Below, in pieces: positions 1 through 64,000 of a stretch of DNA of 64,000 bases; within the stretch, counting starts at the first letter, position 1; each line of letters opens with the position of its first letter. The stretch is from Bacteroidaceae bacterium. GTDB lineage: Bacteria > Bacteroidota > Bacteroidia > Bacteroidales > Bacteroidaceae. The notes beneath the pieces were generated by a model. It did no database searches and was not told where the DNA came from. It worked only from the letters and a program-made list of their open reading frames with translations. A program made the translations under genes and the position numbers. The stretch spans positions 1-64,000 of the forward strand of contig JAFQBB010000020.1 of the NCBI GenBank assembly GCA_017416805.1. The letters are read 5' to 3'.

Positions 1-85
1 TCCCATCTGACAGAAGTGTCAAGCCGAACAGTAGGGAATAGGAGAAAACGTAAACATCTCCAGTATGGCAAGAAGAAAGGTGTAA

Positions 86-475
86 ACCTTTTTAGCTAAT
101 GAAACAAAAAAACGTCTACTGAAATCAGGAAAAGACAATGTACAAGCCATCAACGAGAAATTGCTCAAGTGTAAAGCGGAAATGCTATTAAGCAATCCTT
201 GTTTTGAAATATGGCTGTTGCTACATGCCAAAGACCAGAAGACAGCAATCGATACAGATGCACTTATCAAAGAACTGAAGAAAAGTGCACCTGTATGGAA
301 GAATTATTCAAAGTCAGCCTTTACCGATACTCAAAAGACTTTCTTGAATAACAATACAAATGTAGCTGTTGATAGAGCAAAGAAATTGCATGAGTTCCAA
401 AATCCATCCACTGGCATCTACAAATTGATAGAATTTCTGAAAGAGGTAGGAAGTAAAAGGAGTGTTGAAATATGA
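86..475 (+). pseudogene. RloB-like protein, C-terminal part (5' end missing or frameshifted)
   Basis: The readable part carries the RloB-family core motif SNPCFEIWLLLH followed by a charged helical C-terminus. RloB proteins are restriction-locus-associated, probably nuclease-like (TOPRIM-related) partners of ABC-type ATPases; their biochemistry is poorly known. Seen here: the frame is open from 86, but there is an in-frame TAA at 83-85 and no ATG before 187; a TTG at 161 is the only plausible early start. A different frame is open from 1 to 96, so one indel near 86-96 could have broken a longer gene. Intact RloB is roughly 200 residues or more, so this is a fragment, or a gene whose start lies elsewhere. 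It overlaps the next gene's ATG by 4 nt (ATGA), which shows the pair once formed an operon. Confidence 0.6.
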
Positions 476-2709
476 TTAAGTCTATAAAAATCTTGAATGA
501 AGCCTCATTTAAAGAAGAGGTTATGATTGAGAACCTACAAAAGGTGAACATTATCTATGGTGCTAATGGTACTGGGAAAAGTACTATTAGCAAAGTGCTG
601 AGTGATACAGAGGGTAAATATCCTGAGTGTTTTATCGATTGGGCTGATGATACTCCGCTTGATGTCTTAGCATACAACAAGGATTTCCGTGATCGGAACT
701 TTGTTGAAAATATGCCTGGAATCTTTACTCTTGGTGAAGCAACTATAGAAGAAGAGAAAATTATAAAGGAAAAAAATGAGCAACTCAACCAAATAAAGGA
801 AGAAGGGAAAAATTATCAGAAGAATATCGATAAATTGAATGAAAAGAAAAACGCAGAAGAAAATAATTTAATATTGTACCTATGGGATAATGTTTATAAG
901 AAATATCCAGAGTTTTCTGATGCTTGTAAAGGATTTAAGTACAAAAAAACATTTAAAGATAGGCTGCTAGAATGCTTTGATTTATTTGAAGATAATGTGC
1001 AAGATGTTGAAGTCCTACGGGGAAAGGCAAAGCAGCTTTTTGGTGAACCTCCAATCTCACAAACTCATATTGAAACTGTAGATGCTTCTGTCTTATTCGG
1101 TATTGAGGAATCTGAATTGTGGAGAAAGGTAGTAGTGGGTAAACAAGATGTAGATATTGCTGCTCTGATTAAGAAATTGGGGATGTCTGATTGGGTTAGC
1201 CAAGGCCTGCAGTTCGTGGAAGATGGAAGTGACGTCTGTCCTTTCTGCCAGCAACACACTATTAATGGAGATTTCAGGAATAAATTGAATAATTTCTTTG
1301 ATGAGGGATATAAGAAGGATGTTGCTGAAATAAACAACATGCAAGCCAACTATAAAGCATATTGCGACGATATTGTTTATAGGCTAAAAATTATGGTGGA
1401 GGGGCAAAAAGGTATGCCTAAAAGCTTTCTTGATATAATTCAGATAGAGTCTTTGATTAAAGCTTTTAACGCGACGATTTCAGAAATATCTGGAATTATG
1501 ATTCAGAAAGCAAAGGAGCCAAGTAGGCAGGTTGTTTTACCTTCCACCAAAGACATAATTGAGAAAATAAATGCTCTTATCAAAAGTGCAAATGATGAAA
1601 TTGTCAAGCATAATAATCTTGTGAATAACTTTAATAGCGAGAGGGACAACCTGATAAAGAGTATATGGCAGTTTTTCGTGAAATCTGAATATGCAAAACT
1701 GAAAGCCTACGATAAATTGTGTAAGGACACTGTTAAGGGCGTATCTGCTTTAGACGTGAAGATTAAAGATGCTAGAAAGAGATATTTGGAACTAAGGACA
1801 GAAATCAGAAAACTAGAAACTAACATGACAAGCGTAAAGCCTACAGTTATAAAAATGAATAAGATGCTGTCAGGCTTTGGCTTCACAGGTTTTCACATTG
1901 AAGAAACCGTTGAAGGCCATAATCAATACCACGTTGTAAGAGAAAATGGAGAATTGGCGTATAAAACACTAAGTGAGGGTGAAATCACTTTCCTGACCTT
2001 CTTGTATTATATGCAGTTAGTGAAAGGTAGTTTTAGCGATAGTGGTATTACCAGTAGCAGGGTGTTGGTTATAGATGATCCTGTTTCAAGTTTGGATAGC
2101 AGTGTTCTTTTTGTTGTAAGCACGTTGATTAGGGAGTTATTCACAATTATTCATGAGGGAAATACCAATATTAAGCAGGTTATACTGTTTACTCACAATG
2201 TTTACTTCCACAAAGAAGTTTCTTTTCTTGATAGATATTGCAAATGGAGGGATGATGTTTATTTCTGGATATTGAGAAAGAATGACAATATCTCTTCAAT
2301 ACAACCCTTTATGAAGGATAACCCTATCAAGAGTTCATATGATTTGCTATGGCATGAATACAAAAACTCTAATGATGTTAAGTCGCATGTGGTAATACAG
2401 AATATCATGCGTAGGATTATTGAGAACTACTTCCAGATATTAGGAGGATTTAGTCCTGAATATATCCTTGAGAAATTTGATGTTCCAGAAGAAAGAAAAA
2501 TATGCAGATCATTGCTAAGTTGGGTTAATGATGGTTCTCATTCTTTTCCAGATGACATCTTCGTTGAATTGTCTGAATGGCAACTTGAACGTTATAAGGA
2601 TGTGTTCAAAAAAATATTTGAGAAGATGAATCAGCAGGAGCATTACGAAATGATGATGCGACCAACTACTAAAGAAGGTGAAAGTAGTGTTAATACTGAA
2701 GAGAGTTAG
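472..2709 (+). CDS. AAA_13-type ATPase, RloA/PrrC-like
   Basis: A 745-residue ABC/SMC-like ATPase. Visible parts: Walker A GANGTGKST at residues 30-38; long charged coiled-coil stretches about 85-130 and 360-460; a CPFC pair at about 256-259; an ABC signature LSEGE near residue 500; Walker B VLVIDDPVSSLD near 530; a switch histidine in LFTHN near 570; and a C-terminal IMRRIIENYF helix seen in AAA_13 proteins. PrrC and RloC, anticodon nucleases activated during phage infection, share this ATPase type, but I cannot identify their catalytic Arg/Glu/His triad with certainty, so nuclease activity is not claimed. The gene starts inside the stop of the RloB-like fragment and ends 3 nt before the WYL regulator, so the three are one transcription unit. 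Codon use is more AT-rich than the chromosomal genes further right, which suggests transfer. Confidence 0.85.
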   Translation: MIKSIKILNEASFKEEVMIENLQKVNIIYGANGTGKSTISKVLSDTEGKYPECFIDWADDTPLDVLAYNKDFRDRNFVENMPGIFTLGEATIEEEKIIKEKNEQLNQIKEEGKNYQKNIDKLNEKKNAEENNLILYLWDNVYKKYPEFSDACKGFKYKKTFKDRLLECFDLFEDNVQDVEVLRGKAKQLFGEPPISQTHIETVDASVLFGIEESELWRKVVVGKQDVDIAALIKKLGMSDWVSQGLQFVEDGSDVCPFCQQHTINGDFRNKLNNFFDEGYKKDVAEINNMQANYKAYCDDIVYRLKIMVEGQKGMPKSFLDIIQIESLIKAFNATISEISGIMIQKAKEPSRQVVLPSTKDIIEKINALIKSANDEIVKHNNLVNNFNSERDNLIKSIWQFFVKSEYAKLKAYDKLCKDTVKGVSALDVKIKDARKRYLELRTEIRKLETNMTSVKPTVIKMNKMLSGFGFTGFHIEETVEGHNQYHVVRENGELAYKTLSEGEITFLTFLYYMQLVKGSFSDSGITSSRVLVIDDPVSSLDSSVLFVVSTLIRELFTIIHEGNTNIKQVILFTHNVYFHKEVSFLDRYCKWRDDVYFWILRKNDNISSIQPFMKDNPIKSSYDLLWHEYKNSNDVKSHVVIQNIMRRIIENYFQILGGFSPEYILEKFDVPEERKICRSLLSWVNDGSHSFPDDIFVELSEWQLERYKDVFKKIFEKMNQQEHYEMMMRPTTKEGESSVNTEES

Positions 2710-2712
2710 AGT

Positions 2713-3741
2713 ATGCCAGCAACAAAGAATGCCTTTGAGAGGCATAAAATATTAGACAGATGCTTCAGAGACCTAAGCAAAAGGTACTTTATGGATGATC
2801 TGATAGAGATTGTCAATAAGGATACTTACTATTATTATGGGACTGAAGTCTCAGATAGAACCATCAGAAAAGACATCAGATATATGATGGATAGTGAGGG
2901 CTATTCTGCCCCCATCAAGAAAGGCATGGTGGGACATAAGGCCTATTATTACTATACTGACCCAGCCTTTTCTATTATGAATATGCCCTTAACCCAAGAG
3001 GATATGGGGAGACTGGAGGAAATGATAAGGATGCTTGGCAGGCTAAAAGGTTTACCCAACTATCTTTGGATAGAAGAAACACTGACTAGATTGGAAGATA
3101 CGTTCCATATAGGCGAAAGACCTGATGGCATTGTTGCTTTCGACCACAATCCTTATTTAAGAGGCATGAAGCACTTTGAACCACTGATGGATGCTATTAT
3201 AAATCAAAAGGTACTATACGTACATTACTATAAGTATAGAAAGACCACCAAGAAAAGAGAAATACATCCCTACCAATTAAGGCAATTCAACAACAGATGG
3301 TTTTTGGTAGGAATGGAACCAGACATGGCTGATCAACTACCATTAGTAAACTTGCCTCTTGACCGTATAGATAAGTTTGAGTTAGCAAAAGATGTGGTAT
3401 ACCAAACTTATCAAGGTATGAACTTAGACGAGTACTTTAGTCAAGTGGTAGGTGTGTCTGTCAATATCAAAGCGAAAAAGGAAAAAGTTGTATTAAAGGT
3501 GGGATATCCTGATGCTGAGTACATGATTTCTAAACCACTGCATAGCAGTCAAAAGATAATTGAGCAGAATGAGAACTATGTTTTGATAGAGATGAACCTA
3601 ATCTTTAACTATGAGTTTGAGACAGCTATTCTCGGATTTATGAACAACTGCCAGATAATGGAGCCAAAGAGTCTACGCAACAAAATAGAGAAAAGAGCTA
3701 AAATAATAGTTGAAAATTGCAAACAAAGTGGTGCTTTCTGA
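2713..3741 (+). CDS. WYL-domain transcriptional regulator
   Basis: A 342-residue protein. The N-terminal 75 residues look like a winged-helix DNA-binding domain (DRTIRKDIRYM resembles a recognition helix). The WYL domain is in the middle: HYYKYRKTTKKREIHPYQLRQFNNRWFLVGM, where RWFLVG replaces the usual RWYLVG, followed by the PLDRI segment. A WCX-like C-terminus follows. WYL proteins typically sense nucleic-acid or nucleotide ligands and repress phage-defence operons. Its position 3 nt after the ATPase gene suggests it controls this operon, perhaps by autorepression. Start ATG at 2713 is the only good candidate. I see no Rho-independent terminator directly downstream, so transcription could continue into the following cassette. 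Confidence 0.88.
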   Translation: MPATKNAFERHKILDRCFRDLSKRYFMDDLIEIVNKDTYYYYGTEVSDRTIRKDIRYMMDSEGYSAPIKKGMVGHKAYYYYTDPAFSIMNMPLTQEDMGRLEEMIRMLGRLKGLPNYLWIEETLTRLEDTFHIGERPDGIVAFDHNPYLRGMKHFEPLMDAIINQKVLYVHYYKYRKTTKKREIHPYQLRQFNNRWFLVGMEPDMADQLPLVNLPLDRIDKFELAKDVVYQTYQGMNLDEYFSQVVGVSVNIKAKKEKVVLKVGYPDAEYMISKPLHSSQKIIEQNENYVLIEMNLIFNYEFETAILGFMNNCQIMEPKSLRNKIEKRAKIIVENCKQSGAF

Positions 3742-3822
3742 AACAATGAAGTAAGGCTGCAACCTTAGTGCCTACTTTTGCGGTGTAAATTTGAATTAGT
3801 AACATTTTTAATAGATTGAATT

Positions 3823-4125
3823 ATGAGATTGACCGCAAAAGAAATTATTGCAGATTTCGATGCTCATCTTCAGAAGAGCTCGAAACAGTATTATTCTAAC
3901 TTTTATGTTGGAATAACCAATAACATTGAGCGTAGGCTATTTGTTGAGCACAATGTAAGTAAGGAAAATGCCTGGTGGATATACCGTACAGCTACAGACA
4001 AGGCTACAGCCCAAAAGGTGGAGGAGTACTATCTGGCTAAGGGCATGGAAGGTGACACTGGCGGAGGTTCTGATGACAGTGTGTATGTGTACTGCTATGA
4101 AATTACTAACACCACTAAAGAGTAA
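3823..4125 (+). CDS. small GIY-YIG-like protein
   Basis: A 100-residue protein I do not recognise by name. It contains FYVGITNNIERRLFVEHNV at residues 27-45, then WWIYRT, KVEEYYLAKG and a glycine-rich GDTGGGSDD turn. The order Y-x-G, arginine on a helix, His43, and a glutamate on a later helix (E67/E68) is that of the GIY-YIG nuclease fold. The final family Asn is not obvious, and the first 'GIY' strand is replaced by YYSNF. The likely reading is a divergent or minimal GIY-YIG-like domain; catalytic activity is uncertain. The gene is separated from the WYL gene by 81 nt and from the TIR gene by 5 nt, so it belongs with the TIR gene. Confidence 0.7.
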   Translation: MRLTAKEIIADFDAHLQKSSKQYYSNFYVGITNNIERRLFVEHNVSKENAWWIYRTATDKATAQKVEEYYLAKGMEGDTGGGSDDSVYVYCYEITNTTKE

Positions 4126-4130
4126 AAACC

Positions 4131-4901
4131 ATGCAGTATCAAGTTTATGACCTACATCAGTGTGATAAAGGAGAACAAGTCCAAGTAACACTCAGTGGCA
4201 ATGCTGCCAACGTGAGGCTGATGGACAGTTCCAACTATAACAACTACAAACATGGGCGCCGCCATAGCTATTATGGCGGACTCATGAGACGTTCACCATC
4301 TGTACTAACGATTCCTCGTTCAGGTCATTGGTATGTGACCATTGACCTTGGAGGTTTAAGAGGCTCTGTAAGATCTTCTGTACGTAAACTGCCCAGCCCT
4401 CTACCTGAATACAGAGAGCCTCCTTTGTCTTCAGTTCCCTCATTGTTGCATAAAGAGCCTATTACTATTGGTGACTCTGAAGACAGTTATATGGAATATG
4501 ATGTGTTTATCTCACATGCTTCTGAGGACAAAGATAGTGTAGTACGCCCTTTAGCGCAGGCGCTAGTGGCCAAAGGGCTGAAGGTTTGGTATGACGAGTT
4601 TGAGCTAAAGATTGGCGACAGTCTTCGAAGAAAGATAGACAGTGGCTTAGCTAAGAGCAAATTTGGTATCGTAGTTCTGTCTCAGTCTTTCATAAAAAAA
4701 GGCTGGACTAACTATGAACTAGATGGAATTATTTCTAAAGCCAACACAGGAGAGCAGGTGCTCCTGCCTATTTGGCATGGCATTACCAAACAAGAGGTAT
4801 TAGACTACTCTCCTTCACTCGCTGACAAAGTGGCCCGTAATACAGCTTCGTATACGGTTGAAGAAATTGCAGAAGAAATTGCAGAATTAATAAATGGATA
4901 G
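4131..4901 (+). CDS. DUF1883 + TIR domain protein
   Basis: A 256-residue two-domain protein. Residues 1-90 match the DUF1883 type: a basic, Tyr/Asn-rich beta domain with SGHWYVTIDLGG. A proline-rich linker follows, then a TIR domain from about 122 (EYDVFISHASEDKD) to the end. The TIR features are present: box 1 FISHA, KVWYDEFELKIGD (box 2 region), and GWTNYELDGI, where E196 occupies the position of the catalytic Glu of NAD-cleaving TIR domains. Bacterial TIR effectors commonly deplete NAD or make cyclic ADP-ribose signals during phage infection. That this one is an NADase is inferred from the conserved Glu. DUF1883 would be the sensing or targeting half, function unknown. It is coupled to the GIY-YIG-like gene (5 nt gap). 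Confidence 0.85.
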   Translation: MQYQVYDLHQCDKGEQVQVTLSGNAANVRLMDSSNYNNYKHGRRHSYYGGLMRRSPSVLTIPRSGHWYVTIDLGGLRGSVRSSVRKLPSPLPEYREPPLSSVPSLLHKEPITIGDSEDSYMEYDVFISHASEDKDSVVRPLAQALVAKGLKVWYDEFELKIGDSLRRKIDSGLAKSKFGIVVLSQSFIKKGWTNYELDGIISKANTGEQVLLPIWHGITKQEVLDYSPSLADKVARNTASYTVEEIAEEIAELING

Positions 4902-4972
4902 AGAAAATAATTACGGCTGCCTGAAACATGCAGTCACTTAATATTCCCGAAAAGGACGGGTAAAAATTGTAT

Positions 4973-5143
4973 ATGGCAACAAATCCTCCAAGTGGCGATG
5001 GTCACAGAAACGGAATGGTACGCCAGAGAAGCCAAGTTTTTAATCCCAAGACTGGAATTTGGACCAAACGTGGTCCTAATGGACGGTTTATGGATGGAAA
5101 ACAAGACGGAACTCCATTCAAAGGCGTTAGAAAAGAAAAGTGA
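4973..5143 (+). CDS. 56-residue conserved-looking small protein
   Basis: A short reading frame starting with ATG (MATNPPSGDGHRNG) and ending with TGA just before a strong terminator. The protein is rich in Gly, Lys, Arg and Pro, with no signal peptide or hydrophobic segment. It has a patterned sequence: NPPSGDGHRNG, RSQVFNPKTGIWTKR, GPNGRFMDGKQDGTPFKGVRKEK. From memory, this resembles a widespread family of small hypothetical proteins with an 'NPxTGxWxKRDxxTGxFxDxKxDGxPFKGVRKE' pattern, whose function I do not know. It lies 71 nt after the TIR gene, same strand, before the terminator, so it is probably the last gene of that unit. A different frame over the same bases (4992-5201) is a shadow and runs through the terminator. 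Confidence 0.72.
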   Translation: MATNPPSGDGHRNGMVRQRSQVFNPKTGIWTKRGPNGRFMDGKQDGTPFKGVRKEK

Positions 5144-5150
5144 TTTTAGG

Positions 5151-5187
5151 ATGTGCCTCGCTGATGTGAATCAACGAGGCATTTTTA
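5151..5187 (+). terminator. Rho-independent terminator of the TIR operon
   Basis: A hairpin with TGCCTCG at 5154-5160 pairing with CGAGGCA at 5175-5181. The inner TGAT/ATCA stem (5162-5165 with 5170-5173) closes a GTGA tetraloop, and TTTTT follows. It lies 10 nt after the stop of the 56-residue gene and closes the defence island. Confidence 0.85.
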
Positions 5188-5380
5188 ATTTAAGCCTATA
5201 AAACTATTGAGAATGATACCATCTAAACTTGTATTGTTGGGCATGATGTGGTTAATGAAAGAAACTTATGATTCTCATCAATAATGACATTATTATAGGG
5301 ACAAATACCTTCGTTCTTCCTTTTCATACACCCACCTAAATCAAAAAATGTAGCAGATTTGTGCTTTTTATGCCTTTTCT

Positions 5381-5412
5381 TTTGGTTGTTCGGGTAGAAT
5401 ATCATACCTTTG
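5381..5412 (+). promoter_or_regulatory. Bacteroidetes-type promoter with no downstream protein gene
   Basis: TTTG at 5381-5384, a 20-nt spacer and TACCTTTG at 5405-5412 match the Bacteroidetes housekeeping sigma consensus. No protein gene follows on this strand before the terminator near 5610, so it may drive a small RNA, or be left over from a deleted gene. Confidence 0.6.
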
Positions 5413-5418
5413 CATTGG

Positions 5419-5612
5419 TTTTGTAACTTGTTGATTATCAATGTTTATTTTGATTCTTGCAACATGGACGCAACATCCGGTGCTCACGCATTGATAGTGA
5501 ATAATAGTTGATTTTGAGGAAGTGAAGTAATTTCGTTGCAAATAGACATATAACAGACCATTGATAAATGGCGTGCAGTTCAATGAATTGCGCGCCATTT
5601 CTTTTTTGTAGG
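5419..5612 (+). ncRNA. possible small RNA (promoter to terminator)
   Basis: About 190 nt between the promoter box at 5405-5412 and the terminator at 5571-5612 have no reading frame of note on the + strand. The leader words TTGTTGATTATCAATG and GCAACATGGACGCAACATCC look like leaders I associate with integrase genes of Bacteroides mobile elements (weak recollection). It could therefore be a true small RNA, or the leader of a deleted mobile-element gene fused to a terminator. I cannot fold it into a named RNA family. Confidence 0.35.
5569..5612 (+). terminator. Rho-independent terminator
   Basis: AAATGGCG pairs with CGCCATTT, and an inner GCAGTTC/GAATTGC stem has one G-U pair; the hairpin is followed by CTTTTTT. 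It is a strong intrinsic terminator at the end of the possible small RNA. Confidence 0.75.
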
Positions 5613-5711
5613 CTGATAAAACAAGTTTTGCTTTGGGCTATAACTCGTTTTTTTTAGACTTATAGCTCAAAATATTTCATTTTCTTCGTTTGCTGAAATT
5701 AAAACTTATTT

Positions 5712-5751
5712 ATTAGTTATTATGTTAGCAATTGCTAACATAGTAACTAAT
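5712..5751. repeat. 40-bp near-perfect palindrome
   Basis: The sequence is symmetric around GCAATTGC: ATTAGTTA at the left and TAACTAAT at the right, with TATGTTAGC / GCTAACATA inside. Only one pair is mismatched. There is no U-tract, so it is not an obvious terminator; it could be a dimeric protein-binding site or a cruciform. Confidence 0.8.
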
Positions 5752-5761
5752 AATAATATAT

Positions 5762-5781
5762 TAAGGTACGCGCGTACCTTA
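5762..5781. repeat. 20-bp perfect palindrome taaggtacgcgcgtacctta
   Basis: Perfect dyad symmetry with a central ACGCGCGT. A near-identical copy (taaggtacgcgcgtacatta) is at 51445-51464. In both places it precedes the seven-unit TGAAC array when read in the array's direction. Confidence 0.85.
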
Positions 5782-5869
5782 TATATATTAAGCTCTTTTT
5801 TCAGAATCGGACGCTTTAGGGCTGTCCGAACGGGTAACCTGTGACTGCCGGAACGGATAATTTACGGTT

Positions 5870-6036
5870 TTGCAGATGAACAATTATTGCATGCTCAAAT
5901 GAACAATTATTGCATGCCCAAGTGAACAGTTATTGGCTTACCCAAGTGAACTATAAGCGGCTACCCCAAGTGAACTATAAGCGGCTTAGGAAGTGAACTA
6001 TATACGGCTTGACAAGTGAATAATAGTTCACTTGAG
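5870..6036 (+). repeat. seven-unit 23/24-bp TGAAC repeat array (copy 1)
   Basis: TGAAC/TGAAT cores start at 5877, 5900, 5923, 5947, 5971, 5994 and 6017, giving spacings 23,23,24,24,23,23. Units read like AAGTGAACTATAAGCGGCTT with variable first units, and the last unit turns back on itself (AAGTGAATAATAGTTCACTT). The array lies between the ends of convergent transcription units. A reverse-oriented copy with identical spacing is at 51221-51385. With 5188-5380 and 5782-5870, where I see nothing further, this completes the 1-kb gap before the BNR gene. Confidence 0.85.
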
Positions 6037-6138
6037 AAGGCTCTGATATTCCGGATTCTCTGTCAATTATTGGTCATGCTTTATGCCACTGAAAGATGAA
6101 TATATCAGGCACTTGTCGGATACCAATAATTCGTCAGG

Positions 6139-9100
6139 TCACTGGATGACGGTCTTTTTGTTGTCGATGATGTATATGCCTGGATTGAGCCCTTGCGTTG
6201 CTTCCTCTTTGTGTCTTTTTGCTTTAATGAGCCGGCCATCGAGGGTATATACGTTTACCATTCCGTCAGTTGCTGTAGCGATGCTTTTGATGGCAGTAGG
6301 GGTGTATGACAGGGCAATGTTGTCGAATCCCAGTATTTTCTCTGAACCATTGCTTGTGTGTACGGCATAGAAACCGATAGTTGTTACGGCTTCACCGTCG
6401 CTTGCGAATGAGTGGCGCACTTGCTGCCATGCTTCTGCGTTGCTGGCAGGGGTGAGTTCGGTGCGTGCACCATCCCCCATCTGTACGAAGACGATGCCGT
6501 TGCCGCCTAATCCTGACTTCCATACGTCGGCCGTAAGTTCGTACTGGCCTTCGGGCAGACGCATCTCTTGAGAGAACATGATGGTGGATTCTCCCCAGTT
6601 CTGTCGCACCCAATAGGAGCGTTTGCCTCCGTCGGCAGGTCTTGGGCGTGAAGCAAAGAAGTTTGAGAAGTAGAGGTCGCCGCTTTGCAGGGCTGTCAGG
6701 TCGTTGTTGTTAGGGTTGGCATAGCTGATTTCCCAGCCTTCGGGAATGTAGATGGCACGGTCAGAGCTTACCCCGGAGCCTTGCATCACACTGTAATTGC
6801 CTTCGAAGTTTCCGTTGACAAGTGCGGTGGGATATACCTTCTCTTGATATGCTATGCCTTGAATCTCGCAAATCTCCTTGCGCGTAAGGGTGGTGTTGTA
6901 AAGGCGGAAGTTGTCTATCGTGCCGTCGAAATCGACGTTGTCGGCTGCATAGTCGGTGTCCCACCACTGGGTGCGTCCTATGTAGTTGCGGGTGTCGGCA
7001 GCTATCTTGGCGAGCATGTAGGCTTCGTGCTGATTGGCAGTGCCGCTCACGTCCTCTTTGCCGTCAATGTAGATGGTCGTTTTCTTTGTGGCGGCATTGA
7101 AGGTGACTGCCAGTCGGTATTCTTTGCCTGTCTGGAGTGTGGTGGATGAATTGACCATGGTTGTGGTGCCACCATTGTATTTGATACCGGCAGAGAGAGG
7201 GTTGGCACGAAGGAAAAGGCTGTTTCCCGATGCAGAACCGAAGTCGAACAGGCGTGGTGCCTTGTCGAGCGCATCGGCTTTGATGGTAAGCAACACGCTG
7301 TAACTGCGGAGGCTGTCGAGGATGCCCTCCTTGGCAACGGCATATCCGTTGGTGGTGAACCCTGTGGCGGTGTTTGCAGAAAGGTCGAGCAGGCCTGTGG
7401 CTTTTGCATTGCCTTGAAGAGCCAGCCCTTCGTCTTCACCGTCGAATGTGAAGTCGAGCATGAGGTTCTGGCTTATGTCGCGGGGCATGACCTTTACGAG
7501 GAACTCTTTGCTCATGTTGCCGACAGAGGTTGTCATTGTGACATCGGTGGCTTCTGTGGGATAGAAGAGTTCACCTGTGGGGGTGAGGATATCCGGGTGG
7601 CTTGATGTCCACGTAAGTTTCTTGCTGCCTATGGATGCAGGAAGAACAATGTCTGAGCAGGCCGTTGATGGAAGAGAGACGGCATCGAGCAGTCCCGAAT
7701 CTATGGCTGCGCGGATATCTGTTTGTTGCAACACTCCGTTGTAAATCTTTGCAGAAACCAGTTTGCCATCAAATCCGCCGATGGTGATGTCGCTGGACTT
7801 GAGGCCTTCGACCTCAAACTTCTGGTCTATCCAGCCTTCGCGATAGACAGTCAGTGTCTGTCCGTCGTAAGTGAAGGTGGCGTTCCATACATCGAGCTTG
7901 GTGAGATACCATTTCCCGTCAGTACCGCTGCTTTGGGTGGCCCATGCATCGGAGGTGCCGAGCAGGTTCTGACTCCAGTAAGTGGTTTCACCTATCTTTA
8001 TGTAGGGCTTCATGGTGGCTTTGTCGAGAGCATATTCGAGGTCGCCCATCTTCAGGAGTGTGCCGCCGTAGCTGTTGTGGTCGATGCTCCAGTTTGTCAT
8101 GATGGTGAACTGTTCGCCGCTCCCGATTTCAATCTTTTCGGTGTCTGTGCTTGTCATCTTCTTGTTCCAGACCTGTTCAAAGACCGGCGCAAGGGTGGTG
8201 AGCGCTGGTGTGGGCAACTGGTAGTCGGTGTTGATGCCTGTCGGGTAGCCGCGTGGGTAACCGACCCTTACCAGCCAGTAGTCATATTCGCCGTGCATCC
8301 ATGTCAGACGCAATCTGGAATCGGCAGAACCCGGAAGGACGAATGGGCGTACGTTGTTGAGTGCGGAGTTATTGGTCACCTGCTCCTTGGCCTTGACGTT
8401 GCCGTCCTCGTCCAGGGTGTATTTCCAGATTTCGTAAACCTTTGTTCCTGTGGATTCATTGGCAGTAGGGATTGACAAGTAGATGTCGTTGATATTCGCT
8501 TCGTCAAGGGCCATGCCACCGCTGTAGCAGTATTCAGTGTTTGATGGGTGGAACTTGCCTCCTCCGTTAGCGAGGTCAGTGAGTTTCCAGCTTGTACCGT
8601 TCCACCGTGCATAGTAGTATTGGTGGCTGTTCTTGTCCTGAGATATGCGTACCATGGCTACTACAGGATTTTCGTCCTCGTCGATGGCTATCTGCCACAC
8701 CCAGTCGCGATAGTTGGTGGGTGCATCGAGAATGGTGCCTGGGTAGGCGGACTTGTAACTTTCGGTCTTGCTCACATTGAACACTCCGTTTGCTATGGTT
8801 GAAAGCACATTGCCTTTCAAGTCGGCCAGCTGGGGATTGGTGGTTACAGAACCGTCGGTCCCGGTCTTTGCATTCAGGTTGATGGTGCTGAAGTACAACC
8901 AGTTGGGCCATTCGTTGTCGGGGTGGCCGGTCGTGTAGGCCACGTAGATCTTATCCTTCCCGTTGCTGTGGTATTTGGCGTATGGGCGTGCACCTGTACT
9001 CTGCACCATCTGGTAGGGTCCCCATTCGATTGCCACTTTGTCGTTCTCGTCGGGCAGAGAGAGTTTGGCAATGGTCGGGTGCCAGTTGATGCCGCGCCAG

Positions 9101-9606
9101 CAGAGGTAGATGTGGTCAGGGTCGTCACTGAGGATGAAAGGTGAAGGGTAGGTGGTGTTGTTGGCCACTTTGATTTCATGCTCCTCGCCGAGCGAGGTGA
9201 TGTCTCCTTTCTTGGCAGATATCCTGTAGTAGAAGCGCGGCTCGTCAGTGTGGCGTGCATAGAATATCATGATCCGCTCGTCAGGGAGAACGAGGAATGT
9301 GGGGTTGTTGTGGTCATCGGGCTGGAAACGTGAACGGACGAGCACATCCTGCTGCAATCCGCCGGCATCAGCCTTGAAATCAATCTGTGATGCTTTGATT
9401 GCTCCGTGAACATCGATATATCCGATGTAGGCTGCATCAATCTCGCCGTTGGCACTCTTGTAGTGTGTGGCACGTGGGTCTGCGAACCAGCACCAGGCTC
9501 CTTCGTCGGCAACGACATGGCCTGAGAAACTCTCTGTATGCTGCGCTGTAGCTGTCATAGCAAGGCATAAGAGACAACTTGTGATAAAAGATTTGATTGT
9601 CTTCAT
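6139..9606 (-). CDS. secreted BNR_4 / LamG multidomain protein, probable polysaccharide-active enzyme
   Basis: An 1155-residue exported protein with a signal peptide ending near TATAQ (residue 22). About residues 30-440 form a BNR_4-type beta-propeller (starts HVVADEGAWCWFADPRA, contains DDHNNPTFLVLPDERIMIFYARH). Later parts are an Ig-like segment (LTWTSSHPDILTPTGELFYP), a LamG/concanavalin-like domain (about 715-915, GTIDNFRLYNTTLTRKEI), a jelly-roll-like domain starting NGNFEGNYS, and a tail VYTLDGRLI...GIYIIDNKKTVIQ of the Bacteroides surface-protein type. BNR_4 includes ulvan-lyase-like PL24/PL25 propellers and uncharacterised enzymes, so a lyase or glycosidase role is plausible but not shown. 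It stands alone, with no SusC/SusD pair beside it. It is more GC-rich than the defence island. Confidence 0.8.
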   Translation of the reverse strand: MKTIKSFITSCLLCLAMTATAQHTESFSGHVVADEGAWCWFADPRATHYKSANGEIDAAYIGYIDVHGAIKASQIDFKADAGGLQQDVLVRSRFQPDDHNNPTFLVLPDERIMIFYARHTDEPRFYYRISAKKGDITSLGEEHEIKVANNTTYPSPFILSDDPDHIYLCWRGINWHPTIAKLSLPDENDKVAIEWGPYQMVQSTGARPYAKYHSNGKDKIYVAYTTGHPDNEWPNWLYFSTINLNAKTGTDGSVTTNPQLADLKGNVLSTIANGVFNVSKTESYKSAYPGTILDAPTNYRDWVWQIAIDEDENPVVAMVRISQDKNSHQYYYARWNGTSWKLTDLANGGGKFHPSNTEYCYSGGMALDEANINDIYLSIPTANESTGTKVYEIWKYTLDEDGNVKAKEQVTNNSALNNVRPFVLPGSADSRLRLTWMHGEYDYWLVRVGYPRGYPTGINTDYQLPTPALTTLAPVFEQVWNKKMTSTDTEKIEIGSGEQFTIMTNWSIDHNSYGGTLLKMGDLEYALDKATMKPYIKIGETTYWSQNLLGTSDAWATQSSGTDGKWYLTKLDVWNATFTYDGQTLTVYREGWIDQKFEVEGLKSSDITIGGFDGKLVSAKIYNGVLQQTDIRAAIDSGLLDAVSLPSTACSDIVLPASIGSKKLTWTSSHPDILTPTGELFYPTEATDVTMTTSVGNMSKEFLVKVMPRDISQNLMLDFTFDGEDEGLALQGNAKATGLLDLSANTATGFTTNGYAVAKEGILDSLRSYSVLLTIKADALDKAPRLFDFGSASGNSLFLRANPLSAGIKYNGGTTTMVNSSTTLQTGKEYRLAVTFNAATKKTTIYIDGKEDVSGTANQHEAYMLAKIAADTRNYIGRTQWWDTDYAADNVDFDGTIDNFRLYNTTLTRKEICEIQGIAYQEKVYPTALVNGNFEGNYSVMQGSGVSSDRAIYIPEGWEISYANPNNNDLTALQSGDLYFSNFFASRPRPADGGKRSYWVRQNWGESTIMFSQEMRLPEGQYELTADVWKSGLGGNGIVFVQMGDGARTELTPASNAEAWQQVRHSFASDGEAVTTIGFYAVHTSNGSEKILGFDNIALSYTPTAIKSIATATDGMVNVYTLDGRLIKAKRHKEEATQGLNPGIYIIDNKKTVIQ

Positions 9607-9618
9607 GTGTAAGCTTAA

Positions 9619-10848
9619 TTAGTTTATGGAATCGTTACGCTCCAATATGGAAAGCAGGTAGTTGCATTTCTGAGGGTCGCCCAAGGTCTTGCCCTTGTCG
9701 CATGAGAGTTTGACACAGGGATGCCATTCGCGGGACTCTGTGATGCGGCCACGAATCAGTTTCACGACAATGTTCATGGGCTTACAATCGGTCACATCGC
9801 ACGTGATGAAGGTGCCTACGCCATAGCTGTCGGTAATCTTTCCCTGGCAATATCGGTGTATCTCGATGGCACGGTCGATGTCCAGTCCGTTGCTGAAGAC
9901 GGCCTGCTTTGTCATGGGGTCGATGCCCAGTTGCTTGTATTTCTCTACAATAAGGTCCACCTGTTCTTCCTCCACACCACTGTCGATGCGTAAGCCGCAG
10001 AAGGTCATGGCCATACGCTTGGACAGGTTGTTGAAGAATACGTTGTCACCGAAGCAATCATACAGGAAGATGCCTACATTGCCGTCATAGACTTCGGACC
10101 ACTTGCTCATCACGTTGTAATTGCATTCGAACACTCCGCTCACTATCTCCTCGAAACTGATGCACTGGTGTGACATGGTGCCCAGGCAGGGGATGTTCTT
10201 CTTCATGGCCAGATATACATTGGAGGTGCCAGTGAACTTCCCACAATGGCCTCCGGTCTCTGCTTTCACCTCTTCATACGACTGGATCAGGGCATCAATC
10301 ACGCGCTCCTGATGCTGGAACGAGAAACGGCGGCGTGTACCCATATCGCCTAAAGTGAGTCCGCTCTCCCATATCCTTCTTCCTTTCTGAAGGCTTTTCT
10401 CATATTCGGCTTCTGCATTGTATTTCTCTGCATCGCCATTGAGCTGGTGCATCAATTCTGAGATGGTGGACAGGATGGGCATCTCCCACATGATGGTGGA
10501 CCACCATTTGCCTTTCACACGGATATCGAGATGGCCCTCGGCATCCTGATGGATGGAGAGTTCCGACGGATTGAAACGGTAGCCTCGCAGGAAGACATTG
10601 ATGAACCAATAGGGCAGGAAGGGGAAGGTGCAGGTCATGAATTCGCGTTCCTCATCCGTGATAACAACCTCGGACAGATGTTCCAACTGCTGGCGCAGCA
10701 GGCTGTCGAACCCTTTTGGATAACCGGTGTTCCTGCGGTCGAAGAATTGGTATTCGGTCTCTGCCCGCGGATACTTCTGAAGGATATAGTACATGCAGGT
10801 GAAGGTGTAGAGGTCGTTGTCAGTAAAATGATTGATGATAGGTTTCAT
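9619..10848 (-). CDS. pncB: nicotinate phosphoribosyltransferase
   Basis: Converts nicotinate and PRPP to nicotinate mononucleotide, an NAD salvage step in the cytoplasm. The protein starts MKPIINHFTDNDLYTFTCMYYIL, the standard PncB N-terminus, and has the conserved FRLRYGF-equivalent segments, GTSNVYLAMKKNIPCLGTMSHQ, with the His that is autophosphorylated in the family close to that region, and the C-terminal CDVTDCKPMNIVVKL...PCVKLSCDKGKTLGDP. The frame stays open a further 44 codons upstream, but that extension is not PncB-like and overlaps the promoter region, so the ATG at 10848 is chosen. About 409 residues, normal length. The NAD link to the TIR protein 5 kb away is probably coincidental. 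Confidence 0.95.
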   Translation of the reverse strand: MKPIINHFTDNDLYTFTCMYYILQKYPRAETEYQFFDRRNTGYPKGFDSLLRQQLEHLSEVVITDEEREFMTCTFPFLPYWFINVFLRGYRFNPSELSIHQDAEGHLDIRVKGKWWSTIMWEMPILSTISELMHQLNGDAEKYNAEAEYEKSLQKGRRIWESGLTLGDMGTRRRFSFQHQERVIDALIQSYEEVKAETGGHCGKFTGTSNVYLAMKKNIPCLGTMSHQCISFEEIVSGVFECNYNVMSKWSEVYDGNVGIFLYDCFGDNVFFNNLSKRMAMTFCGLRIDSGVEEEQVDLIVEKYKQLGIDPMTKQAVFSNGLDIDRAIEIHRYCQGKITDSYGVGTFITCDVTDCKPMNIVVKLIRGRITESREWHPCVKLSCDKGKTLGDPQKCNYLLSILERNDSIN

Positions 10849-10907
10849 GATATAATAATGTGTTTGGTCAGAGGGACCGGTGAATGGTCCGAAGGCTTTT
10901 TCATTTG

Positions 10908-10915
10908 CAAATATA
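10908..10915 (-). promoter_or_regulatory. -7 box of the pncB promoter
   Basis: TATATTTG (read on the minus strand) matches TAnnTTTG and lies about 60 nt upstream of the pncB ATG. The -33 element is weak. The leader between them contains a short ggacc/ggtcc hairpin (10873-10890). Confidence 0.45.
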
Positions 10916-11148
10916 GTGAAATATGGACAAATGGGCGAAAAAATAGGAAAAAACTCTCTGTGTGAGAATAAAAACGGCAACTAAGGGCTGGAAGAACTAT
11001 TGAAGGGAAGGGTGTAAAGGGGAGGGTAAATGGTGCTCGAAATGGGGAAGAATGTTAAAAACTTGGGATGTCTGGCAATTATTGGAAGAGAATGAGGCGT
11101 GAAGTGGATAAGAATTTATACCTTTGGCCGCTGGATGTATAGACAAAC

Positions 11149-11664
11149 ATGAATAAAAAGAACATGACAATGAAGAAATTAATGATTTTTGCAGTAGTGA
11201 TGACGATGTTTGCCGCCATGGTGGCGTGCTCTACGCCGCAGTCGGCTATCAATGATTTGGAATCGTTGGTGGAAAAGGTGGAGAAGAACCGTAAGGAATA
11301 TACCGACGAGGAGTGGACAACTGTGCTGAAGGAGTACTCGACCATCAATGAGGAACTGAAGGCGAATGAATATACGGACGAAGAACTGAAGGAGATAGGC
11401 CGCTTGAAAGGCCGCTATATGGGGCTCTTGACCAAGAGTGCCATGAAGGTGGCAGGCAGCCAGCTGAAGACTTTCTTCAAGCAGCTTGAAGGCGGCATGG
11501 AAGGATTGGGAGAAGAACTGGGTGCCTCGTCCAAGGAATTGGAAGGGATTGCTGAAGGTTTGGAAGATGAAATGGAAGGATTGGAAGAGGTGATGGATGA
11601 CTTTGCCGATAAACTGGAAGAGGGCCTGAAAGGATTTATAGAGGCATTCGATGAGGAGAAATAA
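11149..11664 (+). CDS. lipoprotein with helical charged repeats (DUF6565-like)
   Basis: A 171-residue exported lipoprotein: a short basic N-terminus, a hydrophobic stretch, and a lipobox-like MVAC, the Cys at about residue 27. The mature part is alpha-helical and acidic, with heptad-like segments (SAINDLESLVEKVEKNRKEYTDEEW, KAMKVAGSQLKTFFKQLEGGMEGLGEELG, EGLEDEMEGLEEVMDDFADKLEEG). It looks like the Bacteroides DUF6565 lipoproteins; I recall no function for them. ATGs at codons 1, 6 and 8 are all possible; MKKLMIF (11170) would give a more standard signal peptide. TACCTTTG at 11119-11126 is a good -7 box just upstream. Confidence 0.75.
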   Translation: MNKKNMTMKKLMIFAVVMTMFAAMVACSTPQSAINDLESLVEKVEKNRKEYTDEEWTTVLKEYSTINEELKANEYTDEELKEIGRLKGRYMGLLTKSAMKVAGSQLKTFFKQLEGGMEGLGEELGASSKELEGIAEGLEDEMEGLEEVMDDFADKLEEGLKGFIEAFDEEK

Positions 11665-11726
11665 TGATAATGGTATAACTCCGGGTTTTCGGACTGACTC
11701 GTAACTCCTTATTATTATAGAAAAAG

Positions 11727-11760
11727 AAGAGGCTGTATCCCATGGAGGATACAGCCTCTT
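11727..11760 (-). terminator. bidirectional terminator between the lipoprotein gene and tRNA-Leu
   Basis: AAGAGGCTGTATCC at 11727-11740 pairs perfectly with GGATACAGCCTCTT at 11747-11760. Read on the minus strand, the hairpin is followed by CTTTTTCT, so it terminates tRNA-Leu; it may also stop the lipoprotein transcript from the other side. Confidence 0.75.
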
Positions 11761-11769
11761 GCTTATTTG

Positions 11770-11851
11770 TGCGCCTGAAAGGACTCGAACCTTCACGCCG
11801 CGAAGCACCAGATCCTAAGTCTGGCGTGTCTACCAATTTCACCACAGGCGC
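11770..11851 (-). tRNA. tRNA-Leu (anticodon UAG)
   Basis: Read on the minus strand the acceptor arms are GCGCCTG / CAGGCGC with discriminator A and no encoded CCA. The D-arm GGTGAAATTGGTAGACACG, the anticodon stem CCAGA-CTTAGGA-TCTGG (loop positions 34-36 TAG), a long variable arm (TGCTTCGCGGCGT) and GGTTCGAGTCC in the T-arm identify a class II tRNA for leucine CUA codons. Confidence 0.95.
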
Positions 11852-11961
11852 CTGACAATTATTCTTAAATTGCGCGGCAAAGATAGGGAATAATTATGAA
11901 TTATGGATTATAATTATGAATTTTTATAAAAAGCTACTTGATTTTTGGAGATTCGAATGGT

Positions 11962-12996
11962 TTATCTTGCTGCCAACTCTTTTCTTGCCGTTTCTATAAT
12001 GGTGTCAATGCCGCGATTCATATCCTCGGAGGTCATATTCACGTGGATGTCCGGTTCTATGCCAAATTCCAACTGCTCCATGTCGGGGCCATACATGGGA
12101 CAGGCGGAGAATCGTACAGACCACCCGTTCGGCAATTCGGAGGAGAAGGGCATGCCGGAACCTCCACCTGTGCGGTCGCCGATGACGGTGACAAGGGGTA
12201 GCTGGCGCATACTGTTGACGAAATCGTTGGTGGCACTGTACGAACGCCGGTTGGTCAGCAGGGCTACAGGTTTCTGCCAGCGGACTCCGTCGGAAGGAGT
12301 GATCTTGACTGCCTCAGGGGCTGAAAAGTTATTGTGTCCCGTTCCCGTCTTGTGGCACATGTATCCGGTAGTCACCTCATCGTTCGTAAACCGGGCAGCC
12401 AGTTTGGTGGCATTGGTGAGCATGCCGCCCCCATTGTTGCGCACGTCCAGGATGAGGCCATTGCAGAAGGCCAGTTCGTTGAGCATCTCGCTGAGATTGC
12501 CGTCACCGATGCCGGTGGAGAAACTCTCGTAATAGACGTAAGCGATGTTGTCATCCAGGATGGTGTACTTCAGGCCGCCGGCTATCTTGTAATTGGTGCC
12601 CAAGTAGCGGCGTTGGATGCTGTCATTGAAATTGGCCGGATAATCTTCGTACCATTTCCAGTATCGTGCCACATCGTAGGTGGTGTATAGGTTGACGTGT
12701 CCGTCGCGCAATTCGGCCAGCATATTGCCCAACACCTCGAACAGCCCTTTCTGCGGCATGTCGGGGGTGATGAGTGGTGCATACCGGTCGCGAACCTCGT
12801 TCCAATCGAGTCCATACTCATTCTGCTTATAGTCGAAAAAGCAGTAATGCTCATCTATCATCTGCCACAGGGCCTCAAAGTTCCCCTGCGGGGTGTTGTC
12901 GAATTCTTCTTCACGGATGCAGGAGGTGATGGTCAGCATCAGGGAAAGCAAAAGCCAAGCCATGGCCCAATATCCGGACCGACAGGATTTTTTCAT
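11962..12996 (-). CDS. S41-family (tail-specific-protease-like) lipoprotein peptidase
   Basis: A lipoprotein of about 344 residues from the ATG at 12996 (an ATG 36 nt further up is possible but gives an over-long n-region). The signal is MKKSCRSGYWAMAWLLLSLMLTITSC, with lipobox TSC. The body matches the S41 C-terminal-processing-peptidase fold: ELRDGHVNLY (S41 N-terminal signature), ILDVRNNGGGM (beta-strand/substrate-binding loop), NRRSYSATNDF with the nucleophile serine, and VIGDRTGGGSGMPFSSELPNGW. No PDZ domain is evident. It acts in the periplasm or at the outer membrane, target unknown. It is separated from the upstream minus-strand genes by about 230 nt with its own promoter box. Confidence 0.88.
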   Translation of the reverse strand: MKKSCRSGYWAMAWLLLSLMLTITSCIREEEFDNTPQGNFEALWQMIDEHYCFFDYKQNEYGLDWNEVRDRYAPLITPDMPQKGLFEVLGNMLAELRDGHVNLYTTYDVARYWKWYEDYPANFNDSIQRRYLGTNYKIAGGLKYTILDDNIAYVYYESFSTGIGDGNLSEMLNELAFCNGLILDVRNNGGGMLTNATKLAARFTNDEVTTGYMCHKTGTGHNNFSAPEAVKITPSDGVRWQKPVALLTNRRSYSATNDFVNSMRQLPLVTVIGDRTGGGSGMPFSSELPNGWSVRFSACPMYGPDMEQLEFGIEPDIHVNMTSEDMNRGIDTIIETARKELAAR

Positions 12997-13071
12997 GATT
13001 CTGCTCTTCTGTATGACTGTATAACTCTTCATCTCTTTATACCTAATATATAGTGTGTAAACTCACCACTG

Positions 13072-13102
13072 CAAAAGTACGAAGTTTCTTCTATTTTCAC
13101 AA
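13072..13102 (-). promoter_or_regulatory. promoter of the S41 peptidase gene
   Basis: Read on the minus strand: TTG at 13100-13102, a 20-nt spacer, then TACTTTTG at 13072-13079, matching TAnnTTTG, about 75 nt before the chosen ATG. A second TACTTTTG occurs at 13211-13218. Confidence 0.55.
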
Positions 13103-13227
13103 TACCTCCTCTCTTTTTTGTACAGACACCCTTCGTCTTTTTGAATTGACAAAATGACAAAGTGTAAGTGGCAACGGCTGTATGGGCTGGTAAGCAAGGC
13201 CTGTGGGTTGCAAAAGTATGCTTGCTG

Positions 13228-14025
13228 TCACTTGACTGGCAGTAACTTTTTGACCAATCCGACCATGAAGGTGTGGCTGTAATCGTGGGTACGGAGACCA
13301 CCGACGCGGGATTGTTGCATGTCTGCCATATAGCCGAGGCGTAGGGTAAAGCTGCGAAAGTTCATGTCGGCAGTCAGCCAATGGCGTAGGGATGGTTGGT
13401 TGTGCAGGGAGGTGAAGTGGACAATACCGTCAGTGTGGCCCAAAGAAAAGATTTCGTAGTAGGACTGTCCGTACGTGGGGGAGAACATGAGGCCGAGAAG
13501 GGGAGCGTCCAGCTGATAGCGCAGAGTGATGGGAACTCTTTTCCACGGGATATGGTAGATGGCCATGCCTGAAGCGGCCAGGTTGGCATAGAGTTTGGCC
13601 TGTGCCGGATTGTTACCGTTGCGGGTGTTGTAGATGAATCCTCCATGCAGTTGTGCCATAGGACCAGCCAATAGACGAAGCTGCCCGTCGAACAGGTGAA
13701 AGTTGTAGTGCAGAGCATAGTTCCAATTGACCATGCCGGACAGTTCGTTGGCTGTCTCGGCAGGATTCTCTGTCATGCCTACATATCCCTGAAAGATTGT
13801 CTGGCGTGATACGTTCCCATCAAACCAACGGGTCATTCGGCTGCTTTCGCGCAACACTCTGACCTGTACACCTGTGTATTCCACAGGTGAAAGGTAAGTG
13901 TCGTATAGGTTTGAGAAACCTCCGCCGTACATGGTTGAACGGACAATGGGACGATTGCACTCCTTCTGAGCAGATAGGGGAGCAATCATGCTTGCCAGCA
14001 GTATGATTATCCAGAATCTTTTCAT
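13228..14025 (-). CDS. DUF3316-family exported protein
   Basis: A protein of about 265 residues with a cleavable signal peptide (MKRFWIIILLASMIAPLSAQ). The mature part is rich in aromatic beta-strands (YGGGFSNLYDTYLSPVEYTGVQVRVLRE, LHYNFHLFDGQLRLLAGP, SYSHTFMVGLVKKLLPVK), with alternating hydrophobic residues and a terminal aromatic strand, as in small outer-membrane beta-barrels. It resembles DUF3316; function unknown. The ATG shares its A with the TGA of parC (TGATG), so it is translationally coupled to topoisomerase IV subunit A, an unusual partner for a barrel protein. Confidence 0.75.
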   Translation of the reverse strand: MKRFWIIILLASMIAPLSAQKECNRPIVRSTMYGGGFSNLYDTYLSPVEYTGVQVRVLRESSRMTRWFDGNVSRQTIFQGYVGMTENPAETANELSGMVNWNYALHYNFHLFDGQLRLLAGPMAQLHGGFIYNTRNGNNPAQAKLYANLAASGMAIYHIPWKRVPITLRYQLDAPLLGLMFSPTYGQSYYEIFSLGHTDGIVHFTSLHNQPSLRHWLTADMNFRSFTLRLGYMADMQQSRVGGLRTHDYSHTFMVGLVKKLLPVK

Positions 14026-16712
14026 CAATCAAAAAGTTTCATCTGTCCGGTAAGCTCGTCAAGAATGTCGCTTTCGCTTTTGCCGGCGTCTGGGTCTTCG
14101 TTGATGGGCTCCGTTGCCTGTGGCTTGGGTTTGGACAATTCCTCTTCGGTGGGGTAACGTGTAGGTTCGAGTTCAATGATTTCGGCGACATCGAATGTCG
14201 TAAGGCGTTTGCCTTTGGCCTTGTAACCTTTGACTGCAATGAAGTCGCTTGCTTCGATGACCAATGGTTCGCGGAAACTGTCAGCTCCTCCAAACATAAC
14301 CTGGATGCGTGGATAGTGCCGGACAGAACAGAGAATCTCTTTGTTGTCCCGATTCTCTCCCAAATAGTTCTGTCGTTTGGTAGTGGCATCAAGTTGGAAA
14401 CGTTTCAGGTAGGGGTATCCGTTGTTGTCGGCATCGTATAGGGCTACGGTCCATACTTTGTCGGGGTCGTATTTCTCGATTAGCTTGATGTTGGTCTCGT
14501 AGTGGTTGTTCACATCGAAGTTGCTCAAATAGTAGTCTCCATTGTCCAAAACAACAAGAATCATGTCATCGCTATGGAATTCTCCCAAATGCTGTCCTCG
14601 TCCGTCGTAGTTGAGGCGCTGTACATCCCAGTCGAACCAGACTTGGCGGCCTCCCAACGTGGAGCCACCACGCTGTTTCAGACCGATGCGGTGTACTTCG
14701 TGCTTGGTCAATATGTTACCTTGTGACTGGCGGCCTTTGATGTTGACTTCACTGAAATCTTTTTCCAATGTGATTTTCTTTACACGAGGATTGGGCTTGA
14801 GAGTGACTTTGATGATTTCGGCCTCTCCATTTGGGTTGGCACTGAAATAGGCAATGCGTGAACCGGGTGTGCCTTGGGTGATGTCGTATTCACGGTCGCG
14901 AGTCATGGCCGTCACAGAGAAACGCTTGATGTAGTGGAATCCGTCTTTACCATCGCGATAGACCACATTATAGACGGTACGTTTGTCGTTCTTCTTGAAG
15001 ATGCCTACGTGCAACACATTCTTGCCGACAAACATTTTTTCGCTTACGCGTACAATCTTATATTTTCCGTCCTTATAGAACAGGATGACATCGTCAATGT
15101 CCGAGCAATTGTCCACAAATTCATCTTTCTTCAGCGAAGTGCCAATAAATCCTTCATCGCGGTTGATGTACAGCTTTTCGTTTGCTTCGGCCACCTTGGC
15201 AGCTTCGATGGTGTCAAAATTACGGAGTTCGGTAAGGCGTGGGTGTTCTTTTCCGTATTTCTCTTTCAGCATCTTGTACCAGTCGCTGGTCACTTCTATC
15301 ATGTTGCTCAACTTGTTGTCAATCTCCTCAATCTCTCCGTTCATGCGGGCTATGGCTTCATCGGCCTTGTCCTTGTTGAAACGGAGAATACGTGCCATTT
15401 TGATTTCCATCAAGCGCAGGATGTCATCTTTCGTGACTTCACGGATGAGTTTTGGGTAAAAAGGTGTAAGGCGCATGTCGATGTGTTCGCAGGCTGCATC
15501 CATGGTCGGTGCCTGTTCGAACTGCTTGTCCTTATAGATTCGCTCTTCGATAAAGATTTTCTCGAGGGAGGCAAAATGTAACAATTCCAGTAATTCGCCT
15601 TTGCGGATTTCCAACTCTTTGCGGATGAGGGACATTGTGTTGTCAACCGATTTGCGCAGGACATCGCTGACGGTAAGGAAATGAGGCTTGTTGTCGTCGA
15701 TGACACAGCAGTTGGGAGATATGCTGACTTCACAATCGGTGAAAGCATAGAGGGCATCAAGTGTCTTGTCGCTGGAAACACCAGGGGCCAAATGGACCTG
15801 TATTTCGACTTGCGCCGATGTGTTGTCATCTACTTTCCGGATTTTAATTTTCCCTTTCTCTGCCGCCTTCAGGATAGAATCAATCAGTGTAGAGGTGGTT
15901 TTTCCGTATGGAATCTCTGATATGACCAACGTCTTGTTGTCGAGTTTGCTGATTTTGGCACGTACTTTCACTGTGCCGCCGCGTTCTCCATCGTTGTACT
16001 TTGATACATCAATAGAGCCACCGGTCAGGAAGTCCGGATAAAGTTTGAAAGGCTCGTCGTGCAAATAGGCGACTGCTGCATCGCACAATTCATTAAAATT
16101 GTGTGGTAGAATTTTTGATGAGAGACCTACGGCAATACCTTCTACACCCTGTGCCAACAGGAGCGGGAATTTTACAGGCAGTGTGATAGGCTCTTTGTTC
16201 CGGCCATCGTAAGAGAGCTTCCATTCGGTAGTCTTGGGATTGAAGACAACGTCGAGGGCAAATTTGGAAAGTCGTGCTTCGATATAACGGGGGGCGGCAG
16301 CCGAATCTCCGGTGAGGATGTTTCCCCAGTTCCCTTGGCAATCAACCAACAAATCCTTTTGGCCGAGCTGGACCAAAGCGTCACCAATGGAAGCGTCGCC
16401 ATGAGGATGAAACTGCATGGTGTGTCCCACAATGTTTGCCACTTTGTTATAACGTCCGTCGTCAAGCCGTTTCATGGAGTGGAGGATGCGTCGTTGTACA
16501 GGCTTGAAACCGTCGTTGATGTGAGGGACTGCACGTTCCAGAATAACGTATGACGCATAATCCAGAAACCAATTCTGGTACATGCCCGTCAACTGGTATT
16601 TTACGCTTTCGTCTTTCACGTGGGTAGGTTTGTATTCCGAGTGTCCTTCCACTGGATTCTCCATCGACAATTCTTCGTCGATATTCTCTTTGTCTATGAT
16701 TTCATCGCTCAT
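14025..16712 (-). CDS. parC: DNA topoisomerase IV subunit A
   Basis: An 895-residue type IIA topoisomerase A subunit that relaxes and decatenates DNA with ParE. The breakage-reunion domain spans about residues 35-480: quinolone-region GHTMQFHPHGDASIGDAL, active-site tyrosine Y143 in AAAPRYIEARL, and VGLSSKILPHN. The C-terminal beta-pinwheel is shorter and lacks a canonical GyrA box, supporting topo IV rather than gyrase. The C-terminal tail is acidic and Pro-rich. parE is not adjacent within the window. TACTTTTG (16774-16781, minus strand) is the likely -7 box. Annotators often call Bacteroidetes members 'DNA gyrase/topoisomerase IV subunit A'. Confidence 0.93.
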   Translation of the reverse strand: MSDEIIDKENIDEELSMENPVEGHSEYKPTHVKDESVKYQLTGMYQNWFLDYASYVILERAVPHINDGFKPVQRRILHSMKRLDDGRYNKVANIVGHTMQFHPHGDASIGDALVQLGQKDLLVDCQGNWGNILTGDSAAAPRYIEARLSKFALDVVFNPKTTEWKLSYDGRNKEPITLPVKFPLLLAQGVEGIAVGLSSKILPHNFNELCDAAVAYLHDEPFKLYPDFLTGGSIDVSKYNDGERGGTVKVRAKISKLDNKTLVISEIPYGKTTSTLIDSILKAAEKGKIKIRKVDDNTSAQVEIQVHLAPGVSSDKTLDALYAFTDCEVSISPNCCVIDDNKPHFLTVSDVLRKSVDNTMSLIRKELEIRKGELLELLHFASLEKIFIEERIYKDKQFEQAPTMDAACEHIDMRLTPFYPKLIREVTKDDILRLMEIKMARILRFNKDKADEAIARMNGEIEEIDNKLSNMIEVTSDWYKMLKEKYGKEHPRLTELRNFDTIEAAKVAEANEKLYINRDEGFIGTSLKKDEFVDNCSDIDDVILFYKDGKYKIVRVSEKMFVGKNVLHVGIFKKNDKRTVYNVVYRDGKDGFHYIKRFSVTAMTRDREYDITQGTPGSRIAYFSANPNGEAEIIKVTLKPNPRVKKITLEKDFSEVNIKGRQSQGNILTKHEVHRIGLKQRGGSTLGGRQVWFDWDVQRLNYDGRGQHLGEFHSDDMILVVLDNGDYYLSNFDVNNHYETNIKLIEKYDPDKVWTVALYDADNNGYPYLKRFQLDATTKRQNYLGENRDNKEILCSVRHYPRIQVMFGGADSFREPLVIEASDFIAVKGYKAKGKRLTTFDVAEIIELEPTRYPTEEELSKPKPQATEPINEDPDAGKSESDILDELTGQMKLFD

Positions 16713-16773
16713 AAGATGGCCAGGTTAATGTTTTTTTTCTCCCTAAAATAGTTAAACTGTATTAGTATGCTGG

Positions 16774-16781
16774 CAAAAGTA
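16774..16781 (-). promoter_or_regulatory. -7 box of the parC promoter
   Basis: TACTTTTG on the minus strand matches TAnnTTTG, 62 nt upstream of the parC ATG. The -33 element is not clear. The + strand glyS promoter must lie in the same 170-nt divergent gap; a TTACTTTG at 16805-16812 is the best candidate. Confidence 0.4.
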
Positions 16782-16886
16782 CGAATTATTTGCAAAAAAA
16801 TCGCTTACTTTGCAGCAAATTTGGCCAAATAGAGGCAAAAAATAGAGAGTTTGAAACTAAAATAATATAGAAAAGCAAATAAAACA

Positions 16887-18428
16887 ATGGCGCAAGAAGA
16901 TGTTTTCAAGAAAATCGTATCGCATTGCAAGGAGTACGGTTTTGTGTTTCCGTCAAGTGATATTTACGACGGATTGGGTGCTGTATATGATTACGGCCAA
17001 ATGGGTGTAGAACTGAAGAACAATATCAAGCAGTATTGGTGGCAGAGCATGGTTTTGCTGCACGAGAATATTGTGGGTATTGATTCTGCCATCTTCATGC
17101 ACCCCACTATTTGGAAGGCCAGTGGTCATGTGGATGCTTTCAATGACCCTTTGATTGACAATCGCGACAGTAAGAAGCGCTATCGCGCTGATGTGCTCAT
17201 TGAAGACCAGTTGGCCAAATATGATGATAAAATCAACAAAGAAGTAGCTAAGGCTGCCAAGCGTTTTGGTGAGGCTTTTGATGAGGCTCAGTTCCGTGCT
17301 ACTAATGGTCGTGTTCTGGAAAACCAAGCCAAACGTGACGCACTTCATGCCCGTTTCCAAAAAGCATTGAATGACAACGATCTGAACGAACTGCGTCAGA
17401 TTATCCTTGACGAAGAGATTGTATGTCCTATCAGCGGAACAAAGAACTGGACCGAGGTACGCCAGTTCAATCTGATGTTCTCGACAGAAATGGGTTCTAC
17501 CTCTGATGGTGCCATGAAGGTATATCTTCGTCCGGAGACAGCTCAGGGTATATTCGTGAACTATATGAACGTGCAGAAGACCGGCCGCATGAAGATTCCT
17601 TTCGGTATTGCCCAGATTGGTAAGGCTTTCCGAAATGAGATTGTAGCCCGTCAGTTCATTTTCCGTATGCGTGAGTTCGAACAGATGGAGATGCAGTTCT
17701 TTGTTCGTCCCGGCAGTGAACTTGACTGGTTCAAACAGTGGAAGGAGACTCGTCTGAAATGGCACAAGGCTCTTGGCTTCGGTGATGACCACTATCGCTA
17801 CCATGACCACGACAAGTTGGCTCACTATGCCAATGCTGCTACCGACATTGAATTCCTGATGCCTTTCGGATTCAAGGAAGTGGAAGGTATCCACAGCCGT
17901 ACGAACTTTGACCTCTCACAGCATGAGAAGTATTCAGGAAAGAGCATCAAGTACTTTGACCCGGAATTGAACGAAAGCTACGTACCTTATGTTATAGAGA
18001 CCTCTATCGGTGTGGACCGTATGTTCCTCAGTGTCATGTGCGCTTCCTATCAGGAGGAGAAGCTGGAGAATGGCGAAACCCGTGTGGTGTTGAAACTGCC
18101 TGCAGCTTTGGCTCCCGTGAAGTTGGCCGTACTTCCTTTGGTGAAGAAGGATGGTCTGCCCGAAAAGGCCCGTGAGATTGTGGATGACTTGAAGTTCCAC
18201 TTCAACTGCCAGTATGATGAGAAGGATTCTATCGGTAAGCGCTACCGTCGTCAGGATGCTATCGGTACACCTTATTGTATTACTGTAGATCATCAGACTT
18301 TAGAGGACAACTGTGTCACTTTGCGTAACCGTGACACTATGCAACAGGAGCGTGTGGCTATCAGCGAGTTGAATAACATTATCGCAGATAAGGTAAGCAT
18401 CACCGGACTGTTGAAGACTTTGAGATAA
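16887..18428 (+). CDS. glyS: glycyl-tRNA synthetase (dimeric type)
   Basis: A 513-residue class II aminoacyl-tRNA synthetase of the alpha2 type. The N-terminus reads VSHCKEYGFVFPSSDIYDGLGAVYDYGQMGVELKNNIKQYWW. Motif 2 is FGIAQIGKAFRNEIVARQFIFRMREFEQMEMQFFV, motif 3 is YVIETSIGVDRMF, and the anticodon-binding domain begins about residue 410 (LAPVKLAVLPLVKKDGLPEKA). It charges tRNA-Gly in the cytoplasm. The length is normal and the start ATG is clear. It is followed after 11 nt by the FKBP lipoprotein gene, so the two are probably co-transcribed. Confidence 0.96.
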   Translation: MAQEDVFKKIVSHCKEYGFVFPSSDIYDGLGAVYDYGQMGVELKNNIKQYWWQSMVLLHENIVGIDSAIFMHPTIWKASGHVDAFNDPLIDNRDSKKRYRADVLIEDQLAKYDDKINKEVAKAAKRFGEAFDEAQFRATNGRVLENQAKRDALHARFQKALNDNDLNELRQIILDEEIVCPISGTKNWTEVRQFNLMFSTEMGSTSDGAMKVYLRPETAQGIFVNYMNVQKTGRMKIPFGIAQIGKAFRNEIVARQFIFRMREFEQMEMQFFVRPGSELDWFKQWKETRLKWHKALGFGDDHYRYHDHDKLAHYANAATDIEFLMPFGFKEVEGIHSRTNFDLSQHEKYSGKSIKYFDPELNESYVPYVIETSIGVDRMFLSVMCASYQEEKLENGETRVVLKLPAALAPVKLAVLPLVKKDGLPEKAREIVDDLKFHFNCQYDEKDSIGKRYRRQDAIGTPYCITVDHQTLEDNCVTLRNRDTMQQERVAISELNNIIADKVSITGLLKTLR

Positions 18429-18439
18429 ACCATATTATT

Positions 18440-19045
18440 ATGAAGAATAAACTTTGGTTCTTGTTGGTGGCGCTGGGTGTGCAACTGGCCTTTATTGCTT
18501 GTGAGGAAACAGATGAAGTCGATGAGTATGCCAATTGGAGTGCTCAAAATCAATCCTTCATTGATTCCATTGCAACAGTGGCAAGAAGAAATGCTGATGG
18601 AACCTGGAAAACGTATAAGGCATACGACCTGTCGCCGGACAATGATGATGTGTTGACGGCTACGTACGACAATAATAATTACATTTATTGTCAAGTGGTC
18701 AAAGCTGGAACGGGTACATCATCGCCCGAAGTGACCGATAGTATCCGTGTTCACTATCGTGCCTGGTTCTTTAATGGAAAGTTGATGGACGAGTCATTCC
18801 GCGGAGATACACTCAATACCAGCATCAGTGTGCCTCCAAAGTTTTCTATGGGGAGCACCATTACAGGATGGACAACAGCGTTGTTGTACATGAAAGAAGG
18901 GGATACTTGGGATGTCTATATCCCCTATACATTGGGGTATGGGACGAGTGGTGTCACTGGCGTTCCCGGATATTCAGCGCTTAAGTACAGAATCAATTTG
19001 GTTGGAGTCTATCCCGTGGGAACGGCTGTTCCGGCATGGGAATAA
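18440..19045 (+). CDS. FKBP-type peptidyl-prolyl isomerase lipoprotein
   Basis: A 201-residue exported lipoprotein with signal MKNKLWFLLVALGVQLAFIAC (lipobox FIAC, Cys21). The FKBP domain is about residues 90-195: DSIRVHYRAWFFNGKLMDESF, PPKFSMGSTITGWTTALLYMKEGDTWDVYIPYTLGYG and YSALKYRINLVGVYPV. It would catalyse proline isomerisation or act as a folding helper in the periplasm. It follows glyS after 11 nt. The C-terminus ends shortly after the last strand. Confidence 0.92.
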   Translation: MKNKLWFLLVALGVQLAFIACEETDEVDEYANWSAQNQSFIDSIATVARRNADGTWKTYKAYDLSPDNDDVLTATYDNNNYIYCQVVKAGTGTSSPEVTDSIRVHYRAWFFNGKLMDESFRGDTLNTSISVPPKFSMGSTITGWTTALLYMKEGDTWDVYIPYTLGYGTSGVTGVPGYSALKYRINLVGVYPVGTAVPAWE

Positions 19046-19085
19046 TCCAGAAACCGGAATCTTTATATGTACAATGATTTTTTAT

Positions 19086-19138
19086 GAGCATATGTTCATT
19101 GGTCCAAGATAAGTTTTTGGGCACTTGAACATATGTTC
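19086..19138. repeat. two GAACATATGTTC-type palindromes
   Basis: GAGCATATGTTC (19086-19097) and GAACATATGTTC (19127-19138) flank an AAGTTTTTGGGCACTT spacer; a T-run follows the second. The same 12-mer forms a regular four-copy array at 37288-37365. Here it is degenerate and may also act as a weak terminator of the FKBP transcript. Nothing else is evident from 19139 to 19390. Confidence 0.6.
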
Positions 19139-19391
19139 TTTTTTATGTCTTTTCCTGGTTCTTGCGCTACTTCAGCAATTTAGTTCTTTTTTTCGATTAA
19201 ATAACCACAGCTGTAAAGTAATATATACTTCAAGTGCTAACAGGTATATGCTTTATGTGTCAACGTGTATATAGTATTGAATACGGTGTTACCTTTCAAC
19301 TAAATTGTAGAACAACCACTGTCATTGGTGAAAATCGGAGTGCAAAAATAGTAGAATAGCAGCGAGTAAAAGACAAAAAGTGTTTTTTTCC

Positions 19392-19422
19392 TTTGTTGTT
19401 TGAAATATACTTTTTACATTTG
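19392..19422 (+). promoter_or_regulatory. promoter of the structured leader / HTH gene
   Basis: TTTG at 19392-19395, a 19-nt spacer, and TACATTTG at 19415-19422 are a perfect Bacteroidetes promoter. Transcription would start about 19429, some 335 nt before the HTH gene, leaving a long leader. Confidence 0.7.
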
Positions 19423-19625
19423 CATCAGTTCTTCTGTACAATTATGGCAGATTGGACTAATACATATTAAAAAAGGACGTTTACGAAACGTTATCTTCGA
19501 CTATCAAATCTCGCAAGTTTGAATTTCGTCAAGAAGATACGGCAACTGGAACGTTCACGTTGGGTGTATTGTTGCATCCCTTTCCTGTTATTTATGGGAA
19601 AAGGGTTGTGTATGATATATCACGG

Positions 19626-19713
19626 CGTGGGCCAACTGCGTTGCTTATCCTTGACGGAGGCAATGCGAGAGCCTGATAGTGGGATAAGCGGGACAGCCCC
19701 CACGTCTTTTTTA
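19626..19713 (+). ncRNA. candidate structured RNA ending in a U-tract
   Basis: Nested pairing: CGTGGG (19626-19631) with CCCACG (19699-19704); GCTTATCC (19643-19650) with GGATAAGC (19682-19689); AGGC (19658-19661) with GCCT (19671-19674). The outer stem is followed by TCTTTTTT. It looks like a small RNA or an attenuator in the leader of the HTH gene. I do not recognise the family. Confidence 0.5.
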
Positions 19714-19764
19714 TATCTTGTTATATTATGGAGAGTCCGAAGGGGCGCGGGCCAGATTGTGAAT

Positions 19765-19977
19765 ATGATACACGCAGGCCGATTAATAGAGCGCAAATTG
19801 CATGAACAAGGAAAGACGGTGACTTGGTTTGCTGCCCAATTGTGCTGTACTCGTACAAATGTTTATAAGATCTTTCGTAAAGAGAATCTTGATGTTGAAT
19901 TGCTTTGGCGAGCTTCGTGTATATTGAAATGTGATCTATTCAGTGAATATTCAGACAAATTCTTCCATACCTTATAA
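19765..19977 (+). CDS. small XRE-like helix-turn-helix protein
   Basis: A 70-residue protein from MIHAGRLIERKLHEQG. It is typical of the short Bacteroides XRE-like proteins: KTVTWFAAQLCCTRTNVYKIFRKENLDVELLWRASCILKCDLFSEY, with AAQLCCTRTNVYKIF as the HTH. The frame is open from 19519, but the upstream 82 codons cover the candidate structured RNA and have no domain, so the ATG at 19765 is preferred. Role: presumably a DNA-binding regulator, target unknown. Confidence 0.72.
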   Translation: MIHAGRLIERKLHEQGKTVTWFAAQLCCTRTNVYKIFRKENLDVELLWRASCILKCDLFSEYSDKFFHTL

Positions 19978-20119
19978 TATAACATGAAGTTTTTACTGTA
20001 TCAATAATGGATACAGTATCTAATTTGGATACATGCAACCTTTTTATTCGTATTTATAATTTCTTTTCTTTGCATTAGATTTTTAAATTATTATTAAAAC
20101 TGTTAAAAAGAAAAGAGTT

Positions 20120-20560
20120 ATGAAAGTAAAGGATTTTAAATTTGCCATCATGGCATTTGTAGTAATGATGACAGGATTATCATTCACATCTTGTAGTAAG
20201 GATGATCCCGATGAGCCCACACCAGCAAATGAACTTATTGGGACGTGGGAATGGAGTGATGAAGAGGAAGAAGGTGATGAGTCCGTTAAGTATCTGATGC
20301 GTTATACATTTAATGAGGATCTCACAGGAGTTTACTATGAAAAGATAACTTATGTGACTTCAAAAGGTTCTAAAGATGAAAATATGTCAATGGAAGAAAG
20401 TGAAAGATTTACTTATATTTATGATGAGGATGATGATGAGTTGATTTTGAATTTTAAGGAAGAAGGTTCATATCGTGAGTATGATGTCAAAGGTTTGTCA
20501 GCTAAAGAGCTCATGCTAAAAGATAATAGTGGAGGTGTGTATTATTTTGAAAGGAAGTAA
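20120..20560 (+). CDS. lipocalin-like lipoprotein
   Basis: A 146-residue exported lipoprotein with signal MKVKDFKFAIMAFVVMMTGLSFTSC (lipobox TSC). The mature part begins with an acidic linker, then NELIGTWEWSDEEEE, the usual start of Bacteroides lipocalin-like domains, and continues with beta-strands (LMRYTFNEDLTGVYY, FTYIYDEDDDELILNF, GVYYFERK). Function unknown; ligand binding or an immunity-like role is conceivable. The last 50 codons are duplicated at 23325-23470. It is more AT-rich than the genes at left. Confidence 0.78.
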   Translation: MKVKDFKFAIMAFVVMMTGLSFTSCSKDDPDEPTPANELIGTWEWSDEEEEGDESVKYLMRYTFNEDLTGVYYEKITYVTSKGSKDENMSMEESERFTYIYDEDDDELILNFKEEGSYREYDVKGLSAKELMLKDNSGGVYYFERK

Positions 20561-20572
20561 CTTTCTGTGAAT

Positions 20573-20692
20573 CTATATTCGATAAATGTTTTTCTGTTCT
20601 TACGTATCTGAATCGTGCCCTTTCAATCCTTTAGTAATGATAGAATGTTTGTTGTATCTTGTAGTGATGAAAATGGGCTATTCGTAAAGAAT
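20573..20692 (+). pseudogene. degenerate remnant of an M6-protease 5' end
   Basis: This stretch aligns with the first part of the protease gene at 23476: ATAAATGTTTTTCTGTTC, the CGAATCG block, and GTGATGA...AAATGGGCTATT are shared in order, with several deletions and frameshifts. It starts directly after the lipocalin-like gene, exactly where the intact protease follows the lipocalin remnant at 23325. No reading frame survives. Confidence 0.7.
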
Positions 20693-20731
20693 GTAAGGAG
20701 TGGGACTTCTAACTAAAAACTTATATACAAA

Positions 20732-21853
20732 ATGAAAAAGACAATTATTATTTCTGCATTTCTTACAGTGTTTGGCTTTGTTCCTCAGGCAATAGCCCAA
20801 AGTTCTATACTCGCTACTCTTCATCACGATGGTGGAATTAAAACCTTTTATGGAACAAATGCCCTTGTAGAGGCTAATAAAGTGGCTGATGACGGTGATG
20901 TTATCACGCTTTCAAGCGGAACCTTCCTTGCTCCAGCTGATGCTATCACTAAGGCTGTCACTTTGCGTGGTGCAGGTATGGAATTTGACACGTTAAACAA
21001 TGTCGAACCAACTTTAATAGATGGTAGTCTTTTGCTTGATATCCCAGAATCTGCTACAAACAAATTTATTCTTGAAGCAGTTGACCTTAGCGACTCTGTC
21101 AGGTATTGTGGTACATTGAAGAATCCTCAATTCATTAAATGTAGAATGGGGTATATAACCTACGGAAAGGCTGGAAATAATAGAATTATTGATGCCCAAA
21201 TCTTGCATTGTATCATATCTGAAGAGTTATATTTATGTTCAAACTCGTCAGCAACTTTAGTTAATTGCTACATTAGAGATCCATATAGCCACGATGATAA
21301 AACTTCAAACTTTGAATTCCAAAATTGTGTACTATATATGGTTAATCCTGGTGAAATGCAAAGTTCAATAATCAGGAATAGTATAATTGTACATGTGAAT
21401 GGTGGTATGAATACTTATAACGGTAAAACTGAATATTATGCATTGGCTCCAACAACAATCGCTTATAATTGCGTAGGAGTGTGGACAAGAGAATGGTCAT
21501 ATAAAGACTCTCCTGTCTCTTGTTTATTTGTGTTTCAAACTAACACAACCAATATAGAAATGCCGCGAGGTCCCATATGTACAAGCATATTCAAAGACTG
21601 GGATTTTTATTATGTTGTTTCAAATAGTCTTGGTAGAGCGTTAGAGAACTTTAAAGAAACTCGTTTGGAACTTGCAGAATCATTCAAAACTAAGTATTTG
21701 GGTAGTGATGGAACAGAGTTGGGCATCTATGGCGGTAACCTTCCGTTTGATGCAATCTCAACAAATCCTCGTATTACCAAGTGTGAAGTGGATGGAAAGA
21801 CAACCTCAGATGGTAAGTTGAGTGTGAAAGTGGAAGTGAACGGACAGAAGTAG
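20732..21853 (+). CDS. secreted beta-helix-like protein
   Basis: A 373-residue protein with a Sec signal (MKKTIIISAFLTVFGFVPQAIAQ). An N-terminal segment, FYGTNALVEANKVADDGDVITLSSGTF, is the start of many Bacteroides pectin-lyase-fold proteins. It is followed by short strand/turn units (TKAVTLRGAGMEFDT, IIDAQILHCIISEELYLCSNSSATLVNCYIRD, FEFQNCVLYMVNPGEMQSSIIRNSIIV), consistent with a right-handed parallel beta-helix. No catalytic residues are evident. It lies 39 nt before the next surface protein, so the two probably act together at the cell surface. Confidence 0.72.
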   Translation: MKKTIIISAFLTVFGFVPQAIAQSSILATLHHDGGIKTFYGTNALVEANKVADDGDVITLSSGTFLAPADAITKAVTLRGAGMEFDTLNNVEPTLIDGSLLLDIPESATNKFILEAVDLSDSVRYCGTLKNPQFIKCRMGYITYGKAGNNRIIDAQILHCIISEELYLCSNSSATLVNCYIRDPYSHDDKTSNFEFQNCVLYMVNPGEMQSSIIRNSIIVHVNGGMNTYNGKTEYYALAPTTIAYNCVGVWTREWSYKDSPVSCLFVFQTNTTNIEMPRGPICTSIFKDWDFYYVVSNSLGRALENFKETRLELAESFKTKYLGSDGTELGIYGGNLPFDAISTNPRITKCEVDGKTTSDGKLSVKVEVNGQK

Positions 21854-21891
21854 AAGGATACCTCAGATGTTTCCTAAACAGATATTATGTT

Positions 21892-23097
21892 ATGCAAAAA
21901 TATATTCTGACAGCAATACTATTTTGTCTATGCACGATGATGCGTGGACAGAGTGGCTACGAATACACTTATTGGACTGACGGTAATGTAAGCAAACAGA
22001 CTACAATAACATCGGACACAGGCATAGAGCAACTTCAAGTGGATGTGTCGGGACTTGATAACGGTTTCCATACACTGAATGTAATGGTAAAAGACAAAAA
22101 TGGAGTGGTCAGTCCTACTGTGACTCGTATGTTCTACTCTGCTAAAGAGGTGACCTCCTCAAGAGGTTGGTATCAGATTGACAATCAGAGTGAGGTGTTT
22201 ATGGTAGACCAAATGCAAGGTCTTCATATGGTGGATGTTTCGATGTTAACTAATGGTTTGCATTCTATCAGGTTCATGCTGGAGGGAGTGGACGGTAAAG
22301 TTACCTCCTTTGCTGTAGGTCATTTTATTAAACTTTCAGCATTGGGTGAAGAAATGACCTACACATATATATATGATAAGGATTCAACAACTGCAGAGAG
22401 TAGAACTTTGACAACAAATGTGATGTGGCTCGATGTGGAAGGATTGGCAGACGGATTGCATACTATAGACATTATAGCGTCCGCTTCTTCTACGATACAA
22501 CCTGTAAGTCACCGCTTCATAAAGATTCCGCAAACTGATGGAGTTGACTTCCTCAACTGCGTATGCTACATAGATGAGGTATTATATAAACAGGAAAAGA
22601 TAGAATCTGCGCAGGGAATCGTGGAATGGGATATTGATATGACAGCTGTTGAGAGAGGATTGCACAATATTGAACTGCAAGTGGTTTCGCCAAGTGGAGC
22701 AGCTTCATTGTTAAGCAATTCCTTATTCCTTCGTACTCTGACTGATGTGGAATTTACCACTCTTGACTGTTACTGTATTATTGACAGTATACATACAAGT
22801 ATTGTTGAAGGTTTATATGAGGATTGTGGCTATAGTTTTGAGTTGGATGTGGACAATCTTGATGATGGCAATCATACACTTACCTATCTTTTGCTTGATA
22901 ATACGGGTGTAGTGACCGATGCCCGCATTGCTACATTTGTAAAGGATTCAAAGGCTCATGGCGTTGGCAAATTAGAAATAGTAGATGAAAAAAAGACTGT
23001 TATCTATGACCTCTCAGGGCATCCTGTCAACCGTATAGTTACTTCAGGCATATATATTATCAACGGAAATAAGGTTATGATAAAAAAGAAGTTCTAA
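21892..23097 (+). CDS. secreted repeat protein with surface-sorting-like tail
   Basis: A 401-residue exported protein (signal about residues 1-20). It consists of four or five repeats of about 85 residues, each with a WTDGN/YIYD-type strand, an LxVDVSGLxxGxHTLN segment and a VSPTVTRMFY strand; visible units are at about 23-105, 105-190, 190-280 and 280-350. The tail, VIYDLSGHPVNRIVTSGIYIINGNKVMIKKKF, is the Bacteroides/Porphyromonas-like C-terminal motif. It is often found downstream of beta-helix proteins as here. Function unknown. A strong hairpin 195 nt downstream may terminate the pair. Confidence 0.75.
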   Translation: MQKYILTAILFCLCTMMRGQSGYEYTYWTDGNVSKQTTITSDTGIEQLQVDVSGLDNGFHTLNVMVKDKNGVVSPTVTRMFYSAKEVTSSRGWYQIDNQSEVFMVDQMQGLHMVDVSMLTNGLHSIRFMLEGVDGKVTSFAVGHFIKLSALGEEMTYTYIYDKDSTTAESRTLTTNVMWLDVEGLADGLHTIDIIASASSTIQPVSHRFIKIPQTDGVDFLNCVCYIDEVLYKQEKIESAQGIVEWDIDMTAVERGLHNIELQVVSPSGAASLLSNSLFLRTLTDVEFTTLDCYCIIDSIHTSIVEGLYEDCGYSFELDVDNLDDGNHTLTYLLLDNTGVVTDARIATFVKDSKAHGVGKLEIVDEKKTVIYDLSGHPVNRIVTSGIYIINGNKVMIKKKF

Positions 23098-23291
23098 TAG
23101 CCATGTTCCTACATTGTAGATAATCAAGATGGAAGGCTTATTATGTGACTCTTCCTTTCCAAATCTTTTTGTCCTCATATTGATCGTGTGGTTCGCTACA
23201 CTTCCTCTTTGACTGTTAAAAACAAGGAACGAAGCGATAATTCCCTTTATCTCCTTATATCTGCAAAAAAGTTGAGCTTGCGAACTTGAAT

Positions 23292-23330
23292 AATATAGCG
23301 TGAGTTCGGTATAAGAACTCACGCTATATT
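23292..23330 (+). terminator. perfect 16-bp hairpin after the surface-protein pair
   Basis: AATATAGCGTGAGTTC (23292-23307) pairs perfectly with GAACTCACGCTATATT (23315-23330) around a 7-nt loop. The U-tract is weak (TATG follows). The right arm runs straight into the lipocalin remnant, so the duplication breakpoint lies here. Confidence 0.65.
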
Positions 23331-23470
23331 TATGATGAGGATGATGATGAGTTGATTTTGAATTTTAAGGAAGAAGATTCATGTCGTGAGTATGATGTCA
23401 AAGGTTTGTCAGCTAAAGAGCTTATGTTAAAAGATAATAGTAAAAATATGTGTTATTTTGAAAAGATAAT
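23325..23470 (+). pseudogene. remnant of a second lipocalin-like gene (3' end)
   Basis: Nearly identical to 20414-20560: reading YIYDEDDDELILNFKEED, then REYDVKGLSAKELMLKDNS, against the intact gene's same segment. The first about 95 codons are missing, and the stop codon is lost (AGG AAG TAA became AAG ATA ATC), so the frame runs into the start of the protease gene. It is clearly a paralogous fragment, not a new gene. Confidence 0.88.
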
Positions 23471-23475
23471 CTCTT

Positions 23476-25800
23476 ATGAAAGTATTTGTTAGTATCAGTC
23501 TATTGCTATTTTCGATTAAATGTTTTTCTGTTCCTGCATATCCGAATCGGGCTTTTTTGTTTCTAGGTAATGGTCAAAAAGTTCCTGTTACACTTTGTGG
23601 TGATGAAAAACAAAAATGGGCTATTAGTGAAGACTGTTACACGTTACTCCCCACGGATGCGGGGTGGGTATATGCACAAGAAGACGAGGCTGGCTATGCT
23701 TCCCCGTCTTCTTTTTATTTGTCAGCAAAAACTGATAGAGATACAAAAACAGAGACATTCTTGAACGGATTGAAAAAAAGAATACCTATAAGACTACATG
23801 CGGAATCAGATGTGCAGTCTCATAGTCATGTTGCTCAAAATTATTCAATTTCTTCTCCTGCTACGGGCATTCGAAAGGCTTTGGTTATTCTTATGGAATT
23901 TGTTGATTGTGCATTCAAAAAACAATCTAAAGATTTTGAGGCTCTTTTCAATGATGCAGGTTATCGGGATGATGGTGCTGCTGGTAGTGTTTATGATTAT
24001 TTTCAATGGGCTTCTCACGGTCAGTTACATTTTTACAGTGATATATTAGGTCCGTTCAAAACTAAACATCCCATGAAATATTATGGTGGAAATAACCCTA
24101 TAACATCTGCAGATACCAATCCTTATGAGTTGTTTCAAGAGGCAATTGGACATGCTTCGAACCAAGTGGACTTGTCTGAATATGATGCAAATAATGATGG
24201 CTATGTAGATAATGTCCACATTATTTTTTCTGGCTATGGAGAGGAGTCTCTTGCTTCTTCATCGTCAATTTGGTCACATGAAATGACTTTTGATCCCATT
24301 ATGATACAAGATATGATAGTTGACAGATACTCTTGTGCTCCAGAATTAAGAGGGAATGAAGGTGAAGGAATATCCCGTATTGGTACGCATTGTCATGAAT
24401 TGGGGCATGCTTTAGGAGCTATGGATTATTATGATACAGACTATGATATAGGTGGGGGATATGAAGGGACTGGCATTTGGGATATTATGGCACAAGGAAG
24501 TTGGAACAATGAAGGAATAACTCCTGCCAATTTTAATCCTTATGTCCGGATTTATAATTTTGGATGGGAAAAGGCTAAATTATTGCCAGTCAATACTTAT
24601 TCAAAATTGGAACCGTCCAATAAGATGCCGGGGAATGTTTATAGAATAGACACACCTGTTACTGACGAGTTTTATTTGGTGGAGAATCGTAACCGTATTT
24701 CTTTCGATGAATGTCTTCCAGAAAGCGGATTGCATATTTATCATATTGGAGCTGGAATCATCGAAAAAAGTATTGAAAATAAAATAAATGCATCTTTCCC
24801 ACAGGAATGCTATATAGTATGTGCTTCATCTGAATATAAAAATCCGACATCGTCTGTCCTTTCATACGGCAGTATCAATATGGAAGGAACGCTTTATACT
24901 GGTGGTATTGGAAATTCTGAATTCAATGATGAAACGATACCCTCTGCAAATTGTCAAAATGGTATTTGTAGTAATATCTCATTGTCAGAAATAAAGCTTT
25001 TACCCGATGGGAATGTGTCTTTATATAATGGAACGCTGCTCGAACCTGAGACGTGGTGGTACGAAAAGTTTGAGAATGAGTCTCCTTTGACGAGTTGGAA
25101 TGTTGAGACAGAGTCGTTTGAAGAACAAATACACTTTTATGCCTCGTCCGACGTTGAGAATAGTATTTTTAAACCCTTTTTTCAGTTACCGGCCCCTTTG
25201 GATGGGGTAAATTATTTGTATGTTGGGAATAGGAACCAATCTTCATGTTTTGGCCGCATGGTTTCTGAATGGATTTCTTATGACTCCTCTTATTCATATA
25301 TGCTTTATTTCATGTATCATATAACCTCCAGAACTATTCAGCAGTCAAATGGCTTTTTCATATATTATCAGACTAAAAGTAACCAAGAAGAATGGGTATT
25401 GCTTAAACATTATACCCAAATAACAACTTCTTGGGAAGAAGTAAGTATGGAAATTGCAAACATGATAATGGAAGATTTTCGTTTGGCTTTTGAATTCGAT
25501 GTGAAAGCATTGAGTGCCATTTGTTTGGACGATATTAGAATTGGTGTGCGTGATGAAGTGGAGAATATTGTTGATTCTATTCGAAAGAAGGTATCTTCAG
25601 ATGTTTTAATCAGTCAAAATGGCGATGTTACAGTATTTAAATCATTGGTTCAACAAAACAGATTCTCAGTATATGATTTTCAGGGGTGTCCTCTTTATAC
25701 ATGCAATCTTTCTCAAGATGAGGAGGTGAGCATTTTTCTTCCTGCTGGATTTTACTTTTTTACCACAAAAGAGAGTAAAGGGAAAATTACAGTCCGATGA
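23476..25800 (+). CDS. M6-family secreted metalloprotease
   Basis: A 774-residue secreted protein with signal MKVFVSISLLLFSIKCFSVPAYP. An N-terminal region with GDEKQKWAISEDCYTLLP is followed by an M6 catalytic domain from about residue 135 (LVILMEFVDCAF). Its zinc site is HELGH (H307-H311), with the downstream metal-ligand region MDYYDTDYDIGGGYEGTGIWDIMAQGSW and a calcium-like DANNDGYVD loop near residue 240. A jelly-roll-like domain and a short C-terminal sorting-like tail (FSVYDFQGCPLYTCNLS...GFYFFTTKESKGKITVR) follow. M6 relatives include immune-inhibitor A. Host-protein cleavage is possible but unproven. It follows the lipocalin remnant. Confidence 0.9.
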   Translation: MKVFVSISLLLFSIKCFSVPAYPNRAFLFLGNGQKVPVTLCGDEKQKWAISEDCYTLLPTDAGWVYAQEDEAGYASPSSFYLSAKTDRDTKTETFLNGLKKRIPIRLHAESDVQSHSHVAQNYSISSPATGIRKALVILMEFVDCAFKKQSKDFEALFNDAGYRDDGAAGSVYDYFQWASHGQLHFYSDILGPFKTKHPMKYYGGNNPITSADTNPYELFQEAIGHASNQVDLSEYDANNDGYVDNVHIIFSGYGEESLASSSSIWSHEMTFDPIMIQDMIVDRYSCAPELRGNEGEGISRIGTHCHELGHALGAMDYYDTDYDIGGGYEGTGIWDIMAQGSWNNEGITPANFNPYVRIYNFGWEKAKLLPVNTYSKLEPSNKMPGNVYRIDTPVTDEFYLVENRNRISFDECLPESGLHIYHIGAGIIEKSIENKINASFPQECYIVCASSEYKNPTSSVLSYGSINMEGTLYTGGIGNSEFNDETIPSANCQNGICSNISLSEIKLLPDGNVSLYNGTLLEPETWWYEKFENESPLTSWNVETESFEEQIHFYASSDVENSIFKPFFQLPAPLDGVNYLYVGNRNQSSCFGRMVSEWISYDSSYSYMLYFMYHITSRTIQQSNGFFIYYQTKSNQEEWVLLKHYTQITTSWEEVSMEIANMIMEDFRLAFEFDVKALSAICLDDIRIGVRDEVENIVDSIRKKVSSDVLISQNGDVTVFKSLVQQNRFSVYDFQGCPLYTCNLSQDEEVSIFLPAGFYFFTTKESKGKITVR

Positions 25801-25914
25801 GTAAGATTTATCCGAACCGCCATAGAGAAGATGGTATTTTTCACTTCCCTTTTTATTGGATACCAATAATTCACCAAGAAACTTGAAACAGTTGTTTTTA
25901 GCTTTTGTTGGAAA

Positions 25915-25938
25915 AAAACAGGCAATACCTGTTTTCTT
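25915..25938 (+). terminator. terminator of the M6 protease gene
   Basis: AAAACAGG (25915-25922) pairs with CCTGTTTT (25928-25935) around a 5-nt loop; the T-rich arm acts as the U-tract. It overlaps the rarA promoter region. Confidence 0.6.
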
Positions 25939-25952
25939 TAGGAACAAAGCGC

Positions 25953-25960
25953 TATCTTTG
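25953..25960 (+). promoter_or_regulatory. -7 box of the rarA promoter
   Basis: TATCTTTG matches TAnnTTTG and lies 23 nt before the rarA ATG, implying a very short leader. No clear -33 box is visible. Confidence 0.45.
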
Positions 25961-25983
25961 CAGAAAGAAAAAAATGTGAAGCT

Positions 25984-27255
25984 ATGGGACAGCCGTTAGC
26001 CGAGCGCCTGAGACCGCGGACGCTTGATGAATACATCGGACAGAAACATCTTGTAGGAGAAGGGGCCGTTTTGCGTAAAATGATTGATGCAGGACGTATT
26101 GCTTCTTTTATCTTGTGGGGGCCTCCGGGAGTGGGGAAGACAACTTTGGCGCAGATTATTGCCAATAAGTTAGAAACCCCTTTTTATACACTCAGTGCGG
26201 TCACTTCAGGGGTGAAGGATGTGCGTGAGGTTATTGAACGGGCACAGAGTAACCGCTTTTTCTCGCAAGCCAGTCCTATCCTGTTTATCGATGAAATCCA
26301 CCGTTTCAGCAAATCGCAGCAAGACTCTTTGCTGGGAGCGGTAGAAAAGGGGGTGGTGACGCTTATTGGAGCTACGACTGAAAATCCGTCGTTTGAGGTT
26401 ATTCGTCCGTTGCTTTCAAGGTGTCAGCTATATGTGCTGAAATCTCTTGAAAAAGAAGATTTACTGGAACTTCTTCATCGGGCCATCGCTACTGATGAAC
26501 AGTTGAAATTGCGCAACGTAGTGCTAAAAGAGACTGATGCCATGCTCCGCTATTCTGGTGGAGATGCACGGAAATTGCTGAATATTCTGGAACTTGTGGT
26601 AGAAGCTGATGCTGAAAAGCAGGTGACGATAACTGATGAAAAAGTGATAGAGCGCCTGCAACAGAATCCGTTGGCATATGACAAGGATGGGGAGATGCAT
26701 TATGATATCATATCTGCCTTTATCAAGAGTATCCGGGGAAGTGATCCTGATGGAGCGCTTTATTGGCTGGCACGTATGATAGAGGGAGGTGAAGACCCGA
26801 AGTTTATAGCCCGCCGTCTGCTCATATCGGCTGCAGAGGATATCGGGTTGGCCAATCCGAATGCTTTGCTTTTGGCCAATGCTGCATTTGAAGCGGTAAT
26901 GAAAATCGGTTGGCCCGAGGGGCGGATTCCGTTGGCTGAAGTTACTGTTTATTTGGCAACAAGTCCTAAAAGCAATTCTGCTTACATGGGGATTGGCGCT
27001 GCTTTGGAGGCTGTTCGCGCTACGGGTAATTGTCCTGTGCCTCTGCATCTTCGCAATGCACCAACACAACTGATGAAGCAATTGGGGTATGGCAAGGAGT
27101 ATAAGTATGCACACGATTACGAAAACCATTTTGTAGAACAACAGTTCTTGCCTGATGAATTGATGAATGCACATTTTTGGCAACCACAGGAGAATGCAGC
27201 CGAGGCCAGATTGAAGGAACGGATGCAGCAATTGTGGGGAGAACGGTATAAATAA
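25984..27255 (+). CDS. rarA: replication-associated recombination protein A (clamp-loader-like ATPase)
   Basis: A 423-residue AAA+ ATPase of the RarA/MgsA/WRNIP1 family that acts at stalled replication forks. Visible: box LAERLRPRTLDEYIGQKHLVG, Walker A GPPGVGKTT at about 46-54, Walker B LFIDEIHRFSKSQQDSLL near 100, sensor 1 GATTENPSFEV, sensor 2 SGGDARKLLNILE, and the tetramerisation C-terminus with GIGAALEAVRATGNCPVPLHLRNAPTQLMKQLGYGKEYKY. Normal length. The following dehydrogenase gene starts 9 nt later, so it is probably the first gene of a three-gene unit. Confidence 0.95.
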   Translation: MGQPLAERLRPRTLDEYIGQKHLVGEGAVLRKMIDAGRIASFILWGPPGVGKTTLAQIIANKLETPFYTLSAVTSGVKDVREVIERAQSNRFFSQASPILFIDEIHRFSKSQQDSLLGAVEKGVVTLIGATTENPSFEVIRPLLSRCQLYVLKSLEKEDLLELLHRAIATDEQLKLRNVVLKETDAMLRYSGGDARKLLNILELVVEADAEKQVTITDEKVIERLQQNPLAYDKDGEMHYDIISAFIKSIRGSDPDGALYWLARMIEGGEDPKFIARRLLISAAEDIGLANPNALLLANAAFEAVMKIGWPEGRIPLAEVTVYLATSPKSNSAYMGIGAALEAVRATGNCPVPLHLRNAPTQLMKQLGYGKEYKYAHDYENHFVEQQFLPDELMNAHFWQPQENAAEARLKERMQQLWGERYK

Positions 27256-27263
27256 AGGAAAAC

Positions 27264-28223
27264 ATGAAAATCGTAGTACTTGATGGATATGCTGCCAATC
27301 CTGGTGATTTCTCTTGGGAGAAGATGGACCGATTGGGGGAATGCGTAGTGTATGACCGGACAGCACCGGAAGAACTTGTGGTGCGTGCGCAGGGAGCTGA
27401 AGCTCTGTTGACAAACAAGACGGTGATTACGGAAGAGGTAATGGGGCTGTTGCCCGATTTGAAATATATTGGAGTGTTGGCTACCGGATACAATGTCGTG
27501 GATATAGAAGCTGCCCGCCGGCGAGGCATTGTGGTGACGAATATTCCTGCTTACAGTACAGAATCTGTGGCCCAAATGGTTTTTGCCCATTTGCTGAATA
27601 TAACCCAAAGAGTAGGTTACTATGCTGATGAGAACAAGAGGGGGCGTTGGACTACAAGCGAAGATTTTTGTTATTGGAGTACTCCGCTGATAGAGTTGGC
27701 AGGAAAGCGTATGGGAATTGTGGGCTTAGGGAACACAGGAATGGCCACGGCCCGTATTGCTTTAGCTTTTGGAATGGAGGTGATAGCCTATACATCGAAA
27801 AAGAAAGAAGAACTCCCCGAAGGAGTCGTAGCCTGTAGCCTTGAAGAACTGTTTGCTACTGCTGATGTGGTAAGTCTGCATTGTCCGTTGACAGAAGATA
27901 CCAAGGATATGGTGAATGCAGACCGGTTGAGATTGATGAAGCCTACAGCTATTCTTATCAATACGGGGCGTGGACCGTTGGTAAATGAAGGTGATTTGGC
28001 AGAGGCATTGGATAAAGGCCGTATCCTTGCTGCAGGTCTGGATGTGCTTTCGCAGGAGCCTCCGAAGGCAGATAATCCGTTGCTGACTGCTTGCAATTGC
28101 TTTATAACTCCCCATATAGCATGGGCCACGATTGAAGCCCGGGAGAGGTTGCTGGACGTAGCGGTGAAAAACTTGCAGCACTACATTGCCGGATGTCCGA
28201 TAAACAATGTGGTGCAATTATAA
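27264..28223 (+). CDS. D-2-hydroxyacid dehydrogenase
   Basis: A 319-residue NAD(P)-dependent oxidoreductase of the D-isomer-specific 2-hydroxyacid dehydrogenase family. The Rossmann motif is GIVGLGNTGMATARIALAFG; active-site elements are NTGRGPLVNEGDL, LDVLSQEPPKADNPL and FITPHIAWAT (His near residue 287). The substrate is unclear: glycerate/hydroxypyruvate is the best guess from the family, but phosphoglycerate or lactate are not excluded. Cytoplasmic. It follows rarA after 9 nt and precedes the TRIC gene by 27 nt. Confidence 0.9.
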   Translation: MKIVVLDGYAANPGDFSWEKMDRLGECVVYDRTAPEELVVRAQGAEALLTNKTVITEEVMGLLPDLKYIGVLATGYNVVDIEAARRRGIVVTNIPAYSTESVAQMVFAHLLNITQRVGYYADENKRGRWTTSEDFCYWSTPLIELAGKRMGIVGLGNTGMATARIALAFGMEVIAYTSKKKEELPEGVVACSLEELFATADVVSLHCPLTEDTKDMVNADRLRLMKPTAILINTGRGPLVNEGDLAEALDKGRILAAGLDVLSQEPPKADNPLLTACNCFITPHIAWATIEARERLLDVAVKNLQHYIAGCPINNVVQL

Positions 28224-28250
28224 TACCTGTTTGTCAGAGAGAAAAATAGA

Positions 28251-28880
28251 ATGGTTATGGAATTTCCCAGTTTTATGGAGATTCTCGATTTTATCGGGAC
28301 ATTTGCATTTGCCATTAGTGGCATTCGGTTAGCTTCGGCCAAACATTTTGATTTGTTTGGAGCATACGTGGTCGGTGTAGTGACGGCCATCGGAGGGGGA
28401 ACTTTGCGCGATCTCCTATTGGGGGTTACTCCTATCTGGATGACCAATCCTATGTATCTGGTTTGTTCAGGGATTGCCTTGTTGTGGGTTATTATCTTTG
28501 GCAAGCGGATTATCCGTCAGGAGGTCACATTCTTTATTTTTGACACTATCGGATTGGCTCTTTTTACAGTTGTTGGTGTTGAAAAGGCACTTGATTTGAA
28601 CTTCCCCCTATGGGTCGCGGTCATTATGGGAACCATTACCGGAGCTGCTGGTGGTGTGTTTCGTGATGTGTTTATCAATGAAATACCACTTATTTTCCGT
28701 AAAGAGATTTATGCCATGGCCTGTATTATAGGTGGTATTTGTTATGGATTGCTGGATTGGTTTAATGTTGATATAATTATCAATGAATGTGTTACGGGCC
28801 TTTGTGTATTTCTGGTGCGCTTATTGGCCGTAAAATATCACTTAGGTCTGCCAACCCTGAAAGGAGAAGGGCAGGAGTAA
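28251..28880 (+). CDS. TRIC-type cation channel (UPF0126)
   Basis: A 209-residue inner-membrane protein with about seven helices. It contains two homologous halves, each with a G-rich T/RDxLxG block: AIGGGTLRDLLLG near residue 45 and GAAGGVFRDVF near residue 131. These are the TRIC/UPF0126 signature, and prokaryotic members form monovalent-cation (K+) channels. The start could be ATG 28251 or 28257. It is probably in the rarA operon. Confidence 0.9.
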   Translation: MVMEFPSFMEILDFIGTFAFAISGIRLASAKHFDLFGAYVVGVVTAIGGGTLRDLLLGVTPIWMTNPMYLVCSGIALLWVIIFGKRIIRQEVTFFIFDTIGLALFTVVGVEKALDLNFPLWVAVIMGTITGAAGGVFRDVFINEIPLIFRKEIYAMACIIGGICYGLLDWFNVDIIINECVTGLCVFLVRLLAVKYHLGLPTLKGEGQE

Positions 28881-28904
28881 GGGATATGTAATATGTGGTA
28901 GAAT

Positions 28905-29123
28905 TCAGGACCGGGCATCCTGACCACGTGAACTTACCAACTGAAATGCTTTTGGGTAGTCTTCGTCATTGACTAAGAGTTTCACATCACCTCCTGATGT
29001 GAGATAGGGGGAAGTGACAGCACCTAATGTCTCATCGCGTAGCATACAATCTATTCCTTCAGACTGTAATAACCCTTTTACTACTTCGGCCTCCCACAGA
29101 GAACCTTCATAAACTTTTTTCAT
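28905..29123 (-). CDS. DUF2007 small protein
   Basis: A 72-residue cytoplasmic protein, MKKVYEGSLWEAEVVKGLLQSEGIDCMLRDE, with a VKLLVNDEDYPKAFQLV strand/helix pattern. This is the DUF2007 'putative signal transducing' fold, one beta-alpha-beta-beta-alpha-beta unit related to GlnB-like or ferredoxin-like folds. Function unknown. It is a single gene on the minus strand, converging with the TRIC gene. Confidence 0.85.
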   Translation of the reverse strand: MKKVYEGSLWEAEVVKGLLQSEGIDCMLRDETLGAVTSPYLTSGGDVKLLVNDEDYPKAFQLVSSRGQDARS

Positions 29124-29226
29124 ATATCCTTAGCCTTGAAATTTATACTTCTTTTTTTTATAACAACGGGGATTCTGAATTGTTTTATCAATGATTGGCA
29201 ACGAGTAGCTTGTGGAATAAATTTCT

Positions 29227-29279
29227 CATGGAGGTGGGGGTGTGCCTAAATTTATTTTTGACACACCCCCATCCTCATG
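29227..29279 (-). terminator. GC-rich hairpin after the acyl-CoA ligase gene
   Basis: CATGGAGGTGGGGGTGTG (29227-29244) pairs with CACACCCCCATCCTCATG (29262-29279), with two weak pairs. It sits 20 nt past the stop of the minus-strand ligase gene and is followed by GAGAAATTTATT on that strand. Probable terminator, although the U-tract is poor. Confidence 0.6.
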
Positions 29280-29299
29280 AAGAATAACCCATAGCTCAC

Positions 29300-30958
29300 T
29301 TATTGTGCAGCATCATTCTTTCTGATTTCCACGCGGCGGATTTTTCCACTGATAGTTTTTGGCAGTTCGTCCACAAACTCAATGACACGCGGATATTTGT
29401 AAGGGGCTGTAACCCGCTTTACATGGTCTTGTAGTTCTTTAATCAATTCTGCATCGGCTTTAGCTTTGTAATCTTTGGCCAATACAATCGTTGCTTTTAC
29501 TACTTGGCCACGAATCTCATCGGGTACACCTGTAATGGCACATTCCACGACAGCCGGATGGGTCATCAGTGCGCTTTCCACTTCGAAGGGACCTATGCGG
29601 TAGCCTGAACTTTTGATGACATCGTCTGCACGGCCTACAAACCAATAATAGCCATCCTGGTCACGCCATGCCACATCGCCAGTGTAATAAATGCCATCGC
29701 GCCATGCGTCCTTGGTCAGTTCGGGATTCCGGAAATATTCTTTGAACAATCCCAATGGTTTGCCTTTATCTGTACGGATGATAATCTGCCCTTGTTCACC
29801 ATCTTCAGCCGAGCGGCCGTCAGGGGTGAGCAGATCAATATCGTATTGCGGATTAGGAACACCCATGCTTCCTGGTTTTGGCTCCATCCAAGGGAAAGTG
29901 GCCAAAGTCAGTGTCGTTTCGGTTTGCCCGAAACCTTCCATCAAACGGATACCTGTCAATTCCTTGAAGGTGTCATATACTGCACCGTTCAAAGCCTCGC
30001 CGGCTGTTGTACAATATTCTAATGAAGAGAGGTCGAACTTACGCAAATCTTCACGAATAAGGAAACGGTAAATGGTAGGGGGCGCACAAAGCGATGTGAT
30101 TCGGTATTGTTCTATCTTATGTAATATGTCGGCAGGAGTAAATTTCTCGTGGTCATAAACAAAGATGTTGGCACCGGCAAACCATTGTCCATACAGCTTG
30201 CCCCATACGGCCTTTCCCCAACCTGTATCGGCAATAGTCAGATGCAGACTCCCCTCGTGCAGATTGTGCCATAGGTATCCTGTGCTGATATGGCCGAGCG
30301 GATAAGTGAAGTCGTGTGCCACCATTTTGGGATTGCCTGTTGTGCCGGATGTAAAATACATGAGCATTACATCATCATTTGTATTTACGTTTGCCGGACG
30401 GACAAAGGCTGGAGCATTTTCTATACCTTGTTGGAAATTGCTGAACCCTTCAGGCATATCCGGGCCTACACTTACCAATGCTTTTACGGTAGGACATTCG
30501 GGCATGGCGGCCTGGATATGGTCCGTAATTACACGCTCGCCAGCTGCCACAATAGCTTTGATGCCTGCGGCATTACAACGATATATGATGTCTTTTTTGG
30601 TCAACAGATGGGTGGCAGGAATAACTACTGCTCCTAATTTATGAAGAGCCAAGATGGAGAACCAGAATTCGTAACGTCGTTTCAGTATCAGCATGACAGG
30701 GTCTCCCTTTCCGATACCAAGAGTCTGAAAATAAGATGCAGTCCGGTCGGTTTCACGTTTCATATCGGCAAATGTGAATTGGCGTGATTCACCGTGATCA
30801 TTAGTCCATAGCAATGCTTTCTTCTCAGGTTGTTCAGTAGCATATACATCAACCACATCATATGCAAAATTGAAATTGTCGGGCACACGGATGTGGAGAT
30901 TATTTATATAATCCTCTTGCGAGGTGAATTTTGTTTGTGTCAAAAATCTTTCTACCAT
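29300..30958 (-). CDS. AMP-forming acyl-CoA synthetase
   Basis: A 552-residue adenylate-forming enzyme that makes acyl-CoA from a carboxylic acid, ATP and CoA. Motifs: YFTSGTTGNPKM (phosphate loop, about residue 195), YGTTE-equivalent EGFGQTETTL, YYTGDVAWRDQDGYYWFVGRADD, IKSSGYRIGPFEVE hinge, and the catalytic lysine region PKTISGKIRR near the C-terminus. The length and the N-terminus (NFAYDVVD...KKALLW) resemble medium-chain or acetyl-type ligases; the substrate cannot be fixed from sequence. It lies 39 nt behind the cupin regulator gene and probably shares its transcript and regulation. Confidence 0.9.
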   Translation of the reverse strand: MVERFLTQTKFTSQEDYINNLHIRVPDNFNFAYDVVDVYATEQPEKKALLWTNDHGESRQFTFADMKRETDRTASYFQTLGIGKGDPVMLILKRRYEFWFSILALHKLGAVVIPATHLLTKKDIIYRCNAAGIKAIVAAGERVITDHIQAAMPECPTVKALVSVGPDMPEGFSNFQQGIENAPAFVRPANVNTNDDVMLMYFTSGTTGNPKMVAHDFTYPLGHISTGYLWHNLHEGSLHLTIADTGWGKAVWGKLYGQWFAGANIFVYDHEKFTPADILHKIEQYRITSLCAPPTIYRFLIREDLRKFDLSSLEYCTTAGEALNGAVYDTFKELTGIRLMEGFGQTETTLTLATFPWMEPKPGSMGVPNPQYDIDLLTPDGRSAEDGEQGQIIIRTDKGKPLGLFKEYFRNPELTKDAWRDGIYYTGDVAWRDQDGYYWFVGRADDVIKSSGYRIGPFEVESALMTHPAVVECAITGVPDEIRGQVVKATIVLAKDYKAKADAELIKELQDHVKRVTAPYKYPRVIEFVDELPKTISGKIRRVEIRKNDAAQ

Positions 30959-30997
30959 TTTATTTGCAATTTACTGATCACTCGTAGTTGTATTATA

Positions 30998-31552
30998 TCA
31001 CATGATTGCAGCCAAGAAACGTACAGGTTTTCCATCGAGAGCCTTCATTCCATGAGGCTGTAAAGAGTCGAAATAAAGGCTGTCTCCTGGGTTAAGGATG
31101 ATTTCCTTGCCTGCCAGATTTACTAACAGACGTCCTTCAAGGATGTAGCTTATTTCTTGACCTGCATGACTGTTCAGATGCAGTGGGGAGCCTTCATCTT
31201 TAGGCTCTACGGTAACAATGAACGGGTCTATCTTCCTGTCGCGGAAACCGGAAGCCAAGGCTTCGTATTTGTAAGCTTTGCTTCGTTCTACAGAAATGCC
31301 TTTTCCTGCGCGAGTCAGAAAATAAGAACTCATTTTGGGCTCTTCACCAAACATCAGGACATCCAACGTGATGTCATATTTGCGAGCTATGGATTGTAAG
31401 GCACTTACAGAAATGTCCTTGTTGCCACTTTCCATTTCCTTATATTCATCAATTGAAAGATTGCAGCTTTCTGCCACTTCCTGTTCGGTTAATTCCAAAA
31501 CGTCACGCAAGCCACGGAGGCGTGCTGCAATTTGTTTAATCTGGTCGTTCAT
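30998..31552 (-). CDS. XRE-cupin transcriptional regulator
   Basis: A 184-residue two-domain regulator. Residues 5-65 form an HTH_XRE (LRGLRDVLELTEQEVAESCNLSIDEYKEMESG), and 110-180 form a small-molecule-binding cupin (LHLNSHAGQEISYILEGRLLVNLAGKEIILNPGDSLYFDSLQPHGMKA). The cupin His/Glu/His residues are in place. It sits directly upstream of the acyl-CoA synthetase gene on the same strand and most likely controls it in response to a carboxylate or related ligand. Confidence 0.9.
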   Translation of the reverse strand: MNDQIKQIAARLRGLRDVLELTEQEVAESCNLSIDEYKEMESGNKDISVSALQSIARKYDITLDVLMFGEEPKMSSYFLTRAGKGISVERSKAYKYEALASGFRDRKIDPFIVTVEPKDEGSPLHLNSHAGQEISYILEGRLLVNLAGKEIILNPGDSLYFDSLQPHGMKALDGKPVRFLAAIM

Positions 31553-31678
31553 GATTTATATATTTTTCTTATATTTGCTTGTTTCAAATTTCGGGAACTT
31601 AATTGTCTGAATTAAAAGGAGTATCGCTTCACTAAGAGTTAAAGCCAATGCTCATGACTTTAATTCTTCACTCTTTAA

Positions 31679-32452
31679 TTATCTGCTTGCCTTCATGGCT
31701 TTGATGATTGCTGACGTGAATCCTGCGTGTTCCAATTCGTTGATACCTTTAATAGTGATGCCTCCTGGAGTCGTTACTTTGTCAATCTCGATACTTGGGT
31801 GGGTGTCATTGTTCAAAATAAGTGATGCGGCTCCTTTTACACTTTGTGCAACCATCCGTTGTGCATCTTTGGGGTAGAGTCCCATCTCTACTCCAGCCTG
31901 CATGGCGGCTTGAATATATTTCAGAACGTATGCGATGCCACACGAAGTAAGAGCTGTTGTTGCAGCCAATTGACTTTCTGGAACCATCATGGCCATTCCC
32001 ATTTCATTGAATATGTCAATCAAGAGTTTTTCATGTACCGGGGTTGCCTTATAGCTGGCAATGAGTGTCATGCTTTCTAATTGGGAAATTGCCGTATTGG
32101 GGATAAGTCGGAACATGGTCTGCTCGGGTAGGGCGGTATATTCCACTAATTGTTCAAAACTTATTCCTGCTGCGATAGAAACCAGGACTTGCTGTGGCTG
32201 CAAAGACAGTTCTGCAAGTACAGGCTTTACCAACCAAGGTTTTACAGCTACGATGATAAGATCTGCATCAACGATTGCAGTCTTATTGTCACACATGATA
32301 TTGATATCCGGATATTCTTTTTGGAGCGCTTGTAAAGTGGGCTCCGAAGGGTCAGAAACTGTGATTTCTGCAGTATTTATGATGGTACCTTTGGCCAAAC
32401 CGCGTGCTATGGCACCACCCATGTTGCCTGCTCCAATGATAGTAACTTTCAT
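31679..32452 (-). CDS. proC: pyrroline-5-carboxylate reductase
   Basis: Catalyses the last step of proline synthesis, reducing 1-pyrroline-5-carboxylate with NAD(P)H. A 257-residue protein with an N-terminal Rossmann motif, IIGAGNMGGAIARGL, a central VKPWLVKPVL, and the dimer domain with TALTSCGIAYVLKYIQAAMQAGVEMGL and TTPGGITIKGINELEHAGFTSAI, the family signature. Slightly shorter than E. coli ProC but complete. TATCTTTG at 32484-32491 (minus) is its -7 box. In relatives, proC sits next to argD; here it is about 21 kb away. Confidence 0.94.
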   Translation of the reverse strand: MKVTIIGAGNMGGAIARGLAKGTIINTAEITVSDPSEPTLQALQKEYPDINIMCDNKTAIVDADLIIVAVKPWLVKPVLAELSLQPQQVLVSIAAGISFEQLVEYTALPEQTMFRLIPNTAISQLESMTLIASYKATPVHEKLLIDIFNEMGMAMMVPESQLAATTALTSCGIAYVLKYIQAAMQAGVEMGLYPKDAQRMVAQSVKGAASLILNNDTHPSIEIDKVTTPGGITIKGINELEHAGFTSAIIKAMKASR

Positions 32453-32584
32453 TTATTTCTTCTTGGTTATTGTTAAGCGGTTGCAAAGATAGTCAAATCA
32501 CTGTATTTTTGTTCCTGTTTTGGGAGAAAAAGATGTCAAACGAAAGAAAAAAGTCGTATTTTGTAACAAATTTATCTCTTTCTC

Positions 32585-32615
32585 TTGTTTGATTGTAGAA
32601 AAAGGATTACATTTG
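32585..32615 (+). promoter_or_regulatory. promoter of the aquaporin gene
   Basis: TTG at 32585-32587 (C-TTG form), a 20-nt spacer and TACATTTG at 32608-32615. It lies about 35 nt upstream of the aquaporin ATG. Confidence 0.55.
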
Positions 32616-32650
32616 CATGGTTCTTATTTATTAATAAAATCTAAAATCTT

Positions 32651-33316
32651 ATGAAGAAGTATTTAGCAGAAATGGTTGGTACGATGGTTCTCGTACTGAT
32701 GGGTTGCGGCACAGCCGTGAGTCTTAATTGTGGTGTGGATGCGGCTTCGGTAGTCGGTACAGCCGTAGCTTTTGGTTTGGCCGTCGTTGCCATGGCCTAT
32801 ACAATCGGTGGGATTAGTGGCTGTCACATTAATCCTGCTATTACGCTTGGTTGCCTGTTGAGTGGACGTATCAGTGGTAAAGATGCCGGAATGTACATGA
32901 TCTTTCAGGTGATAGGCGCATTTATCGGTTCTGCTCTGCTGTATGTTCTGGTAAGCGGGTTGACTCCTGAGGGAACTGCTACAGGGGCTAACACATGTGC
33001 AGGTGGTGTAGTTAATGGTCTGATTGCTGAAATTGTATTGACATTCATCTTTGTATTGGTAGTGTTGGGTACCACTGATGCAAACAAAGGTGCTGGTAAT
33101 TTTGCAGGGTTGGCTATCGGTCTTTCGCTGATTCTTATTCATTTGGTCGGTATCCACTATACTGGCACATCTGTAAATCCGGCCCGTTCAATTGCTCCTG
33201 CCGTATTCCAAGGCGGTGAGGCTCTGACCCAACTGTGGGTGTTTATTGTAGGTCCATTCATTGGAGCATCTTTGTCTGCCCTTGTCTGGAAACTGATCGC
33301 TTGCGATAAGAAATAA
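32651..33316 (+). CDS. aqpZ: aquaporin (MIP family)
   Basis: A 221-residue six-helix membrane channel. The two NPA boxes are HINPAITLG near residue 60 and SVNPARSIAP near residue 175, and aromatic/arginine selectivity residues accompany the second box. It is shorter than glycerol facilitators and has the conserved small-residue helices AFGLAVVAMAYTIGGISG and GLAIGLSLILIHLVGI, so a water channel (AqpZ type) is the more likely assignment. A strong terminator follows and it is a single-gene unit. Confidence 0.9.
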   Translation: MKKYLAEMVGTMVLVLMGCGTAVSLNCGVDAASVVGTAVAFGLAVVAMAYTIGGISGCHINPAITLGCLLSGRISGKDAGMYMIFQVIGAFIGSALLYVLVSGLTPEGTATGANTCAGGVVNGLIAEIVLTFIFVLVVLGTTDANKGAGNFAGLAIGLSLILIHLVGIHYTGTSVNPARSIAPAVFQGGEALTQLWVFIVGPFIGASLSALVWKLIACDKK

Positions 33317-33335
33317 CTTGTTGTTGAGTCTTGTG

Positions 33336-33384
33336 CGGATTGTATGGACTGTATAGTTTACAGAACCATGCAATCCGTTTTTTT
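33336..33384 (+). terminator. terminator of the aquaporin gene
   Basis: CGGATTGTATGG (33336-33347) pairs with CCATGCAATCCG (33366-33377; one G-U pair), followed by TTTTTTT. Strong intrinsic terminator. Confidence 0.85.
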
Positions 33385-33405
33385 CTTCTCTTTATTGTCC
33401 GATAA

Positions 33406-33436
33406 TTTGTTTAATGAAAGAAAAGTGTTATCTTTG
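33406..33436 (+). promoter_or_regulatory. promoter of manA
   Basis: TTTG (33406-33409), a 19-nt spacer and TATCTTTG (33429-33436): a perfect Bacteroidetes promoter 37 nt before the manA ATG. Confidence 0.7.
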
Positions 33437-33472
33437 TCGGACAATAACATAGCATACAAAGTTTGATGCAAG

Positions 33473-34522
33473 ATGATGGATTTATACCCTTTATTGTTTC
33501 GTCCTAATTTACACTCTGTAGTTTGGGGTGGTGAAAGGCTTAAAGTGTGGAAAGGCCTTCAGTCTGACGGCTTGCCTATAGGTGAATCGTGGGAAGTGAG
33601 TGCTGTGCCTTCCAGTACAAGTGTTGTTGCAAACGGGATATTTGCAGGTCTTACTCTTTCTGAAGTTATAGAAAAAGATGCAGAATCCATTCTTGGCGAG
33701 CGCGTAGTGAGACAGTATGATGGTAAGATGCCTTTGTTGGCCAAATTTATTGATGCAGAGAAAGATTTGAGTATCCAGGTTCATCCTAATGATGAGATGG
33801 CGCTTCGCGAGCATGGCAAAATGGGAAAATCTGAGATGTGGTATATTATTGATGCCAATCCTGGTTCTTTCCTATATGCGGGGTTCAAAGAGCAGATATC
33901 TCCTTATGAGTACAAGAAGAGGGTGGAGGATGGAACCATTACCGAGGTTCTGGCGCGACATGAAGTGAAGCCTGGTGATGTGTTCTATATACCTTCGGGA
34001 AGAGTACATGCCATTTGTGGCGGAATCCTGTTGGCTGAAATACAGCAAAGTAGTGATGTCACCTATCGGATTTTTGACTATAATCGTCCAGGGATGGATG
34101 GGCATCCACGTGAGTTGCATACAGAACTGGCGGCTCGTGCGCTTGACTATACGGTAGAGAAGGAATATCGTACAATTTATTCTGCCCGGGAGAATGGTGC
34201 GGCACTTGTTGTTGATACTCCTTTTTTTTCAGTAAGGGTAAATGAGGTGATGAACCCTATTCATCGTGATTTGAAAAAATACGACTCCTTTATTATCTCC
34301 ATGTGCATCAAGGGGAATTGTTATATCCGTATTCGTGAGACTGGCGACGAAATTCGGTTGGACGAAGGGCAGAGTTGCCTGATTCCTGCATCTGTTGCCG
34401 ATTACGATATCATTCCGGAAGAAGAAGGACAGATGTGCCGCATTCTTGATGCATTCATTGACAATAAGGACCGTAGCCTGTTGAGGACTGTGAGCCGTTT
34501 CTTACATATCACAAAGAAATAA
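33473..34522 (+). CDS. manA: mannose-6-phosphate isomerase, type I
   Basis: Interconverts mannose-6-phosphate and fructose-6-phosphate. A 349-residue cupin enzyme: LFRPNLHSVVWGGERLKVWKG, GESWEVS, KFIDAEKDLSIQVHPNDEMA (metal-binding residues QVHPND), KSEMWYIIDA and PGDVFYIPSGRVHAICGGILLAEIQQSSDVTYRIFDY, the family core with the zinc ligands. The active-site Arg lies in TYRIFDY. Either of the two in-frame ATGs (33473, 33476) may start it. Likely links mannose use to glycolysis or GDP-sugar synthesis. Confidence 0.92.
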   Translation: MMDLYPLLFRPNLHSVVWGGERLKVWKGLQSDGLPIGESWEVSAVPSSTSVVANGIFAGLTLSEVIEKDAESILGERVVRQYDGKMPLLAKFIDAEKDLSIQVHPNDEMALREHGKMGKSEMWYIIDANPGSFLYAGFKEQISPYEYKKRVEDGTITEVLARHEVKPGDVFYIPSGRVHAICGGILLAEIQQSSDVTYRIFDYNRPGMDGHPRELHTELAARALDYTVEKEYRTIYSARENGAALVVDTPFFSVRVNEVMNPIHRDLKKYDSFIISMCIKGNCYIRIRETGDEIRLDEGQSCLIPASVADYDIIPEEEGQMCRILDAFIDNKDRSLLRTVSRFLHITKK

Positions 34523-34543
34523 GGATTGTAATTTTTAATATTA

Positions 34544-34608
34544 TTAGGCGCGGATTATGCGAATTCACGGTAAATGTTAATCCGTACCTTCGCGTAATCC
34601 GCGCCTAA
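34544..34608. repeat. 20-bp inverted repeat between manA and the DUF3332 gene
   Basis: Arms at 34544-34563 and 34589-34608 (core AGGCGCGGATTA / TAATCCGCGCCT) pair with one G-U, and an inner ACGG/CCGT stem lies in the loop. It sits between the 3' ends of convergent genes, but no T-run follows on either strand's 3' side. It may be a terminator of unusual type or a dispersed palindromic element. Confidence 0.7.
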
Positions 34609-34646
34609 AAAATCAGGTTTATACCTTATATAATATATATAAGCGA

Positions 34647-35201
34647 TTATCTTTGTGCAAACCCGTAAGTGGCATGAGTCATTGCTTGACGGGCGGCGGT
34701 CATACCTGCAGCATCAAGAGTGACTTGCATATAGCTTCCATTTTGCATGTTCACATTTACGGTTCCATCAGCATTGATGGTAAGCAACTCGATAGCTTCA
34801 TTGCCATTCATTACATTCCAGCTTTGAGCCTCTTCGTCAAATTTCAGGTTCAGTTCTTCGCCAGCTTCGTTAGTGATGGTGTAGCCGTCAGCGTTGGTCT
34901 TTACCAAATATTTGCCATTTTCACCATTTACTTCCTTTACCTCACCAGCTTTGGCCATAGGATTGTTTCCGGTCCAGAATTCAATAGAGTTGAATACTAC
35001 AACGTCTGCTAACATGCTAATCTCATAAACTGGGATTATGTACATGGCCAAGAATACCAATTCGTTTACGAATTTGTTGTCTGAAAGTCCCTCATTCCAG
35101 TTTCTCAGTTTGTTGAACAAACCAAATGAACCGATGCAAGAAGAAAACATAACACTTCCGCAGAGCAATGCGCACATAGCGCTAACTTTAATTTTTCTCA
35201 T
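34647..35201 (-). CDS. DUF3332-family lipoprotein
   Basis: A 184-residue exported protein with signal MRKIKVSAMCALLCGSVMFSSC (lipobox SSC). Then SFGLFNKLRNWNEGLSDNKFVNELVFLAMYIIPVYEISMLADVVVFNSIEFWTG, which is typical of DUF3332, with a hydrophobic helix pair that may cross or touch the membrane. A beta-rich tail follows. Function unknown; small gut-Bacteroides lipoproteins of this kind are abundant. It converges with manA. Confidence 0.82.
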   Translation of the reverse strand: MRKIKVSAMCALLCGSVMFSSCIGSFGLFNKLRNWNEGLSDNKFVNELVFLAMYIIPVYEISMLADVVVFNSIEFWTGNNPMAKAGEVKEVNGENGKYLVKTNADGYTITNEAGEELNLKFDEEAQSWNVMNGNEAIELLTINADGTVNVNMQNGSYMQVTLDAAGMTAARQAMTHATYGFAQR

Positions 35202-35375
35202 AATAGTTTAATTTTATTTTGATTAATAAATGTAACTTGTGACAAAGTTAATACATTATTTTGAAAACAGAAACAAATATCCGTAAAAAAAAGAGAATCG
35301 TGGGCTAATCGTCAGAAATGTTGTATCTTTGCACACCAGAAAGGCATAAATAACAGATAAATATGTAATATAGTT

Positions 35376-36743
35376 ATGACAGAACAAATCAAACAAACTC
35401 TTCGTGATTCAAAAGTTGCCAGATGGACAGCTCTTGTGATTGTGTCGTTCACCATGATGTGGGGCTATTTCCTCACTGATGCAATGTCGCCTTTGATGAC
35501 TATGCTTGAAGTGGAAATGAATTGGTCCAGTTCAGATTTCGGTTTTTTTAATTGGGCTTATTGTTGGTTCAATGTTTTTCTTCTTATGCTTCTTTTCGGG
35601 GGGATTATCCTCGATAAATTGGGAGTACGGTTTACAGGATTGATGACTTGTGCGCTGATGGTTATTGGTGCCTTTGTCAAATATTATGCAGTAGAGTTTA
35701 TTTCACCGGCTTCTGATGCAGGGTATATTTTAGGCATTCGTACTCAGGTTTTTGTGGCTAGTCTCGGTTATGCGATTTTTGCTGTAGGTACAGAGAATTG
35801 CGGTATTACGGTAACCAAAGTCATTGCCAAATGGTTTAAAGGTAAGGAAATGGCTTTGGCTATGGGTGCCCAAGTCGCAGTAGCCCGTTTGGGGACAGCT
35901 TTGGCAATGATTGTCAGTCCGCTCATTGTGAAGAATTTTAGCATGTCAACTCCATTGTTGCTCGCGCTTGTATTATTGGGAATTGGTTTGCTTGCTTATA
36001 TGGCATTCTGTATTATGGATAGCAAACTTGACAAGCAGATTACAATAGAACAAGGCGAAGATGAAACATTTCATATTTCAGACCTTAAGGCAATTGTTAG
36101 TAATCGTGGATTTTGGCTCATAGCCTTGCTTTGTCTTATGTTTTACTCGGCTGTATTCCCTTTTATGAAGTATGCTGCTTCATTGGTGGAGAATAAGTAT
36201 GGTATGGCTAATGAATGGGCTGGATGGATACCAGCTCTTGTCCCAATGGGAAATCTTATTATGACACCTCTTTTTGGCGGTATTTATGATAAATATGGAA
36301 AGGGAGCCTCAATTATGATTCTTGGCTCTGCGTTACTTATTATGGTACATGTGATGTTTGCTTTGCCTGTTCTCAATTATTGGTGGTTTGCGGCTTTCGT
36401 TGCTGTCGTATTGGGGGTGGCTTTCTCACTTGTTCCTTCAGCAATGTGGCCCAGCGTTCCCAAAATTATTCCTGAAAAATTGTTAGGTTCGGCATACGCT
36501 CTTATTTTTTGGGTGCAAAATATTGGTTTAGGCTTTGTGCCTTTGCTTATCGGTTGGTTGCTCAATAAATATTGTATTGTAGGGGAGCGTGTAGTAGATG
36601 GGCAAACTTTTATCCAATACGATTATACCTTGCCGATGTGTGTGTTTGCACTCTTCGGTATAATTGCATTGATGCTTGCATTTGCTTTAAAAAAGGAAGA
36701 CAAACGCAAAGGATACGGATTGGAACAACCTAATATTAAGTAA
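35376..36743 (+). CDS. MFS transporter
   Basis: A 455-residue major facilitator with about 12 transmembrane helices. The first cytoplasmic loop has LDKLGVRFTGL, a version of the MFS motif-A consensus, and there is a central loop after helix 6 (DSKLDKQITIEQGEDETFHISDLK). The second half resembles the first, with FGGIYDKYGKGASI. The substrate cannot be identified. It starts 45 nt after a -7 box TATCTTTG (35324-35331). Confidence 0.88.
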   Translation: MTEQIKQTLRDSKVARWTALVIVSFTMMWGYFLTDAMSPLMTMLEVEMNWSSSDFGFFNWAYCWFNVFLLMLLFGGIILDKLGVRFTGLMTCALMVIGAFVKYYAVEFISPASDAGYILGIRTQVFVASLGYAIFAVGTENCGITVTKVIAKWFKGKEMALAMGAQVAVARLGTALAMIVSPLIVKNFSMSTPLLLALVLLGIGLLAYMAFCIMDSKLDKQITIEQGEDETFHISDLKAIVSNRGFWLIALLCLMFYSAVFPFMKYAASLVENKYGMANEWAGWIPALVPMGNLIMTPLFGGIYDKYGKGASIMILGSALLIMVHVMFALPVLNYWWFAAFVAVVLGVAFSLVPSAMWPSVPKIIPEKLLGSAYALIFWVQNIGLGFVPLLIGWLLNKYCIVGERVVDGQTFIQYDYTLPMCVFALFGIIALMLAFALKKEDKRKGYGLEQPNIK

Positions 36744-36759
36744 CTTTTTTGCGTAAATC

Positions 36760-36791
36760 TTTGGCTGTTAAAAATAAAAGGTGTACCTTTG
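36760..36791 (+). promoter_or_regulatory. promoter of the L31 gene
   Basis: TTTG (36760-36763), a 20-nt spacer and TACCTTTG (36784-36791), 82 nt before the rpmE2 ATG. Confidence 0.7.
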
Positions 36792-36872
36792 CGCCCTGAA
36801 TTGACAGACCATTACACATTATTGTTACCAGCAATAAGTTAAGTATATAATAATTAATAAAGAAATATAGCA

Positions 36873-37127
36873 ATGAAAAAAGGACTTCATCCTGAAAATT
36901 ATCGTCCCGTAGTATTCAAGGACATGTCTAATGGGGATATGTTTTTGACTCGTTCTACTTGCAAAACTACTGATACTGTAGAATTTGAGGGCGAAACCTA
37001 CCCTGTAGTAAAAGTTGAAATCTCAAGCAGCTCACACCCTTTCTTCACCGGTAAGTCTAAGTTGGTTGACACTGCCGGACGTGTAGATAAGTTCATGAGC
37101 CGCTACGGAAATGCTCGCAAGAAGTAA
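36873..37127 (+). CDS. rpmE2: 50S ribosomal protein L31, type B (zinc-free)
   Basis: An 84-residue protein: [30 protein letters not shown], then [20 protein letters not shown] near the C-terminus, the L31 signature. The zinc-binding cysteine pairs of type A L31 are absent, which makes it the type B form used in many Bacteroidetes. It is a structural protein of the large subunit, and its own promoter and terminator make it a monocistronic unit. Confidence 0.95.
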
Positions 37128-37161
37128 AAGAAATTCTTGAGAATCCAAATTCATAGGAAAT

Positions 37162-37198
37162 AAAGGGTTGCATCGACAGAAAAGATGCAACCCTTTTT
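37162..37198 (+). terminator. terminator of rpmE2
   Basis: AAAGGGTTGCATC (37162-37174) pairs perfectly with GATGCAACCCTTT (37184-37196), followed by TT. Strong intrinsic terminator. Confidence 0.88.
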
Positions 37199-37235
37199 CG
37201 TTCTTCTGTAATTTAGTTGAAATTAGGAGGAAATA

Positions 37236-37257
37236 AGGGGGCGGTCCGAAACCCCCT
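37236..37257. repeat. short GC-rich hairpin
   Basis: AGGGGG and CCCCCT flank a 10-nt loop CGGTCCGAAA just before the 22-bp array. It could back up the rpmE2 terminator, but there is no U-tract. Confidence 0.4.
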
Positions 37258-37287
37258 GTCCAATACAAGAAAACAGGCCTAAAAAAT

Positions 37288-37365
37288 GAACATATGTTCA
37301 AATGCCTCTGAACATATGTTCAAGTGCCAACGAACATATGTTCGTGGCCACTTGAACTTATGTTC
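37288..37365 (+). repeat. four-copy 22-bp GAACATATGTTC array
   Basis: GAACATATGTTC at 37288, 37310 and 37332, and GAACTTATGTTC at 37354: spacing exactly 22 bp. Spacers are aatgcctct-like, AAGTGCCAAC and GTGGCCACTT. It lies between the 3' ends of rpmE2 (+) and the DUF4834 gene (-). A related pair occurs at 19086-19138. Downstream, 37366-37552 holds only a CCGGGTTTTCGGACTGA motif (37512-37528), also found at 11681-11697. Confidence 0.85.
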
Positions 37366-37552
37366 CTATTTTTCCCCTGATTTCAACTAAAAATGAAAGA
37401 AAGAGCAAATAAGAACCAAATATTATGACATGTTACAGATACATCCCAAGAAGAGATAGGAGAAAAAGGGTTGCAACTTGTTTTTCGGACTAAACCGTCA
37501 TTTGTTTACAACCGGGTTTTCGGACTGATCCGAAAAAAGAAAATAAAGAACT

Positions 37553-37816
37553 TTATTCTATCACCTCAAAGTCAACGTATTCTCCTTCGTTCTCTTCTAT
37601 TATTTTCTTATTTTTTGAAGAGGAGTTAGTAGAATGGGGCTGAGAGCGATGACTCTGTGTCTGCTGGCGATTGTTCCAAGAACTTGTTTGATTGTTGTTG
37701 GAACGGCCAAATCCGAAAAAGCGCAGAATGCTATGTAGTAGATTGATGCCGAAACTTATAATTATAAATAGAATAATAAGAGGCAGTATAATGAATAATA
37801 GTCCGAATATTCCCAC
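37553..37816 (-). CDS. DUF4834 small membrane protein
   Basis: An 87-residue protein. It has one hydrophobic helix (FGLLFIILPLIILFIIISFG), a short basic linker, a Gln/Ser/Asn-rich low-complexity stretch, and an acidic end with EGEYVDFEVIE, the DUF4834 signature. Function unknown. In Bacteroidetes it is usually near phospholipid-synthesis genes, as here. Confidence 0.85.
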   Translation of the reverse strand: MGIFGLLFIILPLIILFIIISFGINLLHSILRFFGFGRSNNNQTSSWNNRQQTQSHRSQPHSTNSSSKNKKIIEENEGEYVDFEVIE

Positions 37817-37890
37817 TGTAGCTTGAATTGTTGTTATTGTTTTATTATTCTAATAACAAACGGTGTGCCAACTGACATTTTGGCGCAAGA

Positions 37891-38613
37891 TTAGTTTGGA
37901 TTGTCCTTTCGGTTGTAGCCAGTAGCCAAGGATAAGATGGCATACCAGATGATAATAGCCGCCAAGCAACCTTCTTTTAACAATATGATAAGTGGCAGTG
38001 ATACTAATAAGAATATGTATTGCACCTTGTTGGATTGCCAGGAAAGATTTTTGAACTTGAGAGAAAACATGGGAATTTCAGCTACCAACAACCATGATGT
38101 GAGCAATACAAGCAATACAAGATATATTGCGTTGAATTTATCTGAAATCAGGAACTCGTATCCACCGACGGCCAATGAACTCCAAAAAAGGGCATTGGCC
38201 GGTGTTGGCATTCCTATAAAAGAAGAGGTCTGCCGGGTGTCAATGTTGAACTTTGCTAATCGTAAAGCTGAGAATATTGCAATCAAGAAAGCGCTATAAG
38301 GTAGCCATGTTTCAATCGCAGATAAAAAAGAGGGCACATGTACTTCTTTAAAAAGGGAAAAGACTATCATTGCTGGTGCTAGTCCAAAACTGACATCGTC
38401 AGCCAAAGAGTCCAATTCTTTGCCCATAGGTGAGTAGGCACCTAAAGCGCGGGCCAACATTCCATCGAAGAAGTCAAAAACTGCAGCTAATATGATAAAG
38501 AGAAAAGCTACAGGATAATTTGCTTGATAAGCCATGACAACAGCTACACAGCCGCAAAAAAGGTTGCAGCAGGTAACGGTGTTGGGTATGTGACGGGTTA
38601 TACAGTTTGCCAT
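37891..38613 (-). CDS. pssA: CDP-diacylglycerol-serine O-phosphatidyltransferase
   Basis: A 240-residue integral membrane enzyme making phosphatidylserine from CDP-diacylglycerol and serine. The CDP-alcohol phosphotransferase motif is visible as DGMLARALGAYSPMGKELDSLADD (D-G-x2-A-R-x8-G-x3-D-x3-D, metal- and nucleotide-binding). Six to eight helices are evident. It follows psd by 20 nt on the minus strand, so psd and pssA are one operon making phosphatidylethanolamine, with DUF4834 behind. Confidence 0.93.
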   Translation of the reverse strand: MANCITRHIPNTVTCCNLFCGCVAVVMAYQANYPVAFLFIILAAVFDFFDGMLARALGAYSPMGKELDSLADDVSFGLAPAMIVFSLFKEVHVPSFLSAIETWLPYSAFLIAIFSALRLAKFNIDTRQTSSFIGMPTPANALFWSSLAVGGYEFLISDKFNAIYLVLLVLLTSWLLVAEIPMFSLKFKNLSWQSNKVQYIFLLVSLPLIILLKEGCLAAIIIWYAILSLATGYNRKDNPN

Positions 38614-38633
38614 TTCTTCAAAATAGATATGAA

Positions 38634-39320
38634 TTATTTGAGTCGGGCAATAACGGTTTCATTACCCACGGTCTTTTCATTTAAGGATACAAGAACCTCT
38701 GTGCCAATAGGAAGATACACATCTACCCGTGATCCGAATTTGATGAATCCCATGTGTTCGTCGATATAACAATCTTCTCCAGACTCAGCATAAGTGACAA
38801 TACGGCGAGCCATCGCGCCGGCAATCTGGCGTGCCATCACTTCAACTCCTTCGGGAGTCTCGATGACCACCATTGAGCGTTCGTTCTCAGTACTTGATTT
38901 GGGTAGGTAGGCAGCTTGAAAACGTCCTTTTTGATGAGCTACTTTTTTGATGGTTCCATCTACAGGATACCAGTTGGCATGTACGTTTAATGGACTCATA
39001 AAAATACTTACCAATAATCTGCGATCATGAAAGTATTCATGTTCGTCAACTTCTTCGATGCATACAATCTTTCCATCTGCAGGAGCTACAACAGTCTGTT
39101 TTGTTTCGCCATTGAATAAACGGATGGGGCAACGGAAGAAGTTTAAAAGGAGCAACCATGTTATGACACTAGCGGGTGCTGTGATGAAAAAGGGGATTTT
39201 GCATTCAATGTAATAGAAGATTGCTGCATTGATGGCCGCCAGAAGGATGGCACTGATAATCAAAGTGTCAGTTCCTTCATGATGTATTCTTATTCTTTTC
39301 AGTTTTTTCAATTGCTTCAT
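38634..39320 (-). CDS. psd: phosphatidylserine decarboxylase (proenzyme)
   Basis: A 228-residue inner-membrane enzyme that turns phosphatidylserine into phosphatidylethanolamine. Two hydrophobic N-terminal stretches are followed by [33 protein letters not shown] and the self-cleavage site [12 protein letters not shown], whose Gly-Ser pair (LGST equivalent) yields the pyruvoyl cofactor. The length matches the short (Psd type II-like) proteins. First gene of the psd-pssA operon. Confidence 0.93.
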
Positions 39321-39405
39321 GGTTCAATCTTTTTTTCTTGATTCCAACTTCAATTATCTAAGGATGCCAGAATAATGTGAATTGAATAAAATCTATTTTA
39401 TCGTG

Positions 39406-39437
39406 CAAATATAGTCTTTTGTCTTAAATCCTGCAAA
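39406..39437 (-). promoter_or_regulatory. promoter of the psd-pssA operon
   Basis: On the minus strand: TTTG (39434-39437), a 20-nt spacer, TATATTTG (39406-39413), 86 nt before the psd ATG. Confidence 0.7.
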
Positions 39438-39575
39438 TAAAAAGATGTCTATTTGCAAAAAGCTCTCTAAAATGTGAAAAATAAATGAATAGATGGAAAC
39501 TTTCTTGGTTTTAGTTTTTCCGATTCTGCAGAAAAGACTACCTTTATCCACTTTTTGGATATAAATAACGGAGTA

Positions 39576-42500
39576 ATGCAGGATTTTATTCATCTTCACG
39601 TACATACACACTATTCAATATTGGATGGGCAAGCCAGTATCCAACGGCTTGTAGATAAGGCTATGGCTAATGGCATGCGCGGAATGGCCGTTACCGATCA
39701 TGGCAATATGTTTGGCATTAAAGAGTTTTTTAACTATGTCAACAAGAAAAATGGAGGGACTAATGGCGATATCAAGAGTATAAAGAAACGGATAGTCGCG
39801 TTAGAAAATGGAGCAGAGGCCCAAGAAGAATGGAATGGTGATGTACAAGCCGAATTGGACGATTGCCGGAAGAAACTTCAAGAACTCCAACAAAAACTTT
39901 TCAAACCGATTATCGGTTGTGAGATGTATGTGGCACGTCGGCGTCTTTTCAATAAAGATGGCAAGGAGGATCAGGGAGGATATCACCTGATAGTTTTGGC
40001 GAAGAATGAGAAAGGATACCATAACTTGATCAAACTGGTGTCGAAAGCATGGACTGAAGGGTATTACAACCGACCACGTACAGATCGGGTGGAACTGGAG
40101 AAATATCATGAAGGGCTTATTGTATGTTCGGCTTGTATTGGTGGTGAAGTCCCCAGAAAGATATTGGCAGGAAGATTGAATGAAGCAGAAGAGGCTATAC
40201 AATGGTATAAGAATCTGTTTGGAGATGACTACTATCTGGAGTTGCAATTGCATAAGGCTACGGTTCCGCGTGCCAATCATGAAACATACGGTTTGCAACT
40301 ACAGGTTAATGAAAAACTGATAGAATATAGTAGAAAATTCGGGATTCGGCTTATCTGTTCGAATGATGTGCATTTTGTGGATGAGGAGAATGCGGAAGCT
40401 CACGATCGTCTTATTTGTTTGAGTACGGGTAAGGATTTGGATGACCCGAAGCGTATGTTGTACAGCAAGCAAGAATGGTTCAAGACTAAAGAAGAGATGA
40501 ACGCCTTGTTTGCGGATGTTCCTGAGGCATTAAGTAATACTTGCGCCATTTGTGACCAAGTTGAGTTCTACAGTATAGACCATGCTCCCATCATGCCCAA
40601 CTTTGCTATACCTGAGGAGTTTGGAACAGAGGAGGAATACCGGCGAACTTTGACTGAAGAAGATCTGTTTAATGAATTTACCCGTGACGAGAATGGTAAT
40701 GTGGTGCTGAGTGAAGAGGATGCCAAGGATAAAATAAAGAAGTTAGGCGGATATGACAAACTCTATCGTATCAAATTAGAAGCTGATTATTTGCGGGAAT
40801 TGACCATGATAGGCGCAAAGAAATTATATGGCGATCCTCTGTCGGAGGAAGTGGCTGAACGCCTAAACTTTGAGCTGCATATCATGAAAACCATGGGATT
40901 TCCTGGTTACTTCCTTATCGTGCAGGATTTTATTGGAGCAGCCCGGAGTGAATTGGGCGTGTCTGTAGGACCGGGGCGTGGGTCGGCCGCAGGTTCGGCT
41001 GTCGCATACTGTTTGGGTATAACTAAAATAGACCCAATTGCATATGACTTGCTGTTTGAACGATTCTTGAATCCGGATCGTATATCATTGCCTGATATAG
41101 ACGTAGATTTTGATGATGACGGACGTGGTGAGGTGCTTCGTTGGGTAACAGAAAAATATGGGGCAGAGAAGGTGGCTCATATTATTACTTATGGTACCAT
41201 GGCCACAAAAATGGCAATTAAGGATGTAGCCCGTGTGCAGAAAGTTCCTTTGGATGAATCGAATCGTCTTTGTAAACTGATACCGGATAAAATCCCTGAT
41301 AAAAAACTGAATATTCCCAATGCGATAGCTTATGTTCCAGAACTGCAAGAAGCGGAAACCTCGCCAGATCCTAAAGTTCGGGATACGATTAAATTTGCCA
41401 AAATGTTGGAAGGTAACGTGCGGGGTACAGGTGTGCATGCTTGTGGAACTATAATCTGTCGTGATGATATTACGGACTGGGTTCCTGTAAGCACAGCCGA
41501 GGATAAAGAAACTAAAGAAAAGATGCTTGTTACCCAATACGAGGGTAGTGTAATTGAAGATACCGGGCTTATTAAAATGGACTTTTTAGGGTTGAAGACC
41601 CTTTCCATTATTAAAGAAGCCGTAGAGAATGTTCGTCAAAGTCTTGGAGTAGAGATAGATATTGATTCCATTGACATTAATGACCCTGCTACTTACAAAT
41701 TGTATTGTGAGGGAAAAACCGTCGGAACATTTCAATTTGAATCGGCAGGAATGCAGAAATATTTGCGTGAGTTGCAGCCTTCAACTTTTGAAGATCTTAT
41801 AGCTATGAATGCTCTTTACCGGCCCGGTCCTATGGATTACATTCCGGATTTTATTGACCGTAAGCAGGGAAGAAAGCCCATTGAGTACGATATTCCTATT
41901 ATGGAAAAATACTTGAAGGATACTTACGGGATTACGGTATATCAAGAGCAGGTGATGCTTCTTTCGCGCCTTTTGGCAGATTTTACCCGTGGCGAGAGTG
42001 ATGCGTTGCGTAAAGCTATGGGTAAGAAGTTGCGCGATAAGTTGGATCAGATGAAGCCCAAGTTTATTAAGGGAGGACAAAAGAATGGACATGATCCGAA
42101 GGTGTTGGAAAAGATATGGGCAGATTGGGAGAAGTTTGCATCGTATGCATTCAATAAAAGTCATGCCACATGCTATTCGTGGGTCGCATATCAGACTGCA
42201 TATTTGAAAGCTAACTATCCCAGTCAGTACATGGCCGCAACTATGAGCCGGAATATCAGTAATATCACGGAAATCACCAAACTGATGGATGAATGCAAGT
42301 CTATGGGTATTCAGACACTTGGGCCTGATGTGAATGAAAGTAGCCTGAAATTCTCAGTCAATGCCGCAGGTGATATCCGCTTCGGGATGGGTGCAATAAA
42401 GGGTGTGGGTGAGAATGCTGTGCAGTCCATTATTGAAGAGCGAAAGAAAAATGGCCCTTATAAAGATATATTTGATTTTGTACAGCGTGTAAATTTGTCG

Positions 42501-43388
42501 GCTTGTAATCGTAAAAATATTGAGAATCTTGCATTAGCTGGAGCTTTTGACAGTTTTAAGGAGATATCTCGTGAGCAGTTTTTTGCAGTTAATGTTAAAG
42601 GAGAACCATTCTGTGATCAGCTTATCAGATATGGAAACCTTTATCAAACGGCTAAGGTTGAAGCGGCTAACAGTTTGTTCGGTGGTTTTGATTCGGTGGA
42701 GATTGCAACTCCGGAAATACCTGAAGCTGAATCATGGAGCGATTTGGAGAAATTGGATAAGGAGCGTGAGTTGGTTGGAATTTATTTGTCGGCTCATCCT
42801 TTAGATGAATATTCGGTTATATTAAACCATGTTTGTACTACGCGGATGGATGAATTGAACAAGGATTTGACACCTATAGCGAATCAAGATATAACTTTGG
42901 GTGGTATTGTAACTAGTTTGCGTGAAGGATATACGAAAAAAGGAAATCCCTTTGGTATTGCAAAACTGGAGGATTATTCTGGAGCAGCGGAATTGCCTTT
43001 GTTTGGACAGGATTGGATAGACTTCGGACGTTATATGCGACAAGGGTGTTTCCTCTTTATTCATGCCAAAGTGCAATCAAAGCAATGGAAGCAAGAGGAA
43101 TTGGAGGCCAAAATAAATAAAATAGAATTGTTGCCGGATGTTAAGGATAAGTTGATAGAACGTCTGACAATCAGCATAAATCTTGATGCTATTGATTCTA
43201 CAATATTGGCCGAGTTGTCTTCCTTTATTAAAGAGAATCCCGGTGAGGCTGAACTCCGCTTTCAGGTGAAGGATGCAGAAGCTATGATGCAGGCTTCTTT
43301 AGTGTCGAAATCTTTCAAGGTGTCCGTAAACAAGCGGTTTGTCAAATATCTTGAAGGTCATCCGGATTTGGAATTCAGTATTAATTAG
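39576..43388 (+). CDS. dnaE: DNA polymerase III alpha subunit
   Basis: The replicative polymerase catalytic subunit, about 1270 residues. The PHP domain starts at once (FIHLHVHTHYSILDG). Polymerase core: GPGRGSAAGSAVAYCLGIT, PDIDVDFDDDGR with catalytic Asp residues, and DFLGLKTLSI; then the HhH/fingers region and a C-terminal OB domain (DITLGGIVTSLREGYTKKG). The PHP domain carries a charged coiled-coil-like insert at residues about 60-108 (KSIKKRIVALENGAEAQEEW...LQELQQKLFKP), common in Bacteroidetes DnaE. The ATG at 39576 starts the PHP motif; a TTG seven codons earlier is less likely. It is coupled to the DUF5686 gene (3-nt gap). Confidence 0.95.
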   Translation: MQDFIHLHVHTHYSILDGQASIQRLVDKAMANGMRGMAVTDHGNMFGIKEFFNYVNKKNGGTNGDIKSIKKRIVALENGAEAQEEWNGDVQAELDDCRKKLQELQQKLFKPIIGCEMYVARRRLFNKDGKEDQGGYHLIVLAKNEKGYHNLIKLVSKAWTEGYYNRPRTDRVELEKYHEGLIVCSACIGGEVPRKILAGRLNEAEEAIQWYKNLFGDDYYLELQLHKATVPRANHETYGLQLQVNEKLIEYSRKFGIRLICSNDVHFVDEENAEAHDRLICLSTGKDLDDPKRMLYSKQEWFKTKEEMNALFADVPEALSNTCAICDQVEFYSIDHAPIMPNFAIPEEFGTEEEYRRTLTEEDLFNEFTRDENGNVVLSEEDAKDKIKKLGGYDKLYRIKLEADYLRELTMIGAKKLYGDPLSEEVAERLNFELHIMKTMGFPGYFLIVQDFIGAARSELGVSVGPGRGSAAGSAVAYCLGITKIDPIAYDLLFERFLNPDRISLPDIDVDFDDDGRGEVLRWVTEKYGAEKVAHIITYGTMATKMAIKDVARVQKVPLDESNRLCKLIPDKIPDKKLNIPNAIAYVPELQEAETSPDPKVRDTIKFAKMLEGNVRGTGVHACGTIICRDDITDWVPVSTAEDKETKEKMLVTQYEGSVIEDTGLIKMDFLGLKTLSIIKEAVENVRQSLGVEIDIDSIDINDPATYKLYCEGKTVGTFQFESAGMQKYLRELQPSTFEDLIAMNALYRPGPMDYIPDFIDRKQGRKPIEYDIPIMEKYLKDTYGITVYQEQVMLLSRLLADFTRGESDALRKAMGKKLRDKLDQMKPKFIKGGQKNGHDPKVLEKIWADWEKFASYAFNKSHATCYSWVAYQTAYLKANYPSQYMAATMSRNISNITEITKLMDECKSMGIQTLGPDVNESSLKFSVNAAGDIRFGMGAIKGVGENAVQSIIEERKKNGPYKDIFDFVQRVNLSACNRKNIENLALAGAFDSFKEISREQFFAVNVKGEPFCDQLIRYGNLYQTAKVEAANSLFGGFDSVEIATPEIPEAESWSDLEKLDKERELVGIYLSAHPLDEYSVILNHVCTTRMDELNKDLTPIANQDITLGGIVTSLREGYTKKGNPFGIAKLEDYSGAAELPLFGQDWIDFGRYMRQGCFLFIHAKVQSKQWKQEELEAKINKIELLPDVKDKLIERLTISINLDAIDSTILAELSSFIKENPGEAELRFQVKDAEAMMQASLVSKSFKVSVNKRFVKYLEGHPDLEFSIN

Positions 43389-43391
43389 CGC

Positions 43392-46007
43392 ATGTTTCTT
43401 TATTCTTGCATAAGAGGTAGGGGGATATTGGCAACTTTCCATATAAGGAGGTTTTTGCTTTTGTGTCTGCTGGTCATGGTTGGAATTTTTGCTTCAGCAC
43501 AAATTCGTGGTACTGTGACCGATTCATTGACACATGAGCCTGTACCTTTTGTGCAAGTCTATTATGAGGGCTCTACCATTGGTACACAAACCGATGAGCG
43601 TGGGCGATATCATCTGCCTTCACCGTCTGGAGGGAAATCTCAAAAACTAATCTTTCAATCCATTGGTTATAGTTCCAAGCATGTGTGGATAAAAAGTAAT
43701 GCTTCACGGCGAATCAATGTACGCATGCGGGAAACAGCACACGGTCTTTATGAAGTGACTGTAAAGCCTCGCCGTGAAAGGTATCGGCGTAAAAATAATC
43801 CGGCGGTCGATTTGATGCGTAAAGTGATAGCAAACAAACGCTATTCGGATCTGAAGAAACATGCATGGTATAGCTATTACGGTTACCAGAAGATGACTAC
43901 CTCGCTTGATGATGTGACACCCGAAAAACTTGAAGCAAAGATTTTTCAGCAGATGCCATTTTTGAAAGACCAACTTGAAGTTGATCCTACGACAAATAGG
44001 TTAATTCTTCCGTTGGCGATGGATGAAACAGTGACTCGATATGTTTGGAGGCGAGAACCAAGAGCTGAAAAAAGTATCGTGTTGGGGCAAAGGAGTGTTG
44101 GGGTGAACAATCTGCTAAGTGTTGGGGAAGGAATGACGACTATCATGGAAAGTATCTTTGGAAAGATTGATATCTATGATGAAGATATTGACCTTCTGGA
44201 AAAACGTTTCATCAGTCCTATAGCTACCAATGGAGCTATATCGTTTTATAAGTACTATATAATGGATACGACGAAAGTGGAGCAGGATTCTTGTTATCAT
44301 TTGACGTTTGTTCCTCAGAATAGTAATGACTTTGGTTTTACCGGGCATCTCTATATTACCACCGATGGCTGTTATCAGGTGAAACGGTGCGTGATGAGTT
44401 TACCACAAAAGACAGGAGTTAATTTTGTGAAAGAAATAGATATCCTGCAAGAGTTTGAACGCCTTCCTGATGGTTCATGGGGAATAAAAACGGACGATAT
44501 GCGTATAAATCTGGAGTTGGTAGATTTTGTGCAAGGTGTTCAGGTGCAACGTACCACTCGTTATAAAGATTATTCATTCCAACCCTTGGAGGAGTCATTG
44601 TTTCATCGGAGATTGAAAGAGGAAATTGATGCTGATGCACAGATACAAGATGCTGAGTTCTGGCAAAGTCACCGGCCGATTCCTTTGAGCCGTAAAGAGA
44701 TGGGGATGAATCGTTTTGTCAATGCAATAAAGGAAATGCCTTCCTATAAATATGCGATTGTTGTATTGCGTACTTTTGTTGAGAATTATATTGAAACAGG
44801 GACAGGGGGGCGGCCAAGTAAGTTTGACTTTGGTCCGGTGAATACGATAATCTCCAATAATTATATTGATGGCTTCCGTTTCCGGGTAGGCGGCAAGACG
44901 ACAGCATACTTTCATCCCAACTTGTTTTTGGGTGGGTATGTAGCTCATGGTTTGAAAGATAATGAGTTGAAATACAAAGTGGAAGCGGAGTATTCTTTTG
45001 AAAAGAAAAAACGTATTCCTCATGAATTTCCTCGTCGTTCTATAGCTCTTTCTCATCAGTTCGATGTGATGTCCCCTTCCGATAAGTTCCTGTTGACAGA
45101 CAAGGATAATATATTCTTGGCTTTCAAGACTAACACTGTTGATCAGTTGTCGTATATGCGGAAAACTATTGCCACTTTCAGGTATGAAGCGGACAATGAT
45201 TTTTCTACGAGTGTGGAATTACGCCATATTAACGATCGGCCGGCAGGCAACTTGGCTTATATCCGAAATGATGGCAAGGGGAATGAACGTGTACACGATA
45301 TTACAACTGTTGAAACTGCAGTTTCTTTCCGTTATGCCCCTAACGAAACCTATATAAATTCCAAACAAGGGCGAATGCCTGTCAATAATGATGCACCAGT
45401 TTTGACTCTTTCTCATACCGTAGGGGTTAAGGTTTTGGGGGGAGACTATAATTATCATATAACTGAGGCAAGCATTTATAAACGATTCTGGCTTTCATCA
45501 TGGGGGCGTATCAATGCTACGTTGAAAGGTGGGGTTGTCTGGAACCAGGTGCCCTTCCCTTTATTGTCGTTTCCTCCTACAAATCAGTCATATATAATAC
45601 AGCAAAACCATTTCCATATGATGAATAATATGGAGTTCTTTAATGACCGGTATGCTTCACTTGATTTGACTGCAGAGTTGAATGGAGTTCTGCTGAACAG
45701 GATTCCGCTTTTGAGGCATTTGAAATGGCGCGAAGTGTTTGGTGTCAATATTTTATATGGGGCACTTTCTGATAAGAATAATCCGAATATCAATAAAGAT
45801 GGAGGGGAACTGTTCTTGTTCCCACAGCGCGATGGAATGATTACAAGTTTTGCTATGGATTCTGAGACTCCTTATGTTGAATATCATGTGGGAGTGCATA
45901 ATGTGTTCCGTTTTTTACGTGTAGAATATTTCCGGAGACTCACCTATTTGCATTTGCCAAATGCAAATAAACATGGTGTACGCATTATGTTGCAATTTAA
46001 GTTCTAA
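43392..46007 (+). CDS. DUF5686 outer-membrane protein with carboxypeptidase-like regulatory domain
   Basis: An 871-residue outer-membrane protein. After a signal-like hydrophobic stretch (residues 20-36), a CarboxypepD_reg-like domain spans about 38-110 (IRGTVTDSLTHEPVPFVQVYYEGSTIGTQTDERGRYHLP). A DUF5686 domain and then a C-terminal beta-barrel of alternating aromatic strands follow, ending ...HGVRIMLQFKF. The final aromatic residue is typical of barrel-assembly signals. Function unknown. It is co-transcribed with dnaE, an unusual pairing that is conserved in some relatives (from memory). Confidence 0.85.
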   Translation: MFLYSCIRGRGILATFHIRRFLLLCLLVMVGIFASAQIRGTVTDSLTHEPVPFVQVYYEGSTIGTQTDERGRYHLPSPSGGKSQKLIFQSIGYSSKHVWIKSNASRRINVRMRETAHGLYEVTVKPRRERYRRKNNPAVDLMRKVIANKRYSDLKKHAWYSYYGYQKMTTSLDDVTPEKLEAKIFQQMPFLKDQLEVDPTTNRLILPLAMDETVTRYVWRREPRAEKSIVLGQRSVGVNNLLSVGEGMTTIMESIFGKIDIYDEDIDLLEKRFISPIATNGAISFYKYYIMDTTKVEQDSCYHLTFVPQNSNDFGFTGHLYITTDGCYQVKRCVMSLPQKTGVNFVKEIDILQEFERLPDGSWGIKTDDMRINLELVDFVQGVQVQRTTRYKDYSFQPLEESLFHRRLKEEIDADAQIQDAEFWQSHRPIPLSRKEMGMNRFVNAIKEMPSYKYAIVVLRTFVENYIETGTGGRPSKFDFGPVNTIISNNYIDGFRFRVGGKTTAYFHPNLFLGGYVAHGLKDNELKYKVEAEYSFEKKKRIPHEFPRRSIALSHQFDVMSPSDKFLLTDKDNIFLAFKTNTVDQLSYMRKTIATFRYEADNDFSTSVELRHINDRPAGNLAYIRNDGKGNERVHDITTVETAVSFRYAPNETYINSKQGRMPVNNDAPVLTLSHTVGVKVLGGDYNYHITEASIYKRFWLSSWGRINATLKGGVVWNQVPFPLLSFPPTNQSYIIQQNHFHMMNNMEFFNDRYASLDLTAELNGVLLNRIPLLRHLKWREVFGVNILYGALSDKNNPNINKDGGELFLFPQRDGMITSFAMDSETPYVEYHVGVHNVFRFLRVEYFRRLTYLHLPNANKHGVRIMLQFKF

Positions 46008-46166
46008 TTCACTATAACCTTTTGTTCCTACCTATTTTATATATTCTTCATCCAAATAAAAAGTGTTTTGTTTGTGTCGTTTTGGGTTGAATTTATGTTT
46101 TAAATCATGTTTTGGAAGCTACTTGCCGTAATTTTGTCCCTAAAAGCATAAATTTCCCCCCTTTTT

Positions 46167-46198
46167 TTTGTTACATTATAAAATAAGGTGTAACTTTG
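46167..46198 (+). promoter_or_regulatory. promoter of the glycogen operon
   Basis: TTTG (46167-46170), a 20-nt spacer, TAACTTTG (46191-46198), 66 nt before the first ATG. A good Bacteroidetes promoter. Confidence 0.65.
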
Positions 46199-46264
46199 AA
46201 TGCTGCTAATTTTGCGGTATAGATAAGTTATTAATTTATTAAACCTTAAAATAATAAACCAACT

Positions 46265-48205
46265 ATGAGTTATTTGCGATTTGACAAGACGCTGATGACC
46301 AATCTGGAAGAGAGTCTGCAAAGAGAGATTCTGCGTACCAATCGGTCTGGCGCCTATCACTGCTCTACCATTGTGGATTGCAACACGCGCAAGTATCATG
46401 GTTTGCTTGTTATCCCTATTCCTGAGATGGATGACGAGAACCATGTGTTGTTGTCCAGCCTTGATGAGACAGTGATTCAACATGGGGCAGAGTTTAACCT
46501 GGGTTTGCACAAGTATCAAGGTAACAACTACAGCCCGAACGGACACAAGTATATCCGTGAGTTTGAGTGGGAGAAAGTTCCTACAACCATTTATCGTGTG
46601 GGGGGTGTGGTATTGAAGAAAGAAAAGCTCTTCGTACACCATGAGAATCGTATCCTTATCCGCTACACTTTATTGGAAGCACATTCGGCTACCATTTTGC
46701 GTCTGCGTCCTTTCTTGGCTTTCCGTAGTGTGCGTCAATACACCCATGAGAACAGTCAGGCAAGCCGAGACTATCAATTGGTAGAAAATGGTATCAAGAC
46801 ATGTATGTATCCAGGTTATCCCGAACTGTTCATGCAATTGAACAAAAAGAATGAGTTCCATTTCCAACCGGATTGGTATCGGGGTATTGAATATCCGAAA
46901 GAGCAAGAGCGTGGATATGCATTCAATGAAGACCTTTATGTACCTGGATATTTTGAAGTGGAAATCAAGAAGGGTGAGAGCATTGTCTTTTCTGGTGGTG
47001 TATCTCCGATAACGACTCGTACATTAAAGGCGACCTTCGACAAGGAAGTTGAGGTTCGTGCTCCACGCGACAGTTTCTATCATTGCTTGGTGAATGCTGC
47101 CCACCAGTTCCATAACAAGCAGGGCGAGCGCAACTATGTGTTGGCCGGATATCCTTGGTTCAAGTGTCGTGCACGCGATATGTTCATTAGCCTTCCCGGT
47201 CTTACACTGGCTGTAGGTGAGTTGGACGAGTTTCACAACGCTATGGAGACTGCCCGTGAGGCATTGAACGATTGGATGAATGAACGTCCGAGCGAAGCCA
47301 AGGTGTATGAGATGGAACATCCCGACATCCTTCTTTGGGCCATCTGGACATTGCAACAATATGCCAAAATGGTGGGAGCCAAACAGTGCTGGACAAAGTA
47401 TGGCCAATTGATGGAGGATATCATGGATTACCTCATGAGCGGTAAACATCCCAATCTCTTCTTGCACCAGAATGGATTACTCTATACAAATGGTAGTGAT
47501 AAGGCCGTGAGTTGGATGAACTCTACAGTAGGTGGACGTCCCGTAGTAGCCCGTACAGGTTATTTGGTAGAGGTGAATGCCTTGTGGTACAATGCTTTGA
47601 TGTTTGTGGCCAAGATGATGAACGAACATGGTACACCAGCCGAGGCCGCTCCACTAGAGAGAATGGCAGATAAGGTGAAACCGGCATTTGTGGAAACATT
47701 CTTGAACGAATACGGTTATCTGCTCGACTATGTGGATGGTTACATGATGGATTGGAGTGTGCGTCCTAACATGATTTTCACTGTAGCTTTCGACTACAGT
47801 CCATTGGATACGCATCAGAAAAAACGTGTATTGGATATTGTAACTAAGGAATTGCTTACTCCGAAAGGACTTCGTAGCCTTTCACCCAAGAGTGGCGGCT
47901 ATAATCCAAATTATGTAGGTCCGCAAAACCAACGTGATTATGCTTACCATCAAGGTACGGCATGGCCGTGGCTGGCAGGCTTTTACTTCGAGGCTTATTT
48001 GCGTATATACAAGATGAGTGGTCTCTCTTTCGTAGAGCGTCAATTGATTGGCTATGAAGCTGAGATGAACTCACATTGTGTAGGCTCTATTCCTGAACTC
48101 TTCGATGGAAACCCGCCGTTCAAGGGGCGCGGAGCAGTATCTTTTGCCATGAATGTGGCCGAGATTCTGAGAACGTTGTACACATTGAATAAGTATAATA
48201 TATAA
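46265..48205 (+). CDS. glycogen debranching enzyme (amylo-alpha-1,6-glucosidase)
   Basis: A 646-residue GDE/GH133-type enzyme: an N-terminal beta domain (REILRTNRSGAYHCSTIVDCNTRKYHGLLVIPIPE, residues 15-50) and an (alpha/alpha)6 catalytic domain from about 290, with WFKCRARDMFISLPGL, NWM.ERPSE and YHQGTAWPWLAGFYFEAYL. It removes branch glucoses from glycogen or similar alpha-glucans in the cytoplasm. First gene of a + strand operon with a GT4 and a GH57 enzyme. No signal peptide. Confidence 0.92.
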   Translation: MSYLRFDKTLMTNLEESLQREILRTNRSGAYHCSTIVDCNTRKYHGLLVIPIPEMDDENHVLLSSLDETVIQHGAEFNLGLHKYQGNNYSPNGHKYIREFEWEKVPTTIYRVGGVVLKKEKLFVHHENRILIRYTLLEAHSATILRLRPFLAFRSVRQYTHENSQASRDYQLVENGIKTCMYPGYPELFMQLNKKNEFHFQPDWYRGIEYPKEQERGYAFNEDLYVPGYFEVEIKKGESIVFSGGVSPITTRTLKATFDKEVEVRAPRDSFYHCLVNAAHQFHNKQGERNYVLAGYPWFKCRARDMFISLPGLTLAVGELDEFHNAMETAREALNDWMNERPSEAKVYEMEHPDILLWAIWTLQQYAKMVGAKQCWTKYGQLMEDIMDYLMSGKHPNLFLHQNGLLYTNGSDKAVSWMNSTVGGRPVVARTGYLVEVNALWYNALMFVAKMMNEHGTPAEAAPLERMADKVKPAFVETFLNEYGYLLDYVDGYMMDWSVRPNMIFTVAFDYSPLDTHQKKRVLDIVTKELLTPKGLRSLSPKSGGYNPNYVGPQNQRDYAYHQGTAWPWLAGFYFEAYLRIYKMSGLSFVERQLIGYEAEMNSHCVGSIPELFDGNPPFKGRGAVSFAMNVAEILRTLYTLNKYNI

Positions 48206-48222
48206 TAAGGAGGAACCTGACT

Positions 48223-49488
48223 ATGAAAGTATTAATGTTTGGATGGGAATTTCCTCCCAAAATCCTTGGTGGACTGGCCGTAGCCTCTTACGGTATTACG
48301 AAAGGCTTGAGTGTGCAGGGCGATGTAGAGACAACTTTCTGTTTGCCCAAACCAACGGGTGAAGAGGAAAAGTTTCTCAATATCATTGGCATGAATCAAG
48401 TGCCCATTGTATGGCGTGATATGAATTATGACTATTTGAAGTCACGCTTGCAGAGCTACACTACTCCTGAGCAGTACTATGCCTTCCGCGATCATATCTA
48501 TGCCGATTTCTCTTACATGCACGTCAACGACCTTGGTTGTATGGAGTTTGCTGGTGGTTATCCGAAAAACTTGCATGAAGAGATAAATAACTACTCTATC
48601 ATTGCCGGAGTGGTGGCTCGCCAGCAGGAGTTTGATATTATTCATGCTCACGATTGGCTGACCTATCCTGCCGGTGTACATGCCAAGATGGTGAGTGGAA
48701 AACCGCTCTGTATCCATGTGCATGCTACTGACTTTGACCGTTCACGCGGAAAAGTAAACCCCACGGTCTATTCTATAGAGAAGGATGGTATGGATCATGC
48801 CGATTGCATCATGTGCGTGAGTGAATTGACTCGTCAGACAGTTATTCATCAGTATCATCAAGACCCCCGCAAGTGTGTGGCTATGCACAATGCGGTATAT
48901 CCTTTGTCGCAAGAATTGCAAGATATACCCCGTGTGGAACACCCGAAGGAGAAGGTCGTGACCTTCCTTGGCCGTATCACCATGCAGAAGGGACCCGAAT
49001 ACTTTGTGGAGGCTGCAGCTCTTGTACTTCAGCGCACACGTAATATTCGTTTTGTGATGGCAGGTTCGGGTGATATGCTCAATGCAATGATTAATTTGGC
49101 TGCAGAGAGAGGTATTGCTGATCGTTTCCACTTCCCGGGTTTCCAAAAGGGCAAGCAGGTGTACGAAGCATATAAGAATAGCGATGTGTTCGTGATGCCA
49201 TCCGTATCCGAACCTTTCGGTATTGCGCCATTGGAGGCTATGCAATGTGGTACGCCCTCTATCATCAGTAAGCAGTCAGGATGCGGTGAGATTCTTACCA
49301 ACGTCATCAAGGTCGATTATTGGGATATCAATGCCATGGCCGATGCTATCTACTCCATCTGTACTAACCCCTCGCTTTTCAAGTATCTGCAAGAGGAAGG
49401 AATCAAGGAGGTGGACCAAATCACTTGGGAAAAGGTGGGTCTGCGCCATCGTGCCATTTATGATGAGTTAATTAGAAAAAATAAATAA
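48223..49488 (+). CDS. GT4 glycosyltransferase, glycogen-synthase-like
   Basis: A 421-residue GT-B enzyme: N-terminal MKVLMFGWEFPPKILGGLAVASYGITKGL, the nucleotide-sugar half with VVTFLGRITMQKGPEYFVEAA, and the GT4 motif VFVMPSVSEPFGIAPLEAMQCGTPSIIS with the conserved E-x7-E. The KILGG loop matches the glycogen-synthase KTGG-like signature. It probably elongates alpha-1,4-glucan from ADP- or UDP-glucose; the donor is unknown. It lies between the debranching enzyme and the GH57 gene, with a structured spacer after it. Confidence 0.88.
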   Translation: MKVLMFGWEFPPKILGGLAVASYGITKGLSVQGDVETTFCLPKPTGEEEKFLNIIGMNQVPIVWRDMNYDYLKSRLQSYTTPEQYYAFRDHIYADFSYMHVNDLGCMEFAGGYPKNLHEEINNYSIIAGVVARQQEFDIIHAHDWLTYPAGVHAKMVSGKPLCIHVHATDFDRSRGKVNPTVYSIEKDGMDHADCIMCVSELTRQTVIHQYHQDPRKCVAMHNAVYPLSQELQDIPRVEHPKEKVVTFLGRITMQKGPEYFVEAAALVLQRTRNIRFVMAGSGDMLNAMINLAAERGIADRFHFPGFQKGKQVYEAYKNSDVFVMPSVSEPFGIAPLEAMQCGTPSIISKQSGCGEILTNVIKVDYWDINAMADAIYSICTNPSLFKYLQEEGIKEVDQITWEKVGLRHRAIYDELIRKNK

Positions 49489-49504
49489 TAAACCAAGGAA
49501 ATAA

Positions 49505-49642
49505 AGGAGTTAGAAGGAGTTATCGGCTCTGACGGGCCTAGGAGTTAAAAGCCAATAGTTTCGCAAGTCATTTGGCTAAGCAAACATGGTTTGCTGACAA
49601 CTCCTTTAACTCCTAAGCGAAGCGATAACTCCTCTAACTCCT
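49505..49642 (+). repeat. structured inverted-repeat element inside the glycogen operon
   Basis: Outer arms AGGAGTTAGAAGGAGTTATCG (49505-49525) and CGATAACTCCTCTAACTCCT (49623-49642), a middle stem TAGGAGTTA / TAACTCCTA (49539-49547 with 49607-49615), and two hairpins, AGCCAA/TTGGCT and AGCAAAC/GTTTGCT. It fills the 170-nt gap between GT4 and GH57 genes that are otherwise tightly packed. Confidence 0.78.
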
Positions 49643-49658
49643 AAAAAAAGAATAAACA

Positions 49659-51062
49659 ATGAAAACTATATGTCTTTATTTTGAGATACACCAGATTATC
49701 CATCTGAAACGTTACCGTTGCTTTGATATTGGTCGCGATCACTACTACTATGATGACTATGAAAACGAACGTAGTATTACCGATATTGCAGAGCGTAGTT
49801 ATATTCCTTCGTTGACAGCTCTTATCGACATGGCCAAGGCGAATGGTGGAGCCTTCAAAGTTGCTCTTTCGCTTTCGGGTGTAGGTCTTGAGCAGTTGGA
49901 GATGTATGCTCCGCGCGTAATCGAACTTTTGCACGAGTTGAACGAGACAGGTTGTTGCGAATTCCTTTGCGAGCCATACTCTCATGGCCTCTCTGCATTG
50001 GCCAACGAAGAGTGCTTCCGCGAGGATGTCGAGAACATGCGCAAGAAAATCAAGCAGATGTTCGGTCAAGACCCCAAGGTGTTCCGTAACAGCAGTTTGA
50101 TTTATAGCAATGAGATTGGTGCTATGGTAGCTGACATGGGCTTCAAGGGTATGCTTACCGAAGGTGCCAAGCACGTGCTTGGTTGGAAGAGTCCGCACTA
50201 CCTCTATCATTGTGCCTATAACAACAAACTGAAGTTGCTTCTCCGCGATTTCAAACTCTCTGATGATATCAGCCTCCGCTTTAACAATAGCGAGTGGAGC
50301 GAATATCCCTTGTTCGCCGACAAATACATAGGTTGGATAGCTGATATGCCCGAGGAAGAGCAAGTATTCAACATCTTTATGGAGCTTTCGGCATTGGGTA
50401 TCAGCCAACCGTTGTCAAGCAACATCTTGGAATTCTTGAAGGCTCTGCCTGCTTGTGCTAAAGAGCGTGGTATCACCTTCTCTACACCTTCTGAGGTGAT
50501 TGCCAAATTGAAGTCAGTTGACCAAGTTGACGTACCTTATCCTCTCAGTTGGGTAGATGAGGAACGTGATATCAGCTGCTGGTTGGGTAACGTGATGCAG
50601 CGCGAAGCATTTGACAAACTCTATAGTGTGGCCGACCGTGTGCGCATCTGTACCGATCGTCGCATCAAGCAAGATTGGAGCTATATGCAGGCTTCAAACA
50701 ACTTCCGTTTCATGACCACCAAGCAGACTGGTATCTGGTTGAATCGTGGTATTTATGATTCTCCTTTCGATGCCTTCACTAACTATATGAATATTTTGGG
50801 GGACTTCATCAGTCGCGTAAATTCACTCTATCCTGTAGAAATGGATAATGAGGAGCTGAATGCACTTTTGACTACTATCAAGAATCAGGGTGAAGAGTTA
50901 GAGATGCTTCAAAAGGAGAATGATAAGCTGCAAGCCAAACTTGCCAAGTTGACTCCTGTACCTCTCAAGACTAAGAAGGAGACAAAAAAAGAACCGACTC
51001 CAACTAAGAAGGAGGCAGCTCCGAAGAAGGCCGCGGCTAAGAAAGCAACCAAAAAAGGCTGA
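49659..51062 (+). CDS. GH57 alpha-glucan-active enzyme with basic tail
   Basis: A 467-residue GH57 protein starting KTICLYFEIHQIIHLKRYRC, with FCEPYSHGLSALANEECFREDVE (conserved region 3-like) and FRNSSLIYSNEIGAMVADMGFKGMLTEG. It acts on alpha-1,4-glucan (amylase or branching type; activity cannot be fixed). After about residue 390 the sequence becomes a coiled coil (LLTTIKNQGEELEMLQKENDKLQAKLAKL), then a Lys/Ala/Pro-rich tail (KKETKKEPTPTKKEAAPKKAAAKKATKKG) resembling histone H1-like tails. Last gene of the operon, followed by a terminator. No signal peptide. Confidence 0.88.
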   Translation: MKTICLYFEIHQIIHLKRYRCFDIGRDHYYYDDYENERSITDIAERSYIPSLTALIDMAKANGGAFKVALSLSGVGLEQLEMYAPRVIELLHELNETGCCEFLCEPYSHGLSALANEECFREDVENMRKKIKQMFGQDPKVFRNSSLIYSNEIGAMVADMGFKGMLTEGAKHVLGWKSPHYLYHCAYNNKLKLLLRDFKLSDDISLRFNNSEWSEYPLFADKYIGWIADMPEEEQVFNIFMELSALGISQPLSSNILEFLKALPACAKERGITFSTPSEVIAKLKSVDQVDVPYPLSWVDEERDISCWLGNVMQREAFDKLYSVADRVRICTDRRIKQDWSYMQASNNFRFMTTKQTGIWLNRGIYDSPFDAFTNYMNILGDFISRVNSLYPVEMDNEELNALLTTIKNQGEELEMLQKENDKLQAKLAKLTPVPLKTKKETKKEPTPTKKEAAPKKAAAKKATKKG

Positions 51063-51081
51063 ATAAGATAATGCGAATATA

Positions 51082-51121
51082 AAGAAAAAGGGTTGCCAAT
51101 ACGGTAATCCTTTTTCTTTTA
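51082..51121 (+). terminator. terminator of the glycogen operon
   Basis: AGAAAAAGGGTTGCC pairs with GGTAATCCTTTTTCT (two G-U pairs), with a short loop and TTTT following. Strong intrinsic terminator 20 nt after the GH57 stop. Confidence 0.78.
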
Positions 51122-51220
51122 TAATGACATGAAAAAATGGTGGCAGAGTCACAGGTTACTTGTAAAATGACCTCCAAATATCCAATGAAATACTATATCC
51201 AGTGTGCTTCAAAAGCTGTT

Positions 51221-51385
51221 TTAAGTGAACTATAGTTCATTTGTCAAACTGTATATAATTCACTTCCTAAGCCGCTAATGGTTCATTTGGGGTAGCCGTA
51301 AGTATTTCACTTGGGTAAACCGTTAACTGTTCATTTTGTAAGCTGCAAGTATTTCATTGGGAATTGCATAAATAGTTCATTTGCA
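51221..51385 (-). repeat. seven-unit 23/24-bp TGAAC repeat array (copy 2, inverted)
   Basis: Read on the minus strand, TGAA cores start at 51379, 51356, 51333, 51309, 51285, 51262 and 51239: spacings 23,23,24,24,23,23, the same series as copy 1 at 5877-6017. Spacer words also match in order (CGGTTTACCCAA, CGGCTACCCCAA, GCGGCTTAGGAAGTGAA, final AGTTCACTTAA). It lies between the 3' ends of the glycogen operon (+) and the 51588 gene (-). An extra inverted unit is near 51185. Confidence 0.88.
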
Positions 51386-51444
51386 GAGTAAATTATTGAC
51401 ACTAAATGTTGTGTGTCGGGAGTTTGATGAATATCTATATATAA

Positions 51445-51464
51445 TAAGGTACGCGCGTACATTA
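51445..51464. repeat. 20-bp palindrome taaggtacgcgcgtacatta (copy 2)
   Basis: One imperfect pair compared with the perfect copy at 5762-5781. It precedes copy 2 of the TGAAC array in the same relative direction as at copy 1 (core-to-centre distance 75 here, 105 there). The rest of 51386-51587 shows only AT-rich sequence. Confidence 0.8.
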
Positions 51465-51587
51465 TATTATATATGTTAGTATAGGAGAATATAATGAAAT
51501 AAATTTTGAGGGATAAAGAACAGATGGAGACATATTGGCGTGCCTCCATCTGTTCTTCTTGGATATTCTCACTATTGGAATTGTAGC

Positions 51588-53036
51588 TTATTCTAAAAGC
51601 AGTTTCTGTGTTCTGGTTGTTCCGTCAGGGTAAATGGCTTTGACAAAAATCAAGTCTTGCAAACCTTCTGTTGGTAAGAGTGAAGTGTCAGCTGCGTGGA
51701 GAAGAAGACCTTGTGCGTTGTAAATCTCAATGCTTATAGCTCCTATGGCCTGAATCCGGCCTTCCTTGACAGTGAATCGTGAATCATCGGTCAGGTTCTC
51801 ATTGATTTTATTAGGCTCTTTGTTTGGTTCACTGTTCAGGACAACGATGGTGGGTACCATCAATGCTCCCATTCCGTCGGCTACAACATACCATCCACCA
51901 ATAACCTTTCCATCACCAGACACAGACATGATGTTGGCAGGGATATTGCCTTCATAGCCGTCATAATAGAGCTTCAGGTATTCGCTGAATAGTCCGCAGT
52001 ATGATTTGTCGGCTGTGCGTATTGTGGATTCTCCCATATATCCGGTCATGCCGTAGATGGTTCCATCATCGAGAGCAGCGGTTGCTGCTCCCCAAGATTG
52101 GTCAAATTCTTCCAATTCTTCGGTTACAGTGTTGTAAACGAAAGCTTTGAGGTCGTAAGCTGTTCCTGATACTGACCAATAGCCAGGAACATAGGTCCCA
52201 TCGGGGCTGACACATGCGGCTACTCCGTCATAGAAACTCTGGGTCTCCTCCGCCCAGATGTCAATATCCTCTTTCCCATAGATACGGGTCAGTTCGCCAC
52301 CAACCATTACTCCGGGCGAACGGCTTCCGGTGGGGTGGTCGGCTACGACTGAGATTACAGAACCGTCCTGTGAAGATCCGTATGCTGACCATACACCTTG
52401 TTGCAGTTCGTCGCCTGTGGGCTTCTTGGAGGGGACAGGGTCAAGGAGGTATTCTTCCCATACTTCGTCCCAGCGCCAGATGGCAAGCCAGTTCAGGCTG
52501 ACTTTTTTGGTTGTCCCATCGTCCATTGTGCGATCGAAACTGGGACTTTTAAGATAGCCGGTAATGATTTTACCATCGCCAGAGATGAAGCAGGCTTCTC
52601 CATTCACGTATGCTTTGGTGCCTTCAGTCAGCTGGCCGTCTGTCTGCCAAACTGGCAGACGGGTCCATTTGCCGTCGCGCCAGATACCGGGAACCATGAA
52701 GCCTATGGTACTGTCGTTGCGCAAATCGGTAAGGAAGGAACCTACAACCAAACCATTGTTGGAAACACTGTTGGCACAAGAGATATTTTTGTAAGCTCCT
52801 GTTATCAGTCGGTATTCGCCACTTGTACGGTCCCAGATGAAAGACCATGTGGTGTATTCATCTCCGTATCCTACAGCATATTCTCCATTGTATGAAACTC
52901 CTTGTACCCATGCTCCCCATAGAGAATCCATAATGCCTCCCTGTGGTTCGAATATTTCTACACGTGGGAGCTCGTTTTGTGCAAAAACGGCTCCAAAGGT
53001 AAGACAGCCTAACACTTTGAGTAATGTTTTTCTCAT
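51588..53036 (-). CDS. secreted propeller-like repeat protein
   Basis: A 482-residue exported protein with signal MRKTLLKVLGCLTFGAVFAQ. Repeated G-x-Y/V...G-W-S-type strands (e.g. GAWVQGVSYNGEYAVGYGDEYTTWSFIWD, SANSVSNNGLVVGSF-like, VSPDGTYVPGYWS, MSVSGDGKVIGGWYV) recall HAF-type extracellular beta-propeller repeats. The tail (IEIYNAQGLLLHAADTS...AIYPDGTTRTQKLLLE) is a sorting-like domain. Function unknown. Single gene, convergent with the glycogen operon. Confidence 0.75.
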   Translation of the reverse strand: MRKTLLKVLGCLTFGAVFAQNELPRVEIFEPQGGIMDSLWGAWVQGVSYNGEYAVGYGDEYTTWSFIWDRTSGEYRLITGAYKNISCANSVSNNGLVVGSFLTDLRNDSTIGFMVPGIWRDGKWTRLPVWQTDGQLTEGTKAYVNGEACFISGDGKIITGYLKSPSFDRTMDDGTTKKVSLNWLAIWRWDEVWEEYLLDPVPSKKPTGDELQQGVWSAYGSSQDGSVISVVADHPTGSRSPGVMVGGELTRIYGKEDIDIWAEETQSFYDGVAACVSPDGTYVPGYWSVSGTAYDLKAFVYNTVTEELEEFDQSWGAATAALDDGTIYGMTGYMGESTIRTADKSYCGLFSEYLKLYYDGYEGNIPANIMSVSGDGKVIGGWYVVADGMGALMVPTIVVLNSEPNKEPNKINENLTDDSRFTVKEGRIQAIGAISIEIYNAQGLLLHAADTSLLPTEGLQDLIFVKAIYPDGTTRTQKLLLE

Positions 53037-53152
53037 GCTTGTTTCTTTTATTAATATTTTGTTTGTTTATACTTTTTTCATGTGCAAATATATAAAGAAT
53101 AAGGTCCTCCGCATAGAAGAACCTTACTATTATTAATATATTTTAGCCAAAA

Positions 53153-54277
53153 TCAATTCATTACAGCTTGTAATCTGTCAATAAACTCGTTGGCTTCCTC
53201 CATGCTGAGACAAAGTGGCGGAAGCAGGCGGATGACATTGGTGCCGCTTACGCCAGTGAATACATGCTGCTCTTTCAGGAGTTTGAGGCGCAGTTCTTTG
53301 ATGGGTTGTTCAAATTCCATACCAATCATCAGGCCTTTTCCGCGAACCTCCTTGATTTGGGGCAGTTTCTTCAGTTCGGTTATCAAGTAGTCACCCACAC
53401 GGGCTGCATTGTCCACCAACCTTTCTTGCTCCATCACATCCATGACAGCAAGTGCTGCGGCGCAAGCCAAGTGGTTACCTCCGAAAGTGGTGCCTAATTG
53501 TCCGTAGATAGCATTGAATTTGGGGCTGATGAGTACACCGCCCATAGGGAAGCCGTTGGCAATCCCCTTGGCTACGGTTATCATGTCAGGTTTTACACCC
53601 AAGTGTTGGTGGGCAAAGAATTTGCCGCTACGTCCATAACCACACTGTATTTCATCGCAGATAAGTACCGTATCCGTGCGGTCGCAAGCTTCTCGCAGTC
53701 CCTTCAGGAATTCGGGAGTCACCATGCGGATGCCACCCACACCTTGGATACATTCTACGATGACAGCGCACACGTCGCCCTTCTCAATTTCTGACACCCA
53801 AGCCTGCAGGTCGTTCAAAGGCAGATAGGTTGCATGGTTGTTGGCATTGATAGGTGCAATGATGTTGGGATTGGCTGTCACCTCTACGGCCAATGAAGTA
53901 CGTCCGTGGAAAGCCTTCTGGGCAGAAAGCACACGGGTACGTCCATTGTGGAACGATGCCAGTTTCAGCGCATTTTCGTTGGCCTCGGCACCGCTGTTGA
54001 TAAGGAACAGGCTGTAATCTTCGTAGCCTGAGATTCGTCCCAAGCGTTCGGCCACCTGTTGCTGTATCTTGTTAATGACAGAGTTGCTGTAAAAACCAAG
54101 TGTTGCCACTTGATTGCTGATCATATCCACATAATGGGGGTGTGCATGGCCGATGCTGATAACAGCATGTCCGCCATACAGGTCGAGGTATTCCTGACCT
54201 TGTTCGTCCCATACGTGGCATCCTTTTCCTTTGACAATGTTAATGTCGAATAAAGGGTAAACGTCAAAGAGATTCAT
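53153..54277 (-). CDS. argD: acylornithine aminotransferase (ArgD)
   Basis: A 374-residue PLP fold-type I enzyme exchanging an amino group between N-acyl-ornithine and 2-oxoglutarate in arginine synthesis. Visible: GHAVISIGHAHP, SGAEANENALKLA, ECIQGVGGIRMV, LICDEIQCGYGRSGKFFAHQHLGVKPDMITVAKGIANGFPMGG with the PLP lysine in VAKGIANG. Bacteroides species use succinylated rather than acetylated intermediates; the substrate cannot be told from sequence. Last gene of the minus-strand arg operon. Confidence 0.93.
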   Translation of the reverse strand: MNLFDVYPLFDINIVKGKGCHVWDEQGQEYLDLYGGHAVISIGHAHPHYVDMISNQVATLGFYSNSVINKIQQQVAERLGRISGYEDYSLFLINSGAEANENALKLASFHNGRTRVLSAQKAFHGRTSLAVEVTANPNIIAPINANNHATYLPLNDLQAWVSEIEKGDVCAVIVECIQGVGGIRMVTPEFLKGLREACDRTDTVLICDEIQCGYGRSGKFFAHQHLGVKPDMITVAKGIANGFPMGGVLISPKFNAIYGQLGTTFGGNHLACAAALAVMDVMEQERLVDNAARVGDYLITELKKLPQIKEVRGKGLMIGMEFEQPIKELRLKLLKEQHVFTGVSGTNVIRLLPPLCLSMEEANEFIDRLQAVMN

Positions 54278-54290
54278 ATTTTTTTATAAA

Positions 54291-54434
54291 TGAAGAGTGA
54301 AGAATGAAGAGTGAAGAATCCCATAGTCTTTACACAACAATCTCACAGGGTTATTTACTGTTCCTTTTCTTTGTGGTTTTAATTGAGACAATTTGATGAA
54401 GAGTGAAGAATCCAATTTCATTCTTCACTCTTCA
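54291..54434. repeat. GAAGAGTGAAGAAT repeats and hairpin between argC and argD
   Basis: A direct repeat TGAAGAGTGAAGAA-type at 54291-54319 is followed by a perfect 15-bp hairpin, TGAAGAGTGAAGAAT (54397-54411) and its complement (54420-54434), which runs up to the argC stop. The same word is in the argG-GNAT gap (56773-56786). Confidence 0.75.
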
Positions 54435-54435
54435 C

Positions 54436-55458
54436 TTAGAATGCAGAAGGCTTTAAGCAAAGTCCTGCTTTTTCGTCCAATCCGAACATGATGTTCATGT
54501 TTTGCACAGCTTGTCCGACAGCACCTTTCAGCAGGTTGTCTATTGTGGAGGTAACGACGATTTTATGGCCGAACACATCCACGTGTACCAATGCTTTATT
54601 GGTATTTACTACTTGCTTCAGGTCAATTGCTTTGTCCGAGTAATGAGTGAAGGCGGCTTCTTTGTAGAACTCTTTGTAGAGAGTCACAATTTCCTCTTTG
54701 TCAACGGCCTTGTCGAGCGTAATGACTTCGGTACAGAAGATGCCACGGGCAAAGTCGCCGCGATAGGGGATGAAATCGATGGTCACTTTGCCATCAGCTA
54801 CTTCGAATCCCTCGTTCAGTGTATCCACCACTTCAGGAGCATCTGCCGGGCGCAGGGTATTCAGTGTTTCGCAGATTTCGTGCAAATGCTGGTGGATGAA
54901 GAGTTTATAAACAGAGAAGTTGTCACTGCGCCATGAGAAGTGTGTAGTAGCTGCAGGTTTCTGTCCGGCACCCGTAGAGCCTGTAATGGCATTGATGGAT
55001 ACATCGTTTTTGATTAATCCATGCTTGGCGGCTGGCAATAAGCCAAGTTGTATGCAAGTGGCAAAGCAGCCTGGGTTGGCCAAATGTTGGCACCGGGCAA
55101 TCTTTGCCTTGTTGATTTCAGGCAGACCATACACATAGTCGTGTTCTCCTTTGAGTCTGAAATCCTGTGCCAAGTCGATAATCTTCACATGAGCCGGTAT
55201 CTCATGCTCCTTCAGAAACTGTTCGCTCTTGCCGTGTCCGAAACAGAAGAACACTACATCCACCTTGTCGAATGGCATCTCGTCGGTGAATGTCAGTTCG
55301 GTGTCACCCAGCAGTCCTTCGTGCACATCATACACTTTGTTTCCTGCATTGCTCTCGCTATTGGCAAAAACGATTTCCGCTTCGGGATGATTGATCAGCA
55401 GGCGGATGAGCTCGCCACCCGTGTAGCCTGCTGCGCCGAGTATTCCGATTTTAAGCAT
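54436..55458 (-). CDS. argC: N-acyl-gamma-glutamyl-phosphate reductase
   Basis: A 340-residue NADPH-dependent reductase making N-acylglutamate semialdehyde. GILGAAGYTGGELIRLL is the Rossmann motif, and the active-site Cys lies in NPGCFATCIQLGLLP (near residue 130). Dimer domain with ITGSTGAGQKPAATTHFSWRSDN and HQHLHEI. It follows argG in the operon, spaced by a 77-nt gap containing a GACCTT/AAGGTC hairpin (55482-55502). Confidence 0.94.
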   Translation of the reverse strand: MLKIGILGAAGYTGGELIRLLINHPEAEIVFANSESNAGNKVYDVHEGLLGDTELTFTDEMPFDKVDVVFFCFGHGKSEQFLKEHEIPAHVKIIDLAQDFRLKGEHDYVYGLPEINKAKIARCQHLANPGCFATCIQLGLLPAAKHGLIKNDVSINAITGSTGAGQKPAATTHFSWRSDNFSVYKLFIHQHLHEICETLNTLRPADAPEVVDTLNEGFEVADGKVTIDFIPYRGDFARGIFCTEVITLDKAVDKEEIVTLYKEFYKEAAFTHYSDKAIDLKQVVNTNKALVHVDVFGHKIVVTSTIDNLLKGAVGQAVQNMNIMFGLDEKAGLCLKPSAF

Positions 55459-55535
55459 ATTCTATTTTATTAAGTTTTAGGGACCTTAGAGACTTTAAGG
55501 TCTTTCGGGTCTTTAGAATCTAAGATAGGGAGGGG

Positions 55536-56741
55536 TTACCTCTCCTCATCAGGATGTGCCAGATAGTAGGCACGCAGGGCAGTAGAGCTTACTTTGATGA
55601 ATCCCTTGGCATCGTCGCTACTCCATGCCTTGGCTGTTTCGCCATACTCGCCGAGTTTATTTTTGACAAGGTCATTGGGGGAATCGACACCCATGGTTTG
55701 GAAGGTGTAAGGACGGAGTTCCAATGTCACTTCACCAGTCACATTGCGCTGGCTGCTGCTGAGCATAGCTTCGATGTCGGGCATGACGGGTTCTAGGTAT
55801 TGGCTTTCATGCAGGAACATGCCATACCAGTTTGCTACCTGCTCTTTCCAGTACTGTTGCCATTTGCTCAGGGTATATTTCTCCAAGAAGCGGTGTGCTC
55901 CAATGATAAGCATGGGGGCTGCAGCCTCGAAACCTACACGGCCTTTAATGCCGATGATGGTGTCACCCACGTGGCAATCGCGACCGATAGCGTATGCTGC
56001 TCCGATTTCCTCTACGGCTTGGATAGCTTCGATCTTGTCTTCGTAGCGTTTGCCGTTGACAGAGATAAGTTCACCCTTTTCAAAACCGAGTTTCAAAAGC
56101 TCTGTACCCTCTTTAGTCGGGTGTTTCAAGTATGCACTTTCGGGTAATCCTTGTGTGCTGTCGAGAATTTCACCACCGCAGATGCTGGTGCCCCAGATAC
56201 CCACGTTGTACGAATACTTCAGTTTGGTGAAATCTGCAAAGTAGCCATTCTTGTTCAGATAGTCAACCTCTTCTTGGCGGGTGAGATTTCCATCACGTGT
56301 AAGCGTAATTATTTCTACACCTGGTGCCATTACGAGGAAAGTCATGTCGAAACGGATCTGGTCGTTGCCTGCACCTGTTGAGCCGTGTGCGATGGCATCA
56401 GCACCAATCTCATTAGCATAGCGCGCAATAGCCAATGCCTGGAAAATGCGCTCCGAACTTACAGAAATAGGGTAGCAGTTGTTACGGAGAACGTTGCCAA
56501 ATACCATGTATTTCAGTGACTTTTCATAATATTCCTTCGTAACATCCAATGTCACATATTTTACTGCGCCCAATTTGTAGGCATTCTCTTCATTAGCTTT
56601 CAACTGTTCGGGGCTGAAACCACCAGTGTTGGCACAGGCGGCATACACTTCGTAGCCCTTCTCCTTAGCCAGATACATTACGGTGTATGAGGTATCGAGG
56701 CCTCCACTGAAGGCTACTACTACTTTCTTTTTTGTTTCCAT
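55536..56741 (-). CDS. argG: argininosuccinate synthase
   Basis: Joins citrulline and aspartate using ATP. About 401 residues from METKKKVVVAFSGGLDTSYT, where SGGLDTS is the ATP pyrophosphatase P-loop; further motifs are AHGSTGAGNDQIRFD and IGRDCHVGDTIIGIKGRVGFEAAAP. The frame is open 16 codons upstream, but the ATG at 56741 immediately precedes the P-loop and is the standard start. Third gene of the operon. Confidence 0.95.
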   Translation of the reverse strand: METKKKVVVAFSGGLDTSYTVMYLAKEKGYEVYAACANTGGFSPEQLKANEENAYKLGAVKYVTLDVTKEYYEKSLKYMVFGNVLRNNCYPISVSSERIFQALAIARYANEIGADAIAHGSTGAGNDQIRFDMTFLVMAPGVEIITLTRDGNLTRQEEVDYLNKNGYFADFTKLKYSYNVGIWGTSICGGEILDSTQGLPESAYLKHPTKEGTELLKLGFEKGELISVNGKRYEDKIEAIQAVEEIGAAYAIGRDCHVGDTIIGIKGRVGFEAAAPMLIIGAHRFLEKYTLSKWQQYWKEQVANWYGMFLHESQYLEPVMPDIEAMLSSSQRNVTGEVTLELRPYTFQTMGVDSPNDLVKNKLGEYGETAKAWSSDDAKGFIKVSSTALRAYYLAHPDEER

Positions 56742-56772
56742 ATCGTTTTTGTTTAGTTGAAGAGAGAAGAGA

Positions 56773-56920
56773 GAAGAGTGAAGAATCAAAAACTTTAAGT
56801 ATTCTTCATCACTCTATTGTCCGCCCTTTCGCTCTTCGTCCTTTTATTATTTTTTATTTTATCTCTATAGAGTAAATAGCATAAGAATCACTATTAGATT
56901 TTTCGTTCTTCACTCTTCGT
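56773..56920. repeat. GAAGAGTGAAGAAT inverted repeats between argG and the GNAT gene
   Basis: GAAGAGTGAAGAAT at 56773-56786, ATTCTTCATCACTCT at 56801-56815 and TTCTTCACTCTTCGTGAGAG at 56906-56925 (over the GNAT stop) are related inverted words. They share sequence with the argC-argD gap but no gene. Confidence 0.6.
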
Positions 56921-57488
56921 GAGAGTCAGAGTGGGCTTTGGCCTTTTTCTCCGGGTCATACAGCATTGCTGTACAGATGCAGTAGCGGCGACCGGTACGT
57001 TCCAACACATCGTGATTTATGCATCCTTCACATCCTCTCCAGAAAGCTTCATCATCGGTCAGTTCGGCAAAGGGTACGGGAACATATCCTAGTTCGGTGT
57101 TGATTTTCATTACGGCTCCACCACTGGTCAGTCCAAATAATTTGGCATGAGGCCAACGGAGACGGCTCAGTGTGAAGGCTGCTTTTTTGATGCGCTTGGC
57201 AAGTCCTTGTCCACGGAATTTTTCTACTACAATAAGTCCGGAATTGGCTACATATTGCTTGTTGCCCCAACTTTCAATATAGCAGAACCCTGCAAATTCA
57301 TCGCCATAAAGTGCGATGATAGCTTTCCCTTCTTTCATCTTCTGTGCCACGTATTCATGAGTACGTTTGGCTATACCTGTGCCGCGTACTTTGGCTGCAG
57401 CTGTAATGGTTTCCAGAATAGTGTCCACATAGACCTCGTGTGAAGCGTCTGCCACCATGACGTCTATGGGCATTGATTGTGTATCCAT
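56910..57488 (-). CDS. GNAT acyltransferase, probable N-acylglutamate synthase
   Basis: A 192-residue GNAT protein. The acyl-CoA site is seen in LIVVEKFRGQGLAKRIKKAAFTLSRLRW (Q/R-x-x-G-x-A), followed by FGLTSGGAVMKINTELGYVPVPF. The C-terminal extension GCEGCINHDVLERTGRRYCICTAMLYDP has four cysteines that could bind metal. In B. thetaiotaomicron the equivalent gene is, to my recollection, implicated in the first acylation of glutamate in arginine synthesis. Its position between argR and argG supports that role; substrate not demonstrated here. Confidence 0.82.
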   Translation of the reverse strand: MDTQSMPIDVMVADASHEVYVDTILETITAAAKVRGTGIAKRTHEYVAQKMKEGKAIIALYGDEFAGFCYIESWGNKQYVANSGLIVVEKFRGQGLAKRIKKAAFTLSRLRWPHAKLFGLTSGGAVMKINTELGYVPVPFAELTDDEAFWRGCEGCINHDVLERTGRRYCICTAMLYDPEKKAKAHSDSHEE

Positions 57489-57541
57489 ATTATAATATGT
57501 ATATTTTTATTTTTATGTTGTTTGCTAATTGGGTTTTATGG

Positions 57542-58018
57542 CTATCGGCCGTGAATGATAGGAGAGAGAGCATGGCGTATCTCGTCGTGTGTGGCTCCTT
57601 CGCGTATAACTAACATGATGGTGTCATCTCCGGCAATGGTTCCGACAATGTCATCCAATTCCCGATTGTCAATATCGTAAGCCAAACTGCTGGCATATCC
57701 CGGGCGTGTGCGGATGACGGCAATGTTGTGCGAGAAATTAATAGAGATAAATCCCGTATATTTCATCATTTCGCTTACAGGACTGTCAGTTTCCGGCAAT
57801 CGTCGATACACCGTACTGTTTGGCAGCACATAAACATATTTGCCTGTCATGCTTGACGCTTTGGCAACTTTTAATTGCTTCAAGTCGCGCGACAGGGTGG
57901 CTTGTGTCACTCCAAGATTCTCTTTTTTGAGATAATCCAGAAGTTCTTCCTGACTACAAATCTCTTTGCTTGAAATCAACATTTTGATGACATCAAGACG
58001 GTTGTTTTTCTTTCTCAT
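57542..58018 (-). CDS. argR: arginine repressor
   Basis: A 158-residue ArgR: an N-terminal winged HTH (MLISSKEICSQEELLDYLKKENLGVTQATLSRDLKQLKVAK) and a C-terminal hexamerisation/arginine-binding domain (IAVIRTRPGYASSLAYDIDNRELDDIVGTIAGDDTIMLV, GTIAGDDT motif). First gene of the minus-strand operon, so it would autoregulate argG-C-D. An imperfect palindrome at 58093-58110 could be the operator. Confidence 0.95.
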   Translation of the reverse strand: MRKKNNRLDVIKMLISSKEICSQEELLDYLKKENLGVTQATLSRDLKQLKVAKASSMTGKYVYVLPNSTVYRRLPETDSPVSEMMKYTGFISINFSHNIAVIRTRPGYASSLAYDIDNRELDDIVGTIAGDDTIMLVIREGATHDEIRHALSPIIHGR

Positions 58019-58044
58019 TCTGTATAATTATTCCAAATGAGCCG

Positions 58045-58114
58045 CAAAAGTAGTAATAATTTTGATAGAATATACAAAAAGAGAGGATATTTTTGCATAT
58101 TTATGTGCATATTT
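58045..58114 (-). promoter_or_regulatory. argR promoter -7 box and possible ArgR operator
   Basis: TACTTTTG (minus strand, 58045-58052) fits TAnnTTTG. Upstream, TGCATATTT is repeated at 58094-58102 and 58106-58114; TTGCATATTTATGTGCAT is an imperfect 18-bp palindrome of ARG-box size. Inference only. Confidence 0.4.
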
Positions 58115-58119
58115 GTTCT

Positions 58120-59190
58120 TTATGCATGAGTGTTAGAAAATCTTTCCAATGTATCTACGATGCAATCCTCGTCATTGGTAAGAGTAAGCAACAGATTTTT
58201 GTACTTCCCTTTTTTCACCAAGTGTTCCAATAAACAGAAAACCGGCATCTCTTGTGTCCAATATTTTTCGCCCAAGAAAATCATAGGACTGGCATAGCCG
58301 AAACTAAGATAATGATTCTGCACGGCTTCTTGGAAAATTTCTTGTAACGTACCCGCACTTCCGGGTGAATAAATCAGTCCCCCTTTAGCGATAGTCAATA
58401 ATCCATCCTCGCGCAATGCATTCTCAAAGTACTTCGCAATATGGGTAGCAAAGGGGGTGGCAGGTTCGTGACCGTAGAGCCAAGTGGGTACACCCAAACT
58501 TATATAATGTTCTTGTGGAAATCGTTCACGTACCTGAAAAGCTGTATCCAACCATTCGCGTTCCTTGAAGGAGGGTGCTTTTTCAAGTATCTTCAAAGCC
58601 TCATCCAGTTCTTCTTTCGTGCGTCCAGCCATCCACGCGCCCAGATGAGTGGCCTCCATAGCACCTGGCCCGCCACCACTGATAAGCAAGAATTCCATTT
58701 CGGTCAATCGCTTGCTGATATGGACAATCTGGCGGTATGCTTTGTCTGTCCGCAACAATCCGTGTCCTCCCATGATTCCTACAATTCGGCGTTCGTCATA
58801 AGTGGCCAGCATTTCGTGCATGGTGTGGGTTATGGCATGGTCGTGCAGTGTGCGGGCCAGTGTTTCACGTACATCCTTGCAGTCTTTCCCTTTCTTTAGA
58901 TAATATTGGTAAACGCGATTGTCGTAACAATTTGCATAACTCTCAGGTTCGCCTATGCGATATCCCTCATAGAGAGACTCAGGTGTGTATAGTTGTGTTC
59001 TGCGTAGGTCTGCCAATTGTTTCTCTTGCGCTATACCAATAAGTGTGTTAATGGCTTCTACCTCCAAATAGGGAACTTCATATTTGGTTGTCCTTTTCAC
59101 TTGTGGCTTCCGCTGTTTGGACTTTTCCCAAGCAACCTTGCGTGCCTGATATTGTTCGTATTGCTTTTCCAGATAATTGTCTGCCATCAT
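58120..59190 (-). CDS. LOG-family (lysine-decarboxylase-like) protein
   Basis: About 356 residues. The Rossmann-like LOG motifs are present: a glycine-rich GGGPGAMEATHLGAW and PGSAGTLQEIFQEAV (variant of PGGxGTxxE). It has a long N-terminal helical part absent from the short cytokinin-type LOG proteins, resembling the pyrimidine/purine nucleotide 5'-monophosphate nucleosidase (PpnN-like) or long LOG group. Activity: nucleotide hydrolysis is the most likely, not proven. The start at 59190 (MM) or 59187; the frame is open 16 codons upstream but is probably leader. Confidence 0.85.
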   Translation of the reverse strand: MMADNYLEKQYEQYQARKVAWEKSKQRKPQVKRTTKYEVPYLEVEAINTLIGIAQEKQLADLRRTQLYTPESLYEGYRIGEPESYANCYDNRVYQYYLKKGKDCKDVRETLARTLHDHAITHTMHEMLATYDERRIVGIMGGHGLLRTDKAYRQIVHISKRLTEMEFLLISGGGPGAMEATHLGAWMAGRTKEELDEALKILEKAPSFKEREWLDTAFQVRERFPQEHYISLGVPTWLYGHEPATPFATHIAKYFENALREDGLLTIAKGGLIYSPGSAGTLQEIFQEAVQNHYLSFGYASPMIFLGEKYWTQEMPVFCLLEHLVKKGKYKNLLLTLTNDEDCIVDTLERFSNTHA

Positions 59191-59379
59191 TTCGCTTTTT
59201 TTGCGGAGCGAAGATACTACAAACTTGTTAAATGGCAAAAGGAAACGATTGTATTTTACAAGGGAATGGTGTTATTCCGTTAATCTGATGTATCGTCGTA
59301 AGGGATATCAAGAGATATTCTTGTTTTGCCGAAGTCTGAGATCAGTTTGCCTTGCTCTTTCTTTAGTTTGTCTTTAGTC

Positions 59380-59451
59380 AAAAGTTTAATCAGCACTGCT
59401 AACACATAACTACCATTGTTAATCACATAATCAGCTGCTGATTAAACTTTT
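59380..59451. repeat. perfect 16-bp inverted repeat in a divergent promoter region
   Basis: AAAAGTTTAATCAGCA (59380-59395) and TGCTGATTAAACTTTT (59436-59451) are perfectly complementary around a 40-nt loop. It lies between the divergent LOG (-) and glycosyltransferase (+) genes, so it could bind a regulator of either. The rest of the 417-nt gap holds no other feature I can support, except TATCTTCG at 59574-59581 as a weak -7 box. Confidence 0.7.
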
Positions 59452-59607
59452 CTCTTTTGAGAAACTGGATAGAAGAACGGGCAAATCACTTTTTCTGTGC
59501 GGCAAAATTGATTTACTGCTTAAGTTTCAGCAGAAATCTATGAAAAGATAGTGGCTGAAAGCATATTTTTTCCTATCTTCGCAGCCAAACAATTGAAACA
59601 TACTACC

Positions 59608-60879
59608 ATGAGAGTTCTCATAGTCAATACATCTGAGCGTATAGGTGGAGCTGCTGTAGCTGCCAACCGATTGGCTGAAGCCTTAAATAATCATGGGGTA
59701 AAGGCCAAAATGCTGGTGCGCGACAAGCAGACCGGCAGCATCACCACTGCCGCGTTACCTGCATCGTGGCGATTACGATGGAATTTCTTATGGGAGCGGT
59801 TTGTCATTTGGTGTCATAATGGTTTTAATCGCAAGAACCTTTTTACTGTGGATATAGCCAATGCCGGCACAGACATTACCCATTTGTCAGAGTTTAAGGA
59901 AGCGGACATCATACATCTGCATTGGGTGAATCAAGGTATGTTGTCATTAAAAGGAATTCAAAAGATCTTGACTTCAGGTAAGCCGGTGATATGGACTATG
60001 CACGATATGTGGCCTTGTACCGGTATCTGTCACCATGCCCGCGAATGCAAGGGGTTTCATACTGAATGCGGACAGTGCTGGCAGCTTTGTTTTCCCAAGG
60101 ACAAGGATCTTTCGCGTAAAGTGTTGTTGAAAAAAAAGCAAGTATATGCTAAAGGACATATTCATTTCGTTACTTGTAGCCGTTGGTTGGAGGGAATGGC
60201 CCGACAGAGCATCCTTATACAGGGACACGAAGTGTGTACCATACACAATGCATTGAATACCTCGTTGTTCAAATCAGATAACCGACAGTCCGCCCGGCAA
60301 CGATTAAGATTGCCCGATGGGAAACGGCTGATACTTTTTGGAGCAGTCAAGCCTAGTGACAAGCGTAAGGGAATCGACTATTTCGTAGAGGCTTGCCGTT
60401 TGTTGAAAAGTCGTTATCCTGCATTGAAAGACGTTGCAGGTATTGTGGTTTTTGGTAACAATGCAGACGAATTGCAAACTCTTCTACCTTTTCCGGTTTA
60501 TTTGTTGGGGTATATGCATGGCGAACGAGAAATGGTGGATGTATATAATGCTGTGGATATGTATGCCATACCTTCACTAGAAGAAAATTTGCCCAACACG
60601 ATTGCCGAAGCTCAGGCTTGTGGTATACCTTGTGTGGGATTCCGTGTGGGAGGTATCCCGGAAATGATTGATCATCAAGAGAATGGTTATATCGCAGAAT
60701 ATCGCAATGTCGAGGATTTTGCTCAAGGAATTTATTGGGTCTTACAAGAGGCCGATTCTGAAATCCTTAGCCGGAAATCCCGTAAAAAAGCCATAGCAGC
60801 ATACGGAGAGGATAGTGTGGCAAAACAATATATCCAATTGTATGAAGAAGCATTAAAGAATAGTAAAAAGCATGATTAA
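59608..60879 (+). CDS. GT4-family glycosyltransferase
   Basis: A 423-residue GT-B glycosyltransferase: MRVLIVNTSERIGGAAVAANRLAEAL, then a C-terminal half with ILFGAVKPSDKRKGIDYFVEACRLL and the E-x7-E motif EENLPNTIAEAQACGIPCVGFRVGGIPEMI. A CHHARECKGFHTECGQCWQ Cys/His cluster near residue 150 is a typical insert of this subfamily and may bind a metal. It probably transfers a sugar in capsule or LPS synthesis. The start is the ATG after the open extension; it overlaps the next gene by 8 nt. Confidence 0.88.
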   Translation: MRVLIVNTSERIGGAAVAANRLAEALNNHGVKAKMLVRDKQTGSITTAALPASWRLRWNFLWERFVIWCHNGFNRKNLFTVDIANAGTDITHLSEFKEADIIHLHWVNQGMLSLKGIQKILTSGKPVIWTMHDMWPCTGICHHARECKGFHTECGQCWQLCFPKDKDLSRKVLLKKKQVYAKGHIHFVTCSRWLEGMARQSILIQGHEVCTIHNALNTSLFKSDNRQSARQRLRLPDGKRLILFGAVKPSDKRKGIDYFVEACRLLKSRYPALKDVAGIVVFGNNADELQTLLPFPVYLLGYMHGEREMVDVYNAVDMYAIPSLEENLPNTIAEAQACGIPCVGFRVGGIPEMIDHQENGYIAEYRNVEDFAQGIYWVLQEADSEILSRKSRKKAIAAYGEDSVAKQYIQLYEEALKNSKKHD

Positions 60880-61654
60880 ATTCACTCTGATTACCGTCAC
60901 CTATAATGCCGAAGCTACACTGGAACGCACTTTGCGAAGTGTGGCGGAACAGACTTATCAGTGCATTGAGCATATTCTTATAGACGGTGCGTCAAAGGAT
61001 CGTACAATAGAGATTGCCAAAAAGTATCCGCACCTTACCAAAGTTGTGAGTGAACCAGACCGTGGTCTCTACGATGCAATGAACAAAGGATTGCATCTCG
61101 CCACAGGCGACTATGTATGCTTTCTCAATGCTGGTGATAAATTGCATGGGCCGGATACATTGGAGAAGATAAGTCACTCCTTGACCCTTCTCGAAAAAGA
61201 GGGAACAATGTCTGAGCCATCCCCCCTTGGGGGAGATGAAAAGGGCTTTTCTTTACCCGGTGTCCTCTACGGTCACACCGACATCGTTGATGATAAAGGA
61301 GAATACTTAGGGCCGCGCCGTCTCAGCCCGCCCGAGCTGTTGACTTGGAAGAGTTTCAAACAAGGGATGCTCGTCTGCCACCAAGCTTTCTATGCCCGTC
61401 GCGACCTCTGCCCCGAGTACGACACCACCTTCCGCTTCTCTGCCGATTTCGACTGGTGCATCCGCATCATGAAACAGACAGACAACTTCATGCATCTGCC
61501 CTTTACCGTAGCGGACTATCTGCAAGAAGGAATGACCACTCGCAACCAGCGCGCTTCGCTCATCGAACGCTTCCGCCTGATGTGCCGCCATTACGGAATC
61601 CTCCCCACTATCACCCAACATCTGTGGTTCGTCGTCAGAGCCATAATAAAATAA
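60872..61654 (+). CDS. GT2-family glycosyltransferase
   Basis: A 260-residue GT-A enzyme: FTLITVTYNAEATLERTLRSVAEQTYQCIEHILIDGASKDRTIEIAKK, then EPDRGLYDAMNKGLHLATGDYVCFLNAGDKL (DxD-like LNAGD), and FSADFDWCIRIM (catalytic-base region). A short insert with a CCCCCTTGGGGG hairpin at about 61220-61234 codes for SEPSPLGGDEKG. It overlaps the GT4 gene by 8 nt, so both are co-translated; likely surface-polysaccharide synthesis. Confidence 0.87.
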   Translation: MIKFTLITVTYNAEATLERTLRSVAEQTYQCIEHILIDGASKDRTIEIAKKYPHLTKVVSEPDRGLYDAMNKGLHLATGDYVCFLNAGDKLHGPDTLEKISHSLTLLEKEGTMSEPSPLGGDEKGFSLPGVLYGHTDIVDDKGEYLGPRRLSPPELLTWKSFKQGMLVCHQAFYARRDLCPEYDTTFRFSADFDWCIRIMKQTDNFMHLPFTVADYLQEGMTTRNQRASLIERFRLMCRHYGILPTITQHLWFVVRAIIK

Positions 61655-61695
61655 GAACTGTAGTAACTATAAGAACTATACAAAAAAACTATAAA

Positions 61696-64000
61696 ATGAA
61701 GAAACTACTACTTTCGGCAGTATTACTTGCCTGTCACCTGCTCCCCGTCGGAGCACAGCGTACCGAAGTGTTGCTGGAAAAAGGATGGAAATTCATCCAC
61801 CAAGACGAACCTGAGGCCATGAAAGCCGAGTATAACGATTCCAAATGGGAAAATGTGACCGTCCCACATGATTGGGCCATTTATGGTCCTTTTGACCGCA
61901 AGCATGACTTACAAAAGGTAGCCGTCACACAAAATGGCGAAAAGATTGCGACTTGGAAGACCGGACGTTCGGGTGGATTGCCTTACACTGGTACTGGATG
62001 GTACCGCACTCGTTTCAGTGTCCCCAATCTGGACAAAGAGTCACAGCGTGTCACATTGCTGTTTGATGGTGCAATGAGCGAAGCCCGTGTCTATGTCAAT
62101 GGCAAGGAAGCCATCTTTTGGCCTTATGGTTACAATGCTTTTCATGTGGATGTGACGGATCTGCTGAATACTGACGGGAAGGACAATCTGTTGGCTGTAC
62201 GATTGGAGAATCGGGAACAGTCTTCGCGTTGGTATCCCGGTGCCGGCCTCTATCGCAACGTACACTTGATTACCACAAACAAGACCCACATTCCCGTGTG
62301 GGGTACTCATGTGACCACTCCGCACGTAGAAAAAGAGTTCGCTACCGTACGCCTACGTACCAACGTGAAGACAACAAAGGGAGAAGATTTGACGGTAAAA
62401 ACTGCTATATATAATAAGGTAAATGAACAAGTAGGAGAAAAAACGACAAAACTGAAAGCCGGTAGCAATTTGGAGAAGATTGACCAGAATATGCTGGTGG
62501 AGAATCCTGCTTTGTGGAGTCCCGAAAGTCCTTCACTTTATACAGCTGTAACTACTGTAAGCGTAGGCAACAAGGAAGTTGACCGTTACGAAACCCGCTT
62601 CGGATTCCGTATTGTAGAAGTCGTTGCCGAGCGTGGATTCTACCTCAATGGAGAACACCGTAAGTTCCAAGGCGTATGCAACCACCACGACTTGGGACCT
62701 CTTGGCGCAGCCATCAACGAAAAGGCACTTCGCCATCAACTGGAATTGCTAAAGGAGATGGGATGCGATGCGGTACGTACCTCACATAATATGCCTGCTC
62801 CTGAATTGGTACGCTTATGCGACGAAATGGGATTGATGATGATGGTAGAACCTTTTGATGAATGGGATCGAGCCAAATGCGCTAACGGTTATCATCGTTT
62901 CTTCAACGAATGGGCGGAAAAGGACATGTTAAACATGTTGCACAATTTCCGGAACAATCCAAGTGTAGTCATGTGGAGCATTGGCAACGAAGTCCCCACA
63001 CAATGTAGTGCACAGGGGGCACAAGTGGCCAGTTTCTTGCAGAATATCTGCCACCGCGAAGATCCTACACGTCCTGTAACTTGCGGAATGGACCAAGTGT
63101 CATGCGTACTGAAGAACGGCTTTGCTGCAGTACTCGATGTGGTCGGGTTGAATTACCGTACCTGGAGATATCTGGAAGGATATGAAAAACTCCCTCAAGG
63201 TGTGGTATTGGGTAGCGAGACAGCCTCTACCGTCAGTTCACGCGGTGTCTATAAACTGCCCGTGGGATTGAAACCACAAGCCATCTATGATGACAACCAA
63301 TGTAGTGGATATGATGTAGAATATTGCAGTTGGAGCAATGTTCCCGATGTCGATTTCGCTTTGGCCGACGACTACGAATGGACCATGGGACAATTCGTTT
63401 GGACAGGCTTCGACTATCTGGGCGAACCTTCTCCCTACGACACGGATGCATGGCCTAACCACAGTTCCATGTTCGGAATCATCGATCTGGCCAGTATTCC
63501 TAAAGACCGCTACTATCTCTACAAGAGTATTTGGAACAAGAATGAACACACGTTGCACATTTTACCCCATTGGAATTGGGAGGGACATGAAGGTGATACA
63601 GTACCTGTATTCGTTTATACAGATTATCCCGAAGCAGAGTTGTTTATCAATAGTAAGAGTTATGGCCGCCAACACAAAGTGACCGATGCTCCCATTGCCA
63701 AAGGAAAGATTTATGATCCAGAAGTGTTGAAACGTTATCGACTGATGTGGATGGATGCCATCTATGAGCCAGGTGAGGTACGTGTAGTGGCATACGACAA
63801 ACAGGGAAACAAAGCTGATGAAAAGATTTTACGTACAGCAGGAAAGCCTCATCATTTGGAACTTGTTACCCGTCACTCAACCATTAAAGCTGATGGCAAA
63901 GATTTGGCATACGTGACAGTACGTGTAGTAGATAAGGATGGCAACCTTTGTCCTGTAGATAGCCGCGAAGTAAAATTTAGCGTAAAGGGAGCCGGTTCTT
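61696..64000 (+). CDS. GH2-family glycoside hydrolase (beta-galactosidase-like), truncated by window end
   Basis: The open frame from ATG 61696 continues past 64000, at least 768 codons without a stop. Signal MKKLLLSAVLLACHLLPVGAQ. Sugar-binding domain (WENVTVPHDWAIYGPFD, GTGWYRTRFSVP, FDGAMSEARVYVNGKEA), Ig-like domain, then the TIM barrel with HNFRNNPSVVMWSIGNEVP (acid/base NE) and VVLGSETAS (nucleophile E). A DUF4982-like region follows (HILPHWNWEGHEGDTVPVFVYTDYPEAELFIN), then the start of a further Ig-like domain. Secreted; substrate a beta-galactoside or similar. Confidence 0.92.
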   Translation, partial: MKKLLLSAVLLACHLLPVGAQRTEVLLEKGWKFIHQDEPEAMKAEYNDSKWENVTVPHDWAIYGPFDRKHDLQKVAVTQNGEKIATWKTGRSGGLPYTGTGWYRTRFSVPNLDKESQRVTLLFDGAMSEARVYVNGKEAIFWPYGYNAFHVDVTDLLNTDGKDNLLAVRLENREQSSRWYPGAGLYRNVHLITTNKTHIPVWGTHVTTPHVEKEFATVRLRTNVKTTKGEDLTVKTAIYNKVNEQVGEKTTKLKAGSNLEKIDQNMLVENPALWSPESPSLYTAVTTVSVGNKEVDRYETRFGFRIVEVVAERGFYLNGEHRKFQGVCNHHDLGPLGAAINEKALRHQLELLKEMGCDAVRTSHNMPAPELVRLCDEMGLMMMVEPFDEWDRAKCANGYHRFFNEWAEKDMLNMLHNFRNNPSVVMWSIGNEVPTQCSAQGAQVASFLQNICHREDPTRPVTCGMDQVSCVLKNGFAAVLDVVGLNYRTWRYLEGYEKLPQGVVLGSETASTVSSRGVYKLPVGLKPQAIYDDNQCSGYDVEYCSWSNVPDVDFALADDYEWTMGQFVWTGFDYLGEPSPYDTDAWPNHSSMFGIIDLASIPKDRYYLYKSIWNKNEHTLHILPHWNWEGHEGDTVPVFVYTDYPEAELFINSKSYGRQHKVTDAPIAKGKIYDPEVLKRYRLMWMDAIYEPGEVRVVAYDKQGNKADEKILRTAGKPHHLELVTRHSTIKADGKDLAYVTVRVVDKDGNLCPVDSREVKFSVKGAGS

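Follow-up and report, generated by a model that had tools for sequence, protein, structure and literature searches.

The window, that is, the whole 64,000-nucleotide stretch of DNA that was analysed, contains two arrays on opposite strands, and our gene calls agree with the sequence-only reading in placing both between convergent genes. The array core is TGAA followed by any base. In copy 1 (plus strand) the cores start at 5877, 5900, 5923, 5947, 5971, 5994 and 6017, and in copy 2 (minus strand) at 51379, 51356, 51333, 51309, 51285, 51262 and 51239, so the interval series previously noticed as identical, 23,23,24,24,23,23, is present in each. The core had been read as TGAAC; TGAA is indeed constant, but the fifth base varies, TGAAC occurring in six of the seven copy 1 cores and four of the seven copy 2 cores. 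The arrays had also been described as having seven units; seven cores do lie at this spacing, but the seventh in each copy is part of the 20-bp dyad that ends the array (6014-6033; 51242-51223), and each array is therefore six units plus a dyad. Copy 1 has at least one further degraded unit upstream of the six. Each unit, 23 or 24 bp long, consists of a 20-bp core, AAGTGA-word-CGGCT, and a spacer of 3-5 bp. The element as a whole runs from an end palindrome through degenerate units and well-kept 23/24-bp units to the 20-bp dyad and a short tail. Both palindromes lie where the sequence-only reading had put them, and that of copy 2 (GGTACGCGCGTACA on the plus strand) differs from that of copy 1 by one base. 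The features are as follows.

5757..6101, plus strand: copy 1, whole element; ends approximate (the left end lies 5-15 bp ahead of the palindrome core, the right end ~80-84 bp past the dyad core); palindrome-bearing copies lose agreement leftward, and copies align end to end
5762..5781, no strand: copy 1 left-end palindrome TAAGGTACGCGCGTACCTTA, by score a weak hairpin that is terminator-like in both directions
5851..6013, plus strand: copy 1, seven 23/24-bp units starting at 5851 (degraded), 5874, 5897, 5920, 5944, 5968 and 5991
6014..6033, plus strand: copy 1 terminal dyad AAGTGAATAATAGTTCACTT
6034..6101, plus strand: copy 1 tail, CTGCCAATTATTGGCTATG-like, kept within one subfamily
51159..51468, minus strand: copy 2, whole element, ends approximate; its subfamily is common to the copy at contig C13
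51445..51464, no strand: copy 2 left-end palindrome, one base altered
51243..51382, minus strand: copy 2, six 23/24-bp units starting at 51382, 51359, 51336, 51312, 51288 and 51265
51223..51242, minus strand: copy 2 terminal dyad AAATGAACTATAGTTCACTT
51159..51222, minus strand: copy 2 tail, which among the own copies compared is common to the C13 copy

The extent of copy 2 is based on the homology between L046 and L047, which spans -234/-256 to +80 relative to the dyad.

Copies and unit spacing in the host genome

Eighteen arrays were found in the draft genome (G000), 17 of them by BLAST with copy 1, plus one at C61:43410 that lacks the dyad. All 18 are intergenic by our own gene calls. Where both neighbours were called (14 copies), the gaps are 7 convergent, 7 tandem and 0 divergent, compared with 15 convergent, 128 tandem and 20 divergent among 163 other gaps; the count depends on our own gene caller, with a few neighbours weakly scored and 4 of the 18 copies, lacking a called neighbour, unclassed. 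In pairwise comparisons, agreement among seven palindrome-bearing copies drops to chance left of the palindrome (a test covering palindrome-bearing copies only), and agreement among four close copies drops to chance at +80. The copies are not duplicates of identical sequence. One dispersed, intergenic, non-coding repeat element of a gut bacterium and some of its relatives accounts for both window arrays, and the earlier suggestion of an uncharacterised dispersed element is upheld by the 18 arrays, the common ends where testable and the copies in other genomes. No earlier description was found in the literature searched; papers matching the letters of the unit or palindrome, among those listed, look unrelated by title.

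The setting bears on whether the element could be a structured RNA, or a mobile transcription terminator or 3′ stabiliser, with the palindrome and dyad forming RNA hairpins at gene ends. The absence of divergent gaps among the classed copies, the two-way terminator-like score of the copy 1 palindrome and RNA fold z-scores of -3.7 and -3.2 are all consistent with such a role. On the other hand, the RNA structure amounts to the terminal hairpin and shows no covariation (RNAalifold covariation term +0.24; two-sided change in only 2 of 21 pairs), the gap between the left gene and copy 1 already contains another terminator-like site (5566-5600), the Rfam matches in the window comprise one tRNA and nothing else, terminator scoring did not pick up the copy 2 palindrome, and the exact palindrome is missing from half of the own arrays. 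We consider this role improbable. The Bacteroidales promoter consensus TTTG-N19-21-TAnnTTTG has no full match in the 18 elements.

Unit starts were decoded in 26 arrays, 17 own and 9 congeneric, with any distance of 14 to 34 bp permitted between one start and the next; the dyad-less C61:43410, the contig-cut G012:C62 copy, the G001/G009/G179 hits and G215 were left out. Of 149 confident spacings, 147 were 23 or 24, which exceeds chance, and the series 23,23,24,24 outward from the dyad was recovered in 20 of the 26 copies. The spacers are position-specific and common to different copies (TACCC, ACCCC, TGGG and TGAC; from the dyad outward, copy 1 reads TGAC, TAGG, ACCCC, TACCC), position 1 being TGAC or CGAC in 25 and position 3 ACCCC or ACCCT in 20 of the 26 decoded copies. 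The idea that the spacer bases drift freely is thus contradicted. The mean unit score is 27, 28, 24 and 20 for units 1-4 counted from the dyad and 3 for unit 5. Divergence of unit letters with retention of spacing is nevertheless supported, since units 5-6 share a mean of 50% identity between copies and are still 23 bp apart in 13 copies, which were picked for that spacing.

The sequence-only reading had taken this as a sign of selection on spacing. That view is upheld only in part: the series common to the window arrays is inherited, because the arrays are homologous copies, and the indel controls are weak or unusable. In gapped pairwise alignment, the number of substitutions per gap was 12.4 for units 1-4 (272 gaps, 190 pairs), 5.6 for units 5-7 (354 gaps, 91 pairs) and 18.4 for tails (5 gaps, 6 pairs); unlike inner words align with paired false gaps, so the gaps are discounted as mostly false and the decoding of unit starts is preferred. 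This indel test gives no support for selection on spacing. Selection on unit spacing is likely, though not proven, and conversion at the unit level could also account for the retained spacing. The proposed period of about two helical turns does not hold: 23-24 bp correspond to 2.2-2.3 turns at 10.5 bp per turn, so that successive units rotate by ~70-100 degrees.

Relatives, the inner word and the palindrome

Related arrays exist beyond the host, in five congeners out of 14 and in two further genera, and the spacing series is found in other genomes, as the sequence-only reading had required; 9 of the 15 genomes of the genus have no array under either model. With the own genome included, model R1 matched five genomes in a set of 61 near relatives and seven in a set of 399 from the family. 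Model R2, built in part from arrays that it later finds and searched with strict filters, matched 1 of 393 order genomes, namely the own genome. The search models behind these homologues reward the frame of the unit. The spacer order is broadly kept in G012 (five places) and G014 (three places); the arrays of G002 (two places) are shorter, and one lacks ACCCC. G001 and G009 have ~17 array places each, counted at E <= 0.01, the weakest being doubtful. These two genomes and G215 carry a different inner word within a retained frame and spacers, and the new word also appears in the dyad of some G001/G009 copies. Between clades, identity is 0.77 for the frame, 0.79 for the spacer and 0.32 for the word, against 0.85, 0.86 and 0.60 within clades, these averages including L070, which the pattern mis-parsed. 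A strict pattern recovered the spacer-unit-dyad order in only 2 (G001) and 5 (G009) of 17 arrays, and some units there are reversed. Array positions are mostly not common to different species; for the GH57 gene beside copy 2, there was no array match at 14 loci of 13 congeners.

A CRISPR-like array with trailer decay would share the polarity seen here, with units decaying away from one end; its spacers should be unique, whereas the short spacers are common to copies and species, which effectively refutes it.

The word replacement could instead point to a system of cis-acting sites, in which the arrays form a distributed putative binding platform (for nucleoid organisation, as a supercoil sink or as an insulator) and an oligomeric protein reads the 20-bp unit, the word differing by species, like a dialect, through co-evolution of protein and site. 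This would fit the constant spacing and the ordered spacers of species with the TGAA word, the swapped word on a kept frame and spacers in G001, G009 and G215, its recurrence in some G001/G009 dyads, the array numbers (18 in G000, about 17 in each of G001 and G009), and the excess between convergent genes. It fits less well with array positions that mostly differ between species, with the 9 of 15 genus genomes lacking an array, with the loose order in G001/G009 and with a unit phase that is not an integral number of turns, and no candidate protein was found. We see in it a real but minor possibility. Rather unlikely, too, is a reading in which DNA arrays scattered over the genome are read by a protein, in dialects that differ by species and with parts that can be exchanged: the 20-bp unit frame, spacers and dyad are kept across genera, the 8-bp word is swapped among a genome's copies and the end palindrome is a socket for quite different arrays. 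If true, this reading would call for an oligomeric DNA-binding protein that coevolves with the arrays and recognises their units in fixed phase.

The exact 12-bp palindrome core occurs at nine places in G000, versus one for the reversed control, and all nine adjoin an array. The palindrome precedes both window arrays, as the sequence-only reading had noted, but nine of the 18 arrays of G000 are without its exact form, and palindromes also stand without an array (a one-mismatch copy at C6:131596 and a shorter relative at C27). G001, G009 and G012 have arrays and no palindrome match, and in two other congeners the palindrome precedes an unrelated 22-bp array, in G002 on contigs that may be chimeric. 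The palindrome is a module separable from the array rather than a fixed component of the element; with half of the own arrays and three congeners lacking it, a single fixed element is too simple a description.

Spread, origin and comparison with known systems

The reading we favour, and consider likely, is a lineage-specific, non-coding, dispersed and modular element composed of a left palindrome, a 23/24-bp array, a terminal dyad and a tail. It is multicopy and intergenic, with common ends in the copies tested and mostly species-specific positions. Whole units are gained and lost, and palindrome and array can occur apart. Next to the dyad, spacing is fixed and spacers are position-specific, while change is faster far from it. 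The element may spread as a whole or by parts, either mobilised in trans by an enzyme or through ectopic copying via hairpins and repeats. The four dyad-proximal units and the dyad would form a constrained head, probably because a putative protein reads the 20-bp units in a fixed array, and the distal units would behave as a minisatellite with free turnover. Intergenic sites, often between convergent genes, may persist because the element does least harm there, with a possible mild insulating or terminating effect.

Terminal inverted repeats did not exceed shuffles in eight of nine copies tested, the ninth being marginal (8 of 200 shuffles). No empty site with a target duplication was recovered at copy 2, where neighbour gene order is rearranged in congeners, and transposition is therefore only inferred. 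REP/BIME and RAYT systems comprise intergenic palindromic units, many at the 3′ ends of genes. With a REP-like element spread by a RAYT/Y1 (HUH) transposase, the palindromic left end, the dyad and the missing terminal inverted repeats would agree, but a RAYT correlation was not found: Y1_Tnp (PF01797) has no match in G000, a 91% complete draft, and occurs in 5 of 15 genus genomes, two with arrays (G012, G014) and three without, while four array-bearing genomes of the genus lack it. We regard such spread as very unlikely. For a phage or plasmid origin no match was found; viral contigs contained neither the exact 20-bp unit nor the exact 19-bp palindrome.

The family joins a head under constraint to a distal minisatellite that varies freely; its core word differs by species on a kept frame, and its end palindrome also fronts a quite different array. 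It is thus a testable case for the spread and concerted evolution of repeated putative binding-site arrays. The arrays probably also cause contigs to break in draft assemblies from this group.

BOX elements of Streptococcus pneumoniae have the layout boxA-(boxB)n-boxC and, compared by that layout, likewise show fixed ends, a variable number of central modules and intergenic location; they are not known to contain a polarised array that includes a dyad. The BOX element is named in PMC10969869. The only close precedent found in the literature searched is from Porphyromonas gingivalis. As described by Klein et al. 2015 (PMC4596501), MITE464/PgRS elements have 41-nt repeats and are likewise minisatellites inside a dispersed intergenic element, differing in unit length and terminal repeats. 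The closest known system is the BrickBuilt MITE of the same species, a 23-nt minisatellite, and we file the element as a variant of that kind, compared by description only. According to PMC4596501, BrickBuilt consists of 23-nt tandem units, 'lacking spacer regions', between an unlike 'leader' and 'tail'; it is present in 19 copies per genome, of which some have no leader or no tail, is intergenic and of narrow host range, gains and loses whole units and has predicted hairpins. It carries 12-nt IS5-type terminal inverted repeats, both present in 4 of 19 copies, and three of these four also show short target duplications. On that description, our palindrome-bearing copies likewise place a ~23-bp tandem repeat between a distinct leader and tail, some copies lack the leader, and the 18 arrays, all intergenic, are close to the about 19 of BrickBuilt. 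Unlike BrickBuilt as described there, the present element has no terminal inverted repeats found in eight of nine copies and a left end that is itself palindromic; its array ends in a dyad, its 23/24-bp units follow a set order with position-specific spacers, and its four proximal units are held constant.

Array family and unit anatomy

The two window arrays are members of one dispersed family, with 17 arrays recovered in the own genome (G000; 3.16-Mb draft, 64 contigs, 91% complete) by BLAST with copy 1 and an eighteenth, homogenised and without the dyad, by profile search at C61:43410. At this last locus (L147) the unit-related array has a 22-bp period (AGTGTACTACAATCGGCTTGGC), and neither dyad nor palindrome was seen. 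The window features are as follows (copy ends approximate):

4131-4901: protein with DUF1883 and TIR domains, a defence-like architecture
5757..6101, + strand: copy 1; neighbours, a DUF1883-TIR protein and a BNR/laminin-G protein
about 19294, - strand: member of a second, MITE-like dispersed family
37201-37365: member of the same second family
51159..51468, - strand: copy 2; neighbours, a GH57 glycosidase and a protein without Pfam match

In both window arrays, the core positions, the spacing series 23,23,24,24,23,23 and the palindromes were found where the sequence-only reading had placed them. Its TGAAC core holds as TGAA, the fifth base being free rather than a fixed C, and its seventh core, though correctly positioned, is not a plain unit but part of the 20-bp dyad that ends the array. 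Its spacing of "about two helical turns" does not stand, with successive unit starts rotating by ~70-100 degrees.

G000 has nine exact matches to the 12-bp palindrome core, two of them in the window copies, and an array adjoins each one. Homology begins just before the palindrome in seven palindrome-bearing copies and ends ~80 bp past the dyad in four close copies, likewise stopping at +80 between L046 and L047; a palindrome-bearing copy is ~310-360 bp long.

Each unit consists of a 20-bp core, AAGTGA + inner word + CGGCT(T/A), followed by 3-4 bp. When 26 copies (17 own, 9 congeneric) were decoded outward from the dyad with 14-34 bp spacing allowed, 147 of the 149 confident spacings were 23 or 24, and the order 23,23,24,24 was present in 20 copies (15/17 own, 5/9 congeneric). 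The spacer adjoining the dyad was TGAC/CGAC in 25/26 copies and the third was ACCCC/ACCCT in 20/26, the second being mostly TGGG-like and the fourth mostly TACCC or ACCCC. On a scale with a maximum of 33 and a null 99th percentile of -4, units 1-4 scored 27, 28, 24 and 20 on average, and units 5-7 scored 3, -3 and -6. Whole units were gained or lost at L039, L053 and L050, and distal units were copy-specific at L049 and L053. The picture is of a constrained head followed by a distal minisatellite with unit turnover.

The equal spacing of the window arrays, offered earlier as a sign of selection, proves nothing alone because the two arrays are homologous; what stands is that spacing outlasts sequence. 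Units 5-6 averaged 50% identity between copies while retaining 23 bp (13 copies, selected by that spacing). Among the 26 copies, single-base length changes within units 1-4 comprised one clear case (L077) and one doubtful case (L069), the remaining departures being whole units or other unit types. In gapped alignments the ratio of substitutions to gaps was 12.4 (units 1-4) and 5.6 (units 5-7), compared with 18.4 for the tails, taken from four copies; the many gaps count against spacing selection, but we think that they are mostly false. Judged from these comparisons, unit spacing is likely under selection.

The palindrome as a separate module

Allowing one mismatch in 16 bases, the palindrome has 10 matches in G000 and eight in congeners (five in G002; one each in G006, G011 and G014), and none in the array-bearing G001, G009 and G012. 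The tenth G000 place (C6:131596) has no array, and likewise a shorter relative on C27. Among the eight foreign palindromes, two adjoin an array of this family (G014 C28, G002 C138); that of G002 C162 is next to a dyad remnant, and the one in G011 lies inside an apparent coding gene. The other four (G002 C70, C141 and C153; G006 C17) front an unrelated 22-bp array, CAATCAGTGCTTCATTAGGTG-like (L264, L257 and L252 in G002; L255 in G006). The palindrome is thus a module separate from the array. In another congener, G005 (L119), a CAATCAGTGCTTCATTAGGTG array also follows the GH57 gene.

The G002 C153 locus and the G014 C39 array precede the same gene; in G002 C153 the right part aligns with the G014 dyad and tail, and the 22-bp array occupies the middle, in place of the AAGTGAA units, which suggests array exchange within a retained frame. 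The G002 contigs with the 22-bp array begin in repeats following an rRNA-like end, so chimeric assembly is possible; for some of the contigs bearing that array this end is 5S-rRNA-like.

Relatives and genomic position

The array profile R1 matched 6/15 genomes of the genus (G000, G001, G002, G009, G012 and G014) and 7/399 of the family, the additions, G215 (8 matches) and G179 (1), coming from two other genera. R2, a profile built partly from arrays it later finds, gave 17 places each in G001 and G009, near the 18 of G000; its search of 393 genomes across the order matched the own genome only. TGAA words are common to G012, G014 and G002. The inner word is ACAGGCCTAC-like in G001 and G009 and ACAGCGCTCC-like in G215; despite this difference, all three retain ACCCC-/TGAC-type spacers and the AAGTG...GGCT frame. 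Between clades, identity was 77% for frame, 79% for spacer and 32% for word (128 pairs, 21 units), against 85%, 86% and 60% within clades, values that include one mis-parsed row and come from homologues found by models that reward the frame. The strict order of ACCC spacer, unit and dyad occurred in 2/17 G001 and 5/17 G009 arrays and units were reversed in three G001 arrays, and the order is therefore looser in these genomes; dyad-like ends numbered 7/17 and 10/17. In G215 (L099, L101-L103), the AAGTGAA units are immediately preceded by a block of ~23-bp units (GGAATACTATCCTTAGG-like), placing minisatellites of two types head to tail.

Our gene calls place every one of the 18 own copies between genes. 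The 14 with both neighbours called comprised 7 convergent, 7 tandem and 0 divergent gaps, compared with 15, 128 and 20 among 163 other gaps. One copy 2 neighbour has relatives in two assemblies labelled 'Bacteroidaceae bacterium', with 54-56% identity, which makes Bacteroidaceae the probable family of the host. The GH57 gene surroundings at 14 loci in 13 congeners gave no array match. In five rows of the 13 cross-species locus pairs that have flanks in common, the gap that contains the array is itself shared, and in the other eight the arrays are situated elsewhere. The G001/G009 row has both flanks in common and the same array direction; the array is reversed in three neighbourhoods (G000 with G001/G009; G012 with G014; G009 with G014). 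These three intergenic neighbourhoods (L240/L243, L226/L244 and L142/L216/L233), with arrays of two or three species in opposite directions, could indicate hot spots for insertion, or inversion.

The second family, also seen at L013, L014, L021 and L023, has terminal inverted repeats (TTCTTCTGCAATTTAGTTGAAA-like) enclosing 21-22-bp palindromic units (TGAACATATGTTCA), and abuts an array element on G000 C19. A third dispersed repeat, ending GTTTACCGGACACCAATAAT, adjoins several arrays (flanks of L041, L050, L051 and L054), as if the elements nest together.

Comparison with known elements

Searches of the element found no RNA covariation, no Rfam family and no phage or plasmid match, and terminal inverted repeats were not found in 8/9 copies tested. 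A CRISPR array is ruled out because spacers are shared between copies, and a REP/RAYT reading was set aside, with no link to Y1/RAYT found. The element is dispersed, its head is fixed, its parts are separable, and the copies tested for their ends have these in common; a protein would recognise the array head, and spread could proceed in trans or through ectopic copying.

The nearest known kind appears to be BrickBuilt, the 23-nt minisatellite MITE of Porphyromonas gingivalis, which has a leader, 23-nt repeats and a tail, 19 intergenic copies, and unit gain and loss (PMC4596501). Our element resembles BrickBuilt in its leader/repeat/tail plan, intergenic copies and unit turnover, but differs in one feature of membership, terminal inverted repeats being missing here; it adds the 23/24 order, position-specific spacers, the end palindrome and the dyad (PMC4596501).
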